The translations under genes and the position numbers were made by a program. The notes beneath the pieces are model-generated. The model saw only the letters and a list, made by a program, of their open reading frames with translations. It was not told where the DNA came from and did no database searches. Below are positions 1 through 64,000 of a DNA stretch of 64,000 nt, piece by piece (positions within the stretch are counted from its first letter, which is position 1; every line of letters begins with the position of its first letter). Source of the stretch: Physcomitrium patens (lineage: Eukaryota > Streptophyta > Bryopsida > Funariales > Funariaceae); the NCBI RefSeq assembly GCF_000002425.4, contig NC_037254.1, positions 19,338,880 through 19,402,879 on the forward strand, in the 5' to 3' direction.

Positions 1-716
1 TAGGTGGATAGATGGTTGATTTATTTATTTAAAGTAGTTAATTATATGATTACAGTTAGGATCTGGAAATTAGTAGCAATTATATAAGAGTTGTAGAAGT
101 TGGTTGGAAGGCCAGATTATGATAGTCATGAGCCAAGATTAAGCTTGGTGCTTCCTCTTTGTTTTTTTTTTTTTTTTTTTTTTTTTTTGTTATCTTTGTT
201 GTTGAAGAGTAATAGATAGTTTTTGAATACTGAGAAGTGAGTCTGTGGAATAAATCAAAGATTGATTTATGAGTTATTGATTATATAATTGGAGTACTGA
301 GTGATTGAATTATATGAGAAGTTATTGAAAGATTGATTATAGATAGAAGATTATAATTTTTATTTATTGAGAGTTATGTATGTGTGTTTCGACAGAGGAA
401 GTCTGTGATTACAGGAATTCTATGAATTTAGATTGGTTGGAGTTAAGTTTTTTATTCCTGGTATTGGATATAATTTATTGAGTTTTGAGCGGTCTTTTGA
501 AAGTCCAGGGTTGCACATTGTGGTTATCAGTTGATAAAAGAGTATTGTTACTGGGAGGAAGCATTGTAGTGTTTTTTAGTGTTTTAGTGGTTTGGAATAC
601 AATTAATTGTGTAATCCTAATAAGTAAAGCTCATATGCTTAGTCTTTCCCTGTGTTCGAATTTCCTTATACATGTTTATTTTGGAAGGGATTGTAGAATA
701 AGTAAAACGACAATCA
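1..716 (+). repeat. 5' LTR of RLG-a (left end cut by window)
   Basis: Position 1 aligns with 9282 in the 3' LTR and the match runs to ACAATCA at 710-716, the same end as at 9971-9977. By eye the two copies are about 90% identical. The main difference is a run of 27 T at 162-188 that is absent from the 3' copy. Short ORFs inside it (for example 485-769) are LTR sequence, not genes. Confidence 0.92.
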
Positions 717-721
717 CATTT

Positions 722-740
722 TGGCACAACTGCCGAGGAA
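722..740 (+). other. Primer binding site of RLG-a
   Basis: TGGCACAACTGCCGAGGAA lies five bases after the LTR end. It resembles TGGCGCCGTTGCCGGGGA, the complement of the plant tRNA-Asp 3' end, with changes concentrated at CpG positions. Matching sites follow the LTRs of RLG-b (27042) and RLG-c (33828). Confidence 0.75.
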
Positions 741-1451
741 TGACAATAGCATTGAGTATTAGGAATTAATTGCCGGATGAGTAGCTGGGCAATAGGAAGC
801 AAATTCAGCAATATATAATGAAAGATTATGGTTATTACGAATGAGAACATTACAATAAAGAAAATACGCTAATTGAAAGAAAGACAAGAGAGAGCGTAAG
901 CAAGAGAATCGTTACAAAATAAGCAAGAATGCAAGTTAAAAAAGAAGCATCGATAAAGTTGGATTAAGCCATGGTTGCATGCCTGTCGACATATCTGAGC
1001 ATATCCAGAAGCTGATCGATCTCTAATATTTCAGACATATATACCGTTAAAAAAATTGCCAAGAGCACTCGTAGGAAATTTTGTCAATAGCCCAATGTAT
1101 CTCTTGAGTTCGTTAACTATAAGTGGAGGAAACACAAAAGAATTGGGTACTCCGTTGGGTACCTTTCCAATAGCGGAAACTGCAGATTCTATAAAAATTG
1201 GTTTCGTAGAATGACATAAATTACTTGTCAATAAGGGCCAATTCAGCGTATTTCAAAATTCGTCATTTTTACCTCCAATTCAACTAATAAACTTATTTAA
1301 GGATAATAATAGTAAATTGAGGAGGTTGAAAAGTTTGAAAAAGATAATAAGAAAAAATAGTGGTAATTTTAATAAGAGATTAAGCAGCATATTGTCTTCT
1401 TCAATGGCGACAAGTAGTCCAGCGGTTTGAATAGAAGTATAAATAGGTGAC
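741..1451 (+). other. RLG-a leader
   Basis: This is the untranslated leader between primer site and gag. It aligns with the leader of RLG-c (about 33847-34590), for example the region around 944-1260 against 34108-34445. I see no gene in it. Confidence 0.7.
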
Positions 1452-3548
1452 ATGAGCGATCGCACAACAAGCGTAGCTCCATTACCTACTTTTAGGGGCT
1501 TTTCGGGTACAGATCTCGATCAACATTTGTCTCAATTTTTGACAGCATGTATAGCCAATAATGGAAGAACCAAAGATATTTGGTTATGTTGGTTGCTAGC
1601 AACCTTAAAAGACATGATGTTTGAATGGTACAACCGCCAACTAGTGGATCAATTTTAAAATTCGGAAACATTGAAGAATATATTTTTAATCCATTTTTGG
1701 CCAATAGGTTTTGAGGATCGTCTTCGATAGAGGTTAATGAACAGCAAAATGATCCTAGGGGAGGTGGTAGAATTGTATTATGGCCAAGTGGCTGATATAC
1801 TCAGTAAGTGCCCGAATCACCAAATGTCGGAGGTATTTATCTTATCCATATTAATCAATGGTTTGCAACCACTAGCGTTAAAAATGTTTGTGAAGGAAGT
1901 TCAACCCGTTACAGTGTCTGCATCCCTTAATAGAGCCAAGGTTTGGGAGAAATGCCATTATGATCAGTTTTTAATAACAAGAGCTACAATGATTCTAATT
2001 CAAGGCAGTTATCAAAATCTGATTTGGAATGGATCAGTGGATATTTATCCATGGATGTTAGATACAAAGGCCAATTCTAGTGCCAATATTAAGGGGCCAG
2101 TTAATGTCACCCTATTGCAAGCTATGCCACCGAATATAACAACAGCATATGCTTGCTATTTTCCGTATCAACAACAAGCATTAACTATGGCAAAATTACC
2201 AATAATATCAGCCCCAAAAGATTCCAATAAAGCCTTGTTGTTGAACCTGACGAAGAAAATGGAGGAAATGGCCATCAATATGGCCAAGAATAAAGAGAAG
2301 AGGCAAAAGCCTACCAATACTAGGACCAAGGTTTGGTGCAGTAATTGTAAGGGCCACGGTCATTTGGTAACAGAATATCCTTCATCCTCACAAATGATAG
2401 GTCAATATACATTTTACAGAGGAAAGCACTTATAAGCTAATTGTTAGAATTTACAAAAGCAACAACAATTCAGTAATCAGACCATGATCCCACCAACTCA
2501 CTGGGACGTCAATCAAGTTCAATCAAAAAATACGTTAAGATGGAATGGAAATTGATCTAATCAACAAAATCAAGCATTCAATAACTTTCAAAGTTCCAAT
2601 TTTAATCAAGGGTCTGCATCAAAATCCCAAAACTATGGGAAGGAGCAACAGAAGTATCAGCAATATGCTCTATCGGCATCATCGAACCAAGTTCCCTCTA
2701 TTCCAACGAGACAATGACGATCATTTTCTAACCCTACATGGAACAAGCCTAGTAGGTATATACCGGTGGAGACACCCAATATCCCTGATGCGGGTGCAAG
2801 AAGACCACTTCGTTGTTTCTATCGCAGTGAGATTGACCATTATGCCAGTGAATGTCACAATCCTAGAGTCAGTGACGATTATGCACCAGCTTGTGAGAAT
2901 TGCAAGTAGTCGGGGCATACTTATCAGCAATATAATCCTCCGTTCAATTTCAATAATCGAGACCAATAGATCCAAAGCCAAGGAACAATGGAGGATATAA
3001 ATCAAGGTCCTCAAGATTCACCAATTTATTGGGTAGAAGTAGTCCAAGCTATCCATATAAGAAGTCAACAAAAGAGAAAAGAACCAATTCAATATTTGGG
3101 TGATCCTGAAGCGAAGGGCCAATGTGATCCAATTATGGGGACATCCAACCCAGGTCCTGTTAAGGGTCTCTTACCTAATATGATACCTGATTCCATTGGG
3201 CTACCCAATGAGGTACCGATTACGGAGGCTTCAGATCTATTTCAAGCTATTTTGTTCTCTATGTCGTTTCAAAAAATATCCTTTCTATTGAAAGATCCTC
3301 TCAGAGGTAGAAATTCCAAGGAAAATCCGTTTGTTATTCTAATTTCGAGTCTAGGGCAGAAGAATATCTTATCTCAAGGAGTTAAACTCCAACCAATGAA
3401 AAAAAAGAGGGCATTAGGTATTATCCTAAATATGGAATCCTATGACATATTGAAGGATCTGGATGCTATTCGGTCTTCTATTTCTATGAAGCAACTTCTA
3501 ATAGTCACATCCGAGTGCTATTTTACATTGAATTCATCGTTAACATGA
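1452..3548 (+). pseudogene. gag of RLG-a (broken)
   Basis: Gag is the nucleocapsid and packaging protein. The ATG at 1452 opens a frame whose start matches the gag start of RLG-b and RLG-c (LPTFRGFSGTDLDQHLSQF). The capsid-like part is rich in W and F, with WYNRQLVDQF and an HFxPIGFEDRL motif broken by a stop near 1656 and one near 1729. A zinc knuckle follows at about 2337-2378 (CSNCKGHGHL, last Cys changed to Tyr), and two more are at about 2810-2935 in a shifted frame. The tail (2988-3548) continues in frame until a stop at 3546. Stops and frameshifts make it non-functional. Confidence 0.82.
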
Positions 3549-3584
3549 CATAGGCAACGTAATAAGGAAGTTTGTGAAGTTAGT

Positions 3585-4532
3585 TTGAACCTTAACCCAA
3601 GTACATCAACCATCGATGTTTTGATTGACGGTGTTATGACCTCATGTGTTCAGATGGATGGTGGTTCCAGTGTCAATTTAATGAACATTGATACAATAGA
3701 TGCTTTAGATTTGGAACACTTTGTACCCATGACATTGGTATTATGGATGGCAGATCATAGCCGGATTAAACCAATGGATATTTTACAGAGTGTTCAAACT
3801 ATAATTACTCGTATTGCATATCCAATTGACTATATTGTCTTTTGGCTACAATATTCAACTTTATCATATCCAATTTTATTGGGACGACCCTGGCTTTATC
3901 AAGCAAAGGTGAAAAATAATTGGGATCAGGATACTTTGACAATTGACAAGGGCGGTGACAAAATGGAATTACAAATGTATCCAGTACACTATCATGGGGA
4001 GTCTCAATTGTCAACATCTGAATTGACGTCGGACGATGAGCTTAGCTCCAATGATGATGCAGTTGCATCGATTATGGAGGTATCTATGGAGGCAATGCAA
4101 TACCTTGGAGTGGTGTACTAATGTGGAGGTCTGGGAGAGTACTTGATATACCTGACGGATTCAGAAAGCTCTGATTATGTTAGTATTGATTGGATGACCA
4201 AGTATGATGTACACCATGTTAGTGCCCTGGACTCAAGTTTCAGTACTTTGTACATGTCGAACTTATCGACTGATTTTCAACCAGCGCGGGGATTGAAACA
4301 GAACATCGCCGTTGCACCTTTATGTCAAACTATTAACTTGGCGACCACAGCAGAGCCACGGACAATTAAGGTTTATGAAGGTATTAAGGACCAAAAGTTG
4401 ACTTATTGGATAAAAATTTTCTTGCATCATAAGTTCACTTTTGCTTGGACTTATGCTGATTTAAAGGGTATTCCCATTGACATCTATGAGCATCATATCA
4501 TTTTAGAGGAGAACGCTAAACCGATACGATAA
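3585..4532 (+). pseudogene. Protease region of RLG-a
   Basis: Aspartic protease that would cut the polyprotein. The frame has the typical fold order: an IDVLIDGVMTS strand, then QMDGGSSVNLMN as the active-site region, and later PILLGRPWLYQ near 3875-3910, the usual second conserved block. In the active site a D-G-G replaces the D-S/T-G triad, and the other two copies of this family share D-G-G (29623, 45299). Stops separate it from the linker frame 4143-4532 that leads into reverse transcriptase. Confidence 0.75.
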
Positions 4533-4544
4533 AGGTAACATTGC

Positions 4545-5394
4545 CTTAATCTTAAATATTCCCTCATGGTGAAGGAGGAATTGGACAAGCTTCTTGCGAT
4601 TGGTTTTATTTACCTAGTACCAAATAGTGAGTGGATTTCTCCAATCGTCATGGTGTCAAAAAAGAATGGAAAAATCCGCATTTGTCAGGATTTTTGAAAA
4701 CTTAATGTAGCCACCAAGAAGGATTACTTTCCGTTGCCTTTCATAGATAGTATATTGGACGCCGTAGCCGATCACAAATGTTATTCATTTCTTGATGGAT
4801 TTTTTGGATATAATCAAGTTCAAATTGCAACAAAAGATCAACTTAAGACAACCTTTACTACGGATTGGGGCACATTTGCTTATCGCGTGATGCCTTTTGG
4901 ATTATATAACGTCTCAGCCACGTTTCAGAGAGTGATGACTCAGGCCTTCCAAGACTATCTCCGATTATTTATGGAGATCTTTTTAGATGATTTTTATGCA
5001 TTCAGTACAAAATAAGATCATCTTAATTGTCTAGGCAATTGTTTGGCTCAGTACGTTAAGTTTGGAATATTTTTGAATTCGAAGAAGTATCAATTTGGTG
5101 TTTCGTCCAGTAAATTATTGGAACATATCGTCTCCAACCGTGGTATTGCTATGGATCTTAACAAATTGCAGCATATAATAAACTTACCCAGACAAAAGAC
5201 GGTCTCCGGTGTTTGTGGATTTGTGGGCCATGTCAATTATTATCAAAAATTTATTTGTTCATTTGTAGTTATTTGTCAACCTTTAACGAACTTACTAAAG
5301 AAACTTCCATCAGATGAAATGAGTCCTATCTGGACCATGGAGTGTATCGTGGCCTTTGAAGCATTGAAGTCAAAATTTGTCTCTACACCAATAT
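4545..5394 (+). pseudogene. Reverse transcriptase of RLG-a
   Basis: Copies element RNA into DNA. Visible blocks in order: ELDKLLAIGFIY and SEWISPIVMVSKKNGKIRIC (about 4575-4690), FLDGFFGYNQV (near 4790-4820), TTFTTDWGTFAYRVMPFGL (4852-4905), and the catalytic block IFLDDF, whose two Asp codons are at 4986-4991. A stop at about 4696 splits the fingers region and another follows at about 5012. The connection block GHVNYYQKF (about 5227-5255) precedes RNase H. Damage is mostly point stops. Confidence 0.88.
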
Positions 5395-5780
5395 TGGTGG
5401 CTCCATATTAGACGGAGCCCTTTCATGTGTACGTTGATGCATCCAATGTGGCTATTGGATTGGTATTAAGTCAAAAAGATGACAAGAATCTAGATCATCC
5501 TATCTATTATGCTAGTCGGTAATTGGTGACTGCCGAACGTAATTACACTACTACTGAATGAGAAGCGTTGGGTATGATATACTCGGTTTAGAAATTTCGA
5601 TACTATTTGCTTGGATATCCATTTGTTTTTTATGTGGATCATGATGCCTTCAAATACATGATTAATAAGCCTCAATTGAGTGGATGCATTACCCGATGGG
5701 TCTTACTCTTATAAGAGTTCAATTTTATGATTGTCGTATGACTTGGGAAGAAACATGCCAATGCTGATTATTTATCCCGG
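5395..5780 (+). pseudogene. RNase H of RLG-a
   Basis: Degrades the RNA strand of the RNA/DNA hybrid. The frame reads PFHVYVDASNVAIGLVLSQ from about 5420, with the first catalytic Asp in VDAS, then YYASR, NYTTTE and YPFVFYVDHDAF (second and third acidic positions), and ends in NADYLSR. Four or more stops interrupt it (for example 5519-5521, 5560, 5589, 5713). Confidence 0.82.
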
Positions 5781-7112
5781 TTGTCTAATATTCTCAACAA
5801 CGAGCATGTCTCGGATGCTCTTCTTGACGTTGAATTATTTTTGGTGGATGTGATTTTCCTTGAGTATAGTAAAATCATTCAGTTTTTGACCTTCCACACC
5901 TTTCCGCCGACTTTCACTAAGAAGCTTAAGAAGCGACTCATTCTGAAGAGTGTCCCATACACAATGATTTGCGATGCTTTGTATAAACAAGGCAAAGATG
6001 GCATTTTATGTCGCTGTATCTTTCCTAGTGAAGTATAGTCCATCCTCGAAGGTTATCATTTGGATAGTTGTAGTGGTCATTTTGCGGGAGATAATACTAT
6101 TTGCAAGGCTTTAATGGCCGGATATTAGTGGCCCATAATGTTTTCTAATGCGCACCAATTTATTTGTCGTTGTGATCCCTGTCAACAAATTGGTCGATCC
6201 ATGGGCACCTCCGCCATGTTGTTAGTTTCAATCTTAGCACAAGCACTGTTCAAAAAATGGGATATTGATTTTGTCGATTCCATCGCACCAATGTCAAAAC
6301 CTGGCTAAAAGTGATATATTTTAGTTGCCATGGACTATGTAACAAAATGGGCAGAGGCTATTGTTACCCACCATAATAATGCCAGTATGGTGGCTACTTT
6401 TCTATATGAGAATATTATAACTCGATTTGGATGTCCGAAAGAATTGGTTAGCGATCGTAGCATCCATTTCTTAAATGCTACCATAGCTGCCTTGATGAAC
6501 ACATATGAGATTAAGCATCAAAAAACCACTCCATATTATCCTCGTGCTAATGGACAAATAGAAAAGACCAATAGAATTTTATGCAAGGTCTTGACTAAGA
6601 CAATTTTGGGGGCGGGTACCGATTGGGAGACCAAACTTTTTACGGCTTTGTAGGCATATCACACCACATATAAAATAACTATCAACTCTACTCTGTTTCA
6701 ACTAGTTTATGGTCAAGAGGCAATTTTATCCATCGAGTTGGAGGTTCAAAGTTTAAGAATTGCCTTGGATGAACGACTTAGTGACAAAGAGTCATTACAT
6801 TCTCGGTTGGCAAAATTGAAAGAATTGGATGAAATACGGGCTACAGTTCTTTTCCACATGGAAGCAACTCAAAAATGGAGGAAGAGTTACTATGATAGTA
6901 AATTGCGTCCGAAGATTTTTATGCCCAATGATTTGATATTACTGTATGATAGCCAATTTAATCATTTTTCGAAAAAATTTCAAGTTCACTGGCATGGGTC
7001 GTATCAAGTGATTGAAGGTTTTTTCAATGAGTCTGTTCAATTGGAGGATTTCATGGGCCATGACTTCAGTACCCGCATTAATGGGAATCAATTACGGTTA
7101 TATAATATATAA
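5781..7112 (+). pseudogene. Integrase of RLG-a
   Basis: Joins the DNA copy to host DNA. The HHCC zinc domain is at about 6050-6195 (H-x-H spacing, CDPCQQIG). The catalytic core shows WDIDFVD near 6258-6280, LVSDRSIHF near 6446-6470 and the Glu in NGQIEKTNRI near 6549-6578. The C-terminal part (6738-7112) has PNDLILLYDSQF and ends with NGNQLRLYN, the GPF/Y-type tail without a chromodomain. Stops at about 6037, 6127, 6307 and 6651 break it, but all three acidic residues of the D-D-E triad remain. Confidence 0.85.
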
Positions 7113-7652
7113 AATCCAAGACGAGTTTTCATTTTTTTTGGAGGGGTGACTTTGAATGGACACAAAGTAGACCTAAGTATGGTATAAGTACATTAGGGTG
7201 TAGAGGCGGTTGAAAAGATAGTTAGTAATTATTAATAAGTCAGATGGAACGGAGGTGAGAAATGGACAGTATGGATGATCACCGATAATAAGAGAATAGG
7301 AGTAGAACACCAGATAGAAGTCATTCTGTGTTGTCGTTCTTGGTTGTTTTTTGAGATTGTTATTTCTTGTGTTTCTTACGTTTTCGAGCATAGTAGTTCT
7401 AGTTAAGAGTTTGAGAGAGGGAGCATCATGGCAATTAAAAGTACAAAGTAAGCTACAAACAAAGAAGACAGTGGCTGAAATATGAGAGCTAGACACACAT
7501 CAAAACTACCTTCTGTGATAATCGTTACCAGTATGGAACCGATGAAGTTGGATATCTGTTAGACACTGAAAAGAATAAAAGACTTTTGGAATGCACAGTT
7601 GTTCTAGTTTTTACACCTGTCAGATTGCTTACCATCAATTAATATATCATTA
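7113..7652 (+). other. Spacer between pol and post-pol ORF in RLG-a
   Basis: No ORF is recognised here. Part of it (about 7290-7410) is retained in RLG-b at about 32045-32168 although both sides are deleted there, which marks the ends of the two deletions in that copy. Confidence 0.6.
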
Positions 7653-9121
7653 GTGGAGGAATATATTGCGAACTACGACCCGAAGGATGGATCAAATGTG
7701 GTACAAGGGCAAATTATCGAGATTGATGGAACAATCCTAGAAAAGGTGCTGTGTCTTTCCATTGGAAAAATTGTGGTAGGAGCTGATGACTCAAGCGACT
7801 TCAGTCCAGGAAGATATTTCAAGGGAGGTATGTCGACCTTTGAGAAGAGCCAAGGTTAGCAGATTGCTAAGGTAATTTCACCAGAACTCGTGGAATGGTT
7901 TCGTTTTGTGGTAAAGCAGTTAGGATTGTATCGACATCCCACATATATGTCCAAACGATTATTGTATGCAGCGGTAGGGGTATTGGAAGGGTTGGTGTTC
8001 AACTGGGCAGTGTACGTAGCCACTCGTATTCATGCGGAGATAGGATTCAAGTGGAAATTGGAAAAATTTACTTATTTGCTTTGTTCCAATTATGTGTATG
8101 CTGTGATCACATACACATTGCATCAAACACCGCCAGTAGAGAAAAGTCATGTACTAGTGCCAGTGCCTCCGCAGAGAGAATGAAATTTGTTGGTATAGAA
8201 TGTCAATATAGCGGATGTAATATACGCAATTGGGGAGTCAAGTTGTATAGTGGCACAAGGGGTCGTTCCAGTTATTGAATCAGAACGGGTTCTAATTTGT
8301 TTAGCGATGAAAGAGGAGAATGAAACCCCAATTTTGATGGATATTAATTAGTTGGCATTTTCACAAGGTCGATTGCCCGAAGGAATACCTCTTAAGAATA
8401 CTTTATTGAAGCACATTTCACAAATATATTGTATGGTGCGAGCATTGGATGTAGAAGGCAGTAGCAAACAAGATTTAGAAGACAGTAAGAAGGTGATATC
8501 AAAGCAAAACCAAAGAATTGAAGAGCAAGAATAGGCGATAAAAAAAAATTGGAAAATCTAAGCTAGTATTGGAGCGAAAATGGGTTCATCAATATGAGTC
8601 TTGGATGAAAGAAAAAGAACACATCTTACGGATTATGGAAGGACAATGGGACAAATTGATCTAGAATTGCAAGACATAGAATTTGAAATGGGAGAAACTC
8701 AAATGCCAATTGCAGGCGGAAGGAGACAAGGCAGAGTTATTGATAAAAAAAAAGAAGCATTGAATAACCAATTTAGATGCAAAATGGAGAAGTTGAGGTC
8801 CGAAATCAAAGTTTTACAAGCTGAGGTGGCAAAATTAACGAAAGAATTAACAGTGAGAAGCTAGTCACAAGTGTCAATTGAAGATGTTCTAGAATGGATG
8901 AGTTAGCAGCAACATCAATTGGAACTTCGGGATGCCCAGATCTTGAAAATGGAGGCTCAAATCCATAAATTGGATGAGTATAATGAAGATCTATCAAACC
9001 AATAGAGGAAAGAGCTGATGGACGGATTAGAGGAGGAGGAAAATTTGAATTTAGAACCAAAATCGGTAGAACCTATATTCAATAATGCAGCAAATGATTA
9101 ATTGGGTGGGCTAGAGGAACT
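7653..9121 (+). pseudogene. Post-pol extra ORF (coiled coil) of RLG-a
   Basis: I do not recognise the family. The first half (7653-8183 with one stop and frame changes) is globular with many aromatic residues (WFRFVVKQLGLYRHPTYM, LVFNWAVYVATRIHAE). The second half (about 8440-9060) is rich in E, K, Q and L in heptad-like spacing and looks like a long coiled coil ending in an acidic stretch. The same 3' gene is present in RLG-b (tail only) and RLG-c (second half), so it belongs to the family. Extra ORFs after pol are known in several Tat/Athila lineages; their roles are unclear. Confidence 0.65.
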
Positions 9122-9195
9122 AGTAATTTTATAGAGTTTTGTTAAATAGTTTTTAAATAGGTATCCATTGTGTGTTTGAGAGGACGTTGCACAAA

Positions 9196-9209
9196 TAGGA
9201 GTGGGACTA
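9196..9209 (+). other. Polypurine tract of RLG-a
   Basis: AGGAGTGGGACTA immediately precedes the LTR start. The same tract precedes the 3' LTRs of RLG-c (AGGAGTGGAACTA) and RLG-b (AAGTGTGGGGCTA). It would prime second-strand synthesis. Confidence 0.6.
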
Positions 9210-9977
9210 TATAGAATAGATATTAGTTCGTTTTTGTAAGATATTAGTAAAATAAACTAATAGCCCATAGAATAGTCAATTTAGGATGACGGATGGTTGA
9301 TTTAGTTATTAAAAGTGATTAATTACAAGATTACGGTTAGGATTTGGAAATTAGTAGTAATTATATAGAAGTTGTAGAAGTTGGTTGGAAGACCAGACTG
9401 TGATAGTCATGAGCCGGGATTAAACTTGGTGCTTTTTCTTTGTTTTCTTTTGTTATCTTTGTTGTTGAAGAATAATGGATAGTTTTTGAATACTGAGAAG
9501 TGAGTCTGTGGAATAAGTCAGAGATTGATTTATGAGTTATTGATTATGTAATTGGAGTACTGAGTGATTGAATTATATGAGAAGTTATTGAAAGATTGAT
9601 TATGGATGGAAGATTATGATTATTGTTTATTGAGAGTTGTGTGTGTATTTCGACATAGGAAGTCTGTAATTACAAGAATTCTATGAATTCAGATTGGTTG
9701 GAGTGAAGTCTATTATTCTTGGTATTGGATGAAATTTATTGAGTTTTGAGCAATCTTTTGAGAGTGCAGGGTTGCACATTGTGGTTATCAATTGATGAAG
9801 GAGTATTGTTACTGGAAAGAAGCATTGTAATATTTCTTAGTGTTTTAGTGGTTCAGAATACAGTTAATTGTGTGATCCTAACAAATAAAGCTCATGCGCT
9901 TAGTCTTTCCCTGTGTTCGAATTCCTCTATACATGTTTATTCTGGAAGGAATTATAGAATAAGTAAAATAACAATCA
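9210..9977 (+). repeat. 3' LTR of RLG-a
   Basis: 768 bases, matching 1-716 from position 9282 onward. The start TATAGAATAG corresponds to TGTAGAATAG in RLG-b and RLG-c, and the end is ACAATCA. The base after it begins chromovirus chromodomain sequence. Confidence 0.9.
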
Positions 9978-11207
9978 TAGTTAGAATATCTTATTCATTG
10001 GCATGGATATGATATTATAGAATACACATAGAAGACAGCAAAGAATCCTACAAATACAATAAACAAGGTTGAGATTTTTCATCAATGACATTTATCAAAA
10101 TCAAGATAAAAAATAAGAAATCTTTGTTATAAAAGAAATAAGATCTAGAAAAGATAACATTCTACCTTCTACTTATATTTGGTACTTTTGGATATTTATA
10201 ATACTAAAAATATAAAGAATCAACAATCAATAGATCTAAGTCAAGAACTATTACTTATTGACTTATCAAATAAAACATTATAATTATTACAACCTTTAAG
10301 ATGACATAATCAAGATGAAGATCTTCAAAAACACAACACATCTTTTTTTAAATAGATGGAAAGATATAATATATTTGGTATCACAATCTTAAAAGAGACT
10401 CTTAATACTTGATGATATTATTAGAAGTTGAAACAACTCTTGACAATGTTTCAAATGTTTTATTTGAAAGGAGTTACAAAGGCCTCAACAATGATCAAAT
10501 AATAGAATAATCTCATTGCCTTGATATGGAATACTATAGATGGTTTAGAAGACCTATCAACCATCTTCGAAGAAAACAAAGATCAGAGTATGTAACAAAT
10601 ACAATCTACTATATTTTTAAATTTCTTCAATAGATGATGCTCACTCTTTGTAGAACTTATCTCTAAAATAAGGAATAATATTATGGACATACATATTTAT
10701 AAAATTATTTATCTAAATAATTAAATAGAAGAAGATAAAAGTAGATTTATTTCATAATATTTTCTAGAGAAGCTTTCTAGAAGCTTTATAGAGGCTATTT
10801 TGATTTTACATGTATTTGTTGTTGATTAGTAGGTTAGAAATTTGGTCAACAAATTAATCATGTATTGGTAGCTTATAAAATAAGCCAATTATGTGGCATA
10901 CATATAAAAAACTTGTCTTGTAAGTTAAGATATGTATCTTACAAAGTCAACATGTTTTGGAGGTCCTATAAGATACCTCCATATAGTTCTTAATTAAGAG
11001 TATATATGGAGGAAAGAGTGAAGCCTTCTTCACTCTTGTCAATGCCTTTCTAGTCTTTAATCTTATTTTAAGATATTCTAACCTCCTTATCTTTTGCAAT
11101 AGCCATTCTAGTTTAATATTATATGATCTTTAAGTAACTTTGTAGTTCTTTTGATTGACAAAAGAGTGTATTAAGGATTTTTTTCTTTGAGCTTCATGTC
11201 CTTAATA
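9978..11207 (+). mobile_element. Chromovirus D, 3' fragment (host of RLG-a)
   Basis: From 9981 the frame LEYLIHWHGYDIIEY reads as the start of a chromodomain and aligns with 23291-23398 of chromovirus B. Next come the same 3' untranslated region as B (compare 10090-10670 with 23398-23970) and a complete LTR at 10679-11207. The 5' part was displaced by RLG-a and lies outside the window. Its right end abuts a minus-strand copy of the same LTR family (F). Confidence 0.8.
10679..11207 (+). repeat. 3' LTR of chromovirus D
   Basis: 529 bases, clearly alignable with B's LTRs (18120-18659, 23978-24517). The shared core includes GGAGGTCCTATAAGA and CACTCTTGTCAATG. The purine-rich AAAATAAGGAATAA precedes it. 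Confidence 0.85.
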
Positions 11208-11820
11208 TACTCTTACTTCCATATATATTATTTAACTAGGAATTATGTGGCAATGTTTTATAGAACTTCCAACATGTATCAAAATTGTGAGATATAATTT
11301 TAATTATATAGTACAATATTCTAATCTATAATTCTAATATAATTATAGATTTCTATTGAAAATAGCATCCATAATTTTTCTTTCTTTAAAAAATTCTAAT
11401 AAATTCATAAGTCAAATTAAAAGAAAGTAATTTGTAACCCTCAAAATACAATAATAAAAGTAGGATGATCTATTATTTTTTAAAAATAAAACAAAAATAA
11501 TGAATTAAAATTCTTAACAAATTATTAAAGACATGAATCTTGAAGAACCAAAAAAATAATATATTCTTGTGTTACTCAAAAACATAAGATACCAAAAATT
11601 CGATGAACAACACGAATTTGTGTTACATATGATTAATTTATTGGCCAAGTTTCTAATGTACCAATTAATTATAAATATGTATAAAATCAAATATGCATCT
11701 ATAAAGCTTTTGAGAAGCTTTGCCATAAGATAATATCAAATATATCTATATTTACTTTCTACCTAATACTTCTTATCTAGTTAAATATGTATATATGTAA
11801 TACATATCTTTTTTAGTCTT
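11208..11820 (-). repeat. Chromovirus LTR remnant F, minus strand
   Basis: The reverse complement matches the middle and 5' part of the C/B LTR family in two blocks, 11208-11275 and about 11620-11810. Between them about 345 bases of other DNA replace roughly 95 LTR bases; that insert has imperfect inverted ends (around 11276 and 11615) and could be a small MITE. D's right end falls exactly inside this LTR. Confidence 0.6.
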
Positions 11821-11887
11821 CAATTCTTTGCCCAATTCTATAATATTTGACTTTAATTATAATGATTATATATTATATTGCTTCAAA

Positions 11888-11889
11888 GA

Positions 11890-11923
<34 letters not shown>

Positions 11924-11926
11924 TAA

Positions 11927-11985
<59 letters not shown>
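11888..11985. repeat. ATA/AATA microsatellite
   Basis: A run of AAT units with a short AAAT interruption. Simple repeat with no other content. Confidence 0.95.
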
Positions 11986-11986
<1 letters not shown>

Positions 11987-12009
11987 CTTAGATTTTAATA
12001 TTATAACTA

Positions 12010-12580
12010 CTTAGAAAAAAAGATGTAAAGATGTATTTAATTTTTTTATATTTAACGAATCAAAGATGTAAAGTTACCTAATATTTTTGGTAATAATTTC
12101 AAATTTTAGTACATCTATATATCCAATGTAGTCAAAGATATAAAGTAGTCCAATTCTTTTGGCAATAGTCTTAAGATTTTGTAATCTATTATACTCAAAT
12201 TTGTGAAAAATATAAATTTGGGTAATTCTTTTGGAAATAACATTAAGCCTAAAAAATCTCTTATATAAAATATAATTAAAGATATGAGTTTGTTCAATTC
12301 TTTTGGTAATGATGTGAAGCTTGAATATCCTCCCATATCCAATGTAATGAAAGATGTGAGGTTGCATCATTCTTTTGGCAATAATGTTAAGATTGAATAC
12401 TTTATTATATTCAATGAAGTCAAAGAAATAAGATTTTTTATGGATTTGAATAATAATTATAAATTTAAGTATATTTTTAAATTTAGCTTTATTAATAAAA
12501 TTATAAATTTTATTTTTTAAGGTAGCTTAATTATATTAAAAAGTCCTTCTAAATTTAATTTCAATAGTGTTGGAATATCA
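12010..12580 (-). pseudogene. LRR region of the receptor pseudogene
   Basis: The minus strand holds at least five repeats of 72 bases (24 residues) between about 12070 and 12430, each built on LPKELxxLxSLTTLDI (visible at 12115-12342 with the Leu pattern intact). Less regular LRRs precede it (PTLLKLNLEGLFNIIKL near 12545-12580). This pattern is typical of plant NBS-LRR receptors, and many moss LRR proteins use LPNELGNLTSLTTL units. The unit length is constant but the reading frame shifts between units. Confidence 0.82.
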
Positions 12581-13149
12581 AAAAATTAATCTAAATAAAT
12601 AAATAAATATATATATATAATTCTTTAATTCTAAAACATTTAATTTTTTGAATTTTTTCTAAAAACCTCTTTTATTTCATAGATAAGATATTTTTTTGAT
12701 AATTCTATATTATGTAATTTTAAAAACTCAAAATTTAGTGATTGTCATTTTAAATTCATAGAATATTCTACTAACATAATAAATCTAGTCAATTTATATA
12801 TAAAATTCTTTGATAAAACTCTACTACGATCAAAGCATAATTTTTAAAGACTTAAAGAAAAACCATCTAATTTTAGTAATCATATTATTATTTTAATTAT
12901 TTTAAGATAATTCTTTTAATTGCACAAGAATAAAATCCAAATGTAAATATGTCAAAATTATCACACTTCTATTCTAAACATTATATATGAAAATTTTACA
13001 ATAATTTTAAATAAAAATTAACTTTTTTATTAAAATATATTTAAAAATATATAAAAATATATATTATAATATAAAAATACCATATCTCTAATATCTATAT
13101 AATAATTTATGTTTTTTATAAAAAAATCATATATTTTATTTTAATAAGA
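12581..13149 (-). pseudogene. Decayed segment between NB-ARC and LRR
   Basis: Lies between the MHD region and the regular LRRs on the minus strand. It is AT-rich with many stops; I can pick out only scattered Leu/Ile-rich stretches that could be first LRRs. No other feature is seen. Confidence 0.45.
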
Positions 13150-13790
13150 ATTAAAAACATATCTTATTTGTAAATCCTTTTGATGGTTGTATATTCATAT
13201 TCCTTATTCTTGTGCTCTTATATTCCAAATTACTTTTCACAATCATTTGATCTATAGCTTATAATTAATCATGCATTCTTATATTTCTACCTTTATTTAT
13301 TCTTACCATTGATTGATAAATAAATGTATTCAATGTAATTTTTATAATTTCTTTTAAAATATTATCTTCATTCTTAGTCCATATTTGTAATGTTTAGTCT
13401 TTTAATATGCCTTAAATATATTCATTATTATCAAATAAATAATATTTATCTAAAAATATGTTCTTTTCTTTATCTTAAAATTTTTTAAAGCTTATTCTCA
13501 ATAAATTCCATACCTTTTGGTTACTATTCTTTTAAAATCTATCCAAATCTCTTTTTCTCTACAACCTTCCTAAAGCTTCTTATTAACATCTCAACCTCTT
13601 TTAATTTTATAAAAAAAAATTATAAGAATTGATGAATTGATATATCCAATGCAATTCCTATAATTCCTATGAATTTAAGACTCAAAAGTAGGCCATTAGA
13701 GGTTTTTATAATTCTATTGTCAACCTCAACAAGATCATTAAGCAATATCTCTTGGTATCTATAAGAAAGAGTAATAAGCAATCTTATAAG
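13150..13790 (-). pseudogene. NB-ARC C-terminal half (GLPL, RNBS-D, MHD)
   Basis: Minus strand, in order: YQEILLNDLVEV then NGLLLSLKFIG, the GLPL motif of the ARC1 subdomain (codons at 13682-13693); the RNBS-D type motif KNIFLDKYYLF at about 13420-13465; and RMHD followed by a stop, the MHD motif of ARC2 (codons 13268-13276). These motifs and their spacing are standard for plant NB-ARC switches, where MHD controls ADP/ATP state. Stops and at least three frame changes interrupt it. Confidence 0.82.
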
Positions 13791-14141
13791 TCACATAATT
13801 AATTTACTAGTTTTTTTTAATACAAAAAAGATACTTAAATTACTTTAAGTCACTATTTAAATATTTAGTGTAGAAGTTTTGAGATATATTTAAAAAATAA
13901 TAATAATAATAATAATAGAAAAAATAAAATAGAGTGTTAGTTGCAAGAATGGATTTCTTGTAGAGTTGTTCTTCAGAAGGAATTTTAAACTACATATCCT
14001 CTCTTTAGATTAACTACAAGAAAATTAGAATTTTTAATAAAAGTCTTATCTCAATTGAATGTTTAATGGAGCTAAAATTTAAATAGAATATTTGATCCAA
14101 AACAACCCAAAAAGAATTAAGTTAAATAATATTAAATAAAT

Positions 14142-14179
<38 letters not shown>

Positions 14180-16384
14180 TTAAAGGACTAGAAGAAGAAT
14201 ATAAAAGAGAAAAGTAGAAAGAAAGAAGAAGAAAAGAAAGAAAAGAGAAAATGAAACAAAAATGAAATAAAAAAGGCCGAAATAAAGTAAAAGGTGGATG
14301 GGGGCGAGAACCTGCCCCCAGATTTTGACATTTATTCTTCTCTCGTGTGAACTATGACTTCGAGGATTCGCATTGGATCAGGTTGGGTCAGTGTAGCGAG
14401 GAGGCCAGGGTGCAAGGCGACGGCGGTCCTCCACCAGTGGACTGTGCAAGTTTTGCACGGTGTTGCAGCTAGTTTCTAATTGGCGTCGACTATCATTTAG
14501 CGACGTTGACAATACTTGAGATTTTTTGCTCTAGTGTCGAAGTGCCAAGGCTTCCATTTTGGTGTCGATGAGGCGACAATTGTTTATTTTATTGTGATTT
14601 GTGTATTAACAGTGGTGCTACAACGCAATTCGATTCCCTAGCCGGCAACTAGAGCGATCTCAGATTGTTCTTAGGGAGCTGCAGATTTATATTTTTTTAA
14701 ATTCTTGTTGCATGGTGCATATGCTGCGAGGAACGTGGTGAATAGATTTGTAGGAGTAACGTGCAGTTGGACTTCGGAGGGAGTGCAACACTTCTTGATT
14801 CTTTCCGAGCTGGTTCCAAAAATTCGTGTTGTTCATCGAAGTGCTGCAGTTGGAACAACGCCGAGGCATGGACTGTGTTACGGTTGTAGGTTGTGTGCGA
14901 CGAATTGGTAGACTCGCTTTGATTGGAGCAAAGATTAGTGGTTCTGGTGAAAGCCTCTACAGCCAAAGCATTGATCGAGTAAACTTGGTAGGCATCAAAG
15001 AATTTGCAATTAAAGGCGTGCCTTGTTACTAGCGTGCTATGGGCCAAAGACCAACAAAACTCTGGTTGTTGTTCTATTCCTTAAGTGTTATTAATTAATT
15101 TTTAGAATTTCCAATGCCATTATGCTCATTGCTGGAAGCAGTGAGCGATCGGTACAGGGGTGAAGTAAACCAACCAAGGCCTAAATGCTTAGCTTAGTCG
15201 ATTGTCTCCCTTCCTCATTGTTGGTATCTTGTATGTGAAGCAGTGGCGAGAATCTAGAGTCTAGACATTCATCGATCTCATCTTTTGAATGAGAAGTTCC
15301 TCGTAGGAATGCAGTGAATCCTACTCGTCAGTTGCTCATGTCAAGGAATTAGTTAGATTTTGTGTGCCCTCGCTAACAAAAAGACTTTTAGGGTTAGAGA
15401 TCACCTGGTTCCCGTCAAATATTTAGGATAGCTGTAGAATTAGTCAATGGTCATCGTTGACACTTGCATTGTGGTAAAAGGCGGCCAAGTTCCAATCCAC
15501 GCTGCTTTAGAGACAGCGTGAGGATTGATCGCCATCTCTCCAATTACAAGGACTCGAAACAGGGTGGTTGAATGGGAAGTCTACAGACTAAGATATACTT
15601 CTACACATAAGACAACAAATTATTGCTGTATCAAAGGATTGGACTGCAACCATCGACAGGAGTGTTCCTTGTGGGGAACTGGAATTATTGCTCATAAACC
15701 TTCGAGGTCCATCAGTTTTTGGAAAGACTCACAAGGTGAAAGCAACCTACTTGGATGGAGTTAGGAGCTAAATGAACCTAGGTTAGAATTGAACTAGGTT
15801 AGGTTGAAGTTTGACGAAAATATAATTGGATGAATTTTAATCACGGATGAAATTTTGAAATAGATGATAATTTTTAGATGAAGGTTGGTTGAAATTGGAT
15901 GAATTTTTATTCGTAGATGAAAAAAATTATTGGATGAATTTTGAATTTTAGGTGATAATTAATACTAGATAAAAATTAGAATTTAAAATTTTAAAAAAAC
16001 TAATAGACTTAAATTAAATCATATAAAAATTTGTCCTTTAAGTATGAGTTTTTGTTGAGTTAATTGAATGCGTTGTGTTATTTAAGTGATTGTGTTATTT
16101 AAGGAATTGTATTGTTATTGTTGTGGAGGTTGAAGGTGAATTTAATTGATAGAGAATTGAAAAGTTAAACAAAATAAGAAACAACTTAATCAATTAAATT
16201 ATAAGCTAATTAATATTAATAAATTAGAATAGATTATCTATTAGAAGGATTTATATTCATCATAATTGGGATTTTTTTTAAAAAAATTTGAATACTTCAT
16301 CAAACAATAATAGAAACTTGTTAGAAAATTTATATAATTAAATTATTGTGAATTAGAATAGACTCTCAACTAGTAGGGGTTTAT
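13791..16384. other. Unidentified DNA interrupting the NB-ARC
   Basis: In a working gene the RNBS-B/C part (16385) and the GLPL part (13790) should be about 20-30 residues apart, yet 2.6 kb separates them. Contents: an AT-rich stretch with an AT microsatellite (about 14140-14175) and AG-rich runs, a GC-richer block (14270-15780), then repeats of a TTGGATGAATTTT-like unit (15825-15950). It may be a solo LTR or an insertion that carried gene fragments. Both boundaries share ACTAGTT in inverted orientation (13810, 16371), which is too short to prove ends. I do not recognise any protein. Confidence 0.5.
14270..15780. other. GC-richer block of unknown origin
   Basis: Base composition jumps from AT-rich to roughly half GC with many CpG, starting at a hairpin-like GGGGGCGAGAACCTGCCCCC (14299-14318) after a purine-rich run. 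ORFs on both strands (14697-15047 minus, 14826-15032 plus, 15525-15764 plus) match nothing I recognise and overlap each other, so I do not call genes. Retained CpG suggests a younger insertion than its surroundings or an unmethylated history. Confidence 0.5.
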
Positions 16385-16773
16385 TTCACTTTACAAACCT
16401 CATACTTATTTCTTTATCAATTTCTTCAATATTTATCTTATAAAATCTTATAGTAAAATATTCTATTTATTTCTAATTTTAAGTTGTTACAATTAGTGTA
16501 TTGTCATTGCTAGCAAACAATACATCTATGGTCATAATGTCTTTGATTTGGCTTTGGTTCTTTATATCATTAAGGACTAAAATAATTTTATTCTTTATCA
16601 AAAATAAAATTAGTTCAAACAACTCCTTGCATATTCACTAAATTTTTATATATAAGTCTTACTAACATCTTATTTTGAATATTGTGGTTGTATAAATTGA
16701 TAAATCTTCTCTTTCCATAAATCAAAATGTAGCATTTTAGCGACATTATTTTCTATTGGATTTTTTTTTTCAA
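16385..16773 (-). pseudogene. NB-ARC N-terminal half (P-loop, kinase-2, RNBS-B)
   Basis: Minus strand, directly after the kinase once C is removed. A candidate P-loop reads DVSKT at 16655-16669; it would be GVGKT with two Gly codons hit by G-to-A changes. Kinase-2 reads IILVLNDI (codons about 16562-16585; canonical LVLDD, second-last Asp changed to Asn). RNBS-B reads NDNTLIVTT (16487-16513), canonical GSxIIVTTR. It then continues FYKINIEEIDKEISM to about 16400. P-loop to kinase-2 is shorter than usual, so some residues are probably lost. Confidence 0.78.
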
Positions 16774-16778
16774 CTTCA
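16774..16778. other. Target-site duplication CTTCA, left copy (element C)
   Basis: CTTCA adjoins the outer end of C's left LTR and is repeated exactly at 49022-49026 outside C's right LTR. LTR elements usually duplicate 5 bases, so this pairs the two LTRs. Confidence 0.8.
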
Positions 16779-17317
16779 TGTTAATGACAAGAACTCAATG
16801 AAAGCAAATAAACAAGTGAGACTTTTTCAAATAAATAAAAATATAGAAGTATGTATATTAAAAAGAAAATTAAAATGGCTATTGCAAAAAGATAAGGAAA
16901 ATAGAGACTCTTGAAACTAGACTAGAAACAAGAAAGGAGTTGACAAGAGTGAAGATGGTTTCACTCTTGCCTCTATATATACTATCTACTAAGGATCTAT
17001 GTGGCAACATTCTATAGGATCTCCAAAAATTTATTGACTTTGTCTGACATGTAACTTGACTTGTAAGGTAAGTTTTCTATATAGGTACCACATAATTAGC
17101 TTATTATACAAGCTACCAATACATGTAGTACATGGGTAGCTTCTTGACCAAATTTCTAACCTACCAATCAACTACAAATATATATAAAGTCAAAACAATG
17201 CCTAAGAAGCATCTAAAAAGCTTTTTTAGAGGATATTATGAAATTAATCTATCTTTATCTAATTCTATTTATTCAAATTACCTAAACAAGAATTACAATA
17301 GATATATATCCATGATA
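16779..17317 (-). repeat. 3' LTR of chromovirus C
   Basis: On the minus strand it runs TATCATGG to TCATTAACA, 539 bases. It aligns with 48498-49021. On the plus strand the purine tract of the element appears as TTACTCCCCTTTCT at 17318-17331. Confidence 0.85.
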
Positions 17318-18119
17318 TTACTCCCCTTTCTAGAGGCAAGTTCCACTAGGAATAGTGATCATATGTTGAAGAAGTCTAAGATGCGGCAAATTGTATTTGC
17401 TATGTACTTTGATCTTTGTTTACTTCAAAGATAATTGATAGGTCCTCTCAACCATTGGTAATATCTCATTTCAGGGTAGAAAGATTACTTTGTGATTTAA
17501 TTATTGTCAAAACCTTTATAACTTCCTTCAAATAAAATATTTATAATACCATTAAGAGTAATGCCTACCCTCAATAAAATCATCAAATATCAAGAGTCTT
17601 TTCTTAAGTTGTGATATCAAACGCATTGTATCTTGCCATGTATTTGAAGAAGAACATGTCATTCTAGAAGGTCTTTATCCCTATTATGTCGTCTTAAAGG
17701 TTGCAATAATTGCAATATTTCATCTAATAAGTCAGCAAATGATGGCTCTTGAGTTGAATCCGTTGGCTATTGCTTTTCCATAATTATACAAAAACTACAA
17801 TCATAGATAGAAGGTAGAATGTAATCTTTTTTGAATTATATTTCTTTTACAACAAAGATTTGCTATTTTTTATCTTGGTTTTGATGGATGTTAATGATAA
17901 AAAGCTTTAACCTTCTTTGCTATATTTGTAAGATTTTTTTTTGGCTTCCATGTATATTTATTAATATCATATCTATATAAATGAAAAAAATATTTTAACT
18001 TATTTCGGCACCACCTTAAGTTTAGAACTTCTTTTACTTCAAATTCTTCATTATTGTCTACTTCTAAAGGAGGAGGTGGAACTTGTCTTCTTCTTGGTAT
18101 ATTTACAGTCTTGTATGGT
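17318..18119 (-). pseudogene. Chromodomain end and 3' region of C
   Basis: The reverse complement of about 18119-17900 reads YKTVNIPRRRQVPP, then EFEVKEVLNL, then a chromodomain with YDINKYTWKP and a terminal VKAFYH. Chromodomains guide integration to marked chromatin. The rest is the 3' untranslated region shared with B and D. The fragment starts exactly where B inserted, in the LEPY linker. Confidence 0.8.
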
Positions 18120-18659
18120 TGTCATGGACATACATAGATATTCTAGTAAATATTTATATGATTAGATAAGAATAGATAAAAGTAAATAAAAATAGGTTAA
18201 TTTTATAAGACATTTTAGAGAAGCTTCTTAAAAGCTTCATACACATTACTTGACTTTACATATGTTTGTAACAGATTGGTAGATTAGAAACTTGGTCAAC
18301 AAATTAACCATGTGCTGGTAGCTTATAGAACAAGCTAACTATATGGTGTACATATAGAAAACTTATCTTGTAAATTAAGATATGTGTCTTGCAAAGTCAA
18401 CACATTTTGGAGGTCTTATAGGACATTACCATATAGCTCCTAGTTAAGAGTATATATAGAGGCAAGATTGAAGTCTTCTTCACTCTTGTCAATGTCTTTT
18501 TAGTCCTTAGTCTTGTTTCAAGACTTTCTAGACTTCTTGTTTTTGATAATAACCATTCTAGTTTAATATTACATCACTTTTTGAATTACTTTTTAGTTCT
18601 CTTCAGTAATACAAGAGTGTATTGAAGATTTTTTTCCTTCGAGATTCATGTCCTTGATA
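18120..18659 (+). repeat. 5' LTR of chromovirus B
   Basis: 540 bases, TGTCATGGACATAC to CTTGATA. Pairs with 23978-24517, which is also 540 bases. I could not make out a convincing primer site directly after it. Confidence 0.88.
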
Positions 18660-18899
18660 GTTTAATAAGAGTATTAATATACTATTTTTGTCTTATTTAA
18701 GAAGTGAGTGGATTACTTCACTTCTATTGTTGTATTTTGAAGATTATGGACTATCTATCTTTAAACAAAAAATCTTATTTTCTAATACTGATCTTTTCTT
18801 TAAAGAGAATGGAATACTTTTCTTTATAGAAATTTTTATTAGAAGTTATAGATTACTTTTCTCTAATTTAATTTTTTAAATTTATTTGAGTTATTTATA

Positions 18900-19960
18900 G
18901 AAAAAAAGATTATAGATTCTACTCTTAATAGGAGTGAGAATAGATTTGCAACTATTATAGATCTTCATGAGCTTGTCAACACTCTTAGAGTAAAAAGCTC
19001 ATGTATTTCGAATGTGAATCATGGAAGTACCATGCCTACACTTATGAAAGAAGTTTAGAATATGTGGCAAGATATTGTATAGTTAAAAGAAGCAAGTAAG
19101 TCGACTTCACAACCAAATCCACGAATTTTTTTTCTATAAGTATGACGAGGACAAGGATTAGTATGCCTGAGAAGTTTGATGGAACAAGATAAAAATTTTG
19201 AGGATTTTTGTAATAAGTCAAGTCCTATCTAAGATTGCATCCTTTCTAATATCTCAATGAATTCACTCAAGTTAGATTTATAGGTGCACTTCTATCAAGA
19301 AGTATTCTCTCTTAGTTTCCACATTTAATAGAAGAAGATTTGCGACTTTTTTATGAGTTGAATTCATTCTTAGAAGTATTTATGGCTACATTTGGAGAAA
19401 GTGATTGCAAAAGAGTAGCAGAGACCAAGCTCTTATGTTTATGATAAAGATCATAATGAGCTACCATACATGCTATTGAATTCCAAAATCTCACTTGCAA
19501 CATGGATTGAAATGACAAAGCTTTTATCAATCAATTTCTATATGGTTTGAAGGATAATATCAAATATTTCTTAATAATAATGCCAAAATCTTAAGAATAA
19601 TTTATTCCTCAAGCCATTGCATATAACAATCAATTATTTGAAAGATATCAAGAACAAAGATATGACTGGAGAAGAACAAATCAAATAATGACACCAGCTC
19701 CTAAGTTTTCAGAAACTTATTTATCAAAGCCAAAATCAATGCAAATTGATACAATACATTTTAAATCCTTCAAAAAGGAGGAAAAGAGTCGATGATGTTA
19801 ATAGGATTTATACTTATATTATAGAGAAGCTAAATATACTGCTCAACATTGTTTAAAGAAACAATGCAATTACAAAATGAGAAACGATTATCAAAGAAGA
19901 CAATGTATTAGAAAATATATTGCTCCAACTATAATAGGGATTGTGCAACTAGAATCATAT
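18900..19960 (+). pseudogene. gag of chromovirus B
   Basis: Reads MPEKFDGTR at about 19165, the usual start of the Ty3 capsid region, followed by blocks for QVKSYLRLHP, FTQVRFIGALLS (19258-19300) and the WNDKAFINQF capsid end (about 19515-19540). A degraded zinc knuckle with YREAKYTAQHC lies at about 19820-19857. Several frames and stops. Encodes the particle protein in working copies. Confidence 0.7.
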
Positions 19961-20029
19961 ACAATATCTAATAAAGGTCTTATTTTCTTCTATGATGCCT
20001 CACCTTATTTTACAATAGAAGTTTGTTTA

Positions 20030-20362
20030 GGATCAAAAAAATCACAAAGTCTTAGTCTTATTGGATTCAAGAGCCTCAGTTTGTTTTATAGATGAAGACT
20101 TTGTTAAAAAACAAGATATATCCTTAGTTAAGAAAATCAAACATGTGTATGTAGAAATAATAGATGGATGTTTATTGTCTTTTGCAGATGTTACATATGA
20201 AATTATTCTTGTAGTAACTAGTGATCATAATAATTTAGTAATATTTAATGTGATTAAATATCCTTCTAATCTAATTATTTTAGGATTATCATGGTTAAAA
20301 AGATATAATCCTCAAATAGACTGGATTTCTTACAATCTTGATTTCTCCCATAATTTAGCCTA
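20030..20362 (+). pseudogene. Protease of chromovirus B
   Basis: LDSRASVCFID from about 20059 is the D-S/T-G/A type active site, and IILGLSWLKRYNPQIDW near 20275-20325 is the second conserved block, typical of chromovirus proteases. The open frame of 100 codons 20061-20363 is the best-preserved part of this element. Confidence 0.8.
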
Positions 20363-20524
20363 AGGTCCTACTAGGCAAGTAGAAATCCATAAGTCTAGTA
20401 TATCCAAATCATTACTGGTAGGTGCAAAAGCTTTCATGCATGCTGCAAATGAAGGGCTATCTTTTGTTATATATTCCATGTCCATTAGTATTAGTGAAAG
20501 GATATCAAGTGGTATTACTAGTCA

Positions 20525-21420
20525 TTATTAAGTTTTTCAAGATGTATTTAAAAAAAAGAATGCAAATATTCTTCTAAAGTATTATCCTTATGATTGTACC
20601 ATCGATCTTCAAGGAGTAACTCAACCACCATTTGGACCAATCTATAGTCTATTATAAAATGAGTTGGTTTCACTTAAAAAGTATATTGATAAAAACTTAG
20701 CTAAGAATTTTATATGCCATTTTAAATCTCTAGTCAATGCTTCTATCTTATTTTGTAAAGAAAAAAAGATGGATCTTTATAAATGTGTATAGATTATCAA
20801 GGATTTAATAAGATCACTATCAAAAATAGGTATCTTCTACCTTTAATTTTATGACTTGTTAATTAGTTAAATCAAACAAAGATCTATACAAAAATAGATC
20901 TATAAGGAGCATATAACCTAGTGTACATAAAAGAAAGAGATGAATGAAAGATTGCTTTCCGAAGTAGATAAGGATATTTTGAATATAATTTCATGCCTTT
21001 TGGACTTACAAATACACCAGCTATTTTTTAACATCTAAAAAATGATGTCTTTTGTGAGTTTCTTGATAATTTTGTCCTCTATTATTTGGATGATATTTTA
21101 ATCTTTTCTAAGAATATAGAAGAGCATAAAATTCATATGTGTTACAAAAATTAAGAAATGTAAGATTATGCACAAAGATGGAAAAGTGTGTATTCCATAC
21201 TACTCAAGTTGAATTTTTGGGATACATCATTTCTAATAATGGCCTGATGATGGATCCAAAAAAAGTCCATACTATCATAAATTAGAAGATTCTAAAAACA
21301 ATAAGAGATGTGTAATTCTTTTTAAGCTTTGCCAATTATTACCAAATCTTTATCAAGAACTTTTTTTAAGTTGTAGCTCCTCCTATACATTTGATTTGTA
21401 AAGACAAACTTGAATAGAAT
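20525..21420 (+). pseudogene. Reverse transcriptase of chromovirus B
   Basis: Blocks in order: YDCTIDLQGVTQPPFGPIY (20590-20645), KKYIDKNLAKNFI (20678-20715), FMPFGLTNTPAIF (20991-21030) and the catalytic YYLDDILIFS with Asp codons at 21089-21094. The thumb/connection block FANYYQIFIKNFF is at about 21328-21370. Stops appear every 30-60 residues. Confidence 0.85.
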
Positions 21421-21850
21421 AAAAAAACCAAAGTATCATTTATTGTTTTAAAGAAAGAATTTATTTTTGTACCAACTTTGTATCTTATCAATTTTTTTAA
21501 GGCATATTTTATGAAAATAGATGCATCAAACTTTGCCTTGGGTGCAATATTATCATAGATGAGAATAGATGACAATCTCCATTTAATAGCTTTTTATTCT
21601 AGAAAATTTTTAACAGTTGAGATTAATTAAAAGATCTATGATAAAGAACTTTTTATAATTAAGGATTCATTTCAAGAATGGCATCATTACCTAGAATGCA
21701 CTTCAAGTCCAATCATAGTGTATATAGATTACAAGAACCTCAAATATTTCATGTCAACACGTGTTTTGAATTATCATGAAGCTCGTTGGAGCATATTATT
21801 ATCAAGATTTGATTTCAAGATCACATATCAACCAAAAAAATAATAAGGTT
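21421..21850 (+). pseudogene. RNase H of chromovirus B
   Basis: MKIDASNFALGAIL at about 21510-21552 holds the first catalytic Asp, SRKFLTVEINXK follows, and VYIDYKNLKYF (21718-21752) corresponds to the HTDHKNL block with its conserved Asp. Degenerate but collinear. Confidence 0.75.
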
Positions 21851-21899
21851 TATTAGATACTTTTATTAAATGCTCTTATCTTAGACCAAAATAACGAAA

Positions 21900-23398
21900 T
21901 ATATCTTTTAATCAACAAAGAATAATCTTCTTGAAGCCAGAGTATTTCTAACTTCGAGCAGTGAAATCAACATTGACTGTTGATTCAACCTTTCTCAAAC
22001 AAATTCAATCAAGTATGTCTTCTTATCTTCTTATTTATGATATCAAAAAACTTTTTTTTAAGTCTCATGATATTTCAAAGTTTGAGTTTAAAAAAAACCT
22101 ATTCTATTTCAAAAAATACCTATATATTCTAAAAAAAGAAATATATTTATATATTCTTCAATCACGTCATGACTTTCCAAGAATAAGATATTTTAGATAC
22201 AACAAGACTTTAGAGCTTATATCTAGAGATTTTTGGTGGCTGTAAATGTGGAAGGTGGTAAAAGACTTTGTCCAGTCATATGATGTTTATTCAAGATCAA
22301 AAACTCTTGATCATTGATCCTATGGACTTCTCCAATTATTGCCTATATTTGACCAACTATAGGCTTCTATTTCCATAGATTTTATTACAAATCTTCTAAA
22401 TTCAAGTTCATGTGACTCTATATTTGTAATTATAGATCGATTCACTAAAATAGTATATTTTATACTATTTATAAAATCTATTTTAGGTAAAGAAATAACT
22501 AAGCTTTTTATTGATAATATCTATTACTATTATGGATAGTCAAAGGATATTATATCAGATAAGGAGACTCAATTTATATTAAGATTCTAAAAAATCCTAT
22601 TCAAGATTCTACAAGTGGATATAAAATTCTCTTTGACTTTTTATTTTCAAACTGATGGACAAACGGAACACGTGAATCAAGTTTTTGAATAGTATTTGAA
22701 GTATACCATCAATTATCATCAAGATGATTAGACAACTCTTTTGCCATTGGTAGAATTTGCATACAATAATTTGATACAATCTTCTACACAAAAAACTCTT
22801 TTTTGCCAATTATGATAATCATCTACTACTTAATATTTTTGACTTTTGAAAAGTTAATAATCTTACAGTAAAAGATTTAATAAATTGTTTGTCAAAGATA
22901 CATGCAATAATAAAGAGACAATTAAAGGAAGCTCAAGAATGACAAAAGATCAACTCGGATGCCTATTACAAAGAGCAACCACAATTCAATGTAGATAATA
23001 AGATAAAGTTACTTTGTTACAATATCAAGACTACTCGTCCCTATGATAAGTTGGACTATTATAGACTGGAATTTTTTTCTATTAGTGAATAAATCAATCT
23101 TGTTGCTTATCAATTACATCTGTTGGAGACTATGAAGATCTACCTTGTATTTCATGTATCCTTTCTTGAGCCATATAAGATAGTAAATAACTTGAGAAGA
23201 AAAAAAATGCCACTGCTTCCAATAGAAATAGATAATAATCAAGAGTTTGAGATAGAAGAAGTCTTAGACTCAAGGCAGTATTGAAATAGGTTGGAATATC
23301 TTATTTTTTGGTGTGAATATGATATTAGTGAACATATATGGGAGCCATCAAAGAAACTTATAAATACAGTAAAGACAGTTGAAGCCTTTTATCAATGA
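21900..23398 (+). pseudogene. Integrase and chromodomain of chromovirus B
   Basis: The zinc region includes SRDFWWL (22225-22243). The core has SIDFITNLL near 22374-22400, then SDKETQF (22556-22576), and FQTDGQTEHVNQVFE (about 22646-22690) with the catalytic Glu. The tail reads YLVFHVSFLEPYK (23133-23171) and RLEYLIFWCEYDI (23288-23330), followed by HIWEPSKKL and VEAFYQ, a recognisable chromodomain ending at 23398. Many stops. Confidence 0.85.
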
Positions 23399-23977
23399 TA
23401 TCCATCAAAAGTAAGATAAAAAATAGCAAATCTTTGCTATAAAAAAAATAAGACCAAAGTAAGATAATATACTATTTTCTATTCTTTTTTATAGCTTTTC
23501 TATAGTTAAGGAGATGGAAAAGCAACAACTAGCAGATTCAACTCAAGAGATTTTATTTGTAAACTTATCAGATGAGACATTGCAATTGTCACAACCTTCA
23601 AGTCAATGAAATTATAATGAAGATCTTGAAAAATGACGTGTCCTTCCTCGAATAGATGGTGAGTTACAATAAGTTTAATATCACGACCTTGGAAGAGACT
23701 CTTGATGTTTGGTGATTTTATTAGAAGTAGAAACAAATCCTAATGGTATTCCAAATATTTTATTTGAAGGAAGTTAAAAAGACCTCAACAACAACCAAAT
23801 AACAGGGTAATCTTCTTGCTTAGGTATGAGACACTATCAATGGCTGAGAGGACCTATCAACCATCTTCAAAGAAAATAAAGATCGAAATATGTAAAAAAA
23901 TAAATTCATCATATTTTGGATTTCTTCAACATATGAAGACCACTTCTCATAGAACTTGTTCCTAAAAGGAGAGATAA
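23399..23977 (+). other. 3' untranslated region of chromovirus B
   Basis: Alignable with 10090-10678 in D and, inverted, 17318-17900 in C. A purine-rich AAAAGGAGAGATAA (23964-23977) abuts the LTR and should be the polypurine tract. ORFs here are not genes. Confidence 0.7.
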
Positions 23978-24517
23978 TATCATAGATATATATACATATT
24001 CTAATAAACACTTATATAATTAGGTAGGAATAGATAAAAGTAGATAAAAGTAGATTAATTTCATAAGACCTTTTAGAAAAACTTCCTAGAAGCTTCATAG
24101 ATGCTACTTGACTTTACATGTATTTGTAATTGATTGATAGAATAGAAACTTGATCAACAAGTTAACCATGTATTGATAGCTTATAGAATAAGCTAAGTAT
24201 GTGATGTACCTATAAAAAACTTATCTTGCAAGTTAAGTTACGTGACTTACAAAGTCAACATATATTGGAGGTCTTATAGGACATCGCTACATAGTTCCTA
24301 GTTAAGAGTATATATGGAGGCAAGAGTGAAGCCTTCTTTACTCTTATCAATGTCTTTTTAGTCCTTATTCTTATTTCAAGTTTTTCTAGTCTTTTTATTT
24401 TTGGCAATAGCCATTCTAGTTTAATATTATATCACCTTTTGAGTGACTTTCTAGTTTTCTTCAATGACACAAGAGTGTATTTAGGATTTTCTTTCTTTGA
24501 GATTTATACCCTTGACA
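23978..24517 (+). repeat. 3' LTR of chromovirus B
   Basis: 540 bases ending CTTGACA. Directly followed by ATGAT, the second copy of the target duplication, and then by minus-strand integrase of C. Confidence 0.88.
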
Positions 24518-26499
24518 ATGATTCAAGAAGAGACACATAGAATACAGGATGAATTTTCATTGACTTTGGTAGATTTAATCAATATGCAACTAGATTGATT
24601 TATTCATAAATAGAAAAAGGTCTATGCTTGTAGTAGTCTAACTTATCACAAGGACAAGTAGTCTTGATATTACAATAAAGTAACCATACCTTGTCACGTA
24701 CATTGAATTATAGTTGTTTTTTTTTTATAAGCATCGAAGTTAATCTTTTGTCGTTCTTAAGCTTCTTTTAATTGTACCTTCATTATTGCATGTAGCTCTA
24801 ACAAATAATTTGCCAAATTTTCCACCACAAGATTATCAACTTTTAAAAAGTCAAAATGATCAAGTCATGGATGATAACCATAATTCGTAAAAAAAGATGT
24901 TTATTACATCTAAGTATGTATTATATTATTATAAGCAAACTCTGTCAATGGCAAGAGGATTCTTTAATCGTCTTGTTGATAATTAATAGTACACCTTAAG
25001 TATTGCTCCAAAACTTAGTTTATGTACTATATTTGTCCATCAATTTGAGGATGAAAGTCTAAAGAGAGTTCTATGTCTACTTTTAAAATCTTCAAAAGAG
25101 TTCTTCTAAATCTTGATACAAATTGAGTCTTTTTATCTTATATAATATCTTTTGGCAATCTATAATATCAATAGATATTGTCAAGAAAAAACTTGGTAGT
25201 TTTTTACTTGTGACAAATTTTGTATATGGTAGAAAATATACCATTTTAATAAAATAATCTATTATCACAAATATAGAATCTTATGAACTTGAGATTATAA
25301 GTTCCATAGTAAAATCTATAGAAACAAAAGACCATGGTTGTTTTGGAATAGGTAATAGCGAAAGAAGTCCATTAGATCAATGATGAGGAATTTTTGACCT
25401 TAAATAAATGTCACTTGATTGAACAAAGTCTTTTATAGCCTTTTATATTTGTAGCTACCAAAAAAAATTAAATATTAGTTCCAAAGTCTTGTTGTATCCA
25501 AAATATTATACTACTAGAAAGTTGCGATATGCTTAAAGAATACATAAATGTGCCTCTTCTTTTAGAACATATAGGAATCTTTTAAAATAAAATATATTAT
25601 TCTTAAACTTGAATTTTGAAGTATCATAAGACTTAGAAGAAGTATTCTTGATATCATAAATAAGAGAATCAATGGACATACTTGAATAAATTTATTTAAA
25701 AAAGTTGAATCAATAGTCAATGCTGATTTCACTACTCAAAGATGAAATTATTTTGGCTTCAATAAAATTGTCCTTTATTGATCAAAAGTTGCATCTTCTT
25801 TTGGTACAAGATAAGAATATCTAGAAAGAACATTAGATAAACTTTGTTGTTTTCTTGACCAATAAGTGATATTGAACTTGAATCTTGACAACGACATACT
25901 CCAACAAGCTTAACAACAATTCAAAACACATGCTGACATGAAATAGTCAAGGTTCTTCTAATTTATATATATGGTGATTAGATAAAAAATGTATTCTAGA
26001 TAATGAAATCAATGATTGCAAGAAGTTTTTGTTATTTTGGATCTCATAGTTAATCTCTACTCTTGAGAACTTTTTGGAATGGAAAGCTACTTAGTAGAAC
26101 TTATCATCTTTTCTTATTTGTGACAAAACAACACCTATACCAAAATTTGAAGCATGTGTTTATATTAAAAATATCTTGAAAAAGTCAATAGGATATAAGA
26201 TTGATACAAAAATAAATGCCAACTTCAAGGCTTTAAAAGATGCTTCAACTTCTTTGCTCCAATCAAGTTTGTCTTTGCATGTAAGACGTATAAGAGAAGC
26301 CTCAACTTGAAAAAAATTCTTGATGAAGATCCAATAGTAATTGGCAAAGTTTAAAAAATATTTCACATCTCTTACTATTCTTAGAATCTTTATGAGCATA
26401 AAATCTACCACTCTATGGAATTAGTACTACATAATAAGCTCAAGAGGTAGAATGGAAGAACTCCCAATTGTGAGATTGTTAAGTTAATTTAAATATAGG
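24518..26499 (-). pseudogene. Integrase to RT segment of chromovirus C
   Basis: The reverse complement aligns with about 21190-23170 of B. The best block is 26160-26411, reading ILRIVRDVKYFLNFANYY and then VEASFKALKLAF, the RT connection into RNase H. Integrase lies at about 25400-24700. The segment ends (in element sense) at VFHVSFLEP beside B, and resumes with YK at 18119. At its right end alignable RT sequence runs up to 26499, where RLG-b begins. Confidence 0.82.
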
Positions 26500-27038
26500 T
26501 GTTTATAGAATAGGTAAATAAACTTTGTAATAAGTTACTGGTTGGTTATTGAAAACCTTGAGAATTAGATTGATGGTTAGGTAGTTTAGTTGATAATAAT
26601 AGGTTGTTACTAGAATAAATGGTTAAGAATTCAAAGGGTCATAACCTTTGGAATCCGCTAGCCAACAGATCGACTTTTTAAAAAGATAAAGAGGTTGAGG
26701 AAAGTAAGCCAAAGGCCAGACTGTGAGAATCGTAAGCCGAGGTAAGTTTGGTGCTATCTCTTTGTTTTCTTTGCTTTTATTATTTTTTTGATGAAGAATT
26801 GTGATTGATGGAAGTATTATTGAATTGATAGTCATAGAATGGATTATGGATTGAATTAAGATGGAAGTAGTAAGCCTTGGTGTTTTATAGTTGATAATTG
26901 ATTTCAGATAGCTAGAGTACAGTTAATTGTGACACTAATAGATCCAATTCATATAACCAGTCTTTCTTTGTGTTTGATCCCACCTCTATTAGTTCAATTG
27001 TTTTAGTATATTGAAGCTTGAACACAACGAGAACAACA
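26500..27038 (+). repeat. 5' LTR of RLG-b
   Basis: 539 bases, TGTTTATAGAATAGG to ACAACA. Matches 32534-33095 throughout and, more distantly, the LTRs of RLG-a and RLG-c at both ends. Confidence 0.88.
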
Positions 27039-27041
27039 TTT

Positions 27042-27060
27042 TGGCACTACTACTAAGGAA
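27042..27060 (+). other. Primer binding site of RLG-b
   Basis: TGGCACTACTACTAAGGAA, at the same place as in RLG-a and RLG-c and similarly decayed from a tRNA-Asp-type site. Confidence 0.65.
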
Positions 27061-27445
27061 ATGATAACAATATGAAATGTTAGAAATTGATTGTATGGAA
27101 GATAGAATTATATGTTGAATGAAAACGTGAGAAGAACCATTTTTAGGATTACAAATATGTGAGTTATAATTCAAGGTAGTATTGATTTTGTAAAGAAAAA
27201 TAAAAGATTATGAGTAATAATCATGAAGAGGAGGATTATCAAAGATTTAATCGACAAGCAAAAGAAAGACAGGAGTGATTATGCATAAGAAATCTCCTAC
27301 GGGAATGACAAAAAGAAATTGTAAGTTCAAGTAAAACCAAAGAAAGAAAAATTACAATTCAAATAGCAAAGAGACCAATGATAACACCAATGGCCGCAAG
27401 AGTGCCAGAAGTACCAATCGCAGTACAAATGGAAGCAGTATGAGA
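27061..27445 (+). other. RLG-b leader
   Basis: Leader between primer site and gag. No gene is seen. It is shorter than in RLG-a, so part has been lost. Confidence 0.55.
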
Positions 27446-29519
27446 CCAAACTATAAGTGTGGCACCATTACCTACTTTTAGTGGTTGGTCGGGCTCTGAT
27501 CTCAATCACCATATATCTCAATTCTTGACAGCCTACGTGGCTAATAATGGTAGAATTGAAGACATTTGATTGAGATGGTTGTTAGCAACTTTAAAAAATA
27601 TAGCTTTTGAATGGTATATTCAATAACCAGTGGATAGATTTTCCAATTGGGAGGCTTTAAGGAATGCCTTCCTAACCCATTTTAGACCAATTGGATTTGA
27701 AGATCGACTTAGAGAAAGTTTTATGAATAGCAAGATGTTTGTGAGGGAATCTGTAGAATCCTATTATGGCCGGATCGTGGATATACTTCATAAATGGTCA
27801 AATAATCAAATGCCAGATGCGTTTATATTGTTGATATTAATCAATGGTTTGCATCCACCAGAATTAAAAATGTTTGTAAAAGAAGCTCGACCAGCTATGA
27901 TAGAGGCATCATTGTCACGAACAAAGGTATAAGAAGAATGTCATTATAGCCAATTGTTAACAGTAGAGGCCACAATGATTCGAAGTTCAAGAAGCCAACA
28001 AATACAATCGAGAAATGTGTCCATAGATAATTATCCACAAATGGCTGCCTCCGATATGAAGAATGTTATATTGCAACAACCAATTAATGCTACACCACTC
28101 TAAGCAATAGCGCCAATAATAATGACACCTTATTTTACATCGCCAACCTATCAATAACTGGAGTTGTTCACAAATACGATTGTTAAAGATCTAAATGAAG
28201 CCTTGTTATTAAATCTAACAAAGAAGATGGAAGAATTGGCCGTGAATTTGGCTAAAAACAAGGACAAACGACATAAGGCTTCTAATACGAGACATAATGT
28301 ATGGTGTAATAATTGTAAGGGACAAGGTCATTTTGATATGGAATGTCCATCACCTAGACAAACGGGTGTTCAATGTACATTTTGTGGAGGAAAGCACCCT
28401 ACCCAAAATTGCTGGCATTTACAAAGGCAACAATAATTTAGTAATCTGACCATGATCCCACCGACTCAGTGGGAAGTCAATGAAGTTCAAACGGAAAATA
28501 CGTATGGATGGAATGAAAATCGAACTAATCAAAAAAATAGAATATTCAATAACTTTCAAAGTTTCAATTTTAATCAGGGATCTACATCAAACCCTCAGAA
28601 CTATAGGAAGGAACAGCAGAGGTATCAGCAATATGCTCCACTTACGTCATCGAATCAAGTATCCTCCATACCAATGAGACAATGAAGATCATTTTCTAAT
28701 CCTATATAGAACAAACCTAGTAGGTATATACTAGTGGAGACATCCAATATGCCAAATGGAGGTGCAAGAAGACCACTACATTCCTACCGGTGCCAAAAAA
28801 TTAGTCATTACGCTAGTGAATGTCCCAATCCCAAAGCTAGTGATGATTATGGGCCAGTATGTATGAATTGCAAGCAATCGGGACATACTCATCAACAATG
28901 TAATGCTCTGTTCAATTTTAATAATCAAGATCAGTAGATCCAAAGCCAAGGAACAATGGAGGAGATAAATCAAGGTCCTCAAGATTCACTACTTCATTGG
29001 GTAGAAGTAGTCCAAGCTGTCTATATAAGAAGTCAACAAAAGAGAAAAGAACCATTTCAATATTTGGGTGATCCTAAAGCGAAGGGCCAATGTGATCCAA
29101 TTATGGGGACATCCAATCCAGGTCATGACATGGGTCCTTTGCTCAGTATAAGACTTGAATCAGTTGTGCACCATAATGAGGTACCGATTACAGAGGCTTC
29201 AGTTCTGTGTTGAGCTGTTCTGTTCTCTACATAGATTTGAAAAACGTCCTTTCCATTGAAAGATCCTCTCAAAGGTACGAATTCCAACAAAGCTCCGTCT
29301 ATTGTTCCAATTTCGAGTCTAGGGCGGAAGAATATCTTACCTCACGGAATTAAATTCAAACCAATGAAAAGGAAGAGAGCATTGGATATTACCTTACATA
29401 TGGAACCCTATGACATTTTGAAGGATCTGGATGCTATTCGACCTTCTATTTGTATGAAGTAACTTCTAGCAGTCGCACCAGAGTGTCATTCTACATTGAA
29501 TTCATCGTTAACACAACAT
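27446..29519 (+). pseudogene. gag of RLG-b
   Basis: Begins APLPTFSGWSGSDL (27463-27505), then the best-preserved stretch 27630-27932 (NWEALRNAFLTHFRPIGFED, ESYYGRIVDIL). At 28164-28436 lie two zinc knuckles, CNNCKGQGHFDMEC and CTFCGGKHPTQNC. At about 28780-28910 come two more modules, one ending HYASEC and CMNCKQSGHTHQQC. Four knuckle-like modules are more than the one or two usual in plant Gypsy gag. The tail 28956-29462 matches 2988-3548 of RLG-a. Stops between blocks make it inactive. Confidence 0.82.
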
Positions 29520-30445
29520 AGGAAACGTAATAAGAAAGTTTGTGAAGTCAGTTTGAACCCTGATCCAGGTACATCAACCATCAATGTTTTGATTAACGGT
29601 ATTATGATCTCAGGTGTTCAGGTAGATGGTGGTTCCAGCATCAATCTAATGAACACTAATACAATGGATGCTTTAGATTTGAAACATTTAGTATCCACAA
29701 TATTGGTGTTAAAGATGGCAGATCATAGTCGGCTTAAACCAATGGATATTTTACGGAGTGCTCAGAATATAATTACTAGTATTACGTATGAAATTGATTA
29801 CATTGTCTTTCGGTTACAATGTTCGACTTTATCGTATCCAATTTTATTGGGGTAATAGTAGTTGTATCAAGCTAAAGCTCGAAACAATTGAGGTCGGGAT
29901 ACTTTGACAATTGGTAAGGGTAGAGATAAAATGGTGTTACAAATGTACCCAGTACACTATCACAAAGACTCTCAATTGAATGCATCTAAATTGACATAGG
30001 ACGATGAGCTTAGAGCCGATGTTGACATAGTAGCACTGATTATGGAGGCATCTGTGGAAGCAGAACAACACTCTAGAGTAGTGTACCAATGTGGCGGTCC
30101 AGGAAAATACTTGATATACTCAACAAATTTGGAAATCTCTGCTAAAGTTAGTATTGATTGAATGACCAAGTATAATGTATACTATGTGAGTACCCTAGAC
30201 ATAGAATTTAGTACTACGTACATGTCAAACTTACCGGCTGATTTTAAACCAGTGCGGGGGTTCAAACCAAATATTGCCACTGTACTTTTATGTCAAACTA
30301 TCAATTTGGCAACCACAACAGAGCCTCGAAAAATTAAGGTATATAAAGGTATTAAGGAACAAGAGTTAATGTGTTGAAAAAAAAATTTCTTGCATCATAA
30401 ATCAGCTTTTGCTTGGACTTATGTGGATCTAAAAGGTATCCCCGC
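29520..30445 (+). pseudogene. Protease and linker of RLG-b
   Basis: The frame 29496-29855 includes VQVDGGSSINLMN, the D-G-G active-site region also seen in RLG-a, and ends SYPILLG where a stop replaces the next codon. A linker frame (30162-30377) follows, aligned with 4189-4400 of RLG-a. The linker is cut at 30445 by insert Z and resumes at 31743. Confidence 0.75.
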
Positions 30446-31742
30446 TGTCGTGTTGTAACACGAGTATACAGTGAAAATAAAAAGAAAGGGGAATTTTATT
30501 AATATTCAGTTACCTCGAATATTGGGAGCATCAACCAACTCCAGTACAAATACTGAGTGGTCAAGTTCAGTCACTCCGTTACAGTCAGCCGAGGCATACT
30601 GAAATGCTCCGTTCGATTCCAATAACGGGAGTCAGCAAGAAGAGAAGGACCAATTCACACGACGGGTTCGAGGAGCCCATTGGATCCAATTTCGATAATC
30701 CAATCCGGGTCCTCTTATCCAATATGAGACCTGAATTGGCTGATCAACCCAATGCAGTCTAATTACGGGAAATCCAGGTCTTACTACGGGTCTTAGCCAA
30801 TCTGACGTGAGGACCAATTTGACCCAATTACGGGAACATCCAGGTTACTACGGGCATCTTTTCCAATATAGGACCTGAATTGATCGGGCGACTCAATGTG
30901 GTCCCGATTACGGGGTTCGATTCTGTTTCAGGCTGTCCTGTTCTCTGTGCCGTATCAGGGAACGTTGTTTTCGGTAAATAGATTTCTTAAAGGTAAAAAC
31001 GGAGGAGAAAGCTTGACGGCGAGAGCCAATTTCGGATCTAAGCTTGAGGTGGGAGCCAATTCCGGATCTAAGACGGAAGATTGAAGATATTCAGAGGATG
31101 AGGTTAGGGGGGAATCGGGGGGGAGCTAGTTTTCAAGCTTTTGCAAGGTTACCAGTTTGGTTTTCATTGGAGGTTTTTGAAGATCAAGGGAATTAGAGAG
31201 AGGAGCTTCATGCTTCGGGTCGGGGAAGGAAAGACATAGAATTTGGATTTTTCTTCTTCGTAGAGTTTTGGGAAGACTGAGGCAATCGCTGCTGAAGTCA
31301 GTGTTGTAATGGTGAATCGGGATTTTTAAATGAAGTGGGTTTGAATACTCTTGACTGTTTTGTAAAATCGAGTTACGTCTGTGATTGAAGGATTAAAGGG
31401 GTGTCTATAGGATTGAGTATGCGGAGTGAATGAAATTTATTCAGTTAATCTAACAGGACAGTCAGTGGATACAAGATCGTAAGTACAAAGGGGTATTGAA
31501 GATTAACAGTTTGGGTTGTTCGGGGTTCTCTGTAACGTCTAGAGACCTATCGGCTGGGACAAAAAAAAGACTTCGACAAGCAGTCGAAGAGCATCCGTAT
31601 AGATTTACGGTACATTGTTGCAGTCGTTTATATTCAAGCAGTCAAAAACTGATAGACTGCTTGGCTATCGGCGAATCTCCATACTACCTTCTACAGCCAA
31701 ACGCCTGGCGCGTTCTCGAGCAGGAAAGCACGTAATACGACA
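30446..31742 (+). mobile_element. Solo-LTR-like insert Z (1297 bp, CpG-rich)
   Basis: Begins TGTCGTGTT and ends AATACGACA, so the ends are TG/CA with a short inverted repeat. It is flanked by CCGC at 30442-30445 and 31743-31746 (CCGCT if the boundary shifts one base). Without it RLG-b aligns continuously with RLG-a around 4460-4500. There is no pol, so a solo LTR is the simplest reading. It is GC-richer than its host and keeps many CpG, so it is young. Positions about 30640-31030 are homologous to the internal gag region of its host family (see findings). Confidence 0.75.
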
Positions 31743-32020
31743 CCGCTGAAGTTTGTGAGTATTGTATCATTTTAGAGGAAAATGCTGAACCATTACGGCA
31801 GAGGCAACATCGCCTTAATTCCAAATATTTCCTCATAGTGAAGGAAGAATTGGACAAGCTTCTTACAGTTGGTTTTATTTACCCAGTACTGAATAGTGAG
31901 TGGGTTTCTTCAATCGTGATAGTACCAAAAAAGAATGGAAAAATCCAAATTTGTCAGCATTTTCGAAATTTAATACAGCCACCAAAAAAGATTACTTTCC
32001 ATTACCTTACACTTACAATA
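31743..32020 (+). pseudogene. RT N-terminal fragment of RLG-b
   Basis: Continues the linker after Z, then reads EELDKLLTVGFIYPV and SIVIVPKKNGKIQICQHF, the fingers of reverse transcriptase. The frame stops at about 32021, where the first internal deletion begins. No palm domain is left. Confidence 0.85.
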
Positions 32021-32458
32021 TAGGTAACATGTTGTCATTATCATCAGGTAGTAAAAGAATAGGAGTGTGGCACTAGTTAAAGTCATTCTGTGGTATTATT
32101 TTAGATTGGCTAGAGTGCCATTTTCTTATATTTCTTGTGTTTTTGAGAGTAGTAGTTCCAGTTAAGAGTTAATAGTGAAGAGCCAGTCACAAGTGTTAAT
32201 TGAAGATGTTCCAAAATGAATGAGTCAGCATCAGTAACAATTGAAACTTCAAGATGTCCAGATCTTGAACTAGAGGCTAAAGTCCGTAAATTGGGAGAGT
32301 ATAATGAAGATCTCTCAAACCAGTTGAAAAAGGAGTCGATCGACAAACTGGAGGAGGAGGAAGAAGATTTGCAATTAGAACCAGATTCGATAGAACGCAC
32401 ATTCGATAATGCAATAAATGATCAATTAAGTGGGTCACAAGAAATAGTACCTTTGTAG
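32021..32458 (+). pseudogene. Tail of post-pol ORF in RLG-b
   Basis: About 32045-32168 aligns with the pol-ORF spacer of RLG-a (7290-7410). From 32170 it matches the last 270 bases of the post-pol ORF: LELEAKVRKLGEYNEDL, then an acidic EEEEEDLQLEPDSIE stretch, ending at 32458 (counterpart of 8850-9131). The open frame 32216-32458 is undamaged. Confidence 0.75.
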
Positions 32459-32533
32459 AGTTTTGTTAAGTAGTTTTTAGATAAGTAAAAATTGTGTGTT
32501 TGCAAGGGCGCTGCATAGATAAGTGTGGGGCTA

Positions 32534-33095
32534 TGTAGAATAGTTAAATAAACTTTGTAATAAGTTACTAGTTGGCTATTGATAACCTTGAGAATTAGAC
32601 TAATGGTTAGGCAGTTTAGTTGGTAACAATAGGTTGTTAGAGGAATAAATGGTTAAGAATTCAAAGAGTCATAACCTTTGGAATCCATTGGCCAACGGAT
32701 CATCTTTTTGGTAAGATAAAGAGGATGAGGAAAGTAAGCGGAGGGCCAGACTATGAGAGTCGTAAGTCGAGAGCCAGACTGTAAGAATCGTAAGCTGAAA
32801 TAAGCTTGATGCTACTTCTTTGTTTTCTTTGCTTTTATTATTTTTTGATGAAGAATTGTGATTGATGGAAGTTTTATTGAATTGATAGTGATAGAATGGA
32901 TTATGGGTTGAATTAAGATGGAAGTAGTAAGCCTTGGTATTTTTTAGCTAATAATTGATTTCAAATAGCTAGAGTACAGTCAATTGTGATACTAACAGAT
33001 CCAATTCATGTAACCAGTCTTTTTCCATGTTTGAACCCACCTCTATTAGTTCAATTCTTTTAGTATATTGAAACTTGAACACAATGAGAACAACA
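32534..33095 (+). repeat. 3' LTR of RLG-b
   Basis: 562 bases, TGTAGAATAG to ACAACA, preceded by a purine-rich GTGTGGGGCTA. It contains a short tandem duplication absent from the 5' LTR: the motif GCCAGACT(A/G)T..GTCGTAAG occurs twice at 32744-32797. Confidence 0.88.
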
Positions 33096-33504
33096 ATATT
33101 TTTAATTCAATTAAAATTAATGCCTTCCAAGCAATGGTTACTAATATTAAATTAAAATATTATATAAAATTTACTATGTAAAATGATAAAAAAAATTAAT
33201 TAAATTATTATTATTATTAATTTATAATAAAAATAAAACTTAAGTTTAAGTTAAAATTAAAAGTTAAATTTAAAAGTTAAAATTTTAATTTTAATTTTAA
33301 TAGTTAAAGTTAAAAATTAAATTTAAAAGTTTAAGTTAAAAATTAAAATTTAAGTTAAAATTTAAAAATTAAAATTAAAATTTAAAATTTAAAAATTAAA
33401 TTTAAAAGTTAAAGTGAAAATATTAAAAGTTGAAAGTTAAAACTTAAAATTTATTATCCAAAAGTCAAAATGTTGAGATTACGAGTCACTATGAAAATAA
33501 AAGT
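33096..33504. other. AT-rich Y-like fragment at deletion junction
   Basis: Low-complexity TTAAAATTAAAAGTTAAA-type sequence. Its left end (GCCTTCCAAG at 33123) and right end (GTTGAGATTACGAG at 33472) resemble 34891 and 35333 in block Y, so it is probably a decayed piece of the same repeat. It sits where C's gag-RT and the start of RLG-c's 5' LTR should be, which suggests a deletion. Confidence 0.45.
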
Positions 33505-33821
33505 AAAAATTCCAATGATTGGATTATGGAATGTTTTATGCAGTCTTTTAAGATAGTGTAGTATAACCTATTATTGTTATAAGTTTGGAGAGAAGAGGAG
33601 AGGAGACAGTAGATACATAAGATAGAATTATCAATTGCAATATTTTCTTTGATAGAATGTAGAAGACATATAGTATTCTTAGATGTTTTAGTTGATCAAG
33701 AGGTAGTTAATTGTGTGACCCTAACGTAAAAACTCATGTAGATAGTCTTTCCATGTGTTTGAATTTTCCTATATAGGTTTATTTTGATTAAATTAGTCTA
33801 GAGTAAGTAAAATGACAATCA
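33505..33821 (+). repeat. 5' LTR of RLG-c (truncated)
   Basis: Matches only the last 315 or so bases of the 3' LTR (from about 47940). The first 500 bases are missing and replaced by AT-rich DNA. Ends GACAATCA as in the 3' copy. Confidence 0.85.
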
Positions 33822-33827
33822 CATTTT

Positions 33828-33846
33828 TGGCACTACTGCCAAAAAA
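33828..33846 (+). other. Primer binding site of RLG-c
   Basis: TGGCACTACTGCCAAAAAA follows the LTR and aligns with the sites in RLG-a and RLG-b. Confidence 0.65.
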
Positions 33847-34684
33847 TTGAAAATAGTATTGAGCATTAGGAATTAATTACCAAACGTGTGGTTGTGGATG
33901 TTACACGAAGAGGTTACAAAATTGATGGTAATTCAAAAGTGAAGCCAAATATGTAATTAAATTGGAGATGGAAAGTAATTTTAATATTATATGATGAAAG
34001 ATTATAGTTAATAAGAATGAGAACATTGTACTAAGAAAAACATGTCAGTTGAAAGGAAGATAAGAGCGAGCGCAAGTAAGAAATTTATTACAGGATGAGC
34101 AAGAATGTAATTTAAAAAAGAAGCATTGATAGAATTGGATTAAACCATGGTTGCATTCCTATCGACATATCCGACTATACTAAAAACCTTACAAATTATT
34201 AATATTTTAGTCATATATATTGTTAAGAAAACTACTAAGAGCATTCATTGAAAATTTTAGAAATAATCTAGCATATTTCTTGAACCCATTAATTGAAAGT
34301 GAAGGAGGCATAGAAAGATTGGATACTCCATTGGATACTTTTTCAATAGCAGGTTAGCCAATTCTAGCAAGACTGGTTCTTTACAATGGCATAAATTTCT
34401 TGTCAATAAATGCCAATTTGGTGTATTTTAATATCCATCATTTTTACCTCTAATTCAATCAAAATAATTATTTGTGGATAATAATAGTAAATTGAGGAGG
34501 CCTAAAAGTCTAAAAAAGATAATTGACGAAGGCAGTATTTATTTTAATAAGAAATTAAGTGAAACATTGTCATCATTAATGGCAATGGAAGATCCAACAG
34601 TTTCAATTACGATCCAAATAGGTGCGGTGGGTGATTGCATAACTAGTATAGCTCTATTATTTACTTTTAGAGGGTTGCCAAGTA
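33847..34684 (+). pseudogene. Leader and gag start of RLG-c
   Basis: The leader aligns with 741-1450 of RLG-a. The gag start (SIALLFTFRGLPS, 34641-34683) corresponds to SVAPLPTFRGFSG at 1470-1508 and is cut there by block Y. The 82-codon frame at 34474-34722 runs out of gag into Y, so its last third is not gag. Confidence 0.7.
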
Positions 34685-35589
34685 TGAGTGGATTTTTCTC
34701 CCCTCTCTTAAATTTGATTTAATCAGATCATGACTTATGTCACAGCTCAATACTAATTAATATAAAGATGCAAATCATCTACGAGATAGGAAAATCAAAA
34801 TGAGGTAATAATCAAGATTAATCCAATAACACAACAAGTTAGTTACATTTTTTATGATTTAATTTTTAGCACTTGTAGTTCATTTAGTTAAGTGCCTTCC
34901 AAGACTTATTCTATCAAACTCAAACTCTAAAAATTATGAAGTAGAATAAAATAAAATAAAATAAAATGAATACCATGTTAGAGTCCTAATCTAAGGCTTT
35001 CTAAGGTAGTATTAATCATGTAAATCGGAATTCTATATAAGAAGTTATCTACAAATGAAGTTTTTATGACAAAACTTCATCTAGAATTAAAAATTCAGTA
35101 ATAAAGAGCCTCAAATATTTAAGTTCAGTACTAACATGATGTTAAGATTTTTTTAAGATAAAAGATGAAAGTTGGAAGATTAAAAAATTAAAGTAAATAA
35201 AATAAAATAAAATAAATAAATTAAAATTTAAGTAAGAATTAATGATTAAAAATTAAATAAAAGTTTAAAAGTAATAAAAATAAAAGTTGAAGGTTAAAAT
35301 TTAAAGTTGAAGGTTAAAATTTAAAATTAAAAGGTTGAGGTTATAAGAAATAGGAAAAAATTCAAAGATTAGATTAATTTTTATTTATTTATTTATTTAT
35401 TTATTTCTATTTTATCCTTAAAAGTAAGAATGGAGGAAAAGATAAGAATTTAAGATTAATTTCTAAGTGAGATAAAAGTTCTTTGAAATTATTAAATAAC
35501 ATTAATTGATGGTAATAAGACAAATGAGTGATAATATAGTAATTTAGGTTCTAAGGGATGTGATTAGAGGGTGATTAGAGAAGAAAAAA

Positions 35590-36230
35590 ACTTACTTGAA
35601 TATGTCAAGTTGAGGGCAATAGATCCCTTGTCATTCAAAAATTTGCTAACCATTCCACACAGCTCTTGTGTACTTGAATTTTTTTGTGGTTGAGGTTGAC
35701 ATAGAGTTTCTCCTATCTACCAAATTTCATGGTGATCCAAGGTTTGACATTCGAGATGTGTGTTTTTAAAGCAAGGCGACTTGAGCTGCCTAGGCAGCAG
35801 ACCCCTTCTACTTAAAAATTCACTAAAAATCAGTTAATAGGTTAAAATTGACAATTATAACTTTTCCTAAAACCACACTTAGTAGAGTTACTTTTTCAAC
35901 AAATTTTAGAAAAAAATGTAAGTAAGTATTAAGATACAATTTTTCAAAGATGTTCAACACTGCCGAGGCAGCAGATCCCTTCATATTTAAAAATTCATTA
36001 AAAATTTGATATAGATCGGAAATTAGTGATTTAAATTTTTTAGTGAACTAAACTTTAGAGTGCATTCATTTCAACAATCTGCATCAAAATTGAGTTAGAG
36101 GTCACCGAGTTATAGATTTTTTAAATTGATGCTCCTACACTACCAAGGCACTAGACCTCTACCACCTTGAAAACTCGCCAAAAATTCGTCACAACTTCAA
36201 ATCAGGCGTGCCTTATACCGTTACAAAGCT
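35590..36230. repeat. Four-copy tandem repeat of about 175 bp in block Y
   Basis: The motif AGA(C/T)CCCTTC or AGACCTC recurs at 35623, 35801, 35975 and 36155 (spacing 178, 174 and 180), each time followed by a short AT stretch and TTCA/TCGC and an AAAAATT(C/T) run. The copies are diverged. The second contains a perfect 14-base palindrome GCTGCCTAGGCAGC (35786-35799). Confidence 0.65.
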
Positions 36231-37382
36231 AAGGGTGAGTAAAATTTGCTTACAAAGTTTCATAGAAAGAAAATAAAAATAGATAGACTGATCAAGTTAA
36301 AAATGAAGCCATACAAGTTTAAAGAAGAAGATTTGTATTTACAAGATAGGGGAACATTTGGCCATGGCTTTGCTACAAGAAGATGGAGAGAGAGAGAGAG
36401 GGAACTCAGTCACCCAAGCCCTCTTAATCAGGTGGGAGGAGGTCCAAAAGTGGCGGACACATCTCCATCATCAAAATCGGAAAATTCCTAACCAAGATCA
36501 AGGGTCTTCAATAACTCTCAATCCAAACCCGATTTCAAGACTGGAAATGCTTAGAACTCAAAAACTAACACCTTTTTGGTGAAATTAATACCACCAATGT
36601 CTCTAAAACATATTTTTATCCTGAGATCAACTATTCACAAGTCCAAATCTGAGTTCTAAATCATAAGAATCAATTAATTTACTAATTTAGTTATAAATTC
36701 TAATTACAATTCTAATTCTAATTAGCTTACTTGGAAATCAGCAAGGATTCTTGCCATCAAAGCCTTTATAATCACCATTCTTCAATTTAAACTCCCTTAA
36801 ACATGAATTCTTGAAAAATCCAAAATCTAATTGCAAATTGGCCTTGAATTTGTGATTTTTTCCAATTTTTCCTTTTTTTCAACTTCAAGTAATGATTAGA
36901 ATCGCCATGAGAGGAAACTCCACCAAAAATTTAGATTGTCTCCATCTTTTTAAGATCGTCATTAATTTAAAAATTAGACTTTATATTTTTAATCCAATCA
37001 AATTATAAAATAAAATTTAAGCTAAAAAATCTTCAAAGTTAATTAAGAAGATTGAAAAATTATGTTTAAGGGACTTTCTAACCATAGTCAAATTAGAAAT
37101 TAGCTTTTGGATTAAAAATTAAGATTGTGGATTAATTCAAGATATAATTCCTAAGAATTAAAAGAAAAATTCTACTAAAATTATAGTTTTATTACTAAGA
37201 AAAAGATTTAAAGTAATTCAAGAAAAGAAAATCATACACCTTTTAAATTTATTATTTTTTCTTTTGAGTTTTAAAATAGTCAATCAATCTACTAATTAGA
37301 AGTATCTATCTAATTAATAACCTAAAGATATGATCAAAGTCATAATTAACTAAAAAAACTAATTTAGATCTATTAATTAGTT

Positions 37383-37387
37383 ATATT
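37383..37387. other. Target-site duplication ATATT (Copia), left
   Basis: ATATT here and at 43071-43075 flank the two Copia LTRs exactly. Confidence 0.85.
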
Positions 37388-37880
37388 TATTAAAAAAATA
37401 AGTACTTAGAAGATACAATACTTAGCATCAGCAAGGTTGCACAAAAAGAGAGTATGGAGTAAGATATCTCTTACTTCCAATACCCATTACTTATAGGTGG
37501 TAGTTGCTACCCTAAAAGACAACGTCCACTCTTTGAATTTTACACACATGGCCCTAGAATCCTTTTGGCATCTCACGAGTTCCAAGAGTATCCTATGTAC
37601 AATACTAATTACTCTTACGTCTTACACACATGCTCTTAGGATCTTTTGGTATCTCACAAACTATGAGGGTATCCTATGACTCACACTAATGACTCATACT
37701 TAGTCATTGGATATTCCCTTGTTAATACTTTATCCTTTTGACTTTGACTCTTGGTCCATGACTTCGTCCTATATCTATTGGATGCCCTTACCATATACCA
37801 AGAATCAAACCTTTGACCACTAGCAACTTACCTAAGGTAATATCCTATACAATGTAATATTTTCTACTTTTATTTTAACA
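37388..37880 (-). repeat. 3' LTR of Copia
   Basis: 493 bases. On the minus strand it begins TGTTAAAATAAAAG and ends TTAATA, so the usual CA end has mutated to TA. Confidence 0.92.
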
Positions 37881-37898
37881 CTCCCACTTTGCTATTGG

Positions 37899-40800
37899 TT
37901 AAATGCCTTTTAAGCCTAATGCCTTTGTCAACATGTGGTGTCTATCCTTTATTAATACCTTTGTCAACAAATCAGCAAGCATGTCCTCCGTTGCACAATA
38001 CTTCATATCAATCACTCCCATTTCAATCTTCTCTCTTATAAAGTGATGTTGAATGTCAATGTGCTTGGTCCTTGAATGATGCTTTGGATTCTTTGTAAAT
38101 GCAAGACATCCTTGATTGTCACACTTCATTGGAGTTGCTTCCATTTGCACATCTCCAATGTCCTCCAAAAGTTGTCTTAACCATATTGCCTCCATTGCAC
38201 CATGGCTTGCTGCCATATACTCCGCCTCCATTGTTGACCTTACAATTGTTGGTTATCTCTTACAATTCTATGAAATTGCTCCCACTCCAACAAAGAATAC
38301 ATATCTCATTATTGACCTTCTATCATTTGCATCTCCAGTCCAATCTGCATCACAATAATCATGCAAACTAATGTTATCACCTCTAAGGCATAATTTGAAG
38401 TTCAAAGTGCCTTTTAAGTACCTCATGATCCTTTTGATGGTTGTCCAATGGATTGGTCCAGCCTTTGACATGTGTTGACTCACAACACTCACCGCATATG
38501 CAAGATCCACCCTTGTGCCAACCATTGCATACATAAGTGAGCCTACTGCTGCCTTGTATGAAACACCTTGTATTTGACCTTCAACTTCAGCAAACTCTTC
38601 ATCCATGAGCTTCATCAACTTCAAGTTTGCCTCCAATGGTGTTCCAATAGGCTTACACTCCTCCATATTGAATTGTTTCAATACTTCTTCAATATACTTG
38701 CTTTGGCTCATTGTAATGGTCTTTTTAGCACGATCTCTTACAAACTCCACTCCTAAACAATAGTGAAGTTCTCCCAAATCACTCATTTCATACATCTTTT
38801 CTAACTTTGCCTTCAACCAATCCATCATCTTCAATGTATAGGTTAAGTTGATCAAATCATCAATATAGAAGATGACAATCAATATGAACTCATTTGATTG
38901 CATCACATATAAGGAATGATTAGCCTCACTCCTTATAAATCCTTCACTCACAAAGAATGTATCAATGCGTTGGTACCATGCCCTTGGTGATTGCTTTAGT
39001 CCATATAAGGATTTCTTCAACTTACAAACAAGGTGTTGTTTGCCTTCTTCAACAAATCCTTGAGGTTGATCCATGTAAATGTCTTCTTTCAAACTTCCAT
39101 TCAAGAAAGCCGTCTTCACATCTATTTGATGCATCTTCAAATCCATTGTTGCCCCAATTACCACAATGGTTCTAATAGTGGTGAATTTGGCCACGAGAGA
39201 AAATGTTTCATTGAAATCTATACCAGCAACTTGTGAGTAGCCTTTGGCAACCAATCTAGACTTGTATCTCACAATATTATCCATTGCATCCTTTTTGGTT
39301 CTAAACACCCACTTACAACCAATTGAAGATCGATTTGGTGGAAGTTGAGTCAATTCCCATGTTCCATTATCCATGAGTGATTTGTATTCTTTTTCCATAG
39401 CATTCTCCTACTTCAACGCATCCGTGGACTTCATTACATCATATAAACTCAACGAATCAGCAAGAAGTACAACATTGGCATGTTCTTCACTTATTTGAGG
39501 AAAGATATGGTCCTTCCACCATTCACCACGTGGTTTTCTTTCTCTCAAAGGATATCTCCTTTCATTTGAAGAAGATCCTTCTTCTTGCATTCTATCCTTC
39601 TTCTTCTTCAATGCTTGTCTTTTTTCACTCAAAGGTTGATATTCTTCATCATCATCATGACCTTCAATATCTTCATTATTTTCATTATTGGTTCTAAAAA
39701 TTGAAGGCACACTATGATTTATCTTCTTTGGCTCTTGATCTTGACTTCTATTTCCTCCATCCTCATTGTCATCATCATCTTCTTCTTCTTCTTTCTTTGC
39801 TGAACTTGAAGATGTATCCACAAACACACCTTTACTCCCACTTGGACACTCTTCTAAGTGCTCAAAAGCATTCTTATGCTCCAAAAATTCTACATCACGA
39901 CTTTTGATGATCTTCTTGGTTTCTAAACACATTAGCCTATATGCTTTGGTACCTTCACAATATCCAATAAATATACATTTTGTACCTTTTGCATCAAGTT
40001 TGGACCTCATACAATCTGATACCTTTGCACAAGCAATGCATCTAAAAATCCTCATGTGTGAAACACAAGATTTCTTCCCACTCCAAGCTTCTTGTGGAGT
40101 CATTGATGTAAGTGCACTTGTAGGGCACCTATTCCTTGTGTACACCACATTTACCACAGCTTCCGCCTAATATTCATGCCCAAGATTTTGTGTATGAAGC
40201 ATACTCCTTGCCATCTCCACAATGATATGATTTGCTCTTTCAGCAACTCCATTTTGTTGTGGAATGTAAAGAATAGAGGTTTGTCTTGCAATACCTTGAA
40301 TCTTCATGAAGTCATCAAAATGCTTTGACATGTATTCACCTCCATTGTTCGTTCTCAATACTTTGATCTTGTACTCACATTGTTTCTCTACAAGAGCCTT
40401 AAATTCCTTAAACTTTAATAAACATTCACTCTTAGCTTTAATGATATAAATTCACACCTTTCTTAAGAAATCATCAATGAATGTAACAAAGTACCTTGCT
40501 CCTCCAATTCATGGTGTCTTCATTGGTCCACAAACATCTGAGTGCACAATCTCTAACAATTTTGTTGCATGTGTTGCAACTCCACTTGGAAATGAAGCCC
40601 TTTGTTGTTTGCCTTGTATACATCCTTCACAAGCAAGTATCATGGTATTGTGGCTGAATTGACCAAGATCCAAGCCACTTACCATGGATTGGAGCTCCTT
40701 CATGCATTTGGCATTCAAATGACCAAGTCGTTAATGCCAAATTCCAAACTTGTCTTAATCTTGTGGAAAATCAGCAAATGACGCCACTTCAACTCCATTC

Positions 40801-41999
40801 ACCTTTTTGCAATTGATGAAGTAGAGATTTCCATCTCTAAGGCCTTTGGCAACATGTTGGCCATCCAATGTCTTGACAAAATATCCATTCATGTCAAATT
40901 GAACCTTACAACCATGTGATACAAGTTTGCTCACCGAAAGAAGGTTCTTCTTCATTTTTGGTACATGTAGGATTTCTTTCAATCTGATCCTCTTTATTTG
41001 GTCCTTCACAACAATCTCCACTACAATGGAGCCAATTCCAATGGCTTGTACCATGCTATTGTCTCCCAACCATACTTTTATTGCTGGAATTACTTCATAA
41101 GTGTCAAATGAACACTTGTATGGTATCATGTACTTAGTAGCACCTGAATCTATAATCCACTTTGATATGGTAGCCATGGAGGCTGCTTCCTTTGCCATGA
41201 AAGCATACTCATCTCCACCAAAACTATCACTAGCATTGTTTGCATTCTCCCTATCTCTTTTCTTAGCCTTATAGTAATTTCTAGCAAAATGACCTAGTTT
41301 CCCACAAATATAGTAATTTCTCATATTACTTTTTGAATTATCACGTTGGTGAAAATAGCTACTTTTGCCTTGTCTTAAAAATAGAGCAGAATCATCACTT
41401 GTAAGCTCATTTTCTTTCCTCTTCATCACTTCATGGGTAAGTCTTGATGTGACATAGTTCATGGTAAGCTCCTTCATGTTGATGGATTCCAATGCCACAA
41501 TGAGGTAGTTGTAGGATTCGGGAAGGCTCATGAGCAATGTCAATATAATATCTTTATCATCAATTGGTTTGTCAACAATTACTAATTGGTTAGCAAGTGC
41601 TTTTATCTTATTAACATGAGTCATGAGGTCATCTCTTTCTTCTATCTTTACTGTCAAGAACTTCCTTCTTGTCCAAAGGATGTTGGCAAGGTTTCTACTC
41701 TCATAGATGTTACAAAGAGTCTTCCATGCTTCTGCTGGTCCATTGCAAGCTATAACATGTGAAAAGTTGGCATCATCAAGTTTTGTTGCAATCATCCCAA
41801 AAGCCTTCCTTTCACAATGTTTGTATTCTTTCTTCACTTTGATATCAGCATTGTCACTTGGAGGGTCTTCACTTTCATCAACAATGTCCCAAAGGTCCAA
41901 TGAAGCCAACAAAAGTTCCATTTTCTTCTTCCAATGGTAAAAGTTGTCACCCCTAAACTTTTCAATCACTCTCAAGCTCTCACCTTCACTTGAAGCCAT
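37899..41999 (-). pseudogene. Copia gag-pol polyprotein with eight in-frame stops
   Basis: One frame of 1366 codons with no frameshift. Gag starts MASSEGESLRVIEKF. The zinc knuckle near 41271-41320 has two Cys changed to Tyr. Protease WIIDSGATKYM is at 41127-41160. The integrase zinc domain is about 40600-40733. In the core, the second acidic residue is changed (RTNNGGEY near 40340; canonical DNGGE), while the Glu in NGVAERAN (about 40230) is kept. RT has YIDDL with Asp codons at 38856-38861. RNase H spans about 38370-37899 with CDADW, EAEYMA and CDNQG. Premature stops: 40755-40757, 40731-40733, 40509-40511, 40452-40454, 40167-40169, 39408-39410, 38268-38270, 38253-38255. Four lie where Copia proteins have Trp and one where they have Gln. 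Confidence 0.93.
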
Positions 42000-42577
42000 G
42001 TCTAAAGAAGGGATGTGTGAAAGAAAATCAAGAAAAGAAGATATAGAACTCTCAAAATCAATAAGAAGGTGTTGCTACCTTAGAAACCCAGATGCCCTCT
42101 TTGTAAGTAAACAAGTGATTTTACTCTTGTATCACTCTCAACTTCACATATAAGACTTCTCACAAGTCTTATACTCTATCTAAACCTCTTGTATAAGCTT
42201 TGCCACTCTTCAATCATCCCTCTTTTCTCACAAAATACTTCTAACCTCACAAAAAAAAACTTCTTGTGAAAATAGAATAATCTCTAAAGAAGTTAAGTAC
42301 ATGAAACGACAAAGTTAGAACATCAATGATAAATCTTAACAAAGAAATATAATACTAGAGTTCTAAAACATCATTATATAGAGTCTTACATCAAGAAAGA
42401 CTATGAGTGCACTTAACAATAAATAAGAGCAAAATTACATCAACAATTAGATGCATAAGAAGGATTAGAAGTTAACAAACTCAGACTTCAATAATAACTA
42501 TAAGGTCTACTCCTTACAACAAGAAAGACTTCAAATTTCTTTAAAACTCACAAATAAAGGTGAGTGGGCCCATAACC
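42000..42577 (-). other. Copia leader
   Basis: Between the 5' LTR and the gag start. No ORF of note on the minus strand. On the plus strand GGGCCCATAACCTATT borders the LTR; its complement would be the primer site, but I could not match it to a tRNA with confidence. Confidence 0.6.
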
Positions 42578-43070
42578 TATTAAGAAAACAAGTACTTAGA
42601 AGACACAATACTTAGCATCAGCAAGGTTGCACAAAAAAAGAGTATGGAATAAGATATCTCTCACTTCCAACATCCATTACTTATAGGTGGTAGTTGCTAC
42701 CCTAAAAGACAATGTCCACTCTTTGACTTTTACACACATAGCCCTAGGATCCTTTTGACATCTCACGAGTTCCAAGAGTATCCTATGTGCAATACTAATT
42801 ACTTTTATGTCTTACACACATGCTCTTAGGATTCTTTGGCATCTCATGAACTACGAGGGTATCCTATGACACAAACTAATGACTCTTACTTAATTATTGG
42901 ATATTCCTTTGTTAATACTTTATCCTTTTGACTTTAATTCTTGGTCCATGACTTTGTCCTATATCCATTGGATATCCTTACCATATACCAAGAGTCAAAC
43001 CTTTGACCGCTAGCAACTTACCTAAGATAATATCCTATACAAGATAATATTTTTTACTTTTACTTAAATA
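42578..43070 (-). repeat. 5' LTR of Copia
   Basis: 493 bases, paired with 37388-37880. Confidence 0.92.
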
Positions 43071-43075
43071 ATATT
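43071..43075. other. Target-site duplication ATATT (Copia), right
   Basis: Exact match to 37383-37387. Confidence 0.85.
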
Positions 43076-43137
43076 AGCATTAAAATTAGTAAAAATATGT
43101 TAAAACTTACAAAAAGAATTGTAATTAATCATTGCAG

Positions 43138-45230
43138 CTTTTAATTATACTCTTACTAGGTACAAATCTAGATCAACATTTGTCTCAATTCTTGACTATA
43201 TGTATAGCCAATAATGGTAGAAATGACAATATTTGGTTGAGATGGCTACCAATGACCTTGAAAGCTACAACATTTGAATGGTATAATTTCCAACTTATGG
43301 ACCAACTTTTTAATTGGGAGGCATTAAAAAATATATTTTTAATCCATTTTCAACCAATTGGATTTGAATAACATCTCAAGAAAATATTAATGAATAATAA
43401 AATGTTATCAAAAAAAGTAGTGAAATCATATTATGGCTGAGTAGCAGATATCCTTTGTAAATAGCTAAATAATCAAATGCCAAATTTATTTATTTTATCT
43501 ATATTGATTAATAGACTATATCCACTAGAATTGAAGATGTTTGTAAAAGAGGCCTAACTGACCATTATTGCTTACTCGCTTGATTGAGCTAAGGTATGGA
43601 AAGAATGTCATTATGACCAATTCCTAACCATAGGAGCCATAATAATTCCATCTTAGAGAGATTATCAAATGTCAGCTTATAATGAAGCAGTAGATAGTTA
43701 TCTAAGAACGATTGATTATAGTGCAAATCTTAATCTGCAAAGAATAGTTAATATTGTTCTATTGTAAGCTATACCACTAATAGTAGCAGTTTTGTATTCA
43801 CCACACATCCTATATCAAAAACCAGTACCTACAAAAGAATTACCTAATGAAATATTATCGAAGAATCCAAATGAGGCATTGTTGTTAACTTTGACAAAGA
43901 AGATGGATGAATTGGCTATTAATCTGATAAAAGATAAGGAAAAGAGGCATAAACCGACCAATATATGTTTCAATATTTCGTGCAATAATTATAAAGGACA
44001 AGGCCATATAATAACAGAATGTTCTTTACCACCCAAAATGATTGTGTAATGTATATTCTGTGAGAATAAGCATGCCACCACCAATTTTTGGAATTTACAA
44101 AAACAACAATAATTTGGTAATCAGACCATGATTCAATAGACTTCATGGGATGTTAATCAAGTCAAGACAAAAAATAGGTTTGACTGAAATGGAAATTATT
44201 TGAATAAACAAAATAGGAATTTCTTTAAATTTCAAAATTTTGGATATAACCAAGAATGTGGACCCAATTTTTAATATATTGAACAAAATTAGTAAGAATA
44301 TTTCTAATATCCACCCATTCAAAAATTAATTTTAGATTCTATATACTAACTGGATAGCTGAGATCATTTATCCATCTAACCTGAAATAAGCCCAGCCAAT
44401 ATATACTAGTAGAAACACCTAATATTCTTGATGGAGTTGGAAGTAGATCACTTTGATGTTATCATTACAGGCAGATAGGACATTATGCTAGTGAATGTCC
44501 CAATCCAAGGACCAGTGATGAATATGATCTAGTATATAGAAATTATAAGCAGTTGAGACATACATATCAACAGTGCAATGCTCCATTTAATTTTAATATA
44601 CAAGACTAGCAAATCCAGCTGCATAATAAGAGACACGAAAATAATCAAGGGCCATAAGATTCTCTTATAAATTGGGTGGAATGCATTCATGCAGTACTTA
44701 TTAGAGGCCAATAAAAAGAAAAAGATCCAATTCTGCAATTGGATGCACCAGTTACAAAGGATCATTTCAATTCAATTATGGAAACTCTAGATTTAATACA
44801 TATACCAAAAATATTATCAATGTTGAGACTTGGTTTATCTGCGTAATCCAATAATATTCTTAGGACTGAGGTATTAGTTCAACCTAAATCAATACCATTA
44901 TTTGGAAAGTTTCAAGAGCCATCTTATATATTAAAAGATCTTCTTATAGACTGACATTCTGACAAAGTTTATTTAGCTATCTTATATTTGAATTCCATAA
45001 AGAAAGATATATTATCTCAAGGGATTAAATTGAAATCCATGAAAAAGAAGAGGACTTTAAAAATCATTACCAATATAGAACCATATGATATTTTTAAAGC
45101 TTTGGATGCAATTTAGCCTTCTATTATAATGAAGCAATTTTTGGCAGTAGCCTTAAAATATCATTTTACATTAAAGTCTTCTTTAATAAGACGTAGTCTT
45201 GTAATAGAAAAATTTATAAAATTAGTTTAA
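43138..45230 (+). pseudogene. gag of RLG-c, main part
   Basis: Resumes after block Y with NLDQHLSQFLTICIANNGR (43155-43210) and NWEALKNIFLIHFQPIGFE (43314-43369). Zinc-knuckle remnants are at about 43980-44035 (CNNYKGQGHIITEC, one Cys lost), and HYASECPN and QLRHTYQQC near 44480-44580. Frameshifts and stops throughout; more decayed than RLG-a or RLG-b. Confidence 0.75.
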
Positions 45231-45845
45231 ATCTCAATCTGGGAGCACTAACTATTGATATATCCATTGATGGTATTTTTATTTTCAGTATTCAAGTGGA
45301 TGGTGGCTCTAGTATGAATGAAATGAATGCTAATACAATAGAGGACTTGAACTTAAAATAATTATTATCCATAATATTGATATTAAGAATGGCAAATCAT
45401 AGTTGCGTGAAACCAATAGATATCCTACTCAGTATTGCCACTGTAATTGTTAGAATCTTATACAAGATTGATTATATTATTTTTTGATTACAAAGTTTCA
45501 TATTATCCTATCTAATCTTATTGGGTAGACCAAGGCTATATCAAGCCAAAGCTAAGAATGATTAAGACCATAGAACATTGACTATTGAAACAAAAAAAGA
45601 TAATATTGTGTTATAAATGTACCTAGTTCAATATCATGGAGAGTCTCAAATTCTAGATTCAGAGATAATATCTCATGATGAGGGTCAATCTAATATAGAA
45701 TATGATAAAGTTACCAATGCAATGTAAGTTGGTGATGATCCACATCACCTACAAAAGCAAGGCGTGTTATACCAATGTAAAGGACCTAAAAAATATTTAG
45801 TATATCTAGAGGATACAATGAACTATGATCATATTATTATTGATT
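45231..45845 (+). pseudogene. Protease of RLG-c
   Basis: TIDISIDGIFIFSIQVDGGSSMNEMN (45250-45330, quoted in part by position) carries the family's D-G-G active site, and YLILLGRPRLYQ (45510-45545) is the second block. It ends at a junction near 45845 where about 400 bases present in RLG-a (4195-4600) are missing. Confidence 0.75.
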
Positions 45846-46245
45846 AGATGAATAATTATTTATCTAGTTTCATATAGTGAATAGATTTCATCAATTGTAA
45901 TGATATCAAAGAAGAATGGAAAAATCCGAATTCGTCAAGATTATCATAAATTAAATACAGCTATTAAGAAGGATTATTTTCTTTACCTTTTACATAAAGT
46001 ATCCTAGATGTGGTAGCTGGGCATGAATGTTATTCTTTTTTGGATGGATTTTTGGATTACAATCAAGTTAAAATTACAAAAAAAGACCAATTAAAGACTA
46101 CTTTCACTACGGATTGGAGGACCTTTTCTTATAAAGTTATGTCATTTGGATTATGTAATGCTCCAACCATGTTTCAAAGGTTAATGATGCAAGCTTTTCA
46201 AGTTCATTTATGACATTCAATAGAGATATTTTTAGATGATTTACA
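45846..46245 (+). pseudogene. RT fragment of RLG-c fused to post-pol ORF
   Basis: Fingers (SKKNGKIRIRQD, about 45910-45945), then ECYSFLDGFLDYNQVKI (46024-46074), TTFTTDWRTFSYKVMSFGL and the catalytic IFLDDL with Asp codons near 46232-46237. Directly afterwards the sequence matches RLG-a 8085 onward, so RNase H, integrase and the first half of the post-pol ORF are deleted. Confidence 0.82.
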
Positions 46246-46770
46246 TACATCGCTCCAATTATGTATACTTTGTGATTGCATATACATTGAATCAAACACT
46301 ACTAGTAACAACAAATAATATGCCCTCTCAAGTACCTCCACAAAGTATTCAAAGTTTAATGCCATTGACAGCTAGTCCTAGGATTGTGGTACATGAAATT
46401 ACGGAATCAAGTAACTTATTGAGATGAGAGGCTATACCAAAGATTCTATTAGAGCAGATTCAATTTGTTTGGCAATCAAAGTAGAGGCTGAAGTTCCAAT
46501 TTTGATAGACATCAATCAATTAGCATTTCTACAGGGTAGAACATCAAAAAGAGTGAATCTCAAGGATATCATATTGGCACAAATTTCTCAATTATAGCTT
46601 ACAATGAGTAAACTTGATGGGAAGGAATAAATAACATAGCAATTGGAGGTTGACAAGAAAGAGCTATTGGAGCAAAATTACTAAATTAAGGAATAGAATC
46701 GAATTATCTAAGAAAATATAAAATCCAGATTATAATTGGAGCATAAATTTGGGAAGGAACAAGAAGCTTG

Positions 46771-46809
<39 letters not shown>

Positions 46810-47335
46810 ACTTTCAACATATCATGGAAGGCCAAAGACAAGACTTAATATAGATTCACAATATATCAATGTTGAAACAAAAAAAAGGTGATGTGTCAAT
46901 TAGAAATGGAATGAGAAAAAATAGCATTATTGGAACAAGAAAAGTGGACATTGAGTGACGAATATAGAATTGAAATAAAAAAATTACAGACAAAAATTGA
47001 AACCTTGAAGATTGTAGTGATAAAATTGGAGGTTGATTTAGCCAATATTGGTCAGTTATAGATGTCTATTTCATCCATTTTAATAATTGATGAATTAAAA
47101 GAGAAAGTGATGTAATAATAGTATTATTTAGAAGCAAAAGATGTCAGGATTCTGCAGTTGGAGGCTCAAGTTCATGAATTAGGAGCGTATAATGAGGACT
47201 TATTAGTCCAATTGAGAAAAAAAACCAATCAAAGTATTAAAGGAGGATGACGACTTCTCATTAGAACCGAAATCAGTGGAACCACCTATGGAGAATATTG
47301 AAATTAATCAATCCAGTGAACCAAAGAGTTAGAGA
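46246..47335 (+). pseudogene. Post-pol ORF, second half, of RLG-c
   Basis: Aligns with 8085-9121 of RLG-a: YVYFVIAYTLNQT, then QLAFLQGR (46520-46545), and a long E/K/Q-rich coiled-coil-like region ending EYNEDL-type sequence and an acidic tail. A run of 38 A (46771-46808) sits inside the coiled-coil part. Confidence 0.7.
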
Positions 47336-47416
47336 CTTTGTAAGGATTCCATTGAAGTAGTTTTCTTTTACCAATTTTGTATTTACAAGGACACTGCACA
47401 ATTAGGAGTGGAACTA

Positions 47417-48252
47417 TGTAGAATAGGTAGAATTTTTTTGTTTTACAATACCTATGATGTAGAATTTAGAGAAGCTAGTAAATTGATGAATAGATAGTTT
47501 AGTAGGCAGAATGAATGATATAGTCAAAAAAAATAATTATTATTGGTTATGTAGTAGTTGGCATTTTGAAGAAAACATAAGTAGGTTGAAGAAGAAATAG
47601 AAAGAGCCAGACTATGATAGTCATGAGCCAGAGTAAGCTTGATGTTATCTCTTTGTTCTTTGTTTTCTTTGTAGAATAAGAATAATGGATAGTTTCTGAA
47701 TATTATGAAGTGAAATTTTGGAATAAAAAAAAAGATTTGATATAGTTGATATCAAATGAGAAATTAAATTTATTGTGTGCTCAATTATAAGTAGAGGATT
47801 TGAAAGTCGATAATAGAAGATGTTTGTGAAGTATGGATATAACTAAAAAAATTATAATACATTGAATATTGATATTCAAGAAGAAGTATGTAGAATCTAG
47901 AATTGTGTGAAGCAGATTAATAGGAATGACAATTAGTTTGAAAAATTCCAATGATTAGATTATAGAATGTTTTATGCAATCTTTTAAGATAGTGTAGTAT
48001 AGCCTATTGTTGTCATAAGTTTGAAAAAGAGAAGAGGTAGTGGATACATAAGATAGAATTATTGATTGCAATATTTTCTTTGATAGAATCCGGAAGACAT
48101 ATAGCATTCTTGGATGTTTTAGTTGATCAAGAGATAGTTAATTGTATGACCCTAACATGAAAACTCATGTAGATAGTCTTTCTCCGTATTTGAATCTCCT
48201 TATATAGGTTTATTCTGATTAAATTAGTCCAAAGTAAATAAAATGACAATCA
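47417..48252 (+). repeat. 3' LTR of RLG-c
   Basis: 836 bases, TGTAGAATAGG to GACAATCA, preceded by AGGAGTGGAACTA. Same layout as the RLG-a LTR in the first 300 bases but longer in the middle. Confidence 0.88.
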
Positions 48253-48497
48253 TGATATCATTGCATTCTTCATTTTAAGAAGCTCTATCATTATAACACT
48301 TAAAAAAATGTCTAATATTACTCATGAAAAACAAAAGATAAGCCTTGAAAATAAAGAAATACTAAAAACAATATTAGTTTAGAAGAAAATAATCTATAAC
48401 TTCTAATATACTTATGTCTTATTAAGAAAAAATAGATAATCCACTCTTAATCAAGACAAGACAATGCTCTAATATTATAAGTGTATTCTTATCAATC
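48253..48497 (-). other. Leader of chromovirus C
   Basis: The reverse complement aligns loosely with 18665-18730 of B (shared TTAAGA and GTGGATTA blocks). It lies between C's 5' LTR and the insertion of RLG-c. No coding. Confidence 0.6.
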
Positions 48498-49021
48498 TAT
48501 AAAAGATAAGAACTCGGTGAAAGCAAATAAACAAGTGTACCTCTTTTAAAGAAATAGAAATATAAAAGTATGTATATTAAATGAAAAACTAAAATGGCTA
48601 TTGCCAAAAGACAAAAAAAGTAGAAACTCTTGAAACTAGACTAAAAATAAGAAAGGAGTTGACAAGAATGAAGATGACTTTACTCTTATCTCTACATATA
48701 TTATCTACTAAGGATCTATGTGATGATGTTCAACAAGACCTCCAAAAATGTATTGACTTTGTATGACATATATCTTGACTTGTAAGGCAAGTTTTCAATG
48801 TGGGCGCCACATAGAAAGCTTATTCTATGAGCTACAAAAACATGTGGCACATGGATAGCTTATTGACTAAGTTTTTAATCTATCAATCAACTACAAATAT
48901 ATGTAAAGTCAAAACAGCATCTAAAAAGCTTGTAAGAAGCTTTTTTAGAAGGTATTATGAAATTAATCTATCTTTACTTAATTCTACTTATTCATATTAC
49001 AATAAATATATATTTGTGATA
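48498..49021 (-). repeat. 5' LTR of chromovirus C
   Basis: 524 bases. Shares with 16779-17317 the variant 3' end (AACTC..GTGAAAGCAAATAAACAAGTG on the plus strand). Its outer end TGTGATA abuts CTTCA (49022-49026). Confidence 0.85.
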
Positions 49022-49026
49022 CTTCA
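49022..49026. other. Target-site duplication CTTCA, right copy (element C)
   Basis: Pairs with 16774-16778. Beyond it the kinase C-lobe begins. Confidence 0.8.
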
Positions 49027-49995
49027 TAAATCTTTTGTAAATATTTTAAAATTTTGGTCTTTACAAAAGATTCTATATCTAACACTTTAATAAGCTTTCT
49101 TAGTTCATTGCAATTTGAAGGCAATTCTAATCTTTCACTTATCTTTTTTTTTTTTTTTTTTCTGATATCTCTTTTTTTATGTTAACATTATGAAATGGAT
49201 TTTTTTCTAAATAATCTTAAAACATAATACTACAAATAAATACACAACCACTTCAAATAGATATAATTTCATTAATTCTTTTTTTTTTTAATATTTTAGG
49301 AATCAAGTATAAAATATTATCATAGATATTATTATTGTCTATAACTTTTAGATTCCTTTTAATATCTATCTTAGACATTCCAAAATCAATCAATTTCATA
49401 TCAATATATTTAATAATTTCATTCATTATTATTTTTCTTTAATATTAAATAAAATATTATGTAGCTTTAAATCTTAATGTTTAATATGTATATCATGCAT
49501 ATATCATATTCTTCTTGAAATTTGATATATAATATCAATAAAAAATCATAAAGTATTTCTTTTTTTTCTTTCAATGTATTCTCTAAGTTTATTTTCATCA
49601 ACTCTATTCCCAATTATAAACTTTTATTTAGAGTTTTTTTAGTATAAGATTGACTATCACTATTATCATTATTGTTTATTACAAAATAATACTTCATCAA
49701 GTTGAAATAGCTTACATATACTAAAATACTCACTTCTCTAATATAAAACTTATCATCTTTAATATGCATATTTTTTATTGCACACAAAAGCACCTATCAC
49801 TTTATTTTGTAAATTTTTCTAAAAGTTATTTTGTTTATAAATTTCATGTTTTTAATATTTATTATGTTTAATAATAACTTCAATACATCTGATTTTCTAC
49901 CTTTCTACCTTTCATGCATGTCTTTTAAACTTTATAGTAAATTTTTTGTTAGTTCATAACATTTAAAAAAATTATTTCCACTTATAGGTATCATT

Positions 49996-49999
<4 letters not shown>
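49027..49999 (-). pseudogene. Protein kinase domain of the receptor pseudogene
   Basis: Minus strand. N-lobe: a VAIK-like stretch at about 49750-49800 and REVSILVYVS, with the helix-C Glu, at 49700-49740, followed by NLMKYYF. Catalytic loop: IHIKH, a stop in place of Arg, then DLK and N two residues on (H-x-D codons 49471-49479). Activation segment: KLIDFGMSKID with DFG codons at 49379-49387, then IPK in place of APE near 49300. C-lobe end: DIESFVKTKILKYLQKIYE against a typical D-RPxFxxIxxxL ending at 49027. Two or more frameshifts. The style (HRDLK, DFGMSK) fits plant Ser/Thr kinases of the tyrosine-kinase-like group. Confidence 0.85.

Positions 50000-50046
<47 letters not shown>
49999..50046. 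repeat. AT microsatellite
   Basis: About 24 AT units between the N-terminal region and the kinase N-lobe, probably an expansion inside the decayed gene. Confidence 0.95.
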
Positions 50047-50048
<2 letters not shown>

Positions 50049-50605
50049 TTATTATCACCTCCCACATCATTAAAAATTAAAACGAAAAAAGTAATAATTG
50101 TAGTGTCTTCAAATGTCTTCCAATTGTATTTTCTAAGTATATCATTTGTCATATTGTAACAACTCTTCAAATTCCAAAAAACAATTCTAAAAGTTTCTTT
50201 AATCTTTAATTAAAATATAGTCACTTGATATTAATTTTGATCTCTATAATTCTTTATTAATGATTCAAATTTATTTATCACAAAAAAAAATTCATGTAAT
50301 AAAAGTCTATATTCCACTCTATTATTATTATAAGTAATAAGCCATTAAAAAACTTTATAATACAATCAATTTTCTTGAATAGATTTTTATATTTTTTTTG
50401 TTTAAACAATCTTTTTTTTCAATAAAAATTATATTTTTTGAATAAAAATTTGAAATTTTTCTCAAATATCTTCATCAATATCTTGCATTTTTAATATAGT
50501 ACCAATATCTTTAATATTATTTATGAATCTTTGAATCTAAAAATTTACTATCAACCTTCAAGCCATTGTTAAAAATCTTGTAAATGATTCTAAAAGATAA
50601 GCCAT
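50047..50605 (-). pseudogene. N-terminal region of the receptor pseudogene
   Basis: The minus-strand ATG at 50603-50605 opens MAYLLESFTRFLTMA, then after frame changes INNIKDIGTILKMQDIDEDI, EKFQIFIQKI and later LLHEFFFVINKFESLIKN. The pattern of Leu/Ile/Phe heptads suggests a helical bundle. N-terminal helical regions precede the kinase in several plant kinase groups (DUF1221-type, MLKL-type); I cannot tell which. The true start could be further upstream. Confidence 0.6.
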
Positions 50606-51502
50606 GATGAATTACTAACAAGTATTTTTACTTGATTCTAAATCACACATTCAAATATAAACATTAATTTTACTTGAAATTAGTCAAAATTCATCAATAT
50701 ATATTTTATTAAATATAAAAGCTAAAAATAAATTTATTACTTATAATAATATCAAATTATTTATAAATATTCTAGATATTAAAAAAAGACATTCAATTAA
50801 ATTTAAAATAATCTAATTTCAAAATAATACTCACCAAGTGGTCTTTATAATACACATATATTACATTCTCTTACAATTTTCTATCATAAAATACTACATT
50901 TATTCTACATAATATTTCCAAAATAAAAATCTAAAATAAGACTTCAACTTTCAATAAGACTTATTTATACTTTTGAACATGAGGTGATTACACATTCACG
51001 CCATGAGAAATTTATTACAAATAAAAATAAATAAAACTTATTAATAAAAAACTTCAATTAAAATTATTATTTTTAGTTAAAACAAGCTATACAATAATAT
51101 TACAAAAACCTAATTTTACAATAAATTATCTAAAAATAGTATTTTAAAAATACTTTTGAAAGCCAATCATATTGTATCACATACATCCATAGTTATTATT
51201 TTGTACTTAAGGATGTAAGATATTTTGGGAGCTCTGGATGAAAAAAAAATGTAAAAGATCTAATTGTATCAATCACTCTTCTTTCAAATTTTTGAATATT
51301 ACAATGATATTATAATGTGTAATTGATAAATTTAAAATCATTCAAATCATGGCTTGATTTCTTTGTTTTAATTCACAATCTTTTAAATAATTCTTTCTCA
51401 TCTTAATCTAAATCACATGAATTTAGTTGGTTGTATCTTAAAATTTTAAAATTTTAATATAATCTTATTTCATTTGCTACTTCATCAATCATGTTATGTA
51501 AC
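50606..51502. other. AT-rich DNA upstream of the receptor pseudogene
   Basis: Very AT-rich, no ORF on either strand that I can support. As the 5' flank of the minus-strand gene it may have held its promoter, but no motif stands out. Confidence 0.5.
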
Positions 51503-52721
51503 CATAGAAGGATAAAATTCATCTTTTAACTCAAATTACAAAATTTTTTCAATTAAGAGTTTTTTTTAATTAGTGGTATGAAGTAAGATAAGAAAATAAC
51601 AAGAAAAAAAGAAGAAAAAATAAAAAATAAGAAAAATGAATGTAATCAAGTAATTATACACTCTAAAACTTGGTTAAGTCTATTTACTTGATTTTTTTAC
51701 TAAAAAATAAATTTAAAAAACAAAAGATATATTTTTATATAAGTAATTTTATTATCTTTTTAATGAATTTTTAAAAATATATATTTAATTTATTATAAAT
51801 AAATTATAAATTTTTAAACATATGAAATAAATAATTTAAAAATCAAATAAAAATATTTTATATCAAAGATAATTTAGATATAGATTAAAGCTTTGAGCCT
51901 AATGAAGGCTCATATATAGTATATAAAGGTGTCCTAGAGAGACTTTAAGGCCTTAATCTTATCTTTCTACCTACATCTAAGGTGCTACAATCTATATAAG
52001 ACTTATTCACCTCTTTTTCTACAAGGACTATACTAGCTGCTAGTCTTCCTATTTTTTACTAATAAGACTATTTTTTCTCCATTTTTGACTTCACTATGGT
52101 ATTCAAAAACTTCCAATTATCTTATGAATATTTTGTAGCCTTCAAATAGCTCCCAAGGTTGTAAAACTCAATTTTACCAAAATCTTAAAATTTTCTTTAA
52201 AGAAATTCTAAATAAGTTCTAAATAAACTTATAATATTTTTATAATACTAATATAAATTTAAAGCTATAATTTTTTATCTTTATAAATATTTATAATAGT
52301 AAAATAAATTAAAATAAACTAAAAATTATATATATATATATATATATAGATAACTATAAATGACATGAGGTTCTTTTTTATATTCTTTATGACTATTAAC
52401 TAATATTTATAAGATTTTTTTATAAGTAATACATATAAATAAAAGGCCAATATAGAAATTTGTTTCAATAATTAAATATTAATATTTAATAATAAGAAAA
52501 ATTATTAAAAAAACTAAGATAATTACATCTAAGACTTGTTATGACTATATTTTATAATTTTAGCTCTAATAAGACATTCATAACTTATAAATAATTTTAA
52601 ATTCTAATAAATAATAAAATAATAAAAAAATGTTCTGTAATATTTAATTTCTATTACTAAATGACTTAAAATTTTAATTCTTGATCAAACTATTAATTAA
52701 AATTCATTGATGGGACTCACA
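51503..52721 (+). repeat. Direct repeat X1
   Basis: About 1.22 kb, aligned along its whole length with X2 (57261-58502). Shared anchors include CTTTGAG..AAGGC, ACCTACATC(T/C)AAGGTGCTACAA, AAAACTCAATTTTACCAAA and the end TGGGACTCACA. It is more decayed than X2. Looks like a solo LTR or one LTR of a pair. Confidence 0.75.
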
Positions 52722-55700
52722 AAAAATAAAAATATTTTTTCAAATCATTCACTTTATCATTTTTCAATTGATCTTCAAGAAGAAATTCAATTTCCATTTG
52801 AAACAATATATAATTGATTATAAAATAAATTAGCTTGACTAAAGTAGTGTATTGATGAAAACTTGGCAAAGAATTTTTATGCCACTTAAAATAACTAGTA
52901 GAATTTTTTATCTTATTTGTGAATAAAATAACAATTAATTAAAAATATATATAAAATATCAATAATTTAATAAGATTACCATTAAAAATAGATATCTTCT
53001 ATCTTTAATATTAAGACTTCTTAATCAATTAAATCAAGGCAAGATCTATATCAAAATAAATCTATGATGAAACATAAGTTGGTATACATTAAAAAAAGAG
53101 TTGAATAGAAGAATATTTTTTGAACCAAAAAAAAAAAAAAAAATAATATAATATCATGCCTTTTGAACTTACATATGCTCTAGTTGATTTTTCATATCTA
53201 ATACATAATATTTTTTAAGATTTTTTAGATTATTTTTTAAAATAATATTTTAATCTATTCTAAAAAAATAAATGAAAATAAATATTATATTTTTATTTGT
53301 TACAAAAATTTAGAAGTACAAGACTATACATCAAGATCAAAAAGTGTAATTTTTACTTAAATCAAATTGATTTTTATGATGTATTATTTCAAATAATGAA
53401 TTTGTAATGGATCTTAAGAATATTTGAACTATCATAGATTAAAAAAATCTAAGTATAATAAGATGAATTTAAAATTTTTTGAGCTTTATTAATTATTATT
53501 GAATTCTTATAAAGATTTTTTTTCAAATCACAATTCCATTTATATGTTAGACTTGTAAAGACAAATTTGAGTAAAACAAAGAAGTTGAAGCAATATTTTA
53601 AGCTTTAAAGATAATTTTTATTTTATCACTAATTTCGTATTAAGTTGTTTTATCTAAGATTTTTAATAAATTAAAAATAAATACGTTAAAATTTGCCTTC
53701 GATACAATATTGGCACAAAAAAGAAAAAAATATAAATTTCATCTCATAGCTTTTTATTTAAGAAAATATTTAGCAATCAAAATCAACTATGATATGAACA
53801 AAAAAAGAACTTGAAATTATAGATTAATTTTAAGAATAACACGATTATCTACAAAATGATTTTAATATAGCAATTTTATTTATATATCAAAAGAACCTCA
53901 AGTATTTTATATAAGTACTTACATCATATTATGTATTTTATTTTTGAAAATGCATTAATTACTTGATTTTAGAAGATAAACTTATATTTTGCAACTATCA
54001 AAGAACCTAATAATTCTAATAAAATCCTGAATAAAATCAACTTGAAACATGATAATATTAATCAAAATTAAATCAAATTCCAAAAAAATTTCAAAGAAAT
54101 CTTAATGAACCTTAAATAAATTTTAAAAAAATTAAGAAATATAATGAAAATTTTAAAGAAATCTCAATGAAATTTTAAATAAAATCATAATCAAATTTTA
54201 ATCAAATTTTAATCAAATTTTAACCAAACTCTAAGTATATTTTAAAAAATTCTAATCAAATATTATTGAAATTTTAAAACTTCAATAATTATTATTTAAA
54301 TCTTTGATCTTGCATTAAAAAATAATTAATTTTTAATCCAATAGTAAAAAATAAGCACACAAAAGTTTTAAAAAATAAAATCTAGAGATTGAAATAATAT
54401 ACTCCTAATCTATTTAGATACTAGCAATCTTCCTTCTTAACCCTTAATATCAATATATCAATAATAATAGCTCTTTATTGTACTTTTAACTTATCTTTAA
54501 AATTTTAAAAAATATTAAAAACTAATTTTTTTATTAATTTACAAAAAAAATATTTTAATCCAATTAAAAAATTTCTTAAAAACATAAAAACCCTCATTGA
54601 TCCTTAAAATCTAATTTTTAAGATCCTAGTCTAATTTAATTTTAATAATATTTGATTTAAATATTTGATTAATTTTAAAATTTTAAAATATATTTATAAT
54701 AATTAGATTTATAATTCAAAAAAAATTTACTTATTGATTTGCTTCAATGCTCACAAATTTCTTTAAAATATGAATCTTTTTTTATTTCACAAAGTTTTAA
54801 ATCACCTAAAAAAATCCTAACTTTGACTAGTTTTCACAGAATCATTATTTATCTAAATGATTCAAAAAAAAATGCTTATGATATTTTGTTCTTAAAATTT
54901 GTTCTTTGATCCACCAAAAAACTCCAAATTTGTTATAGATATGTAGTTTTGTGCCTTGGAGTTTGGTTTTCACTTTGGTTCATAATTTGTCCTTTCTAAA
55001 TATTAATCTCTAATTTTCTAGGTAATTTTTGCTAAAAGATACTCTTTACTTTCATTTAAAGAAGCTTATTACATTATTTTTGCTAATTTTCTTTGTTCCA
55101 TTATGTTTATATTCTAATAAAGTAAATTTAAGTCATATTACAACACAATAATATGTTTTGAATCATTTCCAAGCTTATTGAAGTAAATTCTTGTTAAGAA
55201 AAGTATATAATATTATATATTACTTTAAAAAAAAACAAAGTTTGTTTTTAATTCTATTAAGAAGATCTTATCTTATACTAAAAGAATAAATTTAGCTTAT
55301 AATTAACATAAAATAATTCTTTTGAAGGCAAAGCAATTTCATCTTTGAGCAATAAAATTAACATTGATTGTTGATTCGACCTTTTTTGAACGAATTCATT
55401 TAAGTATATATTTATACTTTTGTATATGTGATATTAAGTATAATATTTTTAAATTTTATGATATTTTTAAATATTTTTAAAGATAGATCTTTTCTATTTT
55501 AGATAAATTTTATATTTTCTAAAAAATAAAGTAGTTATAAAATTTACATGATCTTTTGTTTTTATAGCTTTCATATGGATATTTCAATTTCAAGCTTGAA
55601 ATTATAATTTTATAAAATTATATTTGTGATATTAGATTTCTTCACTATAATAGCATATTTTGTATCATATATAAATTTGACACAAGTGAAGAAACATCTA

Positions 55701-57260
55701 GATTTTTTCTTAATAATATTTATTACTGAAATATACTATTAAAAGTTATTATATCAAATATAAGGATTTAATTTGTATTAAGGATTTAGAAAATATTTTT
55801 GAATATGTTAAAAGTGGACATTAATTATTTTTGGCCTTCTATTCTTGTAATAATAGATAAAAAAGTAAGTGAATTTAGTATTAGAATAATATTTACTATC
55901 TACTATCAACTACCATTAAAATGAATGTACAATTCTTTTGCCATTGGTAGAATTTTCATATATTAATAATAATAAAACATTTTTCTACTCAATAATCATA
56001 TTTCTATATTAATTTTAGTTATTATCTATAATTTGATATTTTTATTTCTCAAAAGTTAATAATTATGCAGCCAAATACTATGTCAAATTTAATATTAGAA
56101 TTACATATAACTATAAAGATAAAATTAAAGAAAAAATAAAAAACTAAAAAAAATCAATACATATGTCTATTGCAAGGAATAACTTCAATTCTATATTAGT
56201 GACAAGGTTTAGTTACTTTGTTGTAATATCAAGACTATTTGCCTATGTAAAAAAAAATATAATTATAAATTTAGATTATTTCTTATTTGTAAACAAATCA
56301 ATTTAGTTGCATATTAATTATACCTATTGGAATCTGAAAAATCTATCTTATTTTTTATGTATCTCTTCTTGAATCATATAAGATATTGGATATATTAAAA
56401 AAAAGATAATTGCTACTTCTATCTATAGAAGTGGACAATAATCAAGAATTTAAAGTAGAAAATATCTTAGATTTACAATAATTCTAAAATATGTTAAAAT
56501 ATCTTGTATATTAGTAAAAATATAATATTAACAAATACATATAGAAGCCATGTTAGAATCTTGTAAAAGGGATAGAAAAGGTTGGTCTTTTTTTATCAAC
56601 ATCCATCAAATCTAAGATGAAGTGTCAAAATATTCTTTATTATAAAGTAGATGCAGTTCAATGAAGGATTTATTTTATTTTTTATTCTTATTTATGATTT
56701 TTTGTGTTTATAATAAAAGAACCAATAATCAATAAATTTAGTTCAAAAGTTATTGTTTATTGAATTATCAAATAAGCCATTGAGATTATTATAACCTTTA
56801 AGAGAACAAAATAAAAATGAAGGATCTTAAGAATGAGATATTTTTTTTTAAATAGATAACAATATATAATGCATTTGGTATCACAACTTTAACAGAGACT
56901 TTCAATATATAGTTATATTATTAAAAAGAAGAACCATTCTTAATAGTATTTTTTATATTTTATTTGATAAACTTTATAAATATGGATTTAACTTTATAAG
57001 TATTTATAGGTGATTGATAGGTTAAATTTTGGCCAACAAATTGACCATATATTGCACATATTGATCACTTATTTTACAAGTTAGCTACAAGTTGTGTATG
57101 TTGGTTACTTGTGATATAAGTTTGTTATGTAGTATATATGTTGGAAACTTGTCTCTTAAATTAGACATATATTAGATGAGCTATAGAACATTGTTACATA
57201 AATTCTTAGTTAGATAATATATATGAAGATAAGAATGAAGGCTTCATCACTCTTGTCAAT
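52722..57260 (+). mobile_element. Chromovirus remnant E, highly degenerate
   Basis: Aligns with B from about 20560 onward: the RT start (ATTGATCTTCAAG at 52770), the RT/RNase H region, an integrase block matching TTTTGCCATTGGTAGAATTT (55935), the chromodomain (about 56440-56610), the 3' region, and an LTR start at about 56960-57260. Stops are so frequent that almost no ORF survives, so it is older than B and C. The gag-protease part and 5' LTR are absent, replaced on the left by X1. Confidence 0.75.
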
Positions 57261-58502
57261 ATTATAAGTATAAATTTCACTCTTCAACTCCAATTACAAG
57301 ATGGCCTCAATTAAGAGTTGCTTATAATTGGTGGTGTGAAGTAAAGTAAGCAATTGACAAAAAACCAAAGAAGAAAAACCACAATTCAACTAAAAGAAAT
57401 GAAATCAAGTAATTACAACATCCAAAACTAAGTCACAATCTATTTATTAGATTTTTATCTAATAAAAAGCAAAATTAAAAAGTAAAAAATATATTTTTAG
57501 ATAGAATTTTTTTTATCTTTCCAATGACATAAAAATCATGTAATTCCAAGTTATTATGAATAAGTTATAATAGATTAAAGATAGAATGTAAATAATAGAA
57601 AAGTTAAGTGAATAATTTTTACCTCAAGGGTAACTTGCTTAAGAAATTAGGAGTTCGAGCCTCACCAAGGCTTACAAGTAGTATATATGGATTGTCTAAA
57701 GAGGCTTTGAGGCCTTAGTATTATCTTCCTACCTACATCCAAGGTGCTACAACCCGTATGGGAATTGTGCACCTTTCTTCCTAAAAGGACTACACTAGTT
57801 GTTGGTCCTCCTATTTTCTACTAGTAAAACTACTTTTATGTATTTTTGACTATACCATGGTGTTCAAAAACATCCAATTAGCCTAGAAACCTTGTACAGC
57901 CTTCAAATCTTACTTCATTTCTTCATAATGGCTCTCAAGGTGGTAAAACTCAATTTTACCAAAGTCTTAAAATTTTCTCTAAAAATTCAAAAAAAAAATC
58001 TTAAAAAATTCTAAAAAATTTTATAATATTTAAATAATACTAGCATCTATATAAGACTATATTTTTTTATCTTTGTGATTTTTTATATTTATAAAATTAA
58101 TTTAAATCCACTAAAAATCTTATTTTCTATATAATTAACTAAGAAGATATGAAGTTCTTTTTCATGCTTCTTCTAACTACTAACTAATCATTAATAGGAT
58201 TTTATAAGTAATACATATAGATAGGGAGCCAATAAAGATATTCATCTCAATAATTAATTCTTAATACTTAACAATAAGAAAAATACTAAACTAACCAAGA
58301 TAATTGCCTCCAAGACTTACTAAGACTCCATTTTTATAAATTTCCTTCTAATAAGACTTTTGCAACTTATAAATACTTCTAAATTATAATAAATATATGA
58401 ATAGTCACAAAGACTCTCTCATCTTAATATTTATATAATTAAATAACTTAAAACTATAATTTTAATTAATCCATCAAATAAAATTAATTTGTGGGACTCA
58501 CA
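57261..58502 (+). repeat. Direct repeat X2, inside E's LTR
   Basis: About 1.24 kb. The left flank ends CACTCTTGTCAAT and the right flank resumes AATGCCTTTCTTG, which together restore the LTR sequence seen in D (CACTCTTGTCAATGCCTTTC at 11033-11052), so X2 is an insertion in E's LTR. It ends CTCACA. At 57650 AGTTCGAGCC resembles a tRNA-type B box. Confidence 0.75.
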
Positions 58503-58582
58503 AATGCCTTTCTTGTTTCTATCTTAATTATAAGAGTTTATAGTCTTATTTTCTTTAGCAATAGTTATTCTAATTTCTTATA

Positions 58583-58619
<37 letters not shown>

Positions 58620-58700
58620 TAGATTATTATCTTTGATAGAATTTTTAGTTTTTTTTATTTATCTTCTTTTAAATTCTTATCTTGACACATTATTGATATA
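58503..58700 (+). repeat. Remainder of E's LTR
   Basis: Continues the family LTR after X2 (TTTAGCAATAGTTATTCTAATTT near 58555, quoted in part) and contains an AT microsatellite at about 58588-58616. The end is unclear. Confidence 0.6.
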
Positions 58701-59220
58701 ATATACCATCTTTATTATCTATTTATAATAAATATTTATTAATATAATATTATTTTTTATTACATTATATGTATATAAGAACTCAAGTTTATGTCAATTA
58801 TGAATTTATATAAATATTAAAAAATATATATATTTTGCATAAAATAAAAAAATTATATACAACTCTACATCCAAGATAATAAATACTATAAAAATTTCAA
58901 AATACATATTTATTTTTTATAAAAATATTTTCAAAATTAAAATAACTTCATTTTTATGCATGAAAATTTTACATAAAATATATAAAGTCCTAAATCCAAC
59001 TCTACAAGAACTTCAATAGAAGTGTATGAAGCTTCGTGGTCAATGAATGGAAAAGGCTTGATCATTCTTCCAATTTATCTTTTCTATCTATATATTAAGA
59101 TCGCTTGAGGACACAAGTAGTGGCTCTCCTTCACTGCATGGATGGACCTTTGTTTGCATCAAAAAGGTTCATATTTTGTGGAGTTCAAAACCCGTTTTAG
59201 AGTTGATCGGGGAGTTCTAC
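58701..59220. other. AT-rich DNA, then composition change
   Basis: Very AT-rich to about 59010; from 59020 composition becomes more balanced, with stretches such as the region around 59100-59220 that could be part of the AP2-related fragment downstream. No ORF supported. Confidence 0.4.
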
Positions 59221-59340
59221 AGGGTATTTTTCATGGTGTTTCACACTGATTTTCTCTTCCTCAGAATTTATACACTTCATACTGTAATGCAATCATATAG
59301 ACAATGAAAAGGCAAATACATTGAGGAAGGCTCAGCATGT
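59221..59340 (+). pseudogene. Possible first AP2-domain exon (weak)
   Basis: After CTACAG the frame reads GIFHGVSH, a stop, then FSSSEFIHFIL and DNEKANTLRKA. This is faintly similar in spacing to the YRGVSRHRWTGRYEAHLW block of AP2 domains and lies at the right distance before the clearer exon at 59548. On its own it would not be convincing. Confidence 0.3.
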
Positions 59341-59547
59341 GTTTAAGTTTTGTGTTTTGAATAAGAGCAATGTGTTTTGTGTATTTCAAACATTGGTTTT
59401 GAACATTGGTGTTTTGTCAAATTTATGAATTAAGAATTATTATCATTGTGCTTTGCAATCAAAATTTCAAAAGAATTTCATCATGGATTAATAACACGAA
59501 TTCATCGTGGATCCTACTTTTGGGAGGTTTCTTTGTTATCCCTGTAG

Positions 59548-59625
59548 GGGCTTATGACGAGGAAGAAGCAGCAGCATAGGCTTATGATCTTACTGCTCGA
59601 AAATATTTCTATAATCAACTTTAAG
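59548..59625 (+). pseudogene. AP2/ERF-domain exon fragment
   Basis: [10 protein letters not shown], a stop where the family has Arg, then [10 protein letters not shown]. AP2-type factors (ANT, PLT, WRI groups) have [21 protein letters not shown], the second half of the AP2 DNA-binding domain. The preceding sequence, TTTCTTTGTTATCCCTGTAG, is a good plant splice acceptor with AG at 59546-59547, and the exon phase (Gly codon split) is the one used after the VYL micro-exon in these genes. Only this exon is clear, so it is a gene fragment, perhaps captured by the adjacent Helitron. Confidence 0.75.
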
Positions 59626-60489
59626 ATGCACACATATTTAATTTTATGATATTTGCTGAAATATTGCAGTGAAATATTGCAGTGAGTATTGCTGAAATAT
59701 TAAAAAAATTGTATTTTTGTTTAGTTTTTGAGTTTTTTTGTTTGTTGTTCTTTGTTTTGTTTTGTTTTATTTTTATTTGATTTGATGTTTGGATTTGTTG
59801 TTAGATTAGTGAAATGTGGCTTGGACTGAAGTTGTGTTCATAAAAATCGATTTTTAAATTTTATTATTTATAATTTTAAGATAATATTTATTTTTAAGAT
59901 TGTATTTTATTTTATTCTAATTTTATTATTATTTTATTTTTTTATTTTTTAAAATTTTATTATTTATTATTTTGTTTTTGGTTTTTTCAAACAAGAATTG
60001 TTGTATAAAAATTAAGTTGTAAGAATTTCATTTCTTGCTTTTAAATGAATTTTTTTATATTCAACTTCATATGTATAAATATATATATTTATCTATTTAT
60101 GTATATAAATAAAATAATAAAATAATAATAATTTTTAATAAATAATTAAATATTTATTATTTTATTTATTCATTTTGATTTGAAAAATATTATATTTTGA
60201 AAAAATTGAGCTTTTTGTTATAGCAAGTTGTTATAAAAATATGTATAATTATAATTTGTAGGAACATATAGATAAAGAATATTTTTGTTAAAGTATTGTC
60301 GCATTATAACTTGACTAATTAAGCTGTATGTGCTCATTTTTATTTTACAAGTACAATGAAATTTTACTAAAATATTTGAGTAGTAAGGTTTTATTAGAAT
60401 TTTATGGAGGTACAATCTTGATATTTACAAGCTTATTCCAATTTTCTAGTAGAACTTATGCCATTGTGAATGGTCAAGCTTTAACAATA
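59626..60489. other. T-rich and A-rich spacer
   Basis: T-rich DNA with small repeats (GAAATATTGCAGT duplicated at 59661 and 59674). No gene supported; the short ORFs at 60218-60415 and 60328-60510 overlap on opposite strands and match nothing. Confidence 0.5.
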
Positions 60490-63180
60490 AATCGGAGAGC
60501 AATTGCTTAATGACAACATAGGGAATGTGAGAGAATACAAAGAAAAGCTGAAATAGTTATAAGTGCTAAAGCCATAAATAATCTACGAAAGATGAATATT
60601 TTGTATCCTCATTATAACGCATTGCATTAGTTTGATGAACATTCAGTCCAGTTGCCAATGGAGTTGTCATTGCTTGGACAATGTTGTTAAAGAAAAATTT
60701 CTCTACCATCTCTACCTTCTTTGCCTTTGCTTATAAAACGCTTATTTGAGGACCAAGATGCAAGACCAAGGAAGTTCCAAGAAAATATCCATCAGTACAA
60801 TACTGCACATGCGTTTACGTCTTTAAGTGGAAATATTGATCGATCTGTGCTTCAGAAAAATATTCCATACAATTTTAGAATAAATGGAGAGTTGTACCAT
60901 TTAGTAGGAGCATTGTTACTAGAAGGAGTTGATCCAAGTTATGTACAATTCTATATCTACAATGCATCATTTGCATAAGTTAGAAGGATGATTCATAATT
61001 ATGGATTATTGAACCAAATTATGTGGAAAATTGGAAAAGTTTTGAGGAAGAATAATCCATTTATTGGATTATATAGACATGCACATGAAATACAATCTTA
61101 GGTATGGAATGAAGGAGTAGTAGAAATAAATCTTATTGTTTCTTTGTATTTCATGAATGAAAGTAATAGACACCGATATAATCTTCCCACCACTTTTGAA
61201 GAAATTACTATTACATTGCCTGGAGATTGATTGGAGCATAATGCACTTTGTAATATTATTCTTTGTCTACATAGTAACGGGCAACTAAAAAAGATTTATA
61301 AGGCTTATTTTGCTTATTTGCCCCTTCACTATATTTTCTTTTTTCTACATGAAATCGTTGGATGATATCTTAACCTAAAAGTGTAAAATATAGTGATGGA
61401 TATTGTTGAAAAAAGAAAAGGTGTTGGACAAGAAGATTGAAAAGGCAACAACCTAATACGAATGGATTATTTTGCTTATCGACTTTTTTTAAGGTCCACC
61501 AATTATTCTATAATTTTGTATGGAGATAAGCTATTACAAAAATTTATGGTTGATAGATGGACAACAACTAAGCAATCACATTTGTAATATCTACATTAAA
61601 ATCAAGGAAATCTATGTACTGATTTATACAAAGAATTGGTAGATGTTGTTATAATTCATCAAAGTATTAGGCATGAAGAAGAAAAATATGAATTAAATAT
61701 TTTAGGACATAGGAACTTACATCTATCATCATATATTAGAAGTTGAAGACATATGATAGAAATAATTCAAGATTCTATGGCAATTATGAGATTTTATCAG
61801 CATTCTAATATTTTTATGATAGTGACAGCAAATCCAAGATGGTCCAAAATTCCAAATGATTTTTTTTAAGGATAACAAGCAAGTGTCCAGCCACATTTAG
61901 TTATCCATGTATTTGAGCTCAAGAGACATGTAATTATGGAAGATATAAAGATGTTATTGCACATGTTTATACCATTGAGTTTTAAAAGAGAGATCTACCT
62001 CATATACACATCTTGATTTTTTTGGATAGAGAAAGCAAGATTAGATACACTAGAGATGTGGATCATATGGTTTCTACAGAGTTTCTAAGTAGAGATAACA
62101 ATCAAGAGCTATTTGAAGTTATTCTATAATGCGTGGTACATGGTCTCTGTAGAATGTAAAATCTTCAAGTGCCTTGCATAGAAGATGGTCATTATACAAA
62201 GAAGTATCCTAAGGTATTTGTGAAAAAAATAACAATGGATGTCTTCAATATCGACAAAGAAATCATAGAAGAATATTTGAAATTCAAAGAATGGTTATTG
62301 ATAATATGGATGTTATTCCATTTTGTCCAAAATTATGTTGAAAGTACAATTGTCATATTAATATTGAGGTATGTACATCTATTTGTGTTATCAAGTATAT
62401 CCACAAATACACTTGTAAGGACCATGATCGCATTACAATGCAATTTGAAAATCAACAAGATGAGATCAAATAATATTTGGATGTAAGATACATTGGAGTT
62501 CTAGAGGCTAATTACAAACTTTTTGATATGCGGATCTATGAAGAAATGCCAAATATTATTTGTATGGCTGTTCATCTTCCAAGAATACATTAAATGGTAT
62601 ATGATCCAAATGATAAGGCAATTATAATTTTAGAACGTTCTAAAAGACAAATAACTTTAGTGGATGTTATTTATCTAAAGCTAGCAGAAGATAATATAGC
62701 AAGTGATACCTTCTTTAAAAATAGAATCATTTTATTTATACATAATGATGATGTAGATGATATTAATGATAAGACTATGGCCATATTTCTCAGAGAAAAA
62801 TAAGAATATTTAAGTGCTGATGAAGTTTTTGTTCAAGATAGTATCAACAACAATAATGTTTATCTAGTTGAATTCATCAAGTCACTTAATCCATCTAAAA
62901 TATCCAAATAAAAGTTTTATCTTAAGATTGAGACTCTAGTGATGCTACTAAAAAATATTGCTCCTTGTCAAGGACTTTACAATAAAACTTGATTGATAAT
63001 TATATGACTAATAGATCAAGTTCTTGAAGCAAGAATTCTTGGAAGAAAATTTGCTAGAAACTTGGTATTTATTCTGGAGATTATATTAACTTCTACAACA
63101 AAAGAACATCCATTTATTCTAAAGAAAAAGAAATTTCCAATCCATCTTGCATTTGTGATAATAATAAACAAATCCTAAAG
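60490..63180 (+). mobile_element. Helitron Rep/helicase remnant
   Basis: Helitrons are rolling-circle transposons encoding a Rep nuclease joined to a PIF1-like helicase. Seen in order: the Helitron-like N domain (60721-60978, HQYNTAHAFTSL and FRINGELYHLVGALL), a Rep block (IVTANPRWSKIP, 61820-61855), the HUH motif PHIHILIF with His codons 62001-62003 and 62007-62009, and the two-tyrosine motif IKYIHKY with Tyr codons 62396-62398 and 62408-62410. The helicase C-terminal blocks follow (HNDDVDDIND 62740-62770, KSLNPSKIS, VMLLKNIAP 62940-62966, LAFVIIINKS 63146-63175). Walker A and B are missing at about 62640-62690. Many stops; termini not found. Confidence 0.88.
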
Positions 63181-64000
63181 ATAATTAGTATAACTTGTTG
63201 GTTTGAATCTATGACAACCTATTTTTTCCTATTATTATCTTTATATAGCACTCTCTCAATATACTTTCTTCCATTCTATTAAGATTCTTCTTTTTAAAAA
63301 TAAAAATTTAAATTCTACATTGAATATTATTTTTTCAAAGGTTTTAATTAAATAAATATCAATAATTTATTTTATATTTTATATTTAAATTTAATTATTT
63401 ATTATCTATAGTACATCTTTGAATGTCTAAATATATTTTTTAATATAATTTAATGTTTTTTTTATATTTTCACAAGTAATTTCTTGAACTAAATTTACTA
63501 CTTATTTTATATATTAATTGTAACAATAACATGGATTTACTTATTCTACTTCATACATGAAAGCTCCATTATGTAATTTTTTTTCTTTCTATTTGTATTA
63601 TATTTCAATTTGAAAAATATTCTTTTGTTCACAAAAATAGCTTCATTTGAGTCAAACTTTTTGTGACAACAATATGGGTTCATTTAGTCCTGATTCATTA
63701 CATAAGTACGTTAATTGGAAGGTGTTAAAAAAATCTTCAAGCATCGAAACCTAATTGAGACACGTCAAGCCTCCAAGAATGTATTTACCCCATCCATGCC
63801 CGTGATTTGACATCGACTAAACAAAATCCACATGGGCAGGGATGAGGCTTGTCATGCCCAAACTAGCAGGCTCGAAACCATACCAAACCTAAGATCGGAT
63901 GTTGTGGGTCAATGGTCAACAATCAGGCTAGGTTGGAGGCCAGGTCCCATGCTTCGAAGAGTGGGTACTGTCCTTTAATCTTGTTAAGATTGTTTAGAAA
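63181..64000. other. Unassigned right end
   Basis: AT-rich to about 63660, then a GC-richer tail (63745-63985) with no ORF and no match I recognise. It may be the edge of another element that continues beyond the window. Confidence 0.4.

Follow-up and report, generated by a model that had tools for sequence, protein, structure and literature searches.

The window, that is the whole 64,000-nucleotide stretch of Physcomitrium patens DNA that was analysed, contains on its minus strand the pieces of a kinase-NBS-LRR gene, interspersed with retroelements and a smaller insert. From the 5' end of the gene, these are:

50,054-50,611, minus strand: N-terminal helical remnant (HeLo/MLKL_N-like), in one frame; matched in tblastn by 15 of the 28 loci (E<=1e-5), the best set reaching 3.8e-46
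49,999-50,046: (AT)24 microsatellite between the N-terminal and brace/kinase pieces (Tandem Repeats Finder)
49,086-49,979, minus strand: brace region and protein kinase remnant (tblastn; Pfam Pkinase on a single-frame read-through)
16,779-49,021: LTR-retrotransposon nest inside the gene (LTR pair and target duplication; its outer limits were placed by eye, using the duplication)
33,505-48,252: direct repeat pair bracketing the Copia-type element (33,505-33,821 and 47,941-48,252, 88.0%)
37,388-43,068, minus strand: Copia-type element nested within (RVT_2 2.4e-72, Retrotran_gag_2 8e-38; LTRs 91.4% identical)
26,506-33,095: LTR-like direct repeat pair in the nest (85.7%)
18,122-24,515: LTR-like direct repeat pair in the nest (536 bp, 84.1%)
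16,395-16,778, minus strand: NB-ARC middle piece, with an RNBS-A-like start (by eye), kinase-2 and RNBS-B; tblastn 16,613-16,395, 18 of 28 loci, best 1.7e-17
13,791-16,384: insert of ~2.6 kb, ends as in the initial annotation
13,160-13,790, minus strand: NB-ARC C-terminal piece, with GLPL (by eye, its P changed to L), RNBS-D and MHD; tblastn 13,654-13,160, 19 of 28 loci, best 1.0e-31
12,058-12,585, minus strand: 24-residue leucine-rich repeats; tblastn 3.8e-29, 19 of 28 loci

Kinase, NB-ARC and LRR pieces in the correct order on the minus strand, as first read from the letters alone, were confirmed from 50,611 to 12,058 by tblastn with 282 stop-free frames (>=100 aa) from 28 loci of the same genome; the E-value of a given hit may belong to a linked set. 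At E<=1e-5 the numbers of loci, out of 28, that matched the six tested intervals were 15, 17, 18, 18, 19 and 19; at E<=1e-2 the real window drew 736 hits and its base-reversed counterpart none. Beyond these, LRR-antisense frames matched the LRR piece on its plus strand, and a single retroelement frame matched at 40 kb. The guess that the genome is that of a moss was also right: all 47 of the 30-mers sampled from the P. patens protein P0005 are shared with it.

None of these pieces is intact. The N-terminal remnant still has M-A-Y-L-L-E-S close to its start, in a reading much like that of the sister copies, and has eight stops in its best aligned stretch; the middle NB-ARC piece has three within its aligned part, the C-terminal NB-ARC piece 11 and the LRR piece five in their best aligned stretches. 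The kinase remnant aligns in five separate parts (frames -3, -2, -1, -2 and -3), with a stop in place of the arginine of HRDLK and an intact DFG. A Pfam search, proposed as a check in the initial annotation, gave weak results: single-frame read-throughs matched Pkinase at 4.7e-7 (29.9 bits, below the cut-off of 31.7) and, weakly, WHD_ROQ1 (0.024), but there was no relevant match for the N-terminal remnant or the LRR stretch (three frames each) or for the middle NB-ARC piece (matching frame only). Ahead of the RNBS-A-like start, where sister frames retain a P-loop (Walker A), the window shows no match, a gap that the initial annotation did not note; we read the P-loop as lost in this pseudogene copy. 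A homologue search with the window's own N-terminal frame returned 326 candidates, none at E<=0.01; relatives were recovered using a sister frame, and then P0001, as query.

It is important to consider whether the pieces derive from one gene or from a kinase gene beside an NLR gene, given that the kinase and NB-ARC pieces are now 32 kb apart. An insert with its target duplication sits exactly between the two, every domain occurs once only, in order and on the same strand, and the sisters have the same order at close quarters. An intact paralogue had been named as the thing to look for, and 20 NB-ARC loci were chosen, each stop-free across its NB-ARC match. In 18 of the 20 the N-terminal domain, kinase and NB-ARC follow in order on one strand, with a matched kinase-to-NB-ARC gap of 296-527 bp, and P0004, a chain of 1,234 aa labelled 'uncharacterized protein [Physcomitrium patens]', has every one of the domains in a single protein. 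Because of these ordered loci and P0004, the objection that kinase and NB-ARC belong to separate genes in all intact homologues fails. An origin in two or more neighbouring genes is exceedingly improbable, and the proposal of a single PNL-type gene is borne out.

The stops in every domain, the frame changes, the missing P-loop, the retroelement nest with its target duplication and the 2.6-kb insert lead us to conclude that the locus is almost certainly a dead P. patens gene copy of the kinase-NBS-LRR (PNL/Pkn-NLR) type. A remaining useful product, such as small RNAs or a kinase-only protein, is very improbable in view of the same stops, the frame changes in the kinase, the absent P-loop and the GC content of the gene pieces (~18-22%). 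Across the N-terminal, kinase and NB-ARC pieces, 1,026 conserved sites were scored: 28 of 54 conserved C had changed, 19 of them to T, and 89 of 190 conserved G, 75 of them to A, as against 41 of 415 conserved A and 40 of 367 conserved T, giving loss rates of ~50% at C and G sites and ~10% at A and T sites. The copy may have been silenced and methylated, which would result in C to T change on either strand, and it may have served as a target for retroelements. The limits first drawn for the large insert are upheld by a 5-bp target duplication, CTTCA, at 16,774-16,778 and 49,022-49,026 (the match extends to 7 bp), next to nest LTRs that align over 499 bp at 83.4% (16,783-17,281 and 48,502-49,000). 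For the smaller insert, 13,791-16,384, a target duplication was sought and no clear one found. Its core (~14.3-15.7 kb) is richer in GC and CpG, and its ORF at 14,697-15,080 has no Pfam match.

The assignment to a class reported from mosses agrees with published accounts of PNL / Pkn-NLR genes (Xue 2012, PMC3352924; Tanigaki 2014, PMC3991678, PpC24), which in the passages available have the same order of kinase, TIR-type NB-ARC and LRR in the same species. The copy has a kinase N-terminal of the NB-ARC, a PNL-like NB-ARC and a C-terminal LRR, and differs in being a pseudogene without a P-loop; the kinase-NBS junction, site of the phase-0 intron described for the class (PMC3352924), is missing from the window. 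At E<=1e-5 the two NB-ARC pieces draw matches from 18 and 19 loci out of 28, all with the N-terminal domain; the other nine (L001-L007, L009, L024) give none. The locus is one more dead member of an already known family. A helical part before the kinase, which the initial annotation had noted as possibly undescribed, is indeed present, but it is not peculiar to this copy, since the sisters share it (18 of 20). In their available passages PMC3352924 and PMC3991678 name just the kinase at the PNL N-terminus, with no helical part.

A profile search points to a possible identity for this front part. Profile A4, built from 12 sister frames (11 distinct) spanning the N-terminal helices to the kinase, was searched against 177,635 PDB sequences; its best match was 6lba (3.6e-43), with which it is colinear from the brace onward (184-532 against 185-526), followed by others including 6ka4 (3.6e-39) and, as the best Raf chain, one at 4.4e-35. 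We take 6lba and 6ka4 to be AtMLKL2 and AtMLKL3 (database labels 'Protein kinase family protein' and 'F22L4.1 protein'). The HeLo part contributes 5.6 bits of the match to 6lba. With a kinase-only profile, 6lba is top among single-kinase chains at 132.6 bits (a two-kinase EGFR chain sums to 137.3), and 6ka4, at 116.8, lies under a Raf chain at 118.0. Adding the N-terminal part raises the score of 6lba by 18.7 and of 6ka4 by 21.3 bits, but also that of MAP3K9 (4uy9) by 16.4, CTR1 (3ppz) by 11.6 and Raf (5hi2) by 6.6; we dropped this gain as an MLKL-specific argument because MAP3K9 and CTR1 gain too.

The same genome encodes a moss MLKL_N-kinase protein (L036/L039, C11:15,706,405) to which A4 aligns over columns 45-531 (to 37-524, E 2.5e-40), with most of the score from the kinase. 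The MLKL_N domain of this protein itself scores close to or under the cut-off: 26.5, 27.8 when neighbours are included, and 23.5 against 27. Unlike the PNLs, it has a second kinase domain (by eye) at the position of their NB-ARC-LRR, and its first kinase is without HRD and DFG. The N-terminal profile alone scores 32.4 against the L036 N-terminus, compared with 19.3 for the best of 200 shuffles and 19.7 for the best of 128 control frames. By hhalign the N-terminal probability is only 36-55%, and 0.9% for A2 against a stretch of AtMLKL2. In Pfam searches with the helical domain alone, DUF7792 appeared in 7 of 11 members, MLKL_N in 2 of 11 and DUF1221 in 1 of 11, all below cut-off, while six stray families appeared at similar E-values in one member each (Mak10 0.0068). 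A search of this genome for DUF1221 (PF06760) gave no match, but its control set gave none either, so the result does not speak for absence of the family. We regard the support from the helical domain alone as moderate.

It may be that only the kinase is MLKL-like, the helices forming an unrelated moss domain with no homology to HeLo/MLKL_N. The sub-threshold Pfam matches fit such an origin, as do a consensus of 18 N-termini that matched no Pfam family, an N-terminal profile that found nothing relevant in the PDB, the unspecific score gain, and AlphaFold models from 7 and 9 sequences whose mean pLDDT (36.7 and 41.3) is too low for a confident fold. We nevertheless consider it unlikely: against both Arabidopsis MLKL2/3 and L036, alignment continues in register upstream of the kinase, and the N-terminal score against L036 exceeds every shuffle and control frame. 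Judging from sequence comparison, the moss kinase-NLR class is probably an MLKL-NLR fusion, in which a complete HeLo-brace-kinase executioner is joined to a sensor NB-ARC-LRR, with MLKL-type membrane killing predicted to be under direct receptor control.

Plant MLKLs (6lba, 6ka4 and wheat Pm13) share with PNLs a helical domain, brace and kinase, in register from the brace on, and Pm13 has an active-type kinase as PNLs do (excerpts of PMC10951266); they differ in that no NB-ARC-LRR is reported for them, and in PNLs sequence identifies the HeLo part only weakly. Tsn1 and other monocot kinase-NLRs also carry a kinase at the NLR N-terminus but, unlike PNLs, are reported within the CC/RPW8 NB-ARC clade (parts of PMC11218826 and PMC10952240), which hints at independent acquisition of the kinase. 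Among titles, abstract starts and passages of the open-licence literature, we found no paper linking moss kinase-NLRs with MLKL/HeLo.

We hypothesize, with fair though far from complete confidence, that in intact sisters a sensor NLR works with an MLKL-like N-terminal half: the LRR and NB-ARC would sense and then oligomerise, and the N-terminal half would act like MLKL, with an amphipathic first helix, a HeLo-like bundle, a brace and a kinase. K/HRD/DFG are conserved in sister kinases, and oligomerisation together with kinase activity may free the putative bundle to act on membranes. The available portion of PMC11218826 counts against the MLKL reading: in tobacco leaves, the response to a P. 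patens kinase NTD was variable and no more than modest.

The value of the locus is as a lead on the unexplained front part of PNL receptors, MLKL being a cell-killing protein, at a time when evidence and mechanism for moss kinase-NLR immunity are still called for (sections of PMC10952240 and PMC11218826). If the MLKL reading is true, NLR sensor and MLKL executioner would be combined in one chain, and PNLs would be comparable to RPW8-type NLRs, which carry a HeLo-like bundle (PMC9950082, in part). The reading is directly testable in a genetically tractable moss.

Reading the minus strand in all frames and searching the window by tblastn with 282 stop-free frames from 28 loci of the same genome (470 Mb in 101 contigs, the window being C2:19,338,880-19,402,879), we placed the following pieces, each matched by 15-19 of the 28 loci (E<=1e-5):

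50,611-50,054, minus strand: N-terminal helical piece
49,979-49,086, minus strand: kinase pieces
16,613-16,395, minus strand: NB-ARC piece
13,654-13,160, minus strand: second NB-ARC piece
12,585-12,058, minus strand: LRRs

The reversed window gave 0 tblastn matches against 736 in the real one (E<=1e-2), and on this evidence the kinase, NB-ARC and LRR pieces of one PNL gene, in order on the minus strand as the initial annotation had it, are real. The NB-ARC pieces were matched by loci that carry the N-terminal domain and not by nine loci that lack it. In Pfam, single-frame read-through of the pieces gave weak matches to Pkinase (4.7e-7) and WHD_ROQ1 (0.024) and none for the N-terminal remnant, faint scores that are expected of a wrecked gene.

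The PNL reading is also correct by comparison with paralogues in the same genome. Among 20 loci picked from 125 NB-ARC matches, each stop-free in its match, 18 carry N-terminal part, kinase and NB-ARC in order on one strand, the matched kinase and NB-ARC stretches lying 296-527 bp apart. The two exceptions, L009 and L024, are distantly related NB-ARCs (24-26% identity). A single protein of 1,234 residues, P0004, unites N-terminal part, kinase, NB-ARC, WHD and LRR. It is listed for Physcomitrium patens, and 53 of 121 sampled 30-mers occur in the best single frame (locus L031), while the remainder would sit in other exons; for P0005, listed for the same species, all 47 of 47 sampled 30-mers lie in one frame of L017. 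The genome is therefore that of P. patens or of its nearest relative. The class is already known, since Xue 2012 counted it as 45 of 65 NBS genes, 6 of them intact (PMC3352924), and Tanigaki 2014 counted 17 kinase-NLs (PMC3991678). The present locus is a dead and unremarkable representative of that class. The LRR exons of sisters L016, L017 and L019 also bear long open frames (371-966 aa) antisense to the repeats, which probably arise from the codon composition of the repeat.

Stops per best aligned stretch number 8, 5, 3, 0, 0, 0, 3, 11 and 5 from N-terminus to LRR, and the kinase has four frame changes (tblastn). What is left of the NB-ARC starts at an RNBS-A-like stretch, and neither six-frame reading nor tblastn shows a P-loop or the end of the kinase exon in the window. 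Their loss probably predates the large retrotransposon nest, because the target duplication of the latter (CTTCA, at 16,774-16,778 and 49,022-49,026, inside a 7-bp match) sits at that junction. The LTRs of the nest align over 499 bp without gaps at 83.4% identity, and further repeat pairs within it at 84.1, 85.7, 88.0 and 91.4%, the last belonging to a Copia-type element; the outer pair is thus slightly the most diverged, as expected of the oldest insertion. The core of the 2.6-kb insert (14,300-15,700) has a GC content of 0.40-0.53 and CpG observed/expected of 0.55-1.13, in very AT-rich, CpG-poor surroundings. Adjoining the gene, direct repeats at 11-716 and 9,292-9,977 (87.3%) enclose a retroelement-like region.

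At 1,026 conserved sites outside the LRRs, covered by at least six sisters with at least 85% of them agreeing, the window had changed C at 28/54 and G at 89/190, versus A at 41/415 and T at 40/367; C-to-T and G-to-A transitions made up 94 of all 198 changes, a pattern that fits decay of methylated, silenced DNA. Broken copies are common, given in-frame stops in 79 of the 125 NB-ARC matches listed (125 of 259 candidates scored), some of which are fragments of one gene. Four open PNL frames (L011, L015, L019, L023) are strongly CpG-depleted, as if long methylated (observed/expected 0.02-0.29 in these frames).

The helical part before the kinase, which had been thought possibly undescribed, is present but not peculiar to this copy, since the sisters share an equivalent of ~230 residues. 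It starts with M-x-Y in nine of ten copies examined, followed by two aliphatic residues in eight and F-L in one, in a stretch of amphipathic character. Pfam matches in 11 copies were all sub-threshold (DUF7792 in 7, MLKL_N in 2, DUF1221 in 1, plus six other, stray families, each hit by a single copy), and a consensus of 18 N-termini matched nothing in Pfam at E<=1.

A profile of 12 N-terminal-plus-kinase frames (A4; 11 distinct, including the metagenome sequence P0009) had as its top match among 177,635 PDB sequences 6lba, which we take to be AtMLKL2, at 151.3 bits, aligned in register over residues 184 to 532 with an extra weak match in the HeLo region (61-144, 5.6 bits). In the same search, an EGFR chain that holds two copies of the kinase scored 141.5, 6ka4, presumably AtMLKL3, 138.1, and the best-scoring Raf chain 124.6. 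A profile built from the kinase alone (A5, 10 frames) scored 132.6, 137.3, 116.8 and 118.0 against 6lba, the EGFR chain, 6ka4 and the Raf chain. In the sister kinases, K, HRD and DFG show no or almost no variation across 10 rows. Adding the N-terminus gained 18.7 bits for 6lba and 21.3 for 6ka4, a gain we dropped as an MLKL-specific signal because MAP3K9 (16.4) and CTR1 (11.6) gain too.

Pfam MLKL_N occurs at 10 places in the genome at E<=1, four of them above cut-off. One of the four, though only together with its neighbours, is L036, an MLKL_N-kinase (MLKL_N 4.4e-5, below cut-off; kinase 1.4e-49); L034 is a plant U-box protein, and L035 and L038 look similar in sequence. The top PDB match of L036 is likewise 6lba, across the kinase, and A4 aligns with it (columns 45-531 to 37-524, E 2.5e-40), the score coming mostly from the kinase. 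With hhalign, the N-terminus alone scored 32.4 against L036 (P 3.7e-4, probability 36.5%), 26.3 against the U-box protein and 13.6 against another coil frame, with maxima of 19.3 in 200 shuffles and 19.7 in 128 control frames from fetched loci; with a profile built from five moss MLKL_N proteins, the score was 36.4 (probability 55%). Judged from these alignments, HeLo homology of the helical part is likely, although not proven. At L036/L039 (G000:C11:15,704,000-15,706,900), an open frame of 889 aa combines an MLKL_N-like domain with two kinases, of which the first lacks HRD and DFG and the second, read by eye, has both; by its predicted layout it is a HeLo-type tandem-kinase protein.

In intact sisters, LRR and NB-ARC would sense and oligomerise, kinase and brace would keep or let go the helical bundle, and membranes would be the target of the first helix and bundle. 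Wheat Pm13 has a front part of the same kind, MLKL_NTD-brace-kinase, and resistance is lost when any one of these three is mutated (PMC10951266). The Pkn constructs of Chia 2024 reached up to the NB-ARC, the one from P. patens giving a modest, variable response, and the available portion of that paper makes no mention of a HeLo part in these receptors (PMC11218826). The lasting point of this dead locus is that the moss PNL class may be an MLKL-NLR fusion.
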